From positions 372,001 to 436,000 of the forward strand of contig KV748223.1 of NCBI GenBank assembly GCA_001692895.1: 64,000 bases of DNA, written 5' to 3'. A model generated the notes under the pieces. The model was given only the letters and a program-made list of their open reading frames with translations. It had not been told where the DNA came from and did not search any database. The position numbers and the translations under genes were made by a program. Within the stretch, counting starts at the first letter, position 1; the number at the start of each line of letters is the position of its first letter. Below, piece after piece: positions 1 through 64,000 of the stretch. Origin of the DNA: Cenococcum geophilum 1.58 (Eukaryota; Ascomycota; Dothideomycetes; Gloniales; Gloniaceae).

Positions 1-2285
1 AGTATTCGGAGCTTACCTATATATAGTAGAATCCGACGCACCCAATCCTACGGTTATAAAACAAGTAGTAGCTCTTAAAAAGGCTATAGAAGAAGTTAAG
101 AAGCTTAGAGCTAAGCGCTAAGTAGTAGATGCCCTTAATATGCGTAACAGACCCAAGATAACCGCGATTTATAACCTACCGCTTAACTTACCTATATTAG
201 TATAGAGAGAAGGACCTATAGGCTAACCTAGCTACTGGTCTGGTCCGTATAACCTACTTAGCATTAAAAATAAGACCTATACTATACAACTTCCCTATAG
301 ACCTACTAACTTCCGCAGCATAGTTGTTAAACTATATATAGTAGACCCCGAAATCACAGAAGATACGCAACTAGAAGATGACGATATTAAACTACTTTTA
401 CCTTAAACCAAGCCTAAACCTTAACCTTAAACTAAGCCTAGACCTTAACCCGTTAAATATGGAAAAGGTAGACCATGTAAGTACCCTATTAAAGCAAATA
501 CTATAAATATCTTAATTTATCTGCAGGATGAGGATAATAATTAACTTATAAATCCTAATTAGTTTACAGTATTACGCCAGAAGGAGATTAAGGGATTGCT
601 TAAGAAAGGAGTTTTTAAATTAGTTAACCCTAAGGATATACCACAAGGCAATAGAGTATTTAACTCTAGATTTGTTAACGAGATTAAGAACCCCGGCACT
701 GATAAAGCCTTTAAGAAGTTAAGACTAGTTATATAGGCCTACAACGACCTAGAGAAAGACCTCGTACTAACCCAATTACCTATAATTTAACGAGTTAGCT
801 AACGCCTTATTCTTTGCATTATAGCTATAACTTAAAACAATGGTATATATCTCTACTTATAAGACATTTTATAGGCCTATATATAATTAACTATAAAACT
901 AAACCGAGACTTTTATATTAAAGCACCTCTTAAACTTAGTACAGCGCTTAGAGTCTTATAAGACACAATTCTAAAGGTCGTTAGACCTTTATACGGCATT
1001 CCTAAGGCAGGCAATTATTAGTTTAAGACTTACTATAACCACTATATTAAAGAACTAAACATGAACCAATCTACTTATAACCCCTACCTACTTTACCTTA
1101 ATAATACTATAAGTTTCGGAATAGTTGGTTTATAGACTAATAATACCCTCCTACTAGCTAACTTAGTTTTTGTAGCTTTGGAATAGGAGAAAATTAAAAA
1201 AGCTAAGTTTTTAACTAAAGAACGCGAGCAACTTATACTGGAATACCCAATTAAGTTTAACGGAGGCATTATCCAACAATAGGATTATATAATTACGCTC
1301 ATATAAAAGCGCTAATGCCAGAACTTGACCCTTATTAATATTAAGGAAGCTACTATAATAACCAGTTCCAGAGGCACTATTTGTATAGCACTTATACCTA
1401 AGGACTAATATATCGCCCAACGAGTAAGAGGAGCTTATATTGCGTCCGTATGCCAGCCTAAAGCTTCTTTTAATTTATCCTACGCTGCCTAGGTAATTAA
1501 CCCTAACGAGAAAGACGTAAAACTACTTAATAAGAGAATTTAGTAGCAAATTAAGAACTCAATAAGAGGCTTAAGCTTTATTAAGCTTGATATAAAGACA
1601 CTTTAACTACTTATATTTACTGATTCCTCATTTATAAATAATAAAGACCTCTTATTATAGATTGGATATATCCTAGTACTAGCAGACTTATTAAACAAGG
1701 CGAATATTGTCCACTAGTCCTTAGTTAAGTGTAAGAGAATCACTAAAAGCGTACTAGCCTCCAAATTATATGCTATGGCCTATAGTTTTAATATTGGCGC
1801 TGCAATTAAGGCCACAATTAAATTATAACTTAATATCAACCTCTTGCTTATTCTTTGCACTAATTCTAAGTTAATTTATAAATGCCTTATTAAACTAGGA
1901 ACTATATAAGAGAAGAGACTTATAATTAATGTTATATGCCTACGCTAGTTATATAAAAGATGCGAAATAGCGGAAGTTAAATGGATTAACGGAGACAGTA
2001 ACCCTATGGACGCTATAACTAAAAGCAAACCATTATTAGCCCTTAAGCGACTTATCGACATAAACCGAATTAAGTTAAAGATAGTGGAATGGGTAAAACG
2101 CACTATGTTAGTAACTTAGTTAATTAATGTGTGAATATAATAAAGAGGGTGTATATAATCTCTGTGTCACGTAACCGCAATCTACGGCAATCTGTGGCAA
2201 CCTATAGCAATCTACCTGCACCTATAACACTACCTGGTACTATTATAACCTATACTATAATAGCAAGGAAGGAAGGAAGGAGAAG
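1..2285 (+). mobile_element. Copia-A: 3' part of a Copia (Ty1-type) LTR retrotransposon, left end outside window
   Basis: The plus strand carries, in order, the end of an integrase region (about 180-360), Copia-type reverse transcriptase (about 560-1200) and an RNase H-like domain (about 1600-2060). Copia polyproteins have this order. The element is a fossil with many disruptions of the RIP type, and its 5' part lies before the window. After the coding part come short GGCA-containing repeats (2171-2226) and a purine-rich tract of GGAA units (about 2262-2285) that could be the polypurine tract just before the 3' LTR. It is not close in sequence to the other Copia elements here, although the layout of the 3' non-coding part is similar. 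Confidence 0.85.
2171..2226 (+). repeat. Short tandem repeat with about 10-bp period (GGCAATCTAC-like)
   Basis: Units resembling CGGCAATCTA recur about every 10 bp in the 3' non-coding part of Copia-A. The 3' non-coding parts of Copia-3 (about 21316-21380) and Copia-2 (about 55471-55537) carry closely similar arrays in the same orientation and at the same place relative to the LTR. Confidence 0.7.
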
Positions 2286-2645
2286 TGCGTATATGGATTT
2301 TTAAATTGCACAGTTGTAGGATACCAGATCTTTACATTTTCTAAAGTATTCCTAGTGTAGCTAAAAGTGTTAGACACATCGTAAGGGCGGCTAAGGCGCT
2401 AGTGGTAAGCGAGCCAATGGCGATTTTCCATGCCGGGCATAGAAAATCGTAATTGGTTGACAGAGGTCATAGGAGAACACGCGATAAGCCTTACCTCTCG
2501 CGACGCGTAGATCTTAGAGAATAAAATCATCTATTTATAACACCGCATAGTATATATCATTGTGATATATATATTCTGCACGTTGTAAAAGTTATACTAA
2601 TATATACCTTTAGACTTCAGCAAACTGTCTTTACTTCTATTACCA
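2286..2645 (+). repeat. Candidate 3' LTR of Copia-A (boundaries uncertain)
   Basis: The stretch starts with TGCGTATATGG right after a GGAA-rich purine tract and ends around TTACCA, just before the upstream region of the DUF3435 gene. It holds a TATA-like sequence (about 2531-2540) and a long palindrome (2422-2448). The partner LTR lies outside the window, so neither edge can be confirmed by pairing or target duplication. An alternative start is the TGTTAGACAC at 2368. Confidence 0.4.
2422..2448. repeat. 27-bp near-perfect palindrome (GATTTTC...GAAAATC)
   Basis: Outer arms GATTTTC and GAAAATC enclose inner arms ATGCC and GGCAT. A related palindrome lies at 31930-31956 in the 3' part of Copia-B, with inner arms ATCC and GGAT, so pairing is kept although the bases differ. 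Both copies lie next to a related GCTAAGGCGCTAG module. Confidence 0.75.
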
Positions 2646-2862
2646 TTAGGCGCTAAAATAGGCCCCTCTAAATTTGGCTGGCTAGTATATTTAAAATAGC
2701 TTTACCCTTACTTATTAACTATAAGTAGCTATCTATCTTCTCTTCTTTTATTAGACCTACCTATTCTACTTACTATCTACCTTACTTATCTTTAAGCATT
2801 TATTAATAGCAGTATTATACTAACCCTCCTTTCTTTAATATATTTGCTAATAATAACGTAAT
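2646..2862. other. Upstream region of the DUF3435 gene
   Basis: AT-rich, no gene seen. It starts with a GC-richer patch (about 2646-2690), followed by a TATA-like TATATTTAAAA (about 2687). It ends at the candidate ATG at 2863. It could hold the original promoter of the DUF3435 gene. I see no clear terminal repeat of a Starship or Crypton here. Confidence 0.4.
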
Positions 2863-4150
2863 ATGCGATAATACCTATTAAATAAATACTCTTTGTCTAA
2901 GGAGAGTAAATATATAAATTTAAAAACTAATAAAGCTAGTTCTAGTATAGACTTAACTAATATTAATACCTATAGTAATAAAAACAATAATAATTGGGTA
3001 TAGCTTCTTGCTAATAAAGGCTACTCGCCTAAGTACTACCTTAAATAGCTTAACACGTTTAATAAAGCAGAATATATAAAGAAGGATTATAAACCTAGTA
3101 GTACCCGTCTACTTAACCGCATTAAAAAGTAGTGGTATTAGTAAGCAGCCTATCTCTTTCCATTTCCCTACCGTGTTATACTACCCTAATAGCGCTAATA
3201 TATAGTATAGGTTCTGGGCGTATTTAGGAAAGAACCCTTAAAAGGCCTATATAACTATCTCTTTTTGCAATCTTTATAGCTTTTTTTTAACTAGCTACTT
3301 AATTAATACTAAGGGAAAGAAAGAAGGAGGCGCTGTAGAACTAAGGTATTAAGCTCCCTTAAGATATACTAGAAGGTCTACCGCCTTATATATAAAAGAG
3401 CGACTAGTATAAAGCTTAATAGTCGGTTAAATAGGAATATATATAAGGTGAGCGTATTTTAACTGCTTTTAGATATTATATACCCCAGGCTTTAGATATA
3501 ACTAATTTTAGGGGTTAGGTGCTTAAAAAGCTAGCTAAAAAGTATAGCTTAAAGAAGATAGGGCTAGAGAAGCCCTATATATATATAGAGGACCTTATAA
3601 AAGTGCTGTAGATAAACCTAATAACGACTAAAAAGAGGTACTCCTATAGACGCTATAGGATACTACTCTAGCTATATTTATAACTGGGTAGTTTTATTAT
3701 AAATCGGCCTTAAGCCCTCCTTAATCTCTACTATTAGTATATTAGGGTTACGCTACTCTAGGACCTAGAGGGTGGGCTCCACTATATTTTACTAAAATTT
3801 ATATTTAAATTTATAAGGGAGTACCTTAGTGTAAAAGATATATAGGTTTTTAAAGTTCTATCCTTTCCTTTTAGTTTCTACTATTTATAACGTTATAAAA
3901 TAAGTACTAATACTTACCTACTAACTAGAAATACCTTCCCTATCCCTTACCTTTAGCCCCTATATCTTCCTTCTTAGTCTCCTTTTTACTAATTAGGCGT
4001 TTATAGTATATAATCTTATATCTCCTAAGGAGCTAAGTAAGCTCTATATTAAGCCAGGTTATAATAAGCTACTATTATAGCTAAATTGGAAACTAGACGA
4101 TATTTCTATATTCTACCAGTTAGTAAGGACTCTAAATAGCTAAACCATTT
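2863..4150 (+). pseudogene. DUF3435 protein (tyrosine-recombinase-like, Starship-captain family), N-terminal and core piece
   Basis: First of three pieces of one gene. The chosen ATG (2863) opens a frame with YSLSKE and INLKTNKASS. The core DUF3435 block follows around 3540-4146: a segment like YIEDLIKVL, one like NLYYQYIRVTLL, then EGGLHYILLKFIFKFIREYL, then SPYIFLLSLLF and ISPKELSKLYIKPGYN, ending with LDDISIFYQLVRTLN. These match the family from memory. The N-terminal part and the core are in different frames, so an intron or indel lies between about 3150 and 3540. Many CAG/CAA codons now read TAG/TAA, as RIP produces. Gypsy-1 cuts the gene at 4150; it resumes at 12035. DUF3435 proteins are related to tyrosine recombinases and mobilise Starship elements. 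The gene is dead. Confidence 0.88.
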
Positions 4151-4571
4151 TGTAATAAAGTCTTATAGTAGGAACTACGGTAGACTTATTAATGGGCTAG
4201 GTATATAGGTATAGAATAGTTAACAACGTAATAATAACTTAGTAGAGTGGTTGCCTAATAGATTAACTCTAATTGTATTCTAAGATTTACTATAAAGGAG
4301 AGAACTATTTAGGTAGGGACTATGGTCCTTTAAATATATAACTATACTTCTAAGAAATCCCCTTTATACGTAAGGTATGTATACTCTATTTACTCTATTT
4401 TAGATTATATAGATCCTATAAATTATATAGATTACGTTATATAACCTTAGCTACTATTCCTTATTATATAGTTCTATCAGCTCTATTCTAAACCGTACCT
4501 ATATTAATTAACTAGCTTCTTCTAACTCTTCTCTAAGTAGTTATAATATTATACTTAAAGCGTTTATAACA
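4151..4571 (-). repeat. 3' LTR of Gypsy-1
   Basis: Matches 11614-12034 end to end at the same length (421 bp), and is homologous to the LTRs at 12906-13326, 34136-34555 and 60215-60641. A purine-rich tract (minus strand) abuts its inner edge near 4572-4590. Confidence 0.9.
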
Positions 4572-5635
4572 CTATCTCCCTCCTCTTTATCTTCGTCCTT
4601 AAAGATTTTAAATATCTTTAAGTTGCTTACCAGAGGTATAATACCCATTTAATTAATTTGGTTAATATTATTACTTATTATACCTAAAGCTTCTTCTTCT
4701 TCTTTAACTGCTCGTCGCGCTCGTACTATTACTACGATATTATCTCTTAGTAAGATTATACCGTTTTTATATTCTCGCTATTTAAAAGAGGGGTTAGTTT
4801 ATATTATATTAATAAACCTATCTTCACAATAACCGTCCTCTTACTTAGAGTGCACTAAAGCGAATATTTATTTATCTTATAATATTTACTCTATCTCTAA
4901 TACTAAATATATACAATCTATTACTCTTAATAGTTATCTAATTTCTTAACTAATTTATCTTAGAGTTTTGTATTTAATCTACTGCTGCGCGGCTAGATAA
5001 TAAACTATTAGTTACCCTAGCGGAGTTATATTATTCTTATAATGCTAAATAGGAGGCTACTAATACTTAGTAACGGGCCCTTAAGTCTTATCTTATGGCG
5101 TCCGCTTAGTTAATCTATCTTAAAAAGGGTTATAAAAAGGTCTATTTTAAAGAGTAGAAACTTATAAAATAAGGTTTATAAAAACTTAGCAATAAAAAAA
5201 CGGATTTTCCTTAGGCTAGAAAGAAAATAAATCTAAGTAGTTTAGTAACGACTCTTCCTAGGTCCCCCTTAGGTGACTTATTCTTTAGTAATTCTTCTTT
5301 ATTAATACTACTTAACCTAATCTCTTCTAATACTCCTCTACTTTTCTTATAGCGTTTTTTAAATTCTCTAGTAGTTCCTAAGTAGTCTTAGTATAGCCTA
5401 TCTACTTAACCTTATACTATATTTTATTGTTAATATCCTTATAATTAATAATCTTTAAAACTTACTATTTATCTTCTTCTTACCCTCTATATATATCTGC
5501 CTTATAAACTAATAGCTTAATATTTCTATATACTAGTTTTAGTATTATAATATACTATATAGGGTAAATTTTTATTTTAGCTAGTAGGTTTAACTTAAAT
5601 ATAACTAGTAAAATCCTTTATATAATTTTAAAAGG

Positions 5636-5709
5636 NNNTAGTNTAANNTAGTNTAACTTNTTACTTAGNNNNNAACTNTTAAAANTTTTNTATAGTAGCN
5701 ATACTTTAT
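5636..5709. other. Cluster of ambiguous bases (N) in Gypsy-1
   Basis: Scattered single and short N runs inside the 3' part of Gypsy-1. Similar clusters lie at about 32525-32826, 53687-53755 and 55573-55643, all inside RIP-mutated repeat copies. This probably reflects unresolved positions between similar copies in the assembly and not biology. Confidence 0.8.
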
Positions 5710-8700
5710 NNCCCTCCTTAAGATCTAGTCCCTTAGATCTCTTAGTATTATAGTACTTTTTTATCCTTTCTTATACTTTCTTTACTAATTCTATAAGGTT
5801 TATATAAAGATTTATTAACGTCTTTATTCTTTCTTTAGCTATACTACTTATTTTTTTTTTACTTACTATAATAATAACAATATTCTTAGCTTATATCCAT
5901 AATTTACCTTAATAGTAATATGCCTATTTCTTCCTATAGTATTACATTATATATAAACTGTATAACTAGTAATAGCAATACCTAATTATTCTGTATATAA
6001 TTAATATAATATTTTAGATACTGCTCTAATATCTAATTTAATCTTTCTATCTAACCGTCTGTCTATAAGTGGTATATAATAGAAGTTACTACTTAAACCC
6101 CTTATTCTGCCAAAAATACCTCCTAAAATGCTGCTATAAATCTTAAATCCCTATCTAATATAATCTTACTTAGTACTCTATATCTTATAAATACTTCTTT
6201 AATATAGATTCTAGCAATATCCTCTGCTAATATTTCTTCTGTATATGCTATAAAGTAGCCCTACTTAATTAACTTGTCTACTATTACTAAGATTATATTA
6301 TAATCTTATCTAGTAATAGGATCTCTTAACTTTAGTAACTTAGTAATAAAGTCCTATAATATAACCTCCTATAGTCTCTCTAGTATTTTAATAGGTTATA
6401 GTCCTCTATATAACTTATATCTTATTAATTTATTTCTTTAGCAATCTAGATACTCCTTTATTACTTTTCTCGCGATATTTTAAATTCTATTAATAATATA
6501 TTCTTCTTAAAGTCTTAATACTAAGCCTATTACTCTATTATGTCTTTAAGTTATTCCCTTATAGAAATCTTCTATAAAATGCTCTACTATGCTCTTTAGG
6601 ATATACTTTACTTCTCTATATTTATATAATATTTCTTTCTCTAGATACTCTAACTATTCTTCTAGCTATATTTTAAAAATTCTTTATACCTAAAAGCTTT
6701 TTAGTGTCTTATAGACTTTTTCTAGTTTATTATCCTCTTAAGTTACTACTAGCTTAGGGTAATTATATTTAATTAACCTATTATTATCTTTACGTAGTAT
6801 TACTCCTAATAGTTTTTTTTATTATTTTATAGTTTAGCTTTTTTACTAAGTGCGTCTACTTTTATATTCTTAGTTCCTTTAATATACTAAATTTTAAAAT
6901 AGTATTCTATAAGTATCTCTACCTATCTAACCTATCTATAATTAAGTTCTTTTATTATTAGAAACCCTATTAGGTTCTTATAATCTATTTTAATTATAAA
7001 TAATTTTTTTACGCTTTATAAAAATGCTTTCTATTCCTTAAGTACTATAACTATACCTAATAACTTCTTATTATAGACGTTATAGTTTAACTCTAGTAGT
7101 GTTATTTTCCTACTATAGTATACTACTAGGTGCTATACGTCCTTATACTTTTATAGTAAGTATACTCTTAGTATATAGTTTAATACGTTTATTTTTATAA
7201 CTATATCTAATTCTAGTTAATAAATCTTAAGGATTAGCTCCTAGGTAAACAACTCCTTAAGTTCCTTTAACAACTTCCTTTATTTATCTCCCTATACCTA
7301 TAGTTTCTCTTTCTTTATAAGTCTAGTAAAAGGTTTAATATTCTTTAACTATTATACTATAAACCTTTAATAGTAATTATAAAACCCTAAAAATAACCTT
7401 AACTGTATTATATTTTCTAGTTCTTGCTAACTTAATATAGCTTTAATCTTCTTTAGGTTTATACTAATATAATCTAGTTTAATAATAAATTTAATAAAAT
7501 TAGTCTTCCTTATAAAGAACTTGTATTTTTTAATTACTACTAGCATCTATTCTTCCTATAGTCTCTTTAAAACCCATTTAATATATTCCCCGTATTCTTC
7601 CTTAGTTATTAAGTAAATAATAATATTATTAAGGTATACTATAATAAACTTATTAAGGTGTTCTTCTAATATACTATTAATTCTTTTCTAAAATATTATA
7701 GGTGTATTTATTAATCTAAATTATATAACTAATAGTTTATATAGTCCTTCTCTTAACCTAAAGGCTGCCTTCTATTTATTACCTTTTTTAATTTTAATCT
7801 AATAATACGCCTATCTTAGATCTATCTTTATAAAGATTTACGTATTACCTATCTAGTCTTAGATTTTACTAATTAAGGGTAAAGAATACCTATTCTTTTA
7901 AGTAATACTATTTAACTATTTATAGTTAATATATAACCTAAGTTTCCTATTTTTCTTTAGTATAAATAGTACTAGATAACCTACTAATAACTATAATAGT
8001 CTAATATATCCCTTTTATAAGTTTTCTTAAATAAACTCTTTAAGTGCGCTTACCTCCTCTTAAGTAAGCTTATAGGTTAGAAAGAACCTTAGACTTATTT
8101 TTAGTTTTAACTCTATCTTATAGTCCTATACTATATATTCTACTAGCTTTTTACTTTCTAAGCTTTATAGTTTCTTACTATACTTATAGTATCTTTTTAG
8201 TATATAACTTAAGCCTTACTTAGTCTCTTTATATATTACTCTAACTTAATACTATACTAACTTAGTCTGCTATTATATCTTATATTATTAAGTATCTTTA
8301 ATATTAACTTATCCTATAATTTAATTAATCTTTAGATTATATTCCTATAATTAAGGTATACCTAATACTATCTTATCCCGTCCTAATAGTAGGATATTAA
8401 AAGATATTTTAATTAATTTTTCTTTAATGGTTATCTAAATAGGTCCTATTTTAAGATTAATAATCCCTCCTCTATAGGCTATTAGATCTCCTAAAATTAT
8501 AACTAATAGGTAAGGCTATTCCTTCTATCTATAAGGTAATCCTATTCTCTTAACTGCTATTAGTAAGATATAGTTCCGCGTTACTCTACTATCTATTAAT
8601 ACTTTAAACTTTTAATCTTACCATTTAATTTATAAATTTAGGTATTATTTTTAAATTCCTTTAAGGGTCTAAGGCTTTACTATTAGCTCCCCCTAGTTTT

Positions 8701-11613
8701 ATAGGCCTCTACTTTTCCTAACTATTGGCTGTTTAATCCTATTATACTTAGCTTACTCTTTAGCTAATACCTAGTTCGCTTTTTATCTTTAATATACTAT
8801 AAATACGTATTTTTTAGGCATTCACACTATTATTATCCGTCTAAGTATTCTTTTATAAGGAATCTTCCTAGTTAAAGTATTAAATCTTCTTCCTCTTAAA
8901 CTTCTGTTGGATGCCAGCTATATATATACTTAGCATTTTTATACTATTATTTATCTAGCACCTAATATATCCTTATAGGGTATTTCTAATTCTTTTCTTT
9001 TAGGTTTTTATATATTATATATATATTATCTATATATATAATCTATAATAGCGTATAGTACGCTAGGTACTTTAGGTTAACTCTTAACTTATTCTTATCT
9101 TTAAGTTTAAACCTTTACTATATTAATCTAAATATTATAACTTTATTTATAGGTACTAAGATATATTTTTACTTCTTTAATCCTCTAATTATTCCTTTAG
9201 ATCCTTTAATATTATAATTAAGGCTCCTTTAATATAAGTTATGGCCTTCTCTATAATTAGGTAGTCTTAAATAACTTATTCGTCTAACTATATATAGAAA
9301 TCTTCCCACTTATCGTTATATTGCTGCCTATACTACTTTTAATACAGTTACTAAAGTATATATAGCTTATCCGTAAGAAAGTATCTTTTTATTACTATAT
9401 TATAATAGCCTTTTATATATTATTCTTTAAACCTAATAGGGATTTCTAAATCCTCTTTATTTTCTAGTTTAGTAAGCTACTTAGTTTTAGGTATACCTAC
9501 TCTCGGCCTATTAATAATCCTTTATACTAGTGCTCTATTCTTTATATATCTAAGTATACTAAATCTCTTATTTAGTTTCTATTCTTACTATATAATAATT
9601 CTTTATCTAAATTCTTCTATAGTTTCTTTTAGTTTACGTCTTATAGATAGATTTTTAAAGTTTTCTTACTTCTTAATCTTAGTATTAGCGTGTTAATCCT
9701 ATTACTAAATTTTATTTATAATTTTCTTAGTAGTTCTTATTTATTTCTAAAAATCTTAGTTCTATAGGATTCTTAATCCTAAGCTTACTTCTATCTTAAG
9801 CTTTACTCTAGCCTTAGTTTAACTAAGCTTTACTAGTATTTTTATCTTATCTTAAAAGTTTTAAATCTTACTTATCTTATCTTAAGAGTCTTATATCCTT
9901 AAAAAACTTCGTCCTAAGCTTATTTATATATTGCTAAACTAAGCTATTACTCTACTTTATTGGTTATTGTTTATTATAGGTCCTTAAGCTTACCTTATCT
10001 TATCTTAAGAATCTTAGTTGTCTTATATCTTGTCTTAAGAATTTTAAGCTTTTAGCTTTTTACCTTTATTAAGTACTAAAGTAGTTTACTATCCTACTTT
10101 TCTTATATCTTATAAAGCAATAGATATTATATTTAGTGGGGTCTTAATCCTAACTAATATTCCCTATTCTATAGTGGAATTATCCTCTACTTCTTATATA
10201 ATATCTTTAAGGTTTATATACTTTTAGTAAGCTACCTTTATTACCTTATTATTATAAAATATTTTATCTATATTAAACTTATTATCCTTAATATCTAATC
10301 TATAAACTAGTTTATTAGTTTCTCTAAACTCTACTAATTTTAGCTCTTATAGCTAATAGCTTATACTATACTTAGCATCCTTATAAATTTAGTATACGTT
10401 ATTATAACAAAATATAAAACTATTAATTAAATATTCTTTTATTCCTTATAGTATACTATTATCCCTCTATATATATATATCTTCTACTAGTCTTATTCCT
10501 TTTACTATATAGTAACTCTAACTACTTTTATAGTCTTTAATATAGTAACCTTATTTTCCGCAATTTATATAAGCTCTTTTTTAAAACTATTTTTCCTACT
10601 ATAAAGTTTGCCTAAACATCTTCTGCTATTAAAATCCTTAATTTAGCCTTTACTTTTTAGACCTCTAATTACTTAATCCTTATCCTCTAGGTTTCTATAA
10701 TCGTTTATTCTATTTCTTATTTTCTTTAATACTACTTAGGTCTATTAGCTCTACGCTATACTATAGTTTTTAACTTTAACTTTATTATTACGTGCTTTGC
10801 GCCTTATATAACTATAAAACTCTATTTTAACCCTTCTTAGTCTATTCTCTCTAGTAAATCCTATTATTAATCTTAAATACTTAGTTAATTAAATTCCTAA
10901 AAGTATTTATATCTTCTATTAGAATAATTACATCCTAGACTTTTACCTTAAGTCCCTATTTATACTATACTATAAGCGCTTTATTATTCTATTTAACCTA
11001 TATTACTAATATTTAAAACTATATTATATACTTAATTACTAAAGTTCTTTATACTAGGTTTTAAAGCTTTCTTTTTACTATTATAGTTACCTTTAAGTCT
11101 CTAAATATTTATATTAATTATTTTATAAACCCGTTTTAACTTAAGAATATATACTAAACCTTTTAGTTAGTAGTTATTATACTATATTCTTATATTTCTA
11201 TAAGGTAAAATTTAAACTATTTAAGCGCCCTTCCCGTTAAGAATAATCCTATATAAGTAACTTAATCTATAAGCGTTCCTAGTTTAACTCCCTCTTATAT
11301 AACCTTAAAGTACATTTATATAAGGAATCCCTTAAGCTTTAATTTTTCTCCTAAGAATTGCTTAATTAAGGGTAACTTAACCTTAGCTACTCTAATCCCA
11401 CTAATCTTTTTTTTTAAGTATTTTATTATTATCTATTAATTAGTTAACTATTTTCTATAGCTATCTAACGGTAATTAACTAAGAGTTAGTATTTTCTGCT
11501 ATACTAGTATTATTACCTAATCTTAATATAATTACTGCTATTAACAGCGTTATAGCTAATACTTTTAGTGGTATATTATTTAACTTCTTTTACTATAATT
11601 ATGGTAGTAAATA

Positions 11614-12034
11614 TATAATAAAGCCTTATAGTAAAAACTATAGTAAATTTATTAATAGGCTAAGTATATAGGTATAGAATAGTTAACAACGTAATAATAA
11701 CTTAGTAGAGTAGTTGCCTAATAAATTAACTTTAATTATATTATAAGATTTACTATAAAGGAGAGAACTATCTAGGTAGGGACTGTGGTCCTTTAAATAT
11801 ATAACTATACTTTTAAGAAATCCCCTTTATATATAAGGTATGTGTATTTTATCTACTCTATTATAGATTATATAGATCCCATAGATTATATAAATCACGT
11901 TATATAACATTAGCTACTATTTCTCGTTATATAGTTCTATTAGCTCTATCCTAGACCATGCCTATATTAACTAACTAACTTCTTCTAACTCTTCTCTAAG
12001 TAGTTATAATATTATACTTAAAGCGTTTATAACA
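11614..12034 (-). repeat. 5' LTR of Gypsy-1
   Basis: 421 bp, ending on the plus strand in AACA (TGTT on the element's own strand). It pairs with 4151-4571. Confidence 0.9.
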
Positions 12035-12905
12035 CTTTTCTTATAATAAACCTCTTTTATATTTTACCCTTATACCTTAGACTAAAGGGCTTAAAGAGAT
12101 TACTAGCTTTACTTAGGTGTCTCGCCTATATTTGCTTAGATATAATACTAAAAAGGCATTTAATAAGAATAATAAGCTCTGTTACAACTAGCCTTTCTAT
12201 TAAAAGTACTAAAGAAAAATATAGGCAACGTTAGTAAGGCTATATAAAACCTAATAATATAGTATACTAATATATAAACGTTCTTAAGGCACTACCTATT
12301 ATAACGTATTATAGTAGATATATAGGCGATTATCTAAGGCCTCTAGCCCTAAGATATACTAATGCGGGCCGCTTATACTATAAGCCGTTTAATTAATTTT
12401 TAATAACTACGGCGGCTTATAATAGAATAATCTTTATTAGTTAACAATTATCCTACTATTTATTCTCTACTTAAGTAAAGAGAGTAACTTAAATACCGTC
12501 TTAAAGGTAAAGCTATAAAATATCTAAAGTATAAGGCGCTTAATGGTGAAATTAATAGGGAAAGGCAACGCTAGCGGTATATACTTTTTAAAGATATTAA
12601 GGAGACCTAGAAATAGGAGCAACTAGTATATAATATTAAACTGTAGCTTGTTGGCGTTTAAGTTAATATAGAGGCTAAGGTAATAATGGATCTCTATAAA
12701 GGCATATTATTAAAATAAAAGGAATTAGTTAATGCGGTCGTTAGCCTATTAGGTACTATATTTAAAGAGGAGATTTATTAATATAATAGGGCTATTTATA
12801 CGGTTATATAATACTATAAGGTTAAGGAAAGTAAAATATACCCTACTGCTTTTAAACTTTATAAACAATCTAGTAGTTATATAAGACTAGTTAAGACAAT
12901 AAATA
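12035..12905 (+). pseudogene. DUF3435 protein, middle piece
   Basis: Continuation of the DUF3435 gene between Gypsy-1 and Gypsy-2. Early on a segment like LRYNTKKAFN fits the conserved part of the family that follows the core. From about 12470, recognisable features are YRLKGKAIKYLKYKALN, then ILFKDIKETQKQEQLVYDI, a segment like QLVGVQVNIEAKVIMDLYKG, and a run like EEIYQYNRAIYTVIQYYKV. These resemble the basic, helical C-terminal region that follows the recombinase-like domain in DUF3435 proteins. RIP-type stops are frequent. The piece ends at the AATAA target duplication of Gypsy-2 (12901-12905); the matching GATAA is at 34556-34560. Confidence 0.85.
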
Positions 12906-13326
12906 ATATTACGGACGCTTTAAGTACAATATTATAACTACTAGGAAAGGAGTTAAAAGAAGCTAGTTAGTTAATTTAGGCGCGGTCTAAAATGGAGCCG
13001 ATAGAGCTATATAATAAGGAATAGTAACTAAGGTTATATAACGTAATTTATATAATTTATAGAATCTGCAAGATCTATAATAAAGTAGGTAGAGTATACG
13101 TACCTTATATACTAAGGGGATTTCTTAGGAGTATAGTTATATATTTAAAGGACTATAATCCCTACCTAGATAGTTCTCTTCTTTATAGTAAATCTTAGAA
13201 TATAATTAGAGTTAATCTATTAGGCAACTACTCTACTAGTTATTATTATATTATTAACTATTTTATACCTATATACCTAGCCTATTAATAAGTTTACCGT
13301 AGTTCCTACTATAAGGCTTTATTATA
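12906..13326 (+). repeat. 5' LTR of Gypsy-2
   Basis: 421 bp, homologous to 34136-34555. The expected terminal TG and CA now read TA and TA, which fits RIP. Confidence 0.9.
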
Positions 13327-15483
13327 TATTTACTACTAAGGTTATAGTAAAAAAAGTTAAATAATATACTACTAAAAGCACTAGCTATAACAATATTAAT
13401 AATAGCAACTATATTAAGATTAGGTAATAATACTAGCATAGCAAAAAATACTAACTCTTAGTTAGTTACTATTAGACAACTATAGGAAATAGTTAATTAA
13501 TTAATAGATAATAACAAAATACTTAAAGAAAGGATTAGTAGGATTAAAGTAGCTAAGGTTAAGTTACCCTTAATTAAATAATTCTTAAGAAAGAAGTTAA
13601 AGCTTAAGGGATTTCTTATATAAATACACTTTAAGGTAATATAAAGGGAGTTAAACTAGAAACGCTTATAGATTAAGTTATTTATAGAGGATTATTCTTA
13701 ATAAAAAGGCCACTTAAGTGGTTTAAATCTTACCTTATAAAAATATAAGAATATAGTATAATAACTACTAACTAGGAGGTTAGGTATATATTTTTAAGTT
13801 AAAATAGGTTTATAGAATAACTAACACAAATATTTAGAGACCTAGAGGTAACTATAATAGTGGAAAAAAAGCTTTAAAACCTAGTATAGAGGACTTTAGC
13901 AATTAAATATATAACGCAATTTTAAATATTAGTAATATAAGTTAAATAGAATAATAAGGCGCTTATAGTATAGTATAAATAGGGACTTAAGGTAAAAGTC
14001 TAGGATATAATTATCCTAATAAAAGATATAGACACTTTTAGAAATCTAATTAATTAAGTAATTAAGATTAATAATAGGATCTACTAAAGAGAGTAAACTA
14101 AGAAAGGTTAAGATAGAGTTCAATAGTTATATAAGGCGTAAAGCATATAATAATAAAGTTAAAGTTAAAAACTATAGTATAGCGCAGAGCTAATAGACCT
14201 AAGTAGTATTAAAGAAAATAAAAAATAAAATAAATAACTATAGAAACTTAGAGGGTAAAGATTAAGTAATTAAAGGTTTAAGGAGTAAAGGCTAAACTAG
14301 GGATCTTAATAATAGAAGACATTTAGGTGAACTCTATAATAAGAAAAATAGTTTAAAGAAGGAACTTATATAAATTACGGGAAATAGGGTTACTATATTA
14401 AAGACTATAAGAGTAGTTAAGGTTACTATATAGTAAAAGAAATAAGACTAGTAAAAGATATATACGTATAAAGGAATAATAGTATACTATAAGGAATAAA
14501 AGAGAGTTTAATTAATAGTTTTGCGTTTTACTATAATAACGTATACTAAATTTATAAGGACGCTAAGTATAGCGTAAGCTATTAGCTATGGGAGCTAAAA
14601 TCTATAGAATTTAGAGGAACTAATAAACTAATTTATAGATCGGATATTAAGGATAATAATTTTAATATAGGTAAAATATTTTATAATAATAAGGTAATAA
14701 AAGTAGCTTACTAAAAGTATATAGACCTTAAAGATATTATATAAGAGGTAGAGGATAATTCCACTATAGAATAGGGAATATTAGTTAAAATTAAGACCCT
14801 ACTAGATATAATATTTATTACTTTACGAGATATAAGAGAAGTAAAATAGTAAACTACTTTAGCACTTAATAAAGGCAAAAGGCTAAAAGCTTAAGACTCT
14901 TAAGATAAGATATAAGATAATTAAGATTCTTAAAATAAAATAAGGTAAGCTTAAGGACCTATAATAGACAATAACTAATAAAGTAGAGTAATAGCTTAGT
15001 TTAGTAATATATAAATAAGCTTAGGATAAAGTTTCCTAAAGATATAAGATTCTTAAGATAAGATAAGTGAGATTTAAAATTCTTAAGATAAGATAAGAAC
15101 ACTAGTAAAGCCTAATTAAATTAAGGCTAGAGTAAAGCTTAAAATAAAAGTAAGCTTAGGATTAAAAATCCTATAGAACTAAGATTTTTAGAAGTAAATA
15201 AGGATTATTAAAGAAATTATAAATAGAATCTAGTAATAGGATTAAAATATTAATACTAAGATTAAGAAGTAAGAAAACTTTAAGGATTTATCTATAAGAT
15301 ATAAACTAAAAGAAACTATAAAAGAATTCCAGTAGAGAATTATTGTATAGTAAGAATAGAAACTAGATAAGAGGTTTAGTATACTTAGATATATAAAAAA
15401 TTACTAATAGGCTTAAAGTAGATATACTAAGAGCTAAGTAGGTTACTAAACTAAAAAATAAAAAGGATTTAGGGATCTTTATT

Positions 15484-15665
15484 TATCGGAATATTTACGT
15501 ATAGCATTAGGCCACGACAAGCGAAGCGAAGTGAAGCGAAGGGGCCTTAAGCCCCTTTTCCTTGCATAGCTTTAAGAATTAATTAACTATTATTATATTA
15601 ACTAGTAAAGACTATTTAACTACGATTCCGGCCTATTATAATAGGTATCCCTAGTAATACTAACA
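15484..15665 (+). repeat. 5' LTR of Copia-3 (182 bp)
   Basis: Starts TATCGG (RIP-altered TGTCGG or TGTCAG) and ends AACA. It contains GCGAA pentamer repeats followed by a hairpin with arms AAGGGGC and GCCCCTT around CTTAA (15539-15557). Same length as 21446-21627. Confidence 0.9.
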
Positions 15666-18600
15666 CTAATTAGTGGTTATTAATTATTAACTATAGAATA
15701 GTAAGGAATCTGTTTAGAAGAGGCTAAACTGTAAATATCAGGATTGTATCCCCACCCCTTTATAGGAATGTGCTAGAGGTAATTAGTAAAGTAACTTTAA
15801 AGGCTTCTAGAGGAAGCTAGTATATATCTTTAGTAAGTGTTAAAGAAGCTATATAAGATTTCTAAGGACTTATATAGAATTAGTAAGCTAAGAACCTTTC
15901 TTTCCGTCTAACTCTTTAAGTCGCGTCTATTACGCAGAACAACAACATTTATAAGGACTTAAGTAGAATCGGTAAGCTAAGAACCTCTCCCTCTACTAAT
16001 GCTCTAAGTCTCTATTAAGAACGTTATTATAATAACCTTAACTTTACCTCTAATCTACCTACAAACCCGACCTTATATTACTTTTAACTATATTAACCCC
16101 TTTTGAACCAGTTAATTAATATATTATTATAAGATAAATACGCCTATAATAAAGAGAAATAGGGAGAATTATTTAATCCTATAAATAAAGCTAACCTTAA
16201 TACAGAAATAGTAAATAGATATATTATATACTATATCCAGTACTACTAAGATAAGAAGTTTAAGGACCGAATCCTATAGGAATACTTTTAAGAAGATTTT
16301 AAAGGATAGATAAAGGATATCTTTAATCTTAGTTATAAGAATTTAGTTTAAATATTACGGGATTACTTATAAGTATATAGATGCTACGTAGGTAGAGATA
16401 GGAGAACCCTTTCTATAAACTTATAAATTGCTATTAAGGAAGAAGAATATTATAAATAGACTAAAGAAGAAATTAATTAGCAGCTTAGAAAAGGCGGCGA
16501 ATTTTATTTATAGTGGAACCCTATAAATTGTAAGTTATAAGCACTAAAATTAGTAGAAGCATTAATACCCTAGACTACTCTAGAGACACCTTAAGCTACC
16601 TTGGCTATACTAGCAGCAGCAAAGCAGCATTAATAAGATATCCCACAAGATTAACATACCTACCCTCCTTTACCACTATTATAGCTAAATATACCTGTAT
16701 TATAGAACTTACCTATACTATATAACCTACCTATATTAATAAACCGGTTTAAATTGCTATTACTATTATAAATGCCCGCAATTGTAATAAGGATATTACT
16801 TACACAACTATGTAATGAATAAGCTTAACTACCTTACTAGCACTACCATAAATAGAATATGTAGAACTAATAATAACCCTAGATTACTTTAACTAAGCTA
16901 CTTATAGACTTAATAAAGTTTTATACTAATAATACTAAGAAGTATAGAGGAGAAGTATATAATATTCTTAATGCCAAGCTATAAGTATTCTATAATTATT
17001 ATATTATAGTTAAAGTGCTAGAGGAATAATATTACATAGCATTTCTAATTATGCTTAAGGATTGGGTAAGCAATTTTTACTATAATAAGATTACGGGAAG
17101 ATTGTATAACTTTATTATAATAGTATAAATAGTGAAGATATACTTTAAGACTAAGGAAAACCGCTAGCTGTATATATTGGAATAGAGAGAGACTATATAT
17201 TAGCGAATTATTAACGCCAACTTAGAAAAATTACGACTTAAGTATCTGTAAATGCTCTTTAATAAACTCTAAAAGATCTAACGTAGACTATTAGAAGAAT
17301 ACTAAAGAGAATATAGTCTTTAGGATTAAGTTATTAGTGCCTATAGAGGTGTTAATAAGTATAGTCTTGTATTATATAACCCGGCCACTATATTTAAGGG
17401 TATGTATACTTAGTTGCGATTAGTAGTAGGAACAGTAGTATATACCTAAAAAATATAATAATACTATACGTAAACTGCCCCCCAGAAGCAAGATAATTAA
17501 AGTAATACTAAGCAGTACAACTAGAATTAGACCAATTATATATATAGAGGACCCCAAAGAGGCTCCTAGCGTAAATCACGTCTACATAAAGAAGGATACT
17601 AAAGTAGAGGAAACTACTATAGCGGATATCGCAACTACTACCTACCCCGTTAGAAGCAATGCTATATCTATAATAAGCCTAGATACTAGTTAAGTAAGTA
17701 TATAGTAGAAGACAGATAATAAGTATATATTAAGTATTAATAATATACCTAATATATAGGAGAGTAGGAAGTTATATTAGCCTAGTATTACGGCTTCCTT
17801 GCTATATAGGAAGGAGTAGAAGATCTTCTAAATAATAACGTAGGAGAAGTAGACCATATAATGATAAGTATAGAGATTAAGGAGGAATATAGTATATATT
17901 TTACGGAGTTTAGAGAAGTTAATAGTACCTAGACTATAGCTATTTTAAACAACCAGTCTACCTAGCACACGGTTACTGGCGAAGATATCTTTAAGGCACT
18001 ACTACTATAGTTGCTAAAGACCTTAGTATTTATATTTAAGGACTAATATTCATTAGAGGTCTTTTAGGGCATTATACTAGATAGCGGAGCTATAGGTATA
18101 TTAACTACTGGCTAACTTTAATTTTAGGCATTATAAAAGCTTAATACTAGTGTCTAACTTAATACTACCATAGCTGGAGCTTACAAGATTAGATTTGGTA
18201 AAGGCACTATATTATTCTAAGGCACTATCTAAGTTCCTACCCCGCTAGGTATTATTACCTTCTATATTATCTTAGTAAATATACCATTCTTATTTTATAT
18301 CTAAGATATAGATAAAATAGGTATTAAGCTAGATAATCTTTAAAATATTTTAATCTAAGGCAATAAGATTATCCTAGTTATATAAAAATGGGGCCATTTA
18401 TAGATGTTACTCTACTAACCAGAACATAGTATTGCCTAGAGTTACTTAACTAAAACTAAATTACGTTAATTGCATAAACGCTTTAGTTATCTATTAGTTT
18501 AATAACTAACTAAAGTTCTTTAATAAGCTAGATATAAAGTAAATTCTAAGGCTATTAAATACCTTATAAAATACTGTTACTATTACCAGATATATACGAA

Positions 18601-21315
18601 ATCGCCTAGTAGATTTAAGTTTACCTTAAGGGATGACTACGAATTTAATTATAAAGTTATTATTAATATTATATACTTAGATGGCAAGCCAGTTCTATAA
18701 GTAGTAGACTCTTTAATATTATTCTAAGCTGCTAAGTTCTTAAGAGATATATCTATAAAGAATGCTTAAAATATACTATAAATGTGCTAGATTAACACTT
18801 ACCAAGGACCACCGGATTACTTAGTTCACAATATAGAAAGGAACTTCTTATTAACTAAATTTAGACAATATACCAAGTTAATGGCAATTAAGATTAAGAA
18901 AGTTCCTATAAAAGCCTATAACAGTATAGAAAAGGTTAAGAGATATTATACTCTATTGCGATAAGCTTACGAAATTATCTAAGAAGAGCTTATAGATAAA
19001 TAGGTTAATAAAGAAATAAGTTTACAGATAGCTGTAAAGGCCATTAATAATTTAGCTAAACTAGATGGAATTATTCCCACTCTTTTAGTCTTTAGGGTAT
19101 ATCTACAAATGACTAAAATAGATACTCTATCGCCATCTATTACTAAAAGAGCTAAAGCAATCTGTGCAGCTATTAAGGAAGTTTATTATCTCTAAGTAAA
19201 GCGCTAAGTTAAAGATACGCTTGCTATAAGAAACGGCCTAAATACTATATCTATACTAAGTTTACTAATTCTTTTAGAAGTACGTGTATGGCGTAAAAAG
19301 GACGGTTAGAACGGACCGTATAAACTATTAGCAATTAACGGCGAAATATATATAATTAATATACCGCATAAACTAACTAACTTCCAATTAACTATTATTA
19401 AACCATACTATATAAAAGAGGAGATACTAAATGTTCTAGAATAGGAGGACTAAGTTAACTAATCTAATAAGGAAAAAGAACTAAATAAGGAAACTAAACT
19501 AGTTAACCTAAAACTAATTATATAATATAGTTAAGGATAATTAAAGGGATTATATAATAAAGACGTATCTAATAAAGAAATTATTACCTGTTAAAGCACC
19601 CGCCACTATTTTACTAATAAAGATAACTTTAACTAAGCCTTCCTTACTACTATTAAGGAGACTAATACCTAAATAACCCTAATGGCTTTTATAATAAGCA
19701 AGGAGTAAGCTAATATAGTACTTATATTAAAGCTACAGAAAGAGGGTAAAATTAATACTCCTAGAGCACTATTTAAAGCTTTAATAAAATAGGAAGTTAA
19801 TAGCTTAACTAGACAAGGAGTCTTTAACTTTATTTAATAGGATCCTATTAAGTATGCTAGTGTTAGGATTTTTAACTTAAGAATTATTTATAAAGTTAAG
19901 GGTAAAGCTATAAATACCCCATATAAAAAATCCAGACTTATTATTTAAGCGTATAATAACAACAGAAAGGAAATAATTCTTACGCAATCCCTAACTATCT
20001 AGAGAGCTAGTTAACGAGTTATTACGGCACTAGCGCCGTCTTTATTTTAACTTCTAGATAAGAAGATCTAGATATGGCTACGTAATATTACTTAAGCTTA
20101 TACCCAATTAACGACTTTTATTTAATAACTAATTCTTGCAAATCTTCTAAAGGAAATTATCTATATATATCCACTAAATACCATTATAGTTGTTTTAAAG
20201 CCATTGTATAGGATTCCTAAAGCTAGAACCTATTAGTGGGCTATATATTATAAGCATTATAAGGAAAAGCTATCTATAATTATATCTACCTACGACCCTT
20301 GCTTCCTAATTATAACTAAGAAGGTATTTAGCCTTATAGGAATGCAAACTAATAACACACTTATCTTAGCATTAGAAGAATTCTTAGTCTTAGAGGATAA
20401 TAAGCTTAGTAAAGCTAAGTTCCTTATAAAGCCTAAGGAAGCCCTAGCACCGGAAAACCCATTAATTTTTAATAGATGTGTACTAACATAATATAAGAAT
20501 ACCATCTAGTTGCGTTAAAAGGAATAGGCAAAGAAGCTTAAGTATATAGATACTAAATCTCCTAACTTCTAGAACAACTATAGAGAGTAATAGGCTTATA
20601 GAGCCTATATTACAACCATCTATTAACTAGAGGCTGTATTTAACCTCTTAGTTACTGCCTAATACTAGAATCTAACCGAAGCTAATATTACTACTTTAAA
20701 TAAGAGACTTGCATAGCAGATAAAGTATATAGATTAAGGCATTAACTATATTACCCTTAACTTATCTTTATTAATAGATTATTTATAAATAATAAAGATT
20801 TTAGTTCCTAGATTAGATATAAAATTATTATTGTAAATAAGACTAAGATAATAGAGAAGAAATTCTAGATTAAGGGAAACTTAATCTATTATAGCTTAAC
20901 TAAAAGTAAGCGAGTAACTAGGAGCGTCCTAGCATTAGAGATCTACGGCATAGTAGGAGGAGTAGATATAGCAATTATTATTAATACTACTCTTAAGATA
21001 ATTATAGATTAACTTAGTCTTTTCTAAATTCCAACCATTATCTATACTAACTCTTACTTACTCTAGGAATGCCTTATTAAGCTTAAAACTACTAAAAAAA
21101 AGCGTCTAATAATTAACATTATAGCCCTTCGCCAATTATATGAGTGAAGAAAACTACTAGAGATCCGCTAGATTAACGGCCAAGACAACCTAATAGATAC
21201 TATAACTAAGTCTAACCCTAATAAGGCATTAGAAAAGTTCTTAGATACTAACTACCTTAAGGTATAAATAGAAGGATAGGTAAAGAGAGGAGAAAAGCCT
21301 ACCCAGTCCTAGGTA

Positions 21316-21380
21316 ATTTGCGGCAATATGCGGCAATATACGGCAATGTGCGGCAGTTTATGGCAATCTACCTAATACTG
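21316..21380 (+). repeat. Tandem repeat with 10-bp period (CGGCAATATG-like) in Copia-3 3' region
   Basis: About six units of the form CGGCAATATR follow one another every 10 bp between the RNase H region and the 3' LTR. Copia-2 has the same array (about 55471-55537) and Copia-A a related one (2171-2226). Confidence 0.8.
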
Positions 21381-21445
21381 CCCAGTACTATCTAGTACAA
21401 TTTATATATATTCTAGTCTTAGGCTATAAAAGAAAAAACTGCCTA

Positions 21446-21627
21446 TGTTAAAATATTTATATATAGCACTAAGCCATAATAAGCGAAGCGAAGCAAAGCG
21501 AAGGGGCCTTAAGCCCCTTTCCCTCGCACAGCTTTAAGAATTAATTAACTATCATCGTATTAACCAGCAAAGACTGTTTAACTACAATTCCGGCCTATTG
21601 CAATAGGTATCCCTAGTGGTACCAACA
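21446..21627 (+). repeat. 3' LTR of Copia-3 (182 bp)
   Basis: Begins TGTTAAAATATTTA and ends CCAACA, followed by the target duplication TTATT. It carries the same CTTAA-loop hairpin as the 5' LTR. Confidence 0.9.
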
Positions 21628-24600
21628 TTATTAGATTTAAAGAATAATATATAAAGGGCTATTATAATATAGTAATAAAAAGATACTTCCTTACGGATAA
21701 GCCGTATATACTTTAGTAGCTATACTAAAAGTAGTATAGATAGCGATATAACGATAAGTGGAAAGATTTTTATATATAGTTAGATAAATAAGTTATCTAA
21801 GACCACCTAATTATAGAGAAGGCTATAACTTATATTAAAGGAGCCTTAATTATAATATTAAAGGATTTAAAGAAATAATTAGAGAACTAAAGAAGTAAAA
21901 GGCGTATCTTAGTACCTATAAATAAAGTTATAACGTTTAGAGTAATATAATAAAGGTTTAAACTTAAAAATAAAAATAAGTTTAGAGTTAACCTAAAGCA
22001 TCTAGTATACTATATACTATTATAGGTTATATATATAGATAATATATATAAGATATATAAAAACCTAAAGAAAAAGAATTGGAAGTACCTTATAAGGATA
22101 TATTAGGCACTAGATAAGTAATAGTATAGAAATACTAAGTATATATATAGCTAGCATTTAATAAAAGTTTTTAAAAAAAAAAGGGGACTTAATACTTTAA
22201 CTAGGAAGATTCCTTATAGAAAAATACTTAAATAAAAAATAGTAGTGGAAATGCCTAGAGAATATATATCTATAGTATATTAAAGATAAAAAGTAAACTA
22301 AGTATTAGCTAAAAGTGGACTAAGTATAAATAGGATTAAGTAGCTAATAGTTAGGAAAAGTAGAGGCTTATAAAACTAGAGGGAGCTAGTAGTAAAGCCT
22401 TAGACCCTTAAAGGAATTTAAAGATAATACCTAAATTTATAAGTTAAATAGTAAGATTAATAGTTTAAAGTATTAATAAATAGCGGAGTAATACGAAACT
22501 ATATCTTACTAGCAATAGTTAAGAAAATAGAATTACTTTATAAATAGAAGGAATAACCTTACCCACTAGTTATAATTTTAGGAGATTTAATAGCCTATAG
22601 AGGAGGGATTATTAACCTTAAAATAGGACCTATTTAGATAACTATTAAAGAAAAATAAATTAAGATATCTTTTAATATCCTACTATTAGGACGGAATATG
22701 GTAGTATTAGAAATGCCTTAGTTATAGAAGTATAACTTAAAGATTAATTAGATTATAGAATAGGTTAATATTAGAGATACTTAACGCTATAAAATATAAT
22801 AGTAAACTAAGTTAGTATAGTACTAAGTTAGAGCGATATATAAAGAGATTAGGTAAGGCTTAAGTTATATACTAAAAAGATACTATAAATATAGTAAGAA
22901 ATTATAGAGTTTAGAAAGTAAAAAGCTAGTAAATTATATAGTATAGAACTATAAGATAGAGTTAGAACTAGAAATAAGTTTAAGGTTTTTTCTAACCTAT
23001 AAGCTTACCTAAAAAAAGGTAAGCGTACTTAAAGAGTTTATCTAAGAAAACCTACGAAAGGGATATATTAGACTATTATAGTTATTAGTAGGTTATCTAG
23101 TACTATTTATACTAAAGAAAAATAAAAAACTTAAATTATATATTAACTATAGACAGTTAAATAGTATTACTTAAAAGGATAGGTATTCTTTACCCTTAAT
23201 TAGCGAAATCTAAGACTAAATAGGTAATGCGTAAATCTTTATAAAGATAGATCTAAGATAGGTATACTATTAGATTAGAATTAAGGAAGGTAATAAATAG
23301 AAGGCAGCCTTTAGGTTAAGAGAGTGACTATATAAACTATTAGTTATATAATTTAAATTAATAAATATACTTATAATATTTTAGAAAAGAATTAATAGCG
23401 TATTAGGAGAATACTTTAATAAGTTTATTATAGTATACCTTAACGATATTATTATTTACTTAATAACTAAAGAAGAGTATAGGGAATACGTTAAATAGGT
23501 TTTAAGGAGACCATAAAAAGAATAGATACTAGTAGTAATTAAAAAATGCAAGTTCTTTACTAGGAAGACCGATTTTGTTAGATTTATTATTAAATTAGGT
23601 TATATTAGTATAGACCTAAAAAAGATTAAAGCTATAGTAAGTTAGTAAGAACTGGAGAATGTAATATAGTTAAAGTTATTTTTAGGGTTTTATAACTACT
23701 ATAGAAGGTTTATAGTATAATAGTTAAAGAATATTAAACTATTTACTAGGCTTATAAAGAAAAAGGAACTATAAATATAGGGGGATAAATAAAAGATGCT
23801 ATTTAAAGAATTTAAGGAGCTGTTTACTTAGGAGCTAATCTTTAAGATCTACTAACTAGGACTAAACACGGTTATAAAAATAGACGTATTAGACTATATA
23901 CTAAGAGTATACTTATTATAGAAGTATAAGGATATATAGCACCTAATAGCATACTATAGTTAAAAGATAACACTACTAGAGTTAAACTATAATATCTATA
24001 ATAAGAAATTATTAAGAATAGTTATAGTACTTAAGAAATAGAGAGTATTCTTATAAGGCGTAGAAAAACTATTTATAGTTAAAATAGATTATAAGAACCT
24101 AACGGGGTTTCTAATAATAAAAGAACTTAATTATAAATAAATTAGATAGGTAGAGATGCTTATAGAATACTATTTTAAAATTTAGTATATTAAAGGAACT
24201 AAAAATATAAGAGCAGATATACTTAGTAAAAAAGCTAAACTATAAAATAATAAGAAATTATTAGGAGTAATACTACGTAGAGATAGTAACGGATTAATTA
24301 GATATAATTACCCTAAGCTAGTAGTAACTTAAGAGGATAATAAACTAGAAAGAGTCTATAAAACACTAAAAAGCTTTTAGGTATAAAGGATCTTTAAGGT
24401 ATAACTAAAAGAATAGTTAAAGCACCTAAAGAAAAAAAATATTATATAAGTATAGAGAGGCGAAATATATCCTAAGAAGCATAGCAGAGCATTTTATAAA
24501 AGATTTTTGTAAGGGGATAACTTAAGGACATAATAGAGTAATAGGCTTAGTGTTAAGACTATAAAAAGAATATATTATTAACGGAATCTAGAATATTATA

Positions 24601-24737
24601 AGAAAAGTAATAAAGGAGTGTTTAGATTACTAAAGAAATAAATTAATAAGGCATAAGCTATATAGAAGGCTATAACCTATTAAATTACTAGAGAGACTAT
24701 AGGAGGTTATATTATAGGACTTTATTATTAAGTTACT

Positions 24738-24934
24738 TATTAGGAATAAAGGCAAATGGTTACCATATAAGGCATATTGCCGTCACGTATAGCAAGTTGC
24801 CATCACGTGCCGCCGCGGCACTAGCGTGGTAAGGAACCTTAAGTTCCTCACCCCTTTCTTCAAGAAGAGAACAATAATAATCATCATACTATCTACGAAC
24901 CATAGCTATGTAATATCCCCTTGTGTAACTAACA
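24738..24934 (+). repeat. 5' LTR of Copia-B (197 bp)
   Basis: Begins TATTAGGAAT (RIP-altered TGTTAGAAAT) and ends AACA. Two hairpins are visible: arms GTGCCG and CGGCAC (24807-24821), and arms GTAAGGAAC and GTTCCTCAC around CTTAA (24829-24851). Confidence 0.9.
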
Positions 24935-27900
24935 CTAATTAGTAATTAACTTTACTATTATACCATAGAACAGCTAGGTATTCCACTAAAAAGAAATAAG
25001 CCACTGTACTAGTGCTACTCGTGCTAAAGAAAGCTATCTTTTAAGGTTAGAACTAGTCCTAAACCTTAAATAGAACTCTTCTATAAATCTAAAGATCTAA
25101 AGGCTAGAACTAGTCCTAAGCCTTTCTAAGATTACGGATTCTTGCGTCTATTACGCAGAATAATACGCTTTACAAGTCTTCGCGATTTAAGGCTAGAACT
25201 AGTCCTAAGCCCTATAACCGTAAATATACGTTATAAACGCGTACTAAATAATAAACGCGTACTAAATAATAAATATACATTACAAACGCGTACCAAATGA
25301 TAATCCCTATACTAATAACACTTCCCTCCCTCCAAAAACATGGCTACGCCTACCTTAAATAACTAGAAAAACTTCTTACCACTAGGGGTAGCTAAGTACG
25401 CAAAACTTATTAATAAAGATTAGGACGAATTCGCCTTTAATATAATAACTTATACCGCAAAACAAGTTAACGGCTTTCTCCTACACTATATTATATTCTA
25501 CTAAAATAGATACTATACCGACTTACAACTATAAGAGTATTTTAGGGAGGATTTTATAGGATAGACTGCTGATACCTAAGTACTTAGCAACGTTAATATT
25601 ATTTAGGACTTTTAAAACTTCCTCTATAGGAATAGGGTATATATTACTAAGAACAGTAACCTAATTGCTAGCAATATTTAGGCTGTTATTATTAGTATAG
25701 AAGAACTAATATAGACAGAAGCTAAGATTATATATTAACTACGGAAACCTAAAAATAACCTATATTCTTTAGAAGGCAACTTTAATTCGTATTAAAACCC
25801 CTAGAACGCTAACCCCCTACCTAGAGCTACTCTCCTACCTAGAGGTGCTCTCCTACTTAGAGTTGCTCCGCTTTTACCTCTTCCACTTTAGCTAACTAGT
25901 AAGCCTTTACTATAAGAAGTTACGAATCTAATAAAGGTATATTCGGATAAAGAGAAGAAGTTTAAAGGAGAACTATATAATATACTTAGAGTAAAACTAT
26001 AGGTCTTTTATAACTATTGCAATAAGGTTAGAATTTAACGCCACTAGTACTATTACGCTTTCTCTATTATATTAAAGGGACGGGCGGTAATATTCTATTA
26101 CGACCATATTATGGGTAAAAACTATAACTTTAATGTAATGCTTTAGCTTATTAGAGCCCACTTTAAGACTAATAAGAATTGCTAACTTTATATATCTAAA
26201 TGGCGGGAGACTATGTTCTAAAGAGTTATTACTTCTAACCTAACAAAGACTTATTTAGAGTACCTTTAACTACTCTTTAATAAACTTTAGAAAATCTAAC
26301 GTAGCTTTACCAAAACTTACTAAAATAAGAATAGCCTAAGGGACTAGGTTATTTTAGTATGCTATAGCGTTCCTAAGTGTAACTTAGCGCTATATAAACC
26401 TATAGATACGTTTAAAGGAGTATATACTAAGCTACGCTCTACTGTAGGTACTATAATATAAATATAAGAATCTTAATAGTTCTATACTAAAAACCCTACC
26501 TAACTAAGTATTCCCGACTAATATAATTATAACTAGACTAATTAAATATATAGTGGCCGCGGTAGGGAATACGGAAGAGGGTATAATTAACGTTAACTAT
26601 AAGGTAATTATAGAGGTCCTTATAGAGGTTTATTTTAAAGTAATTACTAAAAGAAATACTACGTTTATAAGAAGCCAAATTGCTAGTTAACTAGACACTC
26701 CCTTAATAAGCGAAAAGAGGCATATAATAAGTTCCGTTAGAGTATAAGAAATATTAGAAATAATAAGATTACTATAGCCTACTTCTAAAGCTTCCTAGTT
26801 TAATATAAAGGCGTAGAAGACCTTAAAGGTAAGGTTAATAAGACTAAACAGCTCCTTATAGATATAGAAATTAAGGACTACTTACCTAACCAATACTTTA
26901 CTAAGTATAGTAAGGTAAATAGCATATAAACTATCGCTATCCTTAATAACTAATCTACGCTCTATTCTATTATAAAGTTAGATATCTTTAATAAGCTAAA
27001 GGAGAGCTCCGCGTTTTCCTTTAATAATAGATACTTAGTAAACGTCTTCTATAATATTATACCGGATACTAGAGCCGTAAGAGTATCTATAGTAGGAGAA
27101 CCTTAAGTTCGAGCCCTTTAGCAGCTTAATAGCTCTGTTTAGATTAACTATTTAACGGCAGGCTAGCATATAATTTGTTTTAGTAAAGGTACTATAATCT
27201 CTCTTAGCATAATTAGGGTTTAAACCCCCTTAGGGTACATTAGTTTTCACGTTATTCCTATAAACACCCTATTTTTATTTTATATTAGAGATATAAATAA
27301 ATTAGGCATTAAGCTTAATAACCTTAAGAATATACTTATCTAAGGAGATAATTGGGTGCCCGTTATACGCAAGTAGGGTTACCCCTAGTTACTCCTTTAT
27401 TAACTAGAAAAGAGTATTACTTAAAGCTACTTAACTAAGTTAAAGTTACGCCAACTATACTATCGTTTTAGCCACCTATTCGTTTATTAATTGCTTAGGG
27501 TTCTTTAGTAAGTAGGCTATAAAGTTAAGGTTAAGGCAATTAAGCATCTTATAAAGTATTACTATTACTACTAAATAAACCAGAAGTCCCCTAGCCGATT
27601 TAAGTTTACCCTTAAGGATAACTATAACTTTAACTTCTATATTATTATTAACGTTATATATCTTAGCGGCAAGCTAGTACTCTAAGTTATTAACTTCTTA
27701 ACCTCCTTCTAAGCCGCGCGTTTCTTAAAAGATATATTAGCCAGAAACGTATAGGAGACCCTTTAGTTATGCTAGATTAATGTCTATTTAGGACCCCCTA
27801 ATTAAATCATCTATAATATAGGAAAGAACTTCTTATCTATAAAGTTTTAACAATAGATAAAGGCAATAGCAATTAAGGTCAAGGAAGTCCCTATTAAGGC

Positions 27901-27989
27901 ACATAATAGTATTAAAAAAGTAGAATAATATTATGCGCTATTACGCCGCGTATATAAGATTATCTCTTTAGAACTAAAGGACGCTAGTA

Positions 27990-29574
27990 AAGAACTTACC
28001 TTATAAATAGCTGTTAAAGCTATTAACAATTCCGCTAGCCCGGATAGACTTATACCTACATTACTAGTTTTTAGCGCCTACCCTTAAATAACTAATAATT
28101 CTCTACTATCTCCCTCCGTTATATAATAAGCTAAGGCTATTTATAAGGCAATAAAGGAGGTGCGATATCTCTACGCNATANGCTAGGTTAATAACGCACT
28201 AGGAATAAGAAATAGCCTAAATACCTTAACTACGCTCGATCTGCCACTCTAGTCTAAGGTACGCGTATAACGTAAAAAGAAAGAATGGTTAGGCCCATAC
28301 CAACTTATTATAATTAATAGTTAAACTTATATTATTTAAATACCTTACGGACCTACTTAATTCCGTTTAACTATTATTAAGCCTTACTATAAAGATAATA
28401 ATTCTAAGCCTTTATAGGATGCCCTAGAAGATACCCTAAAAGAGAACTACAATTAATATACTCTAGAAGGCAACTATAATCCCAATATAATTATAGTAGA
28501 TGCGCCATAACCACGACGCGGTAGAAGTTACCCGAAGGGATTATATAATTACTAACATCTTATTAATTTTAAAGAACAATTTATTGCCGCCATTAAGAAT
28601 AGAGTTAAGTTATTAATAGCCTTTATAACAGCTAAGGAGAAGGCTAACTTTAAGCTCGCAAAATAGCTCTAAAAGGAAGGTTATATTATAACTCTAGGAG
28701 CTCCTTTCTAAGCATCTAATAAGTAGGAGATTAATAGTCTCATTATAAGAGGAGTCTTTAAATTTAAGAAGTATGACCCTACCAAATTTGGTGGAGTTTA
28801 TATCTTTAAATTAAGAATAGTTAATAAGATTAAGGGCAAAGCTACTAACGCCCTATTTAAGAAATTAAGGCTTATTATCTAAGGTCACAACAATAATAGT
28901 AAGGAGGTAATTCTTACGTAATCTCCCATAATTTAACAAGCTAGTTAGCGAGTTATTATTGCGCTAACTCCCTCCTTAATAAAGAATAGAATAGCGGTTT
29001 ATTTATAAGATATTACTTAAGCCTACACTTAATTAGAGACGCCCCTTTAGCGCTTAATACTGGCATACCTTCCAGAGCAAATTCGCTACCAGTATCCTAA
29101 AGATATAATCATAGTTATACTTAAGCCATTATATAGAATCGCAGAGGTAGAAACTTATTAGTAGGCTACCTACAGCAAGCACCATAAAGAGAAGCTTTTA
29201 ATAACTACTTCTATATTTAATCCCTGCTTCCTTATTATAACCACGGGAACCCTATTTAGAATTGTCAGTATATAAACTAATAATATAATTATCTTAGGAG
29301 ACGACCAATTCTTAGCTCTTAAAGAGGATAAGCTAGTAAAGGTAAATCTTATAGCAAAGCTAAAGGAAAAGCTTAACTTAACAATACCATTACTCTTTAA
29401 TAGATGCATCCTCTCCCTAAACAAGGATTCCATTACTTTACGCCAGAAGGGTTAAAGCAAGAAGATTAACGTTATTAACGTTAATTCTCTAAAGCAAGAG
29501 TATATAGAGCAACGTGCTTACAAAGCTTATATTACTTCTATCTATTAACCCAAGGCTTTATTTAATCTCTCTAT
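27990..29574 (+). repeat. Tandem duplication, copy 1 (1585 bp, in Copia-B)
   Basis: Covers late integrase through reverse transcriptase of Copia-B. It is repeated directly at 29575-31159 with an offset of exactly 1585 bp. The two copies agree everywhere I compared them, including ambiguous N bases at 28177 and 28181 that recur at 29762 and 29766. Confidence 0.95.
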
Positions 29575-31159
29575 AAGAACTTACCTTATAAATAGCTGTT
29601 AAAGCTATTAACAATTCCGCTAGCCCGGATAGACTTATACCTACATTACTAGTTTTTAGCGCCTACCCTTAAATAACTAATAATTCTCTACTATCTCCCT
29701 CCGTTATATAATAAGCTAAGGCTATTTATAAGGCAATAAAGGAGGTGCGATATCTCTACGCNATANGCTAGGTTAATAACGCACTAGGAATAAGAAATAG
29801 CCTAAATACCTTAACTACGCTCGATCTGCCACTCTAGTCTAAGGTACGCGTATAACGTAAAAAGAAAGAATGGTTAGGCCCATACCAACTTATTATAATT
29901 AATAGTTAAACTTATATTATTTAAATACCTTACGGACCTACTTAATTCCGTTTAACTATTATTAAGCCTTACTATAAAGATAATAATTCTAAGCCTTTAT
30001 AGGATGCCCTAGAAGATACCCTAAAAGAGAACTACAATTAATATACTCTAGAAGGCAACTATAATCCCAATATAATTATAGTAGATGCGCCATAACCACG
30101 ACGCGGTAGAAGTTACCCGAAGGGATTATATAATTACTAACATCTTATTAATTTTAAAGAACAATTTATTGCCGCCATTAAGAATAGAGTTAAGTTATTA
30201 ATAGCCTTTATAACAGCTAAGGAGAAGGCTAACTTTAAGCTCGCAAAATAGCTCTAAAAGGAAGGTTATATTATAACTCTAGGAGCTCCTTTCTAAGCAT
30301 CTAATAAGTAGGAGATTAATAGTCTCATTATAAGAGGAGTCTTTAAATTTAAGAAGTATGACCCTACCAAATTTGGTGGAGTTTATATCTTTAAATTAAG
30401 AATAGTTAATAAGATTAAGGGCAAAGCTACTAACGCCCTATTTAAGAAATTAAGGCTTATTATCTAAGGTCACAACAATAATAGTAAGGAGGTAATTCTT
30501 ACGTAATCTCCCATAATTTAACAAGCTAGTTAGCGAGTTATTATTGCGCTAACTCCCTCCTTAATAAAGAATAGAATAGCGGTTTATTTATAAGATATTA
30601 CTTAAGCCTACACTTAATTAGAGACGCCCCTTTAGCGCTTAATACTGGCATACCTTCCAGAGCAAATTCGCTACCAGTATCCTAAAGATATAATCATAGT
30701 TATACTTAAGCCATTATATAGAATCGCAGAGGTAGAAACTTATTAGTAGGCTACCTACAGCAAGCACCATAAAGAGAAGCTTTTAATAACTACTTCTATA
30801 TTTAATCCCTGCTTCCTTATTATAACCACGGGAACCCTATTTAGAATTGTCAGTATATAAACTAATAATATAATTATCTTAGGAGACGACCAATTCTTAG
30901 CTCTTAAAGAGGATAAGCTAGTAAAGGTAAATCTTATAGCAAAGCTAAAGGAAAAGCTTAACTTAACAATACCATTACTCTTTAATAGATGCATCCTCTC
31001 CCTAAACAAGGATTCCATTACTTTACGCCAGAAGGGTTAAAGCAAGAAGATTAACGTTATTAACGTTAATTCTCTAAAGCAAGAGTATATAGAGCAACGT
31101 GCTTACAAAGCTTATATTACTTCTATCTATTAACCCAAGGCTTTATTTAATCTCTCTAT
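29575..31159 (+). repeat. Tandem duplication, copy 2 (1585 bp, in Copia-B)
   Basis: Second direct copy. It ends at TCTCTCTAT, after which the element continues into RNase H. Because even the N positions are shared, an assembly artefact is at least as likely as a real recent duplication. Confidence 0.95.
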
Positions 31160-31858
31160 TATGGCTTAACACTAGAAACCAACTAAGGATAATATCCTTG
31201 CCCTAAATAAGCGTCTTTTTTAGTAAATAAACCATTTTAATCGGGGACTACTCTATATACCTATTAATCTTCCTATTACTAAGCTCTTTGTATTTATTAA
31301 TAGATCGTTTATAAACAATAAAGATTTTAGCTCCTAGTTAGGATATAAAATTATTATCATAAACAAATTTACTAGAGAGAATAACTTTATAATCTATAGC
31401 AATCTTATCTATTAGAGCTTAACTAAGAGTAAGCGCGTTACCTAAAGTGTTTTAGTATTAGAGATATATAGAATGGTTAGCGGAGTTAATATAGTAATTG
31501 CAATTAGAACTACCCTAAAGATAATTATAGATTAACTTAAACTTCCCGTTATCCCTATAATCGTATACACCGACTTATATTCCCTCTATAAGTGTTTAGT
31601 TAAGCTTAGTACTATAAAAGAGAAGCGCCTTATAATTAATATTATGGCACTTTAGTAATCCTATAAGCGTTAAGAACTCTTTAAGATTTAATAGATTAAT
31701 AGCTAAAATAACCTAGTAGATATAATAACAAAGGCAAACCCAAATAAGGCACTAGAGACGTTTATTAATATAAATACTCTGCGTATATAAGTTAAAGGTT
31801 AGGTTAAAAGGGAGTCCCTAGAAATTTCTTAGTTACGTAAGGTCTTAAGATATCTAGG

Positions 31859-31881
31859 AACTTTAACCAGCAATTAAAGTT
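31859..31881. repeat. 23-bp palindrome module, RIP-altered copy in Copia-B 3' region
   Basis: Arms AACTTTAACC and an imperfect partner AATTAAAGTT. Related copies lie at 39396-39418 (unmutated), 41566-41588 and 54116-54138. The flanks are shared too (GATATCTAGG on one side, an AATTAGTCAGAT-like stretch on the other). Confidence 0.75.
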
Positions 31882-31929
31882 ATCTAATTAGTCAGATTCT
31901 GCAGACCCTAACTCAAACCAGCCAATTAG

Positions 31930-31956
31930 GATTTTCCATCCCCAGGATAGAAAATC
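31930..31956. repeat. 27-bp palindrome (GATTTTC...GAAAATC) in Copia-B 3' region
   Basis: Outer arms GATTTTC and GAAAATC, inner arms ATCC and GGAT. It is related in reverse orientation to the palindrome at 2422-2448, with a compensating change in the inner arms. Confidence 0.75.
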
Positions 31957-31974
31957 GCTATTAGCTCGCTTACT

Positions 31975-31991
31975 GCTAGCGCCTTAGCGGC
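31975..31991 (-). repeat. 17-bp module GCCGCTAAGGCGCTAGC, shared with Gypsy-3/4 LTRs
   Basis: On the minus strand this reads exactly the same 17 bases found at 41260-41276, 59762-59778 and, inverted, at 48453-48469 and 54432-54448. A two-mismatch copy lies at 2387-2402. Confidence 0.8.
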
Positions 31992-32172
31992 CCTACTAAC
32001 AAGATACCTACCCATAACTTATAAGCAAGAAAGCACCACATACTAAGAGGCAAATTTTAGAATAGCAAGACTTATGTTACAATAGCAATAGTAAGTAAGG
32101 AGGATTAATTTTTATTCCGCTAGTTAAGCGGTATATATATATAGATGGCAACTACAAAAGAAGAGTTACTAG

Positions 32173-32369
32173 TGTTAGAAATAAAGGCAAATAGTCACCA
32201 TATAAGGCATATTACCGTCACGTATAGCAAGTTACCATCACGTGCCGCCGCGGCATTAGCGTGGTGAGGAACCTTAAGTTCCTCACCCCTTTCTTCAAGA
32301 AGAGAACAATAACAATTATCATACTATCTACGAACCGTAGCTACGTGATATCCCCTTATGTAACCAACA
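32173..32369 (+). repeat. 3' LTR of Copia-B (197 bp)
   Basis: Begins TGTTAGAAAT and ends CCAACA, followed by TTACT. It has a perfect 9-bp hairpin, arms GTGAGGAAC and GTTCCTCAC around CTTAA (32264-32286). The 5' copy differs mainly by transitions. Confidence 0.92.
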
Positions 32370-34135
32370 TTACTAAAGTTAAAAGATCCTATTACTAGAT
32401 AAGATTATAATATAATCTTAGTAATAGTAAATAAGTTAACTAAGTAGGGCTACTTTATAATATATACAGAGGAGATATTAGCAGAGGATGTTGCTAAAAT
32501 CTATATTAAAGAAGTATTTATAAAANANNGAGNACTAANTAAAATTATATTAGATAGAGATTTAAGATTTATAGCAGTATTTTAGGAGGTATTTTTAGCA
32601 GAATAAGGAGTTTAAGTAGTAACTTCTACTATATATTATCCGCAGACAGAGAGTTAAATAGAAAGATTAAATTAGATGCTAGAGAAGTATCTAAAACATT
32701 ATATTAATTATATATCGAATAATTAGGTATTATTATTACTAGTTATATAGTTTATATATAATATAATACTATAGGAAGAAATAGGCATATTACTATTTAA
32801 GGCAAATTATANATATAAGCTAAGNATATTATTATTACTATAATAAGTAAAGAAAATAAGTAGTATAGCTAAAGAAAGAATAAAGACACTAATAAATCTT
32901 TATATAACCCTTATAGAATTAGTAAAGAAAGTATAAGAAAAAAATAAAAAAGTACTATAATATTAAGAGATTTAAGGGACTAGATCTTAAGGAGGGAAAT
33001 AAAGTATAGCTACTATATAAATTTTTTAAAAGTTAACAACTAAGTAAGAAGTTAAACTCTATTAGACTAGGACCTTTTAAAATTATATAAAGAATTTTAT
33101 TAGTTACGTTTAAGTTAAACCTACTAGCTAAGATAAAGATCTACCCTATATAGTATATTGCAATACTAGAACTAGTATATAGAAATATTAAACTATTAGT
33201 TTACAAAGTAGATATATATAGAGGATAAAAAGAAGATAAATAATAAGTTTTAAAGATTATTAGTTATAAGGACGTTAATAATAAAATATAGTATAAGGTT
33301 AAGTAGATAGGCTACACTAAAACTACCTAGGAACTACTAAGGAATTTAAAAAACGCTATAAAAAAGGTAAAGGAGTACTAGAAGAGATTAGGTTAGGTAG
33401 CATTAATAAAAAAAATTGCTAAAGAATAAGTTACCTAAGGGGGACCTAAGAAGAGTAGTTACTAAGCTACTTAGATTTATTCCCTTCTTAGATAGAAGAG
33501 AATCCGTTCTTTTATCGCTAAGTTTCTATAAACCTTATTCTATAAGTTTTTACTTCTTAAAATAGACTTTCTTATAAACCTTTTTAAGATAAATTAACTA
33601 AGTGGACGCTATAAGACGAGACTTAAGGGCCCGTTACTAAGCATTAATAGCCTCCTATTTAGCATTATAAGAATAGTATAACTTTACTAGAGCCACTAAC
33701 AGTTTATTATTTAGCCGTATAGTAGCAGATTAAATATAAAACCCTAAGATAAATTAATTAAGGAACTAGACGGCTATTAAGAGTAATAGGTTATATATAT
33801 TTAGCATTAAAGACGGAGTAAACGTTATAGGATAAACAAATATTCGCTTTAGTATACTTTAAGTAAGAGAACGGTTATTATAAAGATAGACTTACTAATA
33901 TAATATAGACTAACCCCTCTTTTACACAATAAGAATATGGAGACGGTATAATTTTACTAAGAGATAATATTATAGTAATAGTTTAAGCATAACAAGCGAT
34001 TAAAGAAGAGGAAGGAACTTTAGGTATAATAAGTAACAATATTAACTAAATTAATTAAACGGATATTATATCTCTAGTAAACAACCTAAAGATATTAGGA
34101 ATCTTTAAGGACAAAGATAAAAAGGAGGGAGATAG

Positions 34136-34555
34136 TATTATAAACGCTTTAAGTACAATATTATAACTACTAGGAGAGGAGTTAGAAGAAGCTAATTAGT
34201 TAATTTAGGCGCGGTCTAGAATAGAGCTAATAGAGCTAAATAACGAGGAATGGTAACTAAGGTTATATAACGTAATCTATATAATCTATAGGATCTATAA
34301 GATCTATAATAGAGTAGGTAGAGTATACGTACCTTACGTACTAAGGGGATTTCTTAGGAGTATAGTTGTATATTTAAAGGACCATAGTCCCTACTTAGAT
34401 AGTTCTCTCCTTTATAGTAAATCTCAGAATATAATTAGAGTTAATCTGTTAGGCAACTATTCCACTAGTTATTATTACGTTGTTGACTATTCTATACCTA
34501 TATACCCAGCCTATTAATAAGTCCACTGTAGTTCCTACTATAAGGCTTCGTTACA
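34136..34555 (+). repeat. 3' LTR of Gypsy-2
   Basis: About 420 bp, preceded by the purine tract AGGAGGGAGATAG and followed by GATAA. Homologous to 12906-13326. Confidence 0.9.
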
Positions 34556-35278
34556 GATAAGGCCAAGATTAACTCTTAAGTTAAAGCCTTAAAAGTAGCT
34601 AAAGTATTAATATATAGTAAGAAGAGGCTAAAGATATATTTCCTTTATCTAGGTAATAAAAACCTATTAATTAAATAGCATATATATTCGTTTTATACCC
34701 TAGGTAATCTTAGTAAATACTTTAAGCGGAAGCACCTTATAAATATTAGGGAAGGGGAAAAGATCTAATATAACCTTTATTAGGTTGTTTTAGCGTATAA
34801 GATGCACCTATAATAATATACTAACGATATATACGGTACGGTCTTATAGAGCGCTACAACTGTTTAAAACATAAATTTACTCTATAAATAGTGCAATTTT
34901 AGTTTTAACACTAAGGATTAATTACAGTAAGTAGTCTTAGAAAATTTCTTTTATATTTTATAAGATAGGCTATTTTATATAAACGCTAAGAAACTTTAAT
35001 AGTAATAATGGAGGTTAAACGCGTTTACATTTCTCTAAGGGGATCTCGGGCTTTAAGTATTTTGTCTTAGGGATAAAGCGAAGCTAATAGAAGAATATAT
35101 GCACTAGTTCTACAGCCGGGCCATTCTAAAGAGACATCTCTACCGTAAGTACCTTAATTAACTTAAAAAGGGACGATTAATCAGGTGTGGCTATCCAAAC
35201 TGCGAGGCAGCCCTTGAGAATGACTTGCATGTTCTGCGTCACGCCCATGACGTGCACAAGACCCCAACACTTCTTTAG
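34556..35278 (+). pseudogene. DUF3435 protein, C-terminal piece with C2H2 zinc fingers
   Basis: Third piece of the DUF3435 gene. Around 34640-34845 the frame resembles the paired C2H2 tail of this family: YLGNKNLLIK, then LSKYFKRKHLINIREGEKI, then a segment with AYKMHL and DIYGTVL. Some finger cysteines read tyrosine, a RIP-type change. The same frame continues to a TAG at 35276-35278. The last finger is undamaged: C-x4-C-x12-H-x4-H at 35186-35257, starting CGYPNC and ending HDVH. RIP-type damage fades out around 35165, so the tail lies in the RIP-free island. Added together the three pieces give about 2.9 kb, roughly 950 codons. I infer that all three belong to one gene; I am less sure that the original stop was as far as 35278. 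Confidence 0.8.
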
Positions 35279-35392
35279 TTTCCCATCTTTAAACAAAGTA
35301 GTGGGATCTCTAGAACTATGCAGGTGGCGTACGTTAGGTGTTCTACCAGTCTTAATCAAGGGATACTAGTGCGTAATTAACATTGCAGCCCT

Positions 35393-35426
35393 GGTCGTGC
35401 AAGCTAGGTGGTCGTGCGAGCTAGGT
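35393..35426. repeat. 17-bp tandem repeat, two units
   Basis: GGTCGTGCAAGCTAGGT (35393-35409) is followed directly by the same sequence with one A-to-G difference (35410-35426). Confidence 0.85.
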
Positions 35427-35718
35427 CGGAGCTGCGTAGTTTAGCCCAACACCATTCACCCCCAGCACGTAAATTGGTAAGAAGCACATACTGTCCTGGC
35501 TTAGAAGGCCGCACTGACCTATTAAGTTTAGCGGGCTGTGACAAATGATAGGTAGATCAGTGATCAACCCCGCAATTTCGGATTGCGTCATACAGTGTAC
35601 AGTCGCTTGCAAAATCGGCTTCACCCTCAAACTCTCTGTCAGAATCTTAGCCCCACTTTATTGCGCGGACATCTCCGCGCCCGCTACTCTAGATCTGGTT
35701 TAGCGTCAGCATCATTTG

Positions 35719-35757
35719 CAGTACTACGGAGGCCTGTAGCTACCAAGGGGCAAAAAA
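35719..35757 (+). repeat. Diverged direct repeat, copy 1
   Basis: About 36 bp similar to 36378-36414. Shared blocks are AGTA, TACGGA, GCCTG, ACCAAG and GGCAAAA; roughly 29 of 35 positions agree by eye. Origin unknown. Confidence 0.55.
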
Positions 35758-36003
35758 GGGGCTAGCCCGCCTCGACACCACGATTATATACTCAATAAAT
35801 TCAATTGAATACTACGAGCATTTGTTGACGGGTGCGTTGAACAATCTCTGAGTTCCCGTCTGAGATGAGCTATTTCTTACGAGGTCTGTAAATCGGCGTC
35901 ACGTGGCAGGTAAAGCGGAGAGTGAAGCTTCTGGAATCCAGGTGGAAGTGCTGGAACCACCCGGTGGCAACATTCCAACAGGGCTAAATTCTTACGGGTA
36001 CAC

Positions 36004-36010
36004 TATATAA
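36004..36010 (+). promoter_or_regulatory. TATA box candidate upstream of the HET gene
   Basis: TATATAA in a GC-normal context, followed by a pyrimidine-rich stretch (CCCTCCCAGACCC) typical of fungal transcription starts. It lies about 630 bp before the HET ATG, so it could serve a long HET leader or a separate short transcript. Confidence 0.4.
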
Positions 36011-36113
36011 ACATCAGCCCTCCCAGACCCTTCTCTATCGGCCTTTGCGAGAAAGTGATCATTTCAGCCTTGCCTTTGGTTCGTTCTCTCGCTTAGACCG
36101 GGCGCGAACAACT

Positions 36114-36485
36114 ATGAGTGGAGCGATTGGAGCAAACACTCATCTTCCAAACTCCCTCGCATCTGCTTCGTCATGTCTAGTATTCTCATTCGAAATCGGA
36201 AAAACAAATAGACCCTGGCTCCCTGTCCCTTCCACACATCAGCGGCCGTCAGTGACCTTGTTAAGTATTCTAAGCGAACGCTTAGGAAGCAAAGACATTT
36301 GTGACAGACTTCATTTCTGTCCCATCGTCGGCTTCCTTGGTGTCAGGCCAGTAGAGGGCGCACTAATAATTTTAGTCGTAGTATACGGACGCCTGCAACA
36401 ACCAAGAGGCAAAACCGTAGCGAGCGTTCTTCTCGGGGGGTTTTTTTTTTTTGGTGGGTGCACTGTAGGCAATCTAGAGCAATAA
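36114..36485 (+). CDS. Doubtful short open frame, 123 codons, no known family
   Basis: An ATG at 36114 opens a frame of 123 codons downstream of the TATA box at 36004. The product would start MSGAIGANTHL, with a hydrophobic stretch late on (ALIILVVVYG) and a run of phenylalanines encoded by a poly-T tract (about 36440-36452). I recognise no domain, and part of it (36378-36414) is one copy of a diverged repeat. It may simply be leader sequence of the HET gene. It is listed because the TATA box precedes it; I would not treat it as established. Confidence 0.15.
   Translation: MSGAIGANTHLPNSLASASSCLVFSFEIGKTNRPWLPVPSTHQRPSVTLLSILSERLGSKDICDRLHFCPIVGFLGVRPVEGALIILVVVYGRLQQPRGKTVASVLLGGFFFFGGCTVGNLEQ
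36378..36414 (+). repeat. Diverged direct repeat, copy 2
   Basis: Partner of 35719-35757, same orientation, 659 bp apart. Confidence 0.55.
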
Positions 36486-36637
36486 TATTGGCTCAATCTT
36501 GACAGCGCAATTTGACCCTAATTTGCGTTGGGTTGGTTGATTTGCCGGCCTGCTCCTAGCTTGGTCTCGTCCCTACATCGTCCTAGGACCGGAGGTCAGC
36601 CTGTGATCAGCCTGCCCGCTATCTCGCCCTGTTAGCC

Positions 36638-38461
36638 ATGACAACGGCAGACAACCTTGTAAAGGTCGAGGCGGCCAAGAAGATTTACAACTCTCAGCCT
36701 CTAGATCCCTCCAAGCAGCAAATTCGACTGCTATCGCTTTTCTCATCTTCCTCTGACGACCCACTTTCTGGGGAACTTCGAGTCATATCTTTGCAAGATG
36801 GTGAAAAGTACTCAGCGTTGTCATATGTCTGGGGAGACGAGAAATTTTGCCCCCAAATGCGCCTTAATGGTATCGACATGACCATCACAAGCAACTTGGC
36901 CATTGCATTGCGTCGTCTTCATAGCGAAGGCAAAGCCCGGAATATTTGGATCGATGCCGTATGCATCAACCAAACAGACTCGGCAGAAAAGAGCCACCAG
37001 GTGCAGATGATGAAGGATATCTATGCAAACGCTGACCTCACATTGATATGGCTGGGCGAGAATGCAGATGATAGCGACCTCGCCATGGATCTGGTGTCAA
37101 CCATCAGCGATGAAGATTTTCAACAGTACACCCCGGAAGATCCATCTTGGCTAGCCCTTGACCCGCTCTTCAAGAGAGATTGGTGGACTAGGATGTGGAT
37201 TGTCCAAGAAGCTATGCTTTCACCCCGCCCATTGGTTAGGTGTGGCGCAAAAGAGGTGGAACTTGAAAGATTTGTCGACCTGAAATACTTGCATGAGCAA
37301 CATAGGGAGACGGACATCGAGCGTTTCTCTACTCTACGACCTTTCAGCGATGTCCCGTACGGTGACTTGCTTTGGCGAAACTCAAAAGAATGGTTGAATG
37401 GAGCTTTGAGTTGGTGGATCGCCGGCACGAGAGGATTCAAGTGCAAGTACCTGAGGGATAGAATATACGCCCTATTGGGCCTGATTAGAGAGAGCAGTAA
37501 GGAAGAGATCGAAGTCGACTACGAGAAAAAGTCTGGTACTGATGAGTTCGTCAAATCCGATCGCGAGGTTGTGCTTGAGGCCAGCGTACTTCTCTTTAGA
37601 GAATCGGGCTTGCTGAATCTGCAGTTTGCGCAGGATGAGAAAAATGCTGCATTTCAGCTTCCTTCCTGGTGCCCGGATTGGACAACAAATACTTCTACGG
37701 CATTTGTGCCTCTGGTAGGCCTTGAATTCTGTGCATACACAGAAAAAAGTCGTTACAGAGGACCAGGTGTCGGGCGTTGGCGTCTCGAAGAGAAGAACCC
37801 GGTAGAATACAGCTTTTTTCATTTCTCACGCAGCCATGAAATCCTGGCTGTCCGCGGATTCATCGTCGATACTATTGATTTCGTCAACGAAACTATTGTC
37901 CCGGATTACCGAGATGATGCCAGCGAGCTGACTCTACCAAAGGAGTTTCGCGCTAGATTGACTCTTCAAGCATGCTGGCGGTGGGAAGAACATGTCATTT
38001 CACACAAGCAGCAGTCCTACGCGAACACTTGCGGTTACACGGAAGCGTTTTGGAGAACTGTTGTCGCAGACAGAAATTTCGCAGGAGATAATATTTCCGC
38101 CAGCTTCAAGTCTCACTTCGACGCTTGGATAGGTCGTCCATCTCTAGATTTTTCTTTATTGTCGGAAGCGGAAAGGTCGCGACATATTAACACCTACAGC
38201 TTTCCAGCAATCACTCGCTGTGCGAAGAGAGCGTTCGTTACGACCAAGAACGGATATTTCGGCCTGGCACCTCAAAAGGCACAGGTTGGGGACTGGGTGT
38301 GCATACTGCGTGGGGGAGCCGTTGCTTACGTTCTGCGACCAGGGGACCGCGAGGAAGGGTACTGCAGTTTTATTGGCGAAGCGTATGTTCATGGAATTAT
38401 GAACGGTGAATATCTTCAAAGCGCAAAGGCAGAGGATTTTTTGGAGTTCTGGATCAAATGA
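36638..38461 (+). CDS. HET-domain (heterokaryon incompatibility) protein, 607 residues, intact
   Basis: Single open frame without introns, ATG in the context GCCATGACA, stop TGA at 38459-38461. The HET domain spans about residues 58-210, with its usual marks: YSALSYVWG (58-66), IWIDAVCINQ (103-112), the following QMMKDIYANA (123-132) and WTRMWIVQEA (183-192). The C-terminal tail from residue 539 (GYFGLAPQKAQVGDW, then a segment like IGEAYVHGIMNGE) is typical of longer fungal HET proteins. HET proteins act in non-self recognition and can trigger death of fused cells; the partner recognised here cannot be told from sequence. I see no NACHT, WD or ankyrin part. Codon use and CA/TG content are normal, so it has escaped RIP although both neighbours are heavily mutated. 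It lies 1.36 kb downstream of the DUF3435 remnant, on the same strand. Confidence 0.95.
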   Translation: MTTADNLVKVEAAKKIYNSQPLDPSKQQIRLLSLFSSSSDDPLSGELRVISLQDGEKYSALSYVWGDEKFCPQMRLNGIDMTITSNLAIALRRLHSEGKARNIWIDAVCINQTDSAEKSHQVQMMKDIYANADLTLIWLGENADDSDLAMDLVSTISDEDFQQYTPEDPSWLALDPLFKRDWWTRMWIVQEAMLSPRPLVRCGAKEVELERFVDLKYLHEQHRETDIERFSTLRPFSDVPYGDLLWRNSKEWLNGALSWWIAGTRGFKCKYLRDRIYALLGLIRESSKEEIEVDYEKKSGTDEFVKSDREVVLEASVLLFRESGLLNLQFAQDEKNAAFQLPSWCPDWTTNTSTAFVPLVGLEFCAYTEKSRYRGPGVGRWRLEEKNPVEYSFFHFSRSHEILAVRGFIVDTIDFVNETIVPDYRDDASELTLPKEFRARLTLQACWRWEEHVISHKQQSYANTCGYTEAFWRTVVADRNFAGDNISASFKSHFDAWIGRPSLDFSLLSEAERSRHINTYSFPAITRCAKRAFVTTKNGYFGLAPQKAQVGDWVCILRGGAVAYVLRPGDREEGYCSFIGEAYVHGIMNGEYLQSAKAEDFLEFWIK

Positions 38462-38848
38462 GTGGGTCTCAATGATGTTGAAATAATTTTCATAGCTCTA
38501 TCCGTCAAACCGGCATCACGTTCAAACTACTACTGCCTTTCGACGCCGCTCCGCATGCTTAGATAGCCAGTGGATGGCCAGTGCTCGGACACCTTGCTGA
38601 AAATAGTGGACAATGCGGATGACTATTGAACCTCGTCGGCTCCGGTGTCCCTTCATCGTCCTTGTTGATGGGACCATATTTCCTTAATTTCTTCAATTAC
38701 GATTAGCCATACCACAAGCTGTGGAACGGCTAGTCGTGGCCGCCGTCTGCGACCGGCTGGGAAGCTCGGCGGAGACTTCAATAATAGCGCTCCCACGGTG
38801 GCGTCTTGGGACAATAATCTTCGGACTCGGTAAGACAAGCTGACGTTT
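38462..38848. other. HET 3' flank, no gene seen
   Basis: RIP-free. A bulged inverted repeat (GTCCCTTCATC and GATGGGAC, about 38646-38673) is the only structure noticed. It probably includes the 3' untranslated region of the HET gene. Confidence 0.5.
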
Positions 38849-38849
38849 C

Positions 38850-39110
38850 TATTTCTGCTCCTGCCCCTCCTCCCGCTGGCGTTTTCCATTTCTACTCTTG
38901 CTGACTTCCGTTTCTACTTCCGCTTCTGCTGACGCTTCTGCTGATGCTTCCACTTCTCTTTCCACTCCTGCCACCGTCCTGCTTCCGCTCCTGATCCCGA
39001 TTCTCTTGACGCTTTGCATTCTACTCCTGCTTCTGCTCTTGCTCCCGCTTGCGCCCCTGCTTCTGCTCCTGCTCCTGCTCCTGCTCCTGTTCTTCTGCTC
39101 CTCAACATAG
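38850..39110. repeat. Pyrimidine-rich low-complexity tract (CTTCTGCTC / CTCCTG units)
   Basis: Degenerate 6- and 9-base units such as TTCTGCTCC and CTCCTG run for about 260 bp on the plus strand. Read on the minus strand it gives an Arg-Ser-rich open frame (RSRSRSRSR), an expected product of such repeats and not evidence for a gene. The best-preserved units are at about 39060-39100 (CTCCTG repeated). Confidence 0.8.
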
Positions 39111-39144
39111 GTGGGTGTCATGGGGCATAGCCCTCTATTATGCT

Positions 39145-39168
39145 TAGGCGGCGGCCTACGGCCGCCTA
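39145..39168. repeat. GC-rich inverted repeat
   Basis: Arms GGCGGCC and GGCCGCC around TAC, with outer bases TAG and CTA also pairing across a small bulge. Confidence 0.7.
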
Positions 39169-39214
39169 GCCTGCGCTTCTGTATTTGTTCTTATGTCGCT
39201 CGCAGGATTAGGTG

Positions 39215-39235
39215 GTTGCCCGGGTGACGGGCAAC
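39215..39235. repeat. GC-rich inverted repeat with 8-bp arms
   Basis: Arms GTTGCCCG and CGGGCAAC around GGTGA, perfect pairing. Confidence 0.75.
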
Positions 39236-39314
39236 GCTGTCAACTATTTACACTCACACTGTTGTCAATTCTTTTCTCTCCAGAGAGTTCTTCGTGTATT
39301 TAGGGCAATCGAGT

Positions 39315-39479
39315 TGTTGGAAAACAAGCCCGCAACGATATCACGTGATGAGACTTGTGGGAGAAAGCTCTTGGCAGGAATCTGACCAATCAGACAACTT
39401 CGACCGGCGGTCGAAGTTCCTTAAAATCTCTTCAACCACCTATATAGAAAATAAGCAATACACAGAGTTTTTAGCTACA
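39315..39479 (+). repeat. 5' LTR of Copia-0 (165 bp), not RIP-mutated
   Basis: Begins TGTTGGAAAACAAG and ends GCTACA. It contains a TATA-like TATATAGAAAATAAG (about 39441) and a tandem pair of palindromes (39381-39418). CA and TG dinucleotides are preserved. No partner LTR is in the window, so the left edge rests on the TGTTGG start and the right edge on CTACA plus the primer-like region. Confidence 0.75.
39381..39418. promoter_or_regulatory. Two adjacent palindromes with a CCAAT box in the Copia-0 LTR
   Basis: TCTGACCAATCAGA (39381-39394) pairs TCTGA with TCAGA and contains CCAAT, a known fungal activator site. It is followed by a 23-bp palindrome (39396-39418) with arms AACTTCGACC and GGTCGAAGTT around GGC. 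RIP-altered copies of the pair occur in Copia-B, Gypsy-3 and Gypsy-4. A regulatory role is inferred from the position upstream of the TATA box. Confidence 0.55.
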
Positions 39480-41138
39480 TAACCTTAATTTAATAGGTTA
39501 TAAGCCTGGGTTCGCGCCTAATAAGCTAAATCTAATTACTTTATTATTGTTACGATAATTGCTGTCGCAATATTACTATACGGGCGTTAACAGAAGTCGG
39601 TGAACGTTTACCAACTTATAACGCCAAAAACCTACAATAAGTAGCTACGTAGCTGCTGACGGACTCTACGCTAAATGCATAAGAGGATCCTACTAAGGAT
39701 GAGCCTAATATAGTCTATAACCAAATAGCGGCACTAGAGGCTTAGGAGGACCTCTTATTTAGTAGATAACCTTACTATTATTATTATAGAACGATAGAGT
39801 TTTAAGAATAAAGCTTTATAATATCCGCATTAGTAGGGAATTAAAAAAAGCTTATTAGAACTGCCTACACCAGCTAAGGAATATATTAAGTTAAAAAACC
39901 TATACTCCCTATAAAGGAAACTAATCTAACAATATTGTTTCTAATAAGGCCTATAGACTGCCTACTACAAACTACCTATAATTAAAGCCCCGCTAATATA
40001 AGCGATGAACGTACCGCCCAAGCCTCTATTTAAAAGCTTATTAAATGGGAAAACTAGCCAATGTTTAGTATTAACGTATAAAACTACCTCCGATCTAGGA
40101 ATATCGAGTAGGTCCTTAATAATCCACCACGGCCTCTTCCTATACTTAAGTCGATTAAGGAGAAATAGGCGGATTTAGGCTTTACTAGTAAATAGCCAAA
40201 AATTAAACTAGCTAAGCTAGTAAAGGAATAGGAGAAACACGAGGAACAGCTAGCCTATATAGCCGGTTTTATTAACTAGAGCGTTAGTAATATCTATAAG
40301 CCGTTTATATTAAACACCGGACGGGCACTTAAAAAATAGAAGGCCTTAAAAGAACGTTTTAAGGATTTTAATCTAGCAGCTGTTATTAATATTATGGCTA
40401 CCCTCTTTACTAAACGTGTATAAGACTTTAAGAACGTAGAGGAGTTTATCTCCTATATTATATTAAACCTTAATCGTCTTATTAAAATAAACTAACCTAT
40501 TAACTATAAACTTTTTACCTAAGCAGCCCTTCTACACGGGGTTAACTTTACTAAATACACTTAGTTTAAAACAATAAAATAAACAAATTAAATATAGGAA
40601 AACACTAACCTATAAGCTTTAGGCAAGGAACTTATTGTTTTTAACAGCAAACTTAATTAAGAAGTCTCTATACTAATAGCACTAGTTGGGATATGTAAGC
40701 ACCCTAACTATATAAGATTTAATAGAACTACGCACTACAAAGAAGACTATTAGGAGAGGAAGCTAGATAACGCTCTAAAGGAAATTGGCAATAAAATCCG
40801 CGTAAGGAAGAGGCCTAGGACTTAAGCGTCTATTTAGCTTAATGAATATTCTAGTTAAGCTAAGCTTAACGCAAATCTATAACAAGAGCTTGTAGCAGCA
40901 GTAGTACAAGCTTAACTAAGTAGGTACGACTTTATCCTTAATACCGCCGCTACTGTCTACTACTACAAAGATCGCGAACTTTTTTTTAACTACGTTAATA
41001 ACGACACCTTATTAGGGACAGTTGGTCCCTATAGGGCTTATTTAGTAGGTAAAGGGTCCGTCTTTATATAAACCGCACTACCTAATAGAAGCTATAGAAG
41101 CACGCTTACTATATATAATGTTTTTTATATACTATATT

Positions 41139-41348
41139 TGTAACGGTTTGTATAAATACTTCTAAACCAAAGCTTATAGAATGCTATCTTATAAAGATAC
41201 TAAGCTAAAGAGAAGGAAAAGGGGTTGCTAGGACCAATATAAACAAATATATAAAGTAAGCCGCTAAGGCGCTAGCTTTAGGCGGGCCAATTATAGGTCA
41301 GCAGAATATAGCAGAATTTGGTAGGTAATGTACAATAGCGCCATTACA
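41139..41348 (-). repeat. 3' LTR of Gypsy-3
   Basis: 210 bp, matching 59641-59850. It contains the 17-bp module GCCGCTAAGGCGCTAGC (41260-41276) and is bounded inside by a purine-rich tract on the minus strand (about 41349-41370). Confidence 0.88.
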
Positions 41349-41565
41349 TCACCTCCCTCTTTAAAAGAAATCCTGCCCTTAGGCTTAGTTAAAAATAGGG
41401 TAGTACTAGGCTTATAAATATAGGATTATAAAATATAAGATAAGAAGATAAAGGGGATATAAGTACGTCCAGACTAAGTATAAAGGGTAATTATAGGCTA
41501 AGTGGAAGCATTAGGCTAGAAAAAATAGCCGCTAAAAGTCTTAGCATAGATTTAACTAATTAGAC

Positions 41566-41588
41566 AACTTTAACCGGTGGTTAAAGTT
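41566..41588. repeat. 23-bp palindrome module, RIP-altered copy in Gypsy-3
   Basis: Arms AACTTTAACC and GGTTAAAGTT around GGT. Same orientation as 39396-39418, with shared flank TTAGACAACTT. Confidence 0.8.
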
Positions 41589-43426
41589 CCTAAATATCTA
41601 AAATTTTACAGTACTAGCAGAAAACGGCAGAATATAGCAGAATTTAGCAGATAGCTATATTAGGGCTTTAGGGCGTTTTTATCCCTATATTCTTCCGGTA
41701 ACTTATTATCTTTATTATACTAGCATTCCATTTATTTGTCTAGGTACTTTAGGGGTCTAGGTGTATTTGGGTATTAGTTATAAAATTCTTTAAGCTTCTA
41801 GGGGCAGCCTATAAAGTTCTATATAGGGTATTAGGTTAGGTTAGAATTATAGCCCTTCTATTAAATACGGTATTTTAGCGTTCCCTATACTATCTTATAG
41901 GCTAGTATTTTATTAACCTCCTATTTATTATTACCGTTTACTTAAACTAGTAGGGGAGGCTCGTTCTTTTATCTAGGCAATAGGTTATTTATAGCTTTCT
42001 ATAACTTATCTAGTAAGAAGATAGGGTAAACCCTAATTAAATTTAGGAGCTTTATTTTATACAAGTTACCTATCTTCTTAAGAACCTTATACAGTCCTGC
42101 TATCTAGTAGTCCAGCTTATAGCTAGGTTATTCGGTTTTCCAATTCTTTATTATAACCTAAACCCTATTACTAGGGGCAAAATCGGGCTCTTAATAGTAT
42201 TTATTTACCTACTATTCTATTAACCTCTAAGCTTTTTCTAAGTTCTTATAGGCTACTATCTAGGCTTCCTCTAATCATTTAGCGTACTATTAGGCCTTAG
42301 TATAGAATAGCTTCTTTTATATAGTCTAGGGTTCTTCTAGCCTTTTCTAGTTAAAGCTTATATAGGGTAAATATCCCATTTCTAGCTAAATTAAGGCAAA
42401 CCCTATAAAGTTATAGGGTAAGGTTACTTGCGCGTAGTCTATTAAGAGTAGTAGTTTAGACCAGTTATCTTAGAAATAATTAATAAAGGACCTAAGCCTC
42501 TAATCTAGGTACTAATTTATAATCTCTATCTAATCGTCTATCTAGGGGTAATAAGTTATAGAAAGCTTTAGCTTAATGCCTAAGATCTAGGTAAACTTAT
42601 TCCAAAAGGCCAATATAAACTATGGCCTATAATTAGATATAATAGTATCTAGTAATCTATAAATTTGGTAGACGTAATAGATATATAGCTAGGCTACCTC
42701 TTTAGCATTAATGTTTTTATAATAGGGAATTAAAAATAGGCATTTATTAAAGCGGTTAACTATAACTATAACTATATCGTATCCATTACGGTCTCTAGGT
42801 AGTTCGTAAAAGTCTATAAAGATATACTGCTAAGGGCGCTCTAGTATTAGGAGTAGCTTAAGTAGTCCTAGGGTCTTATCCTATAGGATTATAGCTCTCC
42901 GGCAGTCTTCGCAGTTCTATATATATTAATTAATATCTATAACTATTCTTAGCCAGTAGTAGTAGTAGTTAATAATTTTACGGGTCTTATTCTTACTAGG
43001 GTATACTATAAAAACTTAGCAATAAGCTTCGCGAATTAGTTTAGTCTATAAATTATTAATATTAGGGACTATAAGCCCCTCCTAATATAGAAGTAATCCT
43101 TCCTCCATTTTAAAATCGGGGTCTCCTTTTACAGCTTATTCGCGGAGGGCCCTTAGGGCATTAACTATACGGTTTATAATTAAGAGGCGGTTAATTAGCC
43201 CTATTAGCTAATCTAACAACTTCTTTATTAGTGCTAGCTTATTTTACTAGAAGTCTAGCTTCTTAAGAATCTATAGGTTAAGGCACTAGCCTTAGAGTTT
43301 TACTTACTAGAACGATATATAATTATAAAAAAAAATTAGAAGAGTATTTTAGCCCACTAGGCTTATTATTTAGTAAGTTGCTTTATAGTTATAAAGTACT
43401 CTAGGGCTTTATAATCTATATATATC

Positions 43427-43608
43427 TGTCAGAATATTTACGTATAGCGCTAGGCCACGACAAGCGAAGCGAAGCGAAGCGAAGGGGCCTTAAGCCCCTT
43501 TCCCTCGCACAGCTTTAAGAATTAATTAACTATCATCGTATTAACTAGCAAAGACTATTTAACTACAATTCCGGCCTATTATAATAGGTATCCCTAGTAA
43601 TACTAATA
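43427..43608 (+). repeat. 5' LTR of Copia-2 (182 bp)
   Basis: Begins TGTCAGAATATTTACG. It holds GCGAA repeats (about 43463-43483) and a hairpin with arms AAGGGGC and GCCCCTT around CTTAA (43482-43500). Confidence 0.92.
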
Positions 43609-46600
43609 CTAATTAGTGGTTGTTAATTATTAACCACAGAATAGCAAGGAATCTATCTAGAAGAGGCTAAACTATAAATATCGGGATCGCATCCCTACCC
43701 CTTTATAGGAATGTGTTGAGGTAATTGACGAAGTAACTTTAAAGGCTCCTAGAGGAAGCTAGTATATACCTTTAGCAAGTGTTAAAGAAGCTACGTAAGA
43801 TTTCTAAGGACTTATATAGAATTAGCGAGCTAAGAACCTCTCCCTCCGTTTAATCCTCTAAGTTGCGTCTATTACGCAGAACAACAACGTTTATAAGGAC
43901 TTAAGTAGAATTAGTAAGCTAAGAACCTCTCCCTCTACTAACGCTTTAAGTCTCTATTAAGAACGTTATTATAATAACCTTAACTTTACCTCTAACCCAC
44001 CTATAAACCCAACCTTATATTACTTTTAACTACATTAACCCCTTTTAAACCAGTTAATTAATATATTATTATGAGACAAATACGCCTATAATAAAGAGAA
44101 ATGGGGAGAATTATTTAATTCTATAAATAAAGCTAACCTTAATATAGAAATAGTAAATGGATATATTATATACTATATCTAGTACTACCAAGATAAGAAG
44201 TTTAAGGACCGAATCCTATAGGAATACTTTTAAGAAGATTTTAAAGGATAAATAAAGGATATCTTTAATCTTAGTTATAAGAATTTAGTCTAAATATTAC
44301 GGAATTACTTATAAGCGTATAGATGCTATATAGGCAAAGATAAGAGAACCCTCCCTATAAACTTACAAATTACTATTAAGGAAGAAGAATATTATAAATA
44401 AACTAAAGAAGAAATTAATTAGCAGCTTAGAGAAGGCGGTAAATTTTATTTATAGTAGAATCTTATAAATTATAAGTCGCAAGCACTAAGATTAGTAGGA
44501 GTATTAATACCCCGGACTACTCTAGAGACACCTTAAGCTACCTTAGCTATACTAGTAGCAGTAGAGCAGCATTAATAAGATATCCCATAAGATTAACATA
44601 CTTACCTTCCTCTACCGCCATTACAGCCAAATATACCTATGTTATAGAACTTACCTATACTATATAACCCACCCGCATTAATAAACTAGTTTAAATTGCT
44701 ATTACCGTTATAAATGCCCGCAATTATAATAAGGATATTACCTATATAACTATATAATAAATAAGCTTAACTACCTTACTAGTACTACCCTAAATGGAAT
44801 ATATAGAACTAATAATAACCTTAGACTACTTTAACTAAGCTACTTATAGACTTAATAAAGTTTTATATTAACGATACTAAGAAGTATAGAGGAGAAGTAT
44901 ATAATATTCTTAATACTAAGCTATAAGTATTCTATAATCGTTATATTATAGTTAGAGTGCTAAAGAAATAATATTATATAGCATTTTTAATTATGCTTAA
45001 GGATCGGGTAAGCGATTTTTACTATAATAAGATTATAGGAAGATCGTATAACTTTATTATAATAGTATAAATAGTAAAGATATACTTTAAGACTAAGGAA
45101 AACCGCTAGCTGTATATATTAGAATGGAGAGAAACTATATATTAGCAAATTATTAACGCCAACTTAGAAAAATTATAACTTAAGTATCTGTAAATGCTCT
45201 TTAATAAACTCTAAAAGATCTAATATAGATTATTAGAAGAATACTAAAGAGAATATAGTCTTTGGGATTAAGTTATTAGTGCCTATAGAGGTGTTAATAA
45301 GTATAGTCTTATATTATATAACCCGGCCACTATATTTAAGGGTATATATGCTTAGTTGCGATTAATAGTAGGAATAGTAGTACGTGCCTAAGAAATATAA
45401 CAATACTATACGCAAACTGCCCCCTAGAAGTAAGATAATTAAAGTAATACTAAGCAGTATAACTAGAATTAGACTAATTATACGTATAGAGGACCCTAAA
45501 GAGGCTCCTAGCGTAAATCACGTCCATATAAAGGAGGATACTAAAGTAGAGGAAACTACTATAGCGGATATTACAACCACTACCCACCCTATTAGAAGTA
45601 ATGCTATATCTATAATAAGCCTAGATACTAGTTAAGTAAGTATATAGCAGAAGACAGATAATAAGTATATACTAAGTATTAATAATATACCTAATATGTA
45701 GGAGAGTAGGAAGTTATATTGGCCCAGTATTACGGCTTTTTTGCTATATAGGAAGGAGTAAAAGATCTTTTAGATAATAATGTAGGAGAAGTAAACCATA
45801 TAATAATAAGTATGGAGATTAAGGAGGAATATAGTACGTATTTTACGGAGTTTAGAGAAGTTAATAGTACCTAAACTATAGCTATTTTAAACAACCAGTT
45901 TACCTAACACACGGTTACTGGCAAAGATATCTTTAAGGCACCACCACTATAGTTGCCAAAGACCTTAGTATTTACGTTTAAGGACCGATATTCGTTAGAG
46001 GTCTTTTAGGGTATTATACTAGATAGCGAAGCTATAGGTATATTAACTACTGGCTAACCTTAATTTTAGGCATTATAAAAGCTTAATACTAGTGTCTAAC
46101 TTAATACTACCACAGCTAGAGCTTACAAGATTAGATTTAGTAAAGGCACTATATTATCCTAAGGTACTATCTAAGTTCCTACCCTACTAGGCATTATTAC
46201 CTTCTATATTATTCTAGTAAATATACTATTCTTATTTTATATCTAAGATATAAATAAAATAGGTGTTAAGCTAAATAATCTTCAAAATATTCTAATCTAA
46301 GGTAATAAAATTGTCCTAGTTATACGAAAATGGGGCTATCTATAGATGTTGCTCCACTAACTAGAACACAGTATTGCCTAAAGTTACTTAACTAAAGCTA
46401 AATTATGTTAATTGCATAAACGCTTTAGTTATCTATTAGTTTAATAACTAACTAAAGTTCTTTAATAAGCTAGACATAAAATAAATTCTAAGGCTATTAA
46501 ATACCTTATAAAATACTGTTACTATTACCAGATATATATAAAATCGCCTAGCAGATTTAAGTTTACCTTAAGAGATAACTACAAATTTAATTATAAAGTT

Positions 46601-48380
46601 ATTATTAATATTATATACTTAGATGGCAAGCTAGTTCTATAAGTAGTAGACTCTTTAATATTATTCTAAGCTGCTAAGTTCTTAAGGGATATATCTATAA
46701 AGAATGCTTGGGATACACTATAAATATACTAGATTAATACTTACCAAGGACTACTGGATTACTTGGTTTATAATATAAAAAGGAACTTCTTATTAACTAA
46801 ATTTAGATAATATACTAAGTTAATAGCAATTAAGATTAAGGAAGTTCCTATAGAAGCCCATAACAGTATAAAAAAGGTTAAGAGATATTATACTTTATTA
46901 TAACGAGCTTATAAAATTATCTAAGAAAAGCTTACGGATAAATAGGTTAACAAAGAAATAAGTTTATAGATGGCTATAAAGGCTATTAACAATTCAGCTA
47001 GACCAAATAGAATTATTCCCACTCTTTTAGTCTTTAGGGTATATCTATAAATGACTAAAATAGATACTCTATTACTATCCGTTACTAAAAGAGCTAAAGC
47101 AATCCGTACAGCTACTAAGGAAGTTCGTCGTCTCTAAGCAGAGCGCTAGGTTAAAGATACGCTTACTATAAAAAACGGCCTAAATACTATATCTACGCTA
47201 AGTTTACTAATTCTCTTAAAAGTATATATATGGCGTAAAAAGGACAATTAGAACGGACCGTATAAACTATTAGCAATTAACAGCGAAATATATATAATTA
47301 ATATGCCGCATAAACTAACTAACTTCTAATTAACTATTATTAAACCATACTATATAAAAGAGAAGATACTAAATATTCTAGAATAGGAGGACTAAGTTAA
47401 CCAATCTAATAAGGAAAAAGAACTAAATAAGGAAACCGAACCAGTTAACCCAGAACCAATTATACGACATAGTTAAGGATAACTAAAGGGATTACGTAAC
47501 AAAGACGTATCTAATAAAGAAATTATTACCTATTAAAGCACCTACTATTATTTTGCTAATAAAGATAACTTTAACTAAGCCTTCCTTACTACTATTAAGG
47601 AGACTAATACCTAAATAACCCTAATAGCTTTTATAACGAGCAAGGAGTAAGCTAATATAGTACTTACATTAAAGCTACAGAAAGAGAGTAAAATTATTAC
47701 TCCTAAAGCACTATTTAAAGCTTTAATAAAATAGGAAGTTAATAGCTTAACTAGACAAGGAGTTTTTAACTTTATTTAATGGGATCCTATTAAGCATACT
47801 AGTGTTAGGATTTTTAACTTAAGAATTATTTATAAAGTTAAGGGTAAAGCTACGGATACCCTATATAAAAAATCTAGACTCGTTATTTAAGCGTATAACA
47901 ACAACGGAAAGGAAATAATTTTTATACAATCCCTAACTATCTAGAGAGCCAGTTAACAAGTTATTACGGCACTAGCGCTATCTTTATTTTAACTTCTAGA
48001 TAAGAAGATCTAGATATAGCTATATAATATTACTTAAGCTTATACCCAATTAATAACTTTTATTTAATAACTAATTCTTATAAATTTTCTAAAGGAAATT
48101 ATCTATATATATCTACTAAATACCATTATAGTTGTTCTAAAGCTATTATATAAGATTCCTAAAGCTAAAACCTATTAGTAGGCTATATATTATAAGCATT
48201 ATAAGGAAAAGTTATTTATAATTATATTTACCTATAACCCTTACTTCCTAATTATAACTAAGGAGGTATTTAGCCTTATAGAAATATAAACTAATAATAC
48301 ACTTATCTTAGCATTAGAAGAATTCTTAGTCTTAAAGGATAATAAGCTTAGCAAAGCTAAGTTCCTTATAAAGCCTAAAG

Positions 48381-48591
48381 TGTAACGGCGCTATCGCATG
48401 TTACCTACCAAATTCTGCCATATTCTGCCGACCTGCGATTGGCCCGCCTAAAGCTAGCGCCTTAGCGGCTCACCCTATATATTTATTTACATCGGTCCTA
48501 GCGACCCCTTTTCCTTCTCTTTAGCTTAGTATCTTCGTAATATAGTATTTGTTCAAGCTTCGGTTTAAAGGCATTTGTTTAAGCCGTGATA
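48381..48591 (+). repeat. 5' LTR of Gypsy-4 (211 bp)
   Basis: Begins TGTAACGGCGCTATCGCA and ends CCGTGATA. It contains TTCTGCC repeats and the 17-bp module in inverted orientation (48453-48469). Confidence 0.92.
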
Positions 48592-51500
48592 TTATACTAA
48601 GCTCTCCCTACCTTGCCTAGGAAGGCCTCAATAATATCCCACCCTAAAGAAACTTCGTCTGCAACGACGTATTAACGCGCTATACTTAGACACCAAAACA
48701 ACTCTATATTGCCTGGGAAGGCCTAGATAATATCCCACCTTATAAGCCAGACAGGACTAGACCTGTACCCCCGGAATTGAAACTAAAGCGTACAATACTA
48801 ATGAACCTTGGGAAGCTAACGATGGCACCTAAAGCAAGCTCATCTAAGAGAGCTGCCTCTACCCAAGAGGAACCTGAGATCTAATTGGGATCAGAAATCG
48901 AAGATAATGATAATATCATAGACATACGCAAGCAGATTCGTGCCCTTATAGCCAGCCAGGAAGCCGATTGTCTTAAAGCGAGAAATATACAAGAGACCCT
49001 ATAAGAGATCCTAGAAAGCCTTACGGCCCTACAAAATAGCCCGGCTTCCCCTTCTTAAAGCCCTAGCCGACCTATTTACTCTACTAAATATAATATACTA
49101 GGGAGTATAGATATAATAATGAAGCAATTAAAGTCCGTTAAGCTTCTTAACCCCCTACTACTGTCTAATAGGATAGACCCTACCTTTAAAAATTAGAGGA
49201 TTTAAGTATAAGGAAAGCTCCGCGTTAACTATAACTATTTCCTTTCTAAAGAAGCTAAAATGCTTTACCTCTTTAGTCGAACTACTGGGGACGCCCAACG
49301 GCACCTTTAAGCCAAGTTTAAGGACGACTCCCCTATCTAATTTATATCTATTAACGAGATAATACGGCACCTAGCGGCTATCTATATTAACCCGAATAAA
49401 GTACGGGATACCCGTTATAACTATAATTACCTAATAATAAAACCGAATTAACCTTTTGCCGGATTCCAGACTTAATTTCTACACCTTATAGGAGAAGGCT
49501 AGGTTCCCCTTAAGAACTACTGATTAGACCTGTATAATAAGCTAATAATCCGGCTATAAGAAAAGATTGTTATAACCTTAAATAACCTGCCAACCTATAA
49601 AAGACTTACAGCTCGTTACCTATTATTAGACTTAGAACTAAAGTAGATTAACGCCCGCCCTAATTAGTAGAAGTGACTCTGTAATAATCGGAACTCGCTA
49701 GCTATACCTATAGGAGCTAGAGTAGAAAGATAAGTTATAACTACTTTTATACTAAAGGCGGTTATAACTACGTACTAGCGAGCCTTGCCCGACTAGCTAC
49801 GTACTACGCTATTAACTAGTATTCGCCGTAATACTCCAATTAACCCTGCCTTAGCTATGTGCTTTAACTGCAATAAGTAAGGTTACTTTGCCTTATCCTG
49901 CCCGGAGCTAAAGGATATAGGCGATATTAAGGAGATAGAGGAAGGAGAAACGTCCGATAAGTTAGGAAAAGAAGAACCTTAGGGAAAGACTCCCCCCTAG
50001 GGTACCCTATCGATCTTAAAGAGATTAATCTTAGTTAGTTAATGGGTGGAAAGCATTTCACGGTTCTATATACAGTATCTTAAAATGGATATAGAGTTAA
50101 TATAACCGCCCTTATTAACACTGGAGTAAATAGCTTCGCCTTTATAAATACTGCCTATATAAATAATGTTGCTAAGTTTCTAAATGTAGAAGCCATCTAA
50201 CTAGAGAAGCCTGTCTAGGTAAAGGGCTATAACGGCTAAGCCGGTTAGCCCGTTACCCACGTCTTAAAGTTACATATTGCTCTTAACGGACGACGCTAAT
50301 ATGGTATCCCCTTTTGCATCCTAGACCTAGGGTCCCACGATATAATCCTTAGACGAAAATAGATGTCCTATTTTAATATTTGGTTAAACGTATAAAAAAG
50401 ACGGTTTATCTGGCCGGAGGATAGACTAAGATTACCCTCCTTTATTAGGGAGATCCGAACCGACCACAAGACACTAGCTATAAGGGGTAACCCTACCTAC
50501 TAGCAGGATGTCCGGGCCCGTGACCTAGCCTTTGCCTAAGAGGACGCCCGCTATAAAGCTGGAAAGAACTCCGTACTAATAAAGATACTCTCCCAAAGCG
50601 CTACGTTTAAAGAGGACTTTATGTACAGAAGCGGAATAGATAATAATGTAAATAATGTCTAAATTATACAGATCTAACCGTTATAGAAAAGAACATATTA
50701 ATAGGATATAAGGGATAACCTCTAAAAGATGTAATAAGAGCTAAAAGGAGTAATAATGACGCCAGTACCCCGGAAGTCCCTAAAGTTATATACGCCCCTA
50801 TTGTTAGTCAACCCCCCTACCGTAAATATCGCCGTAATTAGCGCTATAGTGTTCCACTTTAATATATACTAGAAGGACAATAAGGTCTTTATAACGAGCC
50901 TATATGAGATTAACTAAATTATTAATAATAGAGAGGAAAGGCTAGATAAGGAAACCGATAAGGAACTAGTTAAACGCCTCCTTCTTACTATTTATATAGG
51001 CTATAAGGATACATTCTTAAAGGCGGCCTTAGATAAGTTACCCCCCTACCGGATGTATAATTATAAAATTCAATTAGAGGCCAATAACTCGCTAGGCTAT
51101 AGCCCCCTCTACTATTAATTAACGGATAAGCTAAAAGCAATAAAGTAGTACTTAATTAACAACCTAAATAAAGGGTTTATCGAGCCAAGTTAAGCCCCTT
51201 TTACTTCCCCTATTCTATTCGTAAAAAAGCCTAATAGAGGCCTTTGTTTTTATATTAACTATTAAAAGCTAAACGCTATTACTTAAAAGGACCGGTATCC
51301 TATTCCTTTAATTAATGAGACCCTTGCACGTTTAAGCTAGGCAAAGATCTTTACTAAACTTAATATCCGCTAAGCTTTCCACTAAATTAGGATAAACCCT
51401 GCATCTAAAGATTTAATAACGTTCCGTACCCGCTATGGTTCCTATAAATACAAAGTTCTTTCTTTTAGACTAATAAACGGACCGGCTACGTACTAAAGGT

Positions 51501-54051
51501 ATATAAATGACGTTCTTTTTAATTACCTTAACGAATTCTGCACGGCATACCTAGACGACATTCTTATATACTTGGACGATAAACTTAAGTATTAAGTTTA
51601 TGTTAAGAAGGTCCTAGAGAGGCTATGGAACGCGGGCTTATAAGTCAATATTAAGAAATACAAGTTTGGGGTAAAATGTATAAAATACCTTAGGTTTATT
51701 GTAAACTATGGAAGGAATTAAGGTCAACCCTAAGAAGGTAGAGGTAATCCGTAACTAGAAGCCCCCTTACACAGTAAAAGGAATCCAGTTCTTCCTTAGT
51801 TTTTATAATTTCTACCGCCGGTTTATCCGTGACTACGGAATTATAGTAAAACCTCTTATACGACTAACTAGGAAGGATACGCCTTTTGTTTTTAATAATA
51901 GCTATATAAAGGCCTTTAAAGAGGTAAAGAATCGGCTTATCTCTTCCCTAATCCTTTGTTACTATAACCTAGACCTTAAATTAATGCTAGAAACAGATGC
52001 CTCTAATAGGGTCGTAGCGGGAATCCTATTATAGTTACATCTAGACGGTGAATGGTACCCTATGGCTTTCTTCTTAAAGACAATAGACCCGGCTAAGTGT
52101 AACTATAAAGTATATAATAAAGAAATGCTAGCTATTATTTAATTACTCTCCTAATAGCGCGTAGAGCTTGAAGGTACGAACTCCTGGATTAAGATATATA
52201 TAGATTATAAAGCCCTAGAGTACTTTATAACTATAAAGCAGCTTATAGGGCGATAAGCCTAGTAGGCCGAAATACTCTCCTAATTCTTCTTTATAATTAT
52301 ATATTGTTCTAGTAAGCAAAACTCTAAGGCTAATACCCTAACCTAAAGAGAATAAGATATAGGACCCTAGGATAAGCTAAAGACCTAATATTAGACGCGC
52401 GCCCTCCTCTATCTAGAACAGCTTAACCTACAGATCCTTAAGGAGCTAGACTCCTAGTAAAACGAGCTAGCACCAATAGAGGAGTCCTTGGATAAGCTAA
52501 TAGGGCTAATTAACCGCCTCCTAACTGCAAACCGTACGGCTAACGCCCTAAGGGCCCTCCGCGAATAAGCCGCGAAAGGAGACCCCGATTTTAAAACGGA
52601 GGAAGGATTACTCCTATACTAGGAGCGGCTTATAGTCCCTAACGTTAACAATCTACGAACTAAACTAATCCGCGAAGCTTATTGCTAAGTCTCTACGGCA
52701 CACCCTAGCAAGAATAAGACTCGTAAAATTATTAACTGCCGCTACTACTAGCCGAGAATAGTTGCGGATATTAATCGATATATACGGAACTGTAAAGACT
52801 GCTAAAAAGCTATAATCCCACGGGATAAGACCCTAGGACTACTTAAGCCACTCCTGATACTAGAGCGCCCTTAGTAGTATATCTCTATAGACTTTTATAA
52901 ACTACCTAGGGACTATAACAGATACGATATAGTTATAGTTATAGTTAACCGCTTTGGTAAACGCCCGTTCTTAATTCCATATTATAAGAACATTAATACC
53001 AAAGAGGCAGCCCGGCTATATGTCTATTACGTTTACTAAATCTACGGACTACCAGATACTATTATGTCTAATTATAGGCTATAGTTTATATCGGCCTTTT
53101 GGAATAAGTTTACCCGGATCCTAGGCATTAAGCTAAAGCTTTCTATAGCTTATTACCCCTAAATAGACGGTCAGATAAAGATCGTAAATTAGTACCTAGA
53201 CTAGAGGCTTAGGCCCTTTGTTAACTATTTCCAGGATAACTGGTCTAAATTACTACCCTTAATAGACTACGCGCAAGCAACCCTACCCCATAACTCCATA
53301 GGGTTTGCCCCAATTTAGCTAGAAATGAGATACTTACCCCGCATAAGCTTTAACTGGAAAAGGCTAGAAAAACCCTAGACTGTACGAAAGAAGCTATCCT
53401 ATACTAAGGCCTAATAGTACACTAAACGATTAGAGGAGGCCTAAACGGTAGCCCGCAAGAACCTAGAAAAAGCTTAGAGGTTAATAGAATAGCAGGCGAA
53501 CAAACACCGTTAAGAGCCCAATTTTGCCCCTAGCGATATAGTCTAGGTTATAATAAGGAATTAGAGGACTAAACAACCCAGCCGTAAGCTAAACTACTAA
53601 ATAGTAGGACTGTATAAGGTTCTTAAAAAGATAGGCAACTTATACAAGATAAAGCTCCTAGACTTAATTAGGGTTTACCCTATCTTNTTNCTANATAAGT
53701 TANNGAAAGCTATAAANNACNTATTNCCTAGANAAAAGAANNAGCCTNCCCTACNAGTTTAAGTAAACGGTAATAATAAATAGGAGGTTAATAAAATACT
53801 AGCCTATAAGATAGTACGGGGAGCGCTAAAATACCGTGTTTAATAGAAGGGCTATAATCCTAACCTAACCTGGTACCCTACGTGGAACTTTATAAGCTAC
53901 CCCTAGAAGCTTAAAGAATTCTATAACCAATACCCTAATACGCCTAGACCCCTAAAGTACTTAGACGAATAGATAGAATACTGGTATAATAAAGATAATA
54001 AGTTACCAGAAGAATATAGGGATAAAAACGCCCCAAAGCCCTAATACAGCT

Positions 54052-54092
54052 ATCTGCCAAATTCTGCCATATTCTGCCGTTTTCTGCCAGTA
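54052..54092 (+). repeat. Tandem TTCTGCC repeats with about 10-bp period, Gypsy-4 3' region
   Basis: Units ATCTGCC, TTCTGCC, TTCTGCC and TTCTGCC are spaced about 10-11 bp. The same array appears inverted in Gypsy-3 (about 41607-41650), and part of it recurs in the LTRs of this family. Confidence 0.75.
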
Positions 54093-54115
54093 CCGTAAAA
54101 TTTCAGATATCTAGG

Positions 54116-54138
54116 AACTTTAACCGCCGGTTAAAGTT
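54116..54138. repeat. 23-bp palindrome module, RIP-altered copy in Gypsy-4
   Basis: Arms AACTTTAACC and GGTTAAAGTT around GCC, inverted relative to 39396-39418, with flank GTCTAATTAGTTAGAT. Confidence 0.8.
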
Positions 54139-54359
54139 GTCTAATTAGTTAGATCTGTGCCAAGACTTTTAGCGGCTACTCTTTCTAGCCTAGTGCTTCC
54201 ACTTAGCCTATAATTGCCCTTTATACTTAGTTAGGACGGACTCGTGTCCCCTTTATCTCCTTATCTTATATTTTTATAATCCTACGTTTATAAGCCTAGT
54301 GCTACCCTATTTTTTCTAACTAAGCCTGAGGGCAGGCTTTCTTTTAAAGAGGGGGGTGA

Positions 54360-54570
54360 TGTAACGGCGCTATCGCACGTTACCTGCCAAATTCTGCTAT
54401 ATTCTGCCGACCTGTGATTAGCCCGCCTAAAGCTAGCGCCTTAGCGGCTTACCCTATATATTTGTTTATATCGGTCCTAGCGACCCCTTTTCCTTCTCTT
54501 TAGCTTAGTATCTTCGTAATATAGCATTTGTTTAAGCTTCGGTTTAGAGGCATTTATTCGAGCCGTGATA
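54360..54570 (+). repeat. 3' LTR of Gypsy-4 (211 bp)
   Basis: Same length and ends as 48381-48591, followed by the target duplication TAAAG. Confidence 0.92.
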
Positions 54571-55601
54571 TAAAGAAGCCCTAGCACCAGAAAACCTATT
54601 AATTTTTAATAGATATATACTAATATAATATAAGGATACTATCTAGTTACGTTAAAAGGAATAGGTAAAGAAGCTTAAGTATATAGATGCTAAATCTCCT
54701 AACTTCTAAAACGACTATAAAGAGTAACGGGCTTATAAAGCCTATATTATAACTATTTATTAACCAGAGGCCGTATTTAACCTCTTAGTTGCTGCCTAAC
54801 ATTAGAATCTAACTAAAGCTAATATTACTGCTTTAAATAAGAGACTTACATAATAGATAAAGCATATAGATTAAGGCATCAACTATATTACCCTTAACTT
54901 ATCTATAGTAAAGCTCTTTATCTTTATTAATAGATTATTTATAAATAATAAAGATTTTAGTTCCTAGATTAGATATAAAATTATTATTATAAATAAGACT
55001 AAGACAATAGAGGAGGAATTCTAGATTAAGGGAAACTTAATTTATTATAGCTTAACTAAGAGCAATTGAGTAACTAGGAGCGTCCTAGTATTAGAGATCT
55101 ATGGCATAATAGAAGGAGTGAATATAGCAATTATTATTAATACTACTCTTAAGATAATTATAAATTAACTTAGTCTTTCCTAAATTCTAACCATTGTCTA
55201 TACTAACTCTTACTTACTTTAAAAATGCCTTATTAAGCTTAGAACTACTAAAAAAAAGCGTCTAATAATTAACATTATAGCCCTTTACTAATTATATAAG
55301 CGAAAAGAACTACTAAAGATCCGCTAGATTAACGGCTAAGATAACTTAGTAGATACTATAACTAAGTCTAACCCTAATAAGGCATTAGAAAAGTTCTTAG
55401 ATACTAACTACCTTAAGGTATAAATAGAAGGATGGGTAAAGAGAGGAGAAAAGATTACCTAGTTCTAGGCAATTTGCGGTAATATACGGCAATATACGGC
55501 AATATACGGTAGTCTATAGCAATCTGCCTAATACTGCCTAGTACTATCTAGTACAATTTATATATATTCTAGTCTTAGGCTATAAAAGAAANAACTGCCT
55601 A

Positions 55602-55783
55602 TNTTANAATATTTATATATAGCNCTANGCNATAATAAGCGAAGCNAAGCNAAGCGAAGGGGCCTTAAGCCCCTTTCCCTCGCACAGCTTTAAGAATTAA
55701 TTAACTATCATCGTATCAACTAGCAAAGACTGTTTGACTACGATTCCGGCCTATTGCAATAGGTATCCCTGGTAATACCAACA
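55602..55783 (+). repeat. 3' LTR of Copia-2 (182 bp)
   Basis: Pairs with 43427-43608. Several ambiguous bases lie in its first 45 bp. It is followed by the target duplication ATATC. Confidence 0.88.
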
Positions 55784-57021
55784 ATATCTTAATCTAGGAG
55801 TTTATACCTTTAAGCTCTACACGCCATTAAAAGAGTAATTAAATAATAGCTAGCATTTCTTTATTATATACTTTATAGTTACACTTAGCCGGGTCTATTA
55901 TCTTTAAGAAAAAAGCTATAGGGTACCATTTACTATCTAGATATAACTATAATAGGATTCCCATTATAACCTTATTAAAGGCGTCCGTTTCTAGCATTAA
56001 TTTAAGGTCTAGGTTATAGTAATTAAGGATTAAGGAAGAAGTAAGCCGATCCTTTATCTCTTTAAAGGCTTCTATATAGCTATTATTAAAGACAAAAGGC
56101 GTGTCCTTCTTAGTTAGTCGTATAAGAGGTTTTGCTATAATTCCGTAGTCACGGATAAACCGGTAGTAGAAGTTACAAAAACTAAAAAAGGATTAGATTT
56201 CTTTTACTATATAAAGGGGCTTTTAGTTATAGATTACCTCTACCTTCTTAGGGTTAACCTTAATTCCTTCTATAGTTATAATAAACCTAAGGTATTTTAT
56301 ACGTTTTACCCTAAACTTATATTTCTTAATATTAACTTATAAGCCTATATTCTATAGTCTCTCTAAAACCTTTTTAATATAAACTTAATACTTAAGTTCG
56401 TTGTCTAAGTATATAAAAATGTCGTCTAGGTATACTGTATAGAATTTATTAAGGTAATTAAAAAGAACGTTATTTATATACCTTTAGTACGTAGCCAGTC
56501 CGTTTATTAGTCTAAAAGGAAGAACTTTATATTTATAGAAACTATAATGGGTATAAAACGTTATTAAATCTTTAGATATAGGGTTTATCCTAATTTGGTA
56601 GAAAGCTTAGCGGATATTAAGTTTAGTAAAGATCTTTACCTAACTTAGATGTATAAGGATCTCGTTAATTAAAGGAATAAGATACCGGTTTTTTTAAGTA
56701 ATAGCGTTTAGCTTTTAATAGTTAATACAAAAACAAAGGCCTTTATTAGGCTTTTTTATAAATAGGATAGGGGAAGTAAAAGGGGCTTAACTTAACTTGA
56801 TAAACCCTTTATCTAGGTTATTAATTAAGTACTACTTTATTACTTTTAGCTTATCCGTTAATTAATAGTAGAGGGGGCTATAGCCTAGCGAGTTATTAGC
56901 TTTTAATTAAATCTTATAATTATATATCTAGTAAGGGGGTAACTTATCTAAGGCCGCCTTTAAGAATACATCCTTATACTCTATATAAATAGTAGGAAAA
57001 AGGCGTTTAACTCGTTCCTTA

Positions 57022-57270
57022 TGTCACGGAAGTGGGCACGAGCTGGAATACAATGTACTAAACAGGGTAGTAATTGAAGAAGGCTACGTACGCGTAACTA
57101 TGCGTGGTTGATACAAAGACATTTGGATGAAGAAGAAGATTCTTCGTGTGCCAGGTCGGGTATAAATAGGGGTTGTAGGGGAACGTGCGTAGGTGTCTCG
57201 GGACGAACGTGAGCACGGGTTAAGAACGTCAAAACGCGCAGGGACGTGAGAGCGTGTGAGTCCCGTGACA
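57022..57270 (+). mobile_element. Solo LTR, 249 bp, not RIP-mutated, inserted in Gypsy-3
   Basis: Begins TGTCACGG and ends CCGTGACA (8-bp terminal inverted repeat). It is flanked by an exact target duplication CCTTA (57017-57021 and 57271-57275). A TATA box TATAAATAGG lies at 57161-57170. GC content is far above the surrounding DNA and CA/TG dinucleotides are intact, so it arrived after its host had been mutated. No internal part is present, so it is either a solo LTR left by recombination or a small non-autonomous element. No related LTR was seen elsewhere in the window. Confidence 0.85.
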
Positions 57271-59640
57271 CCTTATTAGTTTCCTCAGCTAGCCTTTTCT
57301 CTTTATTATTAATAATTTGGTTAATTTTATATAGGCTTATTATATAGACCTTATTATCCTTCTAGTATATATTAAAGTGGAATGTTACAGCGCTAATTAC
57401 GGCGATATTTATAGTAGGGGGGTTATCTAATAATAGGGGCATATATAACTTTAGGGACTTCTAGGGTACTAGCATTATTATTACTCCTTTTAGCTCCTAT
57501 TATATCTTTTAAAGGTTATCCCTTATATCCTATTAATACGTTCTTTTCTATACCAGTTAGATCTATGCAATTTAAACGTTATCTATATTACTATCTATCC
57601 CGCTTCTATATATAGAGTCCTCTTTAAACATAGCGCTTTAAAAGAGTATTTTTATCGGTACGGAGTTCTTTCTAGCTTTATAGTGGGCGTCTTCTTAGGT
57701 AAAGGCTAGGTTATAGGCCTAGACATCCTACTAGTAGGTAGGGTTAGCCCTTACGGCTAGTATCTTACAGTTAGTTCGGATCTCCCTAATAAAGAAGGGC
57801 AACCTTGGTCTATCCTCCGGCTAAATAAACCGTCTTTATTATATATTTAACTAAATATTAAAATAGGACATCTATTTTTGTCTAAGGATTATATTATAGG
57901 ACCCTAGGTTTAGGATGTAAAGGGGGATACTATATTAGCGTTGTCCGTTAAAAGCAATATATAACTTTAAAACGTAGGTAATAGGCTAATTAGCTTAGCC
58001 GTTATAGCCTTTTACCTAAATAGGCTTCTCTAGTCGGATAGCTTCTGTATTTAGAAACTTAGCAACATTATTTTATAGGCAGTATTTATAAAGGCAAAGC
58101 TATTTACTCTAGTGTTAATAAGGGCAGTTATATTAACTCTATATTCATTTTAAGATACTATATATAGAACTATAAAATACTTTCCACCTATTAACTAACT
58201 AAGATTAATCTCTTTAAGATTAATAGGGTACCCTAGGGGGGAGTCTTTCCCTAAGGTTCTTCTTTTCCTAACTTATTAGACGTTTCTCCTTCCTTTATCT
58301 CCTTAATATCGCCTATATCCTTTAGCTCCGGGCAGGACAAGGTAAAGTAACCCTATTTATTATAGTTATAGCACGTAACCAAGGTAGGGTTAATTAGAGT
58401 CTTATAGCGAGTGCTAGTTAATAGTATAGTACGTAACTAGTTGGGCAAGGCTCGCTAGTATATAGTTATAACCGCCTTTAGTATAAGAGCAGTTGTAACT
58501 TATCTTCCTACTCTAGCTCCTATAGGTATAGTTAGCGAGTTCTAATTATTACGGAGTTACTTCTACTAATTAGGGCGGGCGTTAATCCGCTTTAGTTCTA
58601 AGTCTAATAATAGGCAATAAGCTATAAGTCTTTTATAGGTTAGTAAGTTATCTAAGGTTACAGCGATCTTTTTTTATAGCTAGATTATTAGCTTATTATA
58701 TAGGTCTAATTAGTAGTTCTTAAGGGGAACCTAGCCTTCTCCTATAAAGTATAGAAATTAAGTTTAGAATTCGGTAAAGGGTTAGTTTGGTTTTATTATT
58801 AGGCGATTATAGTTATAATAGGCATCCCGTACTTTATTTGGGTTAATATAAATAGCCGCTAGGTACCGTATTATTTTATTAATAGATATAAATTAAATAG
58901 GGAAGTCGTCCTTAAACTTAGCTTAAAGGTGCCGTTAGGCGTCCCTAGTAGTTTAACTAAAGAGGTAGAGCATTTTAGCTTCTTTAAAAAGGAAATAGTT
59001 ATAATTAACGCGGAGCTTTCCTTATACTTAAATCCTCTAATTCTTAAAGGTAGGGTCTATCCTGTTAGACAGTAGTAGGGGTTAGGGAGCTTAATAGACT
59101 TTAATTACTTTATTATTATATCCGTACTCTTTAGTATATCGCATTTAGTGGAGTAAATAGGTTAGTTAGGGCTTTAAAAAGGGGAAGCTAAGCTATTTTA
59201 TAGGGCTGTAAGGCTTTCTAGGATCTCTTATAAGGTCTCTTATATATTTCTCGCTTTAAGATAATTGGCTTCCTAGCTGGCTATAAGGGCGCGAATCTGC
59301 TCGCGTATATCTATAACGTTATTATTATCTTTAATTTCTAATCCTAATTAGATCTTAGGTTCCTCTTAGGTAGAGGCAGCTCTCTTAAATAAGCTTACTT
59401 TAGGTGCCATTATTAGCTTCCTAAGGTTCGTCGGTATTATATACTTTAGTTTTAATTCTAGGGGTACAGGTCTAGTCCTATTTAGCTTATAAGGTGGGAT
59501 ATTATCTAAGCCTTCCTAGGTAATATAAAGTTATTTTAGTGTTTAAGTATAGTGTATTGATGCGTCGTTGCAGACAAAGTTTCTTTAGGGTAGGATATTA
59601 TTAAGGCCTTCCTAGGCAAGGTAGGGTAAGCTTAGTATAA

Positions 59641-59850
59641 TATAATAACTTGTATAAATACTTCTAAACTAAAGCTTATAGAATACTATCTTATAAAGAT
59701 ACTAAGCTAAAAAGAAGAAAAAGGGGTCGCTAGAACTGATGTAAATAAATATATAAGGTAAGCCGCTAAGGCGCTAGCTTTAGGCGGGCTAATTATAGGT
59801 TGGCAGAATATGGTAGAATTTGGCAGGTAACGTGCGATAGCGCCGTTACA
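59641..59850 (-). repeat. 5' LTR of Gypsy-3
   Basis: 210 bp; ends on the plus strand CGCCGTTACA. It contains the 17-bp module at 59762-59778. Its inner flank (minus strand TTATACTAAGC) is the same as in Gypsy-4. Confidence 0.88.
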
Positions 59851-60214
59851 ATGTTTACTAGTAAACCTTCTGTCTAAAGGCCGACTTAAGGAAATAGGCG
59901 TCTTCTTTAATAATAAGACCCACGGACTTAAATACAACAGCGAGGTAATAGGATACGCGCCTAAAGTTTAACAACTCTACCTAATTTAACAGTATAACTA
60001 CCCGTTAAAATTAGTCCTCTATATAATTAAAGACAACAAAAGTCTACCCATTTAGCATTACCGATTTGGCTACCTTAACTACAATAACCTTAAACGCTAC
60101 CTAAATAAACTTAGTATTAAGTTTAATAACGTTAGTAATAAATACTATAAGCCCTACGCTTAATTTAAAGCTAGAAAGAAGTATAATAGAATACCTTAAA
60201 AACGAGCTATATAG

Positions 60215-60641
60215 TGTTACGGACGCTTTAAGTACGATGTTACGACTACTTGGAGAAGAGACGGAAGAAGCTAGTTGGTTAATTTAGGCACGGTCTAGGA
60301 TAGAGCCGATAAAACTATATGACGAGGAATAGTAACTAAGGTTACATGATGTGCTACGTATTAAATGAGAGGAATGAGAGGAACTTACGTACCTTATGTA
60401 TAAGACGTATATCACGTATAAGAAGGATTTTATAGGAGTACGGTTGTGTATTTAAGGACCCTTAGTCCCTACCTAGATAGTTCCTTCCTTATAGTAATTC
60501 TTAGAATATAATTAGAGTTAATCTATTAGGCAACCACTCCACCAGTTATTATTACGTTATTGACTTTTATACTTGTATTTCCTACACACCTAGCCTAATA
60601 ACGAGCCCATCATAGTTCTTGCTATAAGGTTCCGTTATACA
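60215..60641 (+). repeat. 5' LTR of Gypsy-5
   Basis: Best-preserved LTR of the Gypsy-1/2/5 family here, with TGTTACGGACGC at its start. The 5 bp before it read TATAG; the partner duplication is outside the window. Confidence 0.88.
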
Positions 60642-63600
60642 ATTACTACCTAGTTACGGTATCAATATAAGAAGTCAAATAATATGCCACCAAAAGCAGC
60701 TACCACAACGCCATTAACGGCAGCAACTACTTTAAGGATAGGAGGTGATACTAGTATAGCAGATACTGACTTATAGCAACCTATAATGGTTAGACAGCTA
60801 TAGGAAATAGTTAACTAGCTAATAGCTAACAATATAGTATTAGAAGAAAGACTTAATGGGATAGAAGCAGCAAAGATTAAGCTACTATTAATTAAGAGAT
60901 TTATAGGAGAGAGGTTAAAGCTTAAAGGATTCCTTACGTAGATGCACTTTAAGGTCTTATAGGAGGGAGTAAAGTTACCTATACCTATGGATCGGATAGC
61001 CTACGCAGGACTATTCTTATTAGGAAAAGCACTTAAGTAGTTTAAACCTTACCTTACGGAGATATAGGTAAACGGAATAACAACTACTAACCAAGATGTG
61101 CGATTTATGTTCTTAAGTTAGGAAAAGTTTATAGAACGACTTACGCAGATATTTAGAGACCTGGAAGAAATAACTATAGCGGAAAGAAAACTCCAGAACC
61201 TTGTGTAACGGACTTTAGTAATTAAGTATATAATATAGTTCTAAACACTAGCAATATAAGTAGAGTGGAATAATAGGGCGCTTATAGCATAGTATAAATA
61301 GGGACTTAAGGCTAAAGTCTAGGACGTAATTATTCTAATAGAAGATGCGGACACCCTAAGGGAACTAATAAATTAGGCAATTAAGATTAATAATTAGATC
61401 TACTAAAGGGAACAGGCTAAGAAAGGCTAGGATAGAGTTCTATAGTTATATAAGGCGTAGAGTACACAACGATAAAAGCCAAGTTAGAAACTATAGTATG
61501 GCGCAGAGCTAATAGACCTAAGCGGTACTAAAAAAGCCTATAAGGGAAGGAGCAAACTAGGGAAACCTAGAGGACAAGGATTAAGTGATTAAAGGTCTAA
61601 GGAGCAAAGGCCGAATCAGGGATCTCAATAGCAGAAGACATTCAGGCGGACTCTATAGTAAGAGAAATAGTTTAAAGAAGGAGCTTATATAAATTGCGGA
61701 AAATAAGGTTATTACGTTAGAGACTGTAGAAGTGGGTAGAGTTACTATATAGTAAAAGGTATGAGACTAGCAGACGATATATACGTATAAAGGGATAATA
61801 ATATACTACGAGGAACAAAAGAATGTTCAATTAGAAGTTTTGCGTTTTATTATAATAACATATACCAAATTTATAAGGACGCTAAGTACAGCATAAGCTA
61901 TTAGCCACAAGAGCTAGCACCTATAGGATGTAGAGGAACTAATAAACTAGTTTACAGATTGGATATTAAGGACGATAAATTCGACCTAGGCGAAATATTT
62001 TATAATAATGAGGCAATAAGGGCCGCTTACTAGGAGCAAGCAGACCTTAGAGATGTCATACTAAAGGTAGAGGATAATTCCACTACAGAATAAGGAACAT
62101 TAGTAGGGATTAAAACCCCACTAGATATAATGTCTATCGCTTCGCGAGACGTAAGAGAAGTAGGATAGTAAACCACTTTAGCACTTAATAAAGGCAAAAG
62201 GCCAAAGGCTTAAGATTCTTAAGACGAGATAAGAAATAACTAAGATTCTTAAGATAAGATAAGGCACACCTAAGGACCTATAATGAACGAAAACTAATAG
62301 AGCAGGGCAGCAGCTTAGTTTAGAAATATATAAATAAGCTTGGGATAGAGTTTCCCACAGGCATAAGACTCTTAAGACGAGATAAGTGAGATTTAAGACT
62401 CTTAAGACGAGATAAGAATACTACGGACGCCTAGTTGGACTAAGGCGGGAGCTAAGCTTAAGTTAGAAGTAAGCTTAGAATTAAAGAATCTAAGGGACTA
62501 AGATTTCAGAATACGAATAAGGACACCTATAGGTAAGAGGCAAGGAGCTTCTTTATAGATCAGAGAATCTATAATACAAATAGCAGTAAGACTAGGAGAC
62601 AGATATATAGACCTAGAAGACTTACCAGGGGAACGCAGTGTTTAGCCTAAAGATTAAAAGTTTAATACTAGGATTAAGAAGTAAGACAACTTTAAGGATT
62701 AGAGCGTAAGGCGCAAACTAAAAGAAACTATAAAAGAGTTTAGGCAAAGAATTATTGCATAGCAAGAATAGAAACTAGATAAAAGATCTAGCATATTAGG
62801 ACGTATAAAGGACAGAGTACTAGTATAAAGAATTACTAATAGGCCGAGAGCAGGCACACTAAGAGCTAAGTGGCTTACTAAACTAGAAAATGAAGAGGAT
62901 CTAGGGATTTTAACTAGGTTCGAAGAATGATATATAAAGGGCTGTTATAATATAGTAATAAGAAGATACTTCCTTACGAACAGACCATATACACTCTAGT
63001 AGCTGTACCAAAAGTGGTATAGGCAAAGGCACAATAATAAGTAGGAAGATTTCTATATATAGTTGGATAAAAAAGTTATCTAAAACCACCTAATTATAGA
63101 GAAGGCCATAACGTATATTAAAGGAGCCTTAATTATAACATCAAAGGATCTAAAGAAACGTTTAGAGGACTAGAGAAGTAAGAGACGCATCTTAGTACCT
63201 GCGAATAAAGTTATAACGTTTAGATTAGCATAATAAAGGTTTAAACTTAGGGATAAAGACGAGCCAAGAGTTAACCTAAAGCACCTAGTATACCACACGT
63301 TATCATAGATTGCGTATATAGACAATATATGCGAAATGCATAAGAATCCGAAGGAAAAGAATTGGAAATACCCTATAAGAATATACTGGATAACGGACAA
63401 GTAATAGTACAGGAATGCTAAATATATATATAGATGGCATCCAGCAGAAGTCCAAGAGGAAGGAAGTTTAGTACTTTAACCAGGAAAATTCCTTACAGAA
63501 GAATGCTTAGACGGACGATAGTGGTAGGAATGCCCAGAAAACACGTATCTATAGCATATTAAAGATAAAAAGCAAACTAAGTATTAGCTAAAGAGTAAGC

Positions 63601-64000
63601 CAAGTACACTAGGATTAAGCAGCTAATAGTTAGGAAAAGTAGAGGCCTACAGGACCAGAGGGAGCCAGTAGTAGAGCCTTAGACCCTTAAAGGAATTCAA
63701 AGATAATACCTAAATTTACGAATTAATTGGCAAGATCAGCAGTTTAAAGCGCTAATAGATAGTGGAGTAACGCGAAACCACATCTTACTAGTAGTAGTTA
63801 AAAGAATAGGACTACCTTATAGATAAAAGGAGCAACCTTACCTATTAGTTATAATTTTAGGAGATCTAATAACCTATAGAGGAGGGATCATTAATCTTAA
63901 AATAGGACCTATTTAGATAACTATTAAAGGAAAACAAATTAAGATATCTTTTAATATCCTACCATTAGGACAGGACGAGGCAGTATTAGGTATACCTTAG
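60215..64000 (+). mobile_element. Gypsy-5: Gypsy LTR retrotransposon, 5' part only, runs off the window
   Basis: 5' LTR at 60215-60641 (about 427 bp, starting TGTTACGGACGC and ending TACA), same family as Gypsy-1 and Gypsy-2. Internal parts: gag (about 60690-61650), CCHC knuckle (about 61680-61735), a linker region, and the start of the aspartic protease (about 63745-64000). It is broken, but by fewer RIP-type changes than Gypsy-1 and Gypsy-2, and its base composition is less AT-rich. It interrupts Copia-0. Reverse transcriptase and the 3' end lie outside. Confidence 0.9.

Follow-up and report, generated by a model that had tools for sequence, protein, structure and literature searches.

This locus raises the question of whether three stretches of plus-strand DNA, spread over 32 kb, are the remains of one gene and to what kind of element that gene belonged. 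The window, meaning the whole stretch of DNA analysed, is 64,000 nucleotides long (contig C48:372001–436000) and comes from a genome of 177 Mb in 162 contigs. A first-pass annotation had proposed a single captain-like DUF3435 gene, mutated by RIP and then split. In the published model of Starship elements, the captain is the protein that moves the Starship to a new target by cut and paste (PMC12134995). The pieces very likely represent one captain gene from the DUF3435 tyrosine-recombinase family, located at the 5′ end of a Starship-type element.

One DUF3435 gene opened by LTR elements

The features of the locus, in window coordinates, are the following.

1–2602: 3′ part of an LTR element in the captain's 5′ leader; right LTR at about 2356–2602
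2603–4150, plus strand: captain piece 1, with part of the 5′ leader, the start codon equivalent at 2863, and the N-terminal and core part (DUF3435 1–168)
4151–12034, minus strand: LTR element 1, 7884 bp, TG..CA, LTR pair 90.5% identical, duplication CATTT/CTTTT with one mismatch
12035–12906, plus strand: captain piece 2 (DUF3435 212–410), closing with the duplication AATAA
12907–34555, plus strand: LTR element 2, TA..CA, LTR pair 89.8%, duplication AATAA/GATAA with one mismatch
15484–21627: LTR element nested in element 2, LTR pair 84.6%, TTATT on both sides
24738–32369: second LTR element nested in element 2, LTR pair 92.4%, TTACT on both sides
34556–35360, plus strand: captain piece 3, the C-terminal part followed by a short 3′ flank
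35361–35599: sequence directly after the captain, common to two other copies (C31:2074373 and C3:4699650)
36638–38461, plus strand: intact 607-codon HET-domain gene (PF06985, E = 1.8e-34), candidate cargo

Searched alone and with stops read as X, the first two pieces match the Pfam DUF3435 profile (PF11917). Piece 1 (2863–4150) covers profile positions 1–90 (E = 2.5e-11) and, in the next frame on, 99–168 (E = 1e-9), while piece 2 (12035–12905) covers 212–410 (E = 1.3e-15). These ranges follow in order and without overlap. Piece 3 (34556–35278) gave no DUF3435 match when one frame and then three frames were searched, and it is tied to the gene through DNA alignment, without profile support. The profile check suggested for all three pieces therefore succeeded for pieces 1 and 2 and failed for piece 3; that the pieces are successive parts of one family still stands, with the alignment supplying the third. 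The captain would be a tyrosine recombinase by the family relation that the profile match conveys, and PDB searches with it returned just three chance matches (E = 0.49–0.69).

The alignment draws on other copies in the same genome. Both junctions are crossed without a gap in 14 of 20 copies (L019, L021–L024, L026–L030, and L032–L035), and because the DNA is unbroken over both junctions in these copies, pieces 1–3 are one gene. In L021, for example, window positions 2632–4150 correspond to 3262–4801, 12037–12905 to 4799–5667, and 34555–35360 to 5663–6468. The other six are L017 and L018, which are less clean at junction 1; L020, L025, and L031, in which the break comes no later than junction 2; and L036, a 69% relative.

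The breaks themselves carry the marks of insertion. Each of the five LTR elements is flanked by a 5-bp target duplication, which has one mismatch in two cases and is perfect in the nested pair. In the uninterrupted copies compared, the 5-bp site occurs once (11 copies at junction 1 and 10 at junction 2), as C/T or G/A variants, and in the window it flanks the insert on both sides with one mismatch at each junction. The edges of the pieces coincide with LTR ends and target duplications, and their first placement was correct to about 2 bases. The three fragments are one decayed DUF3435 gene opened by inserted LTR elements. The notion that three unrelated fragments came together by chance could draw on the abundance of DUF3435 in this genome (at least 165 matches, with the best 100 of 346 candidates scored), but it is refuted, to the point of a negligible probability, by the consecutive and non-overlapping profile ranges, the contiguous alignment in 14 of 20 copies, the single-site copies, and the target duplications at both breaks.

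Element 1 matches RVT_1 (E = 2.5e-11) and RT_RNaseH (E = 1.2e-11) on the minus strand and is the only one of the five LTR elements in which a reverse transcriptase was matched. Element 2 belongs to the family of element 1 and lies the other way round, the two forming inverted-repeat arms, and measures 7863 bp once its two nested inserts are removed, against 7884 bp for element 1. The first nested element gave no Pfam match in three plus-strand frames of 15600–21500. Both proposed splits of the gene are borne out, and a third insertion is added in the 5′ leader. The other part of this leader element lies upstream of the window, from C48:368592, with an LTR pair of 92.7% over 247 bases and TATAC on both sides, and the 5′ end of the captain family is accordingly found in two parts, C48:368350–368591 (the first 242 bases) and C48:374604–374838 (window 2604 on). 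An assignment of the leader element to Copia is unsupported, as there was no Pfam match in three plus-strand frames of window 1–2100. LTR inserts make up 35 kb or more of the window copy. A gene of roughly 2.5 kb can come to span 32 kb through LTR insertion.

Within the nested element at 24738–32369 lies an exact tandem duplication of 1585 bases (27990–29574 and 29575–31159, together 27990–31159). It has zero differences in an otherwise diverged region and is either a recent event or an assembly error. The window also contains 52 scattered N letters (within 5636–5711, 28177–28181, 29762–29766, 32526–32539, 32812–32825, 53687–53755, and 55592–55651).

In piece 3, the equivalent of the stop codon seen in the copy on contig C49 falls near 34849, a second finger-like unit lies near 34980–35110, and the copies change to other sequence at window 35360. 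By arithmetic, with introns not resolved, the gene has about 815 codons up to the C49 stop; counting the second finger-like unit near 35.0–35.1 kb as well would give about 900. The original estimate of about 950 codons looks high, and the gene was probably shorter.

RIP in the gene and in its inserts

The C49 copy (L034, C49:748323–758322) has a GC content of 0.50 and a TpA/ApT ratio of 0.95. The window captain differs from it at 606 of 2870 aligned bases, and 589 of these differences are C>T (310) or G>A (279), a direction that assumes the C49 copy to be close to the unmutated state; 17 are of other kinds. The 589 fall in CpA context in 304 cases and in CpG context in 210, so that the window captain has the C>T and G>A changes with CpA favoured that mark RIP. 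Compared with the C49 copy, eight other copies and the three window pieces show just 0.24–0.46% transversions, and therefore the copies are close if RIP is set aside. A single DUF3435 gene, RIP-mutated and split by two LTR blocks, is what the profile matches, continuous copies, duplications, and C>T/G>A differences jointly support.

The proposed order of events, RIP first and the split afterwards, is not demonstrated by these data: the LTR elements are RIP-mutated too (GC 0.24 in element 1), and the window copy has one of the highest rates of change. The C>T/G>A rates of pieces 1, 2, and 3 are 0.397, 0.446, and 0.381; the other copies, up to 12 in number, average 0.313, 0.350, and 0.335. Set against 11, 12, and 12 others, respectively, the window ranks second, first, and second from the top. 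Such rates would fit further RIP after the split without proving it. L017 reaches 0.410, 0.431, and 0.407 though it lacks these LTR inserts, so a high rate can arise in their absence. Dating the insertions from LTR divergence was abandoned, since transitions make up nearly all of the differences.

The captain family, its 5′ end, and the downstream block

Copies of the captain family occur at no fewer than 21 places in the genome, made up of 19 long matches, a part on C56, and a fragment on C14; the 69% match C12:1476185, a second C11 piece, a 144-base piece on C8, and all weaker rows were omitted. Since the best 40 of 87 candidates were scored for this family, and 100 of 346 for DUF3435 overall, copy numbers are lower bounds. 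A common 5′ end is present at 18 of the 21 places, about 500 bp before the start codon (497 bp in the C49 copy). The DNA before this end differs at 15 edges compared by eye, and for five copies used as queries, homology to most others stops near one point, other repeats aside. As in Starships, the DUF3435 gene leads at the 5′ end and faces inward, and the same end is joined to differing flanks, as expected of a mobile Starship.

Behind the captain the copies diverge into at least four sorts of sequence. One is shared by the window, L019, and L020; another by L021, L027, and L030; a third by L018, L024, L025, L033, and in part L034; and a fourth by L017 and L028. Farther downstream, a conserved block first seen in the C49 copy (L034:8767–9755) recurs. 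Ten of the 21 captains have it within 100 kb downstream on their own strand; it occurs in none of the three other arrangements, and 0.14 would be expected by chance per arrangement. Its distance from the captain start ranges from 4 to 88 kb; the window captain is the 88-kb case, and the 100-kb limit was chosen after this case was known. The description of the gene as captain-like gains strength from the fixed 5′ end a short way upstream of it and from the same-strand block downstream. The block continues to the last base of the sequence read, and the element span is a lower bound.

The family thus has a common 5′ end and, in about half of its members, a common far-downstream block on the same strand; variable DNA separates the two. 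By architecture the wider element is most likely a Starship. From the common 5′ end at 18 of 21 places and the oriented block at 10 of 21, including the window captain, it follows that a derelict Starship of at least 95.8 kb (C48:368350–464199) probably encloses the window, provided that the block is part of this element.

The same data might be read as a small captain-only transposon of about 3–3.5 kb, consisting of leader, gene, and short tail, with target DNA behind it. The sequence behind the captain does vary between copies, with sharp switches just past the gene, and for 11 of the 21 captains no block lies within 100 kb. Random targets, however, would not be expected to yield at least four groups of two to five copies with common downstream sequence, and the block, at the 10 captains that have it, takes one side and one strand and no other arrangement; we consider this reading unlikely. 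It is more improbable still that the block is an independent repeat with a tendency to lie close to captains, which would leave the captains real and the 96-kb element not. The 13 of 23 block places without a window-family captain within 100 kb, and a far end of the block that was not reached, agree with such a repeat, but the strict side and orientation (10 versus 0, 0, and 0) argue against it. The 23 block places were hand-picked, omitting short rows and a repeat of about 200 bases at query 231–424. Block copies with no known window-family captain within 100 kb include C46:1073656, C24:10220, and C39:186581.

If the pieces are the captain of a Starship-type element, its protein would have carried the element to new targets by cut and paste. 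The copies carry RIP-type mutations, and the window gene and its leader were opened by three LTR elements, two of one family in opposite orientation and the larger of these bearing two more. The element would have spanned at least C48:368350–464199, with the window internal to it, and could presumably no longer move by its own captain. We infer that the HET gene was its cargo. Composition is normal after piece 3 (GC 0.495 and TpA/ApT 0.75 in 35600–39500), and the stretch of the HET gene is free of a RIP signature (GC 0.488, TpA/ApT 0.58). With 35361–39500 as the query, the best 40 of 393 candidates held no second copy of the HET gene and matched just a far-end repeat and the 239 bases next to the captain. 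In L034, whose composition is normal, a protein-kinase-like gene (7480–8400, minus strand, PF00069, E = 9.7e-16) sits between captain and block, and C63:404951–407002 holds a stretch with 79% similarity.

Direct repeats are a Starship trait, as are terminal inverted repeats in most members. In this one genome, neither an exact 3′ end nor a direct repeat, a terminal inverted repeat, or an unoccupied site for the element as a whole was found. Two candidate 3′ ends turned out to be breaks in the copies used as queries. In the C49 copy (L034), position 9755 was rejected, as a repeat found at many places starts there, and in the C84 copy (L018), position 8894 was rejected, as other copies run past it. 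The idea of a direct repeat TTACTA common to both ends was dropped because it depended on the 9755 end. The 5′ terminal motif has at least 118 matches genome-wide, against 13 for the reversed pattern, and the matches listed contain no usable 3′ partner for an inverted repeat. Many one-mismatch matches adjoin other DUF3435 genes, and on our own reading they may encode a conserved YYLKQ stretch. As a probe for an empty site, the left flank of L034 returned just a short, very common repeat.

Relation to Starships, solo genes, and other DUF3435 families

Published descriptions of Starships in Pezizomycotina (PMC12134995, PMC12153272) agree with the window element in a DUF3435 gene placed first at the 5′ end and facing inward, in many genomic places, in variable DNA behind the captain, and in decay by RIP. 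The window element differs in that a 3′ end, direct repeats, and terminal inverted repeats were not found, DUF3723 is not near, and the gene is split by LTR elements. Two copies of the family, with captain and block within just about 6–7 kb, are also smaller than the lower Starship size of 15 kb given in one account (PMC12134995). Cryptons resemble the family in having a tyrosine recombinase, by family relation, and in a possible short element. The difference is taken from the published description, in which Crypton and Starship recombinases are very distantly related and cargo is a Starship trait (PMC12134995).

DUF3435 genes are described as more often "solo", and the same account calls it unclear whether the cause lies in element boundaries that escaped detection or in gene decay (PMC12134995). 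A scan for full frames or empty sites would probably list the copies of the window family as solo or miss them, whereas here the 5′ end and the downstream block provide outside evidence of a larger element. The family bears on this question, for 5′ ends and an oriented block can be recognised even for captains that are RIP-mutated and split, and they give testable element limits without a second strain or a long open frame.

The block also occurs near other DUF3435 genes. Around 79 such places it was found downstream on the same strand at 4, upstream on the same strand at 1, downstream on the opposite strand at 2, and upstream on the opposite strand at 3, mostly far off. The captains at C7:3475811 and C10:645618 belong to a DUF3435 family other than that of the window and are followed by the block on the same strand, after 1.8 and 2.7 kb, respectively; a close case on C11 is on the opposite strand. 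Since the C7 and C10 captains carry the block of the window family, and window-family captains precede at least four sorts of sequence, captain unit and downstream block could tentatively be seen as exchangeable modules, although we regard this as doubtful. If true, the genome would be a record of captain swapping between Starships, which has been raised as a question (PMC12134995).

Like ferric reductase, patatin-like, and NLR genes, DUF3723 is a frequent, though not strictly defining, accessory gene of Starships. It lies within 60 kb of 2 of the 21 window-family captains, both times upstream and near chance, and of 20 of 76 other DUF3435 places, where 4.3% would be expected. Four of these other DUF3435 copies have a convergent DUF3723 gene 11.2–11.3 kb downstream, and five have one 31–34 kb downstream (e.g., C45:103165 with C45:114390, and C62:837704 with C62:804490). 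These convergent sets look like two further decayed Starship families.
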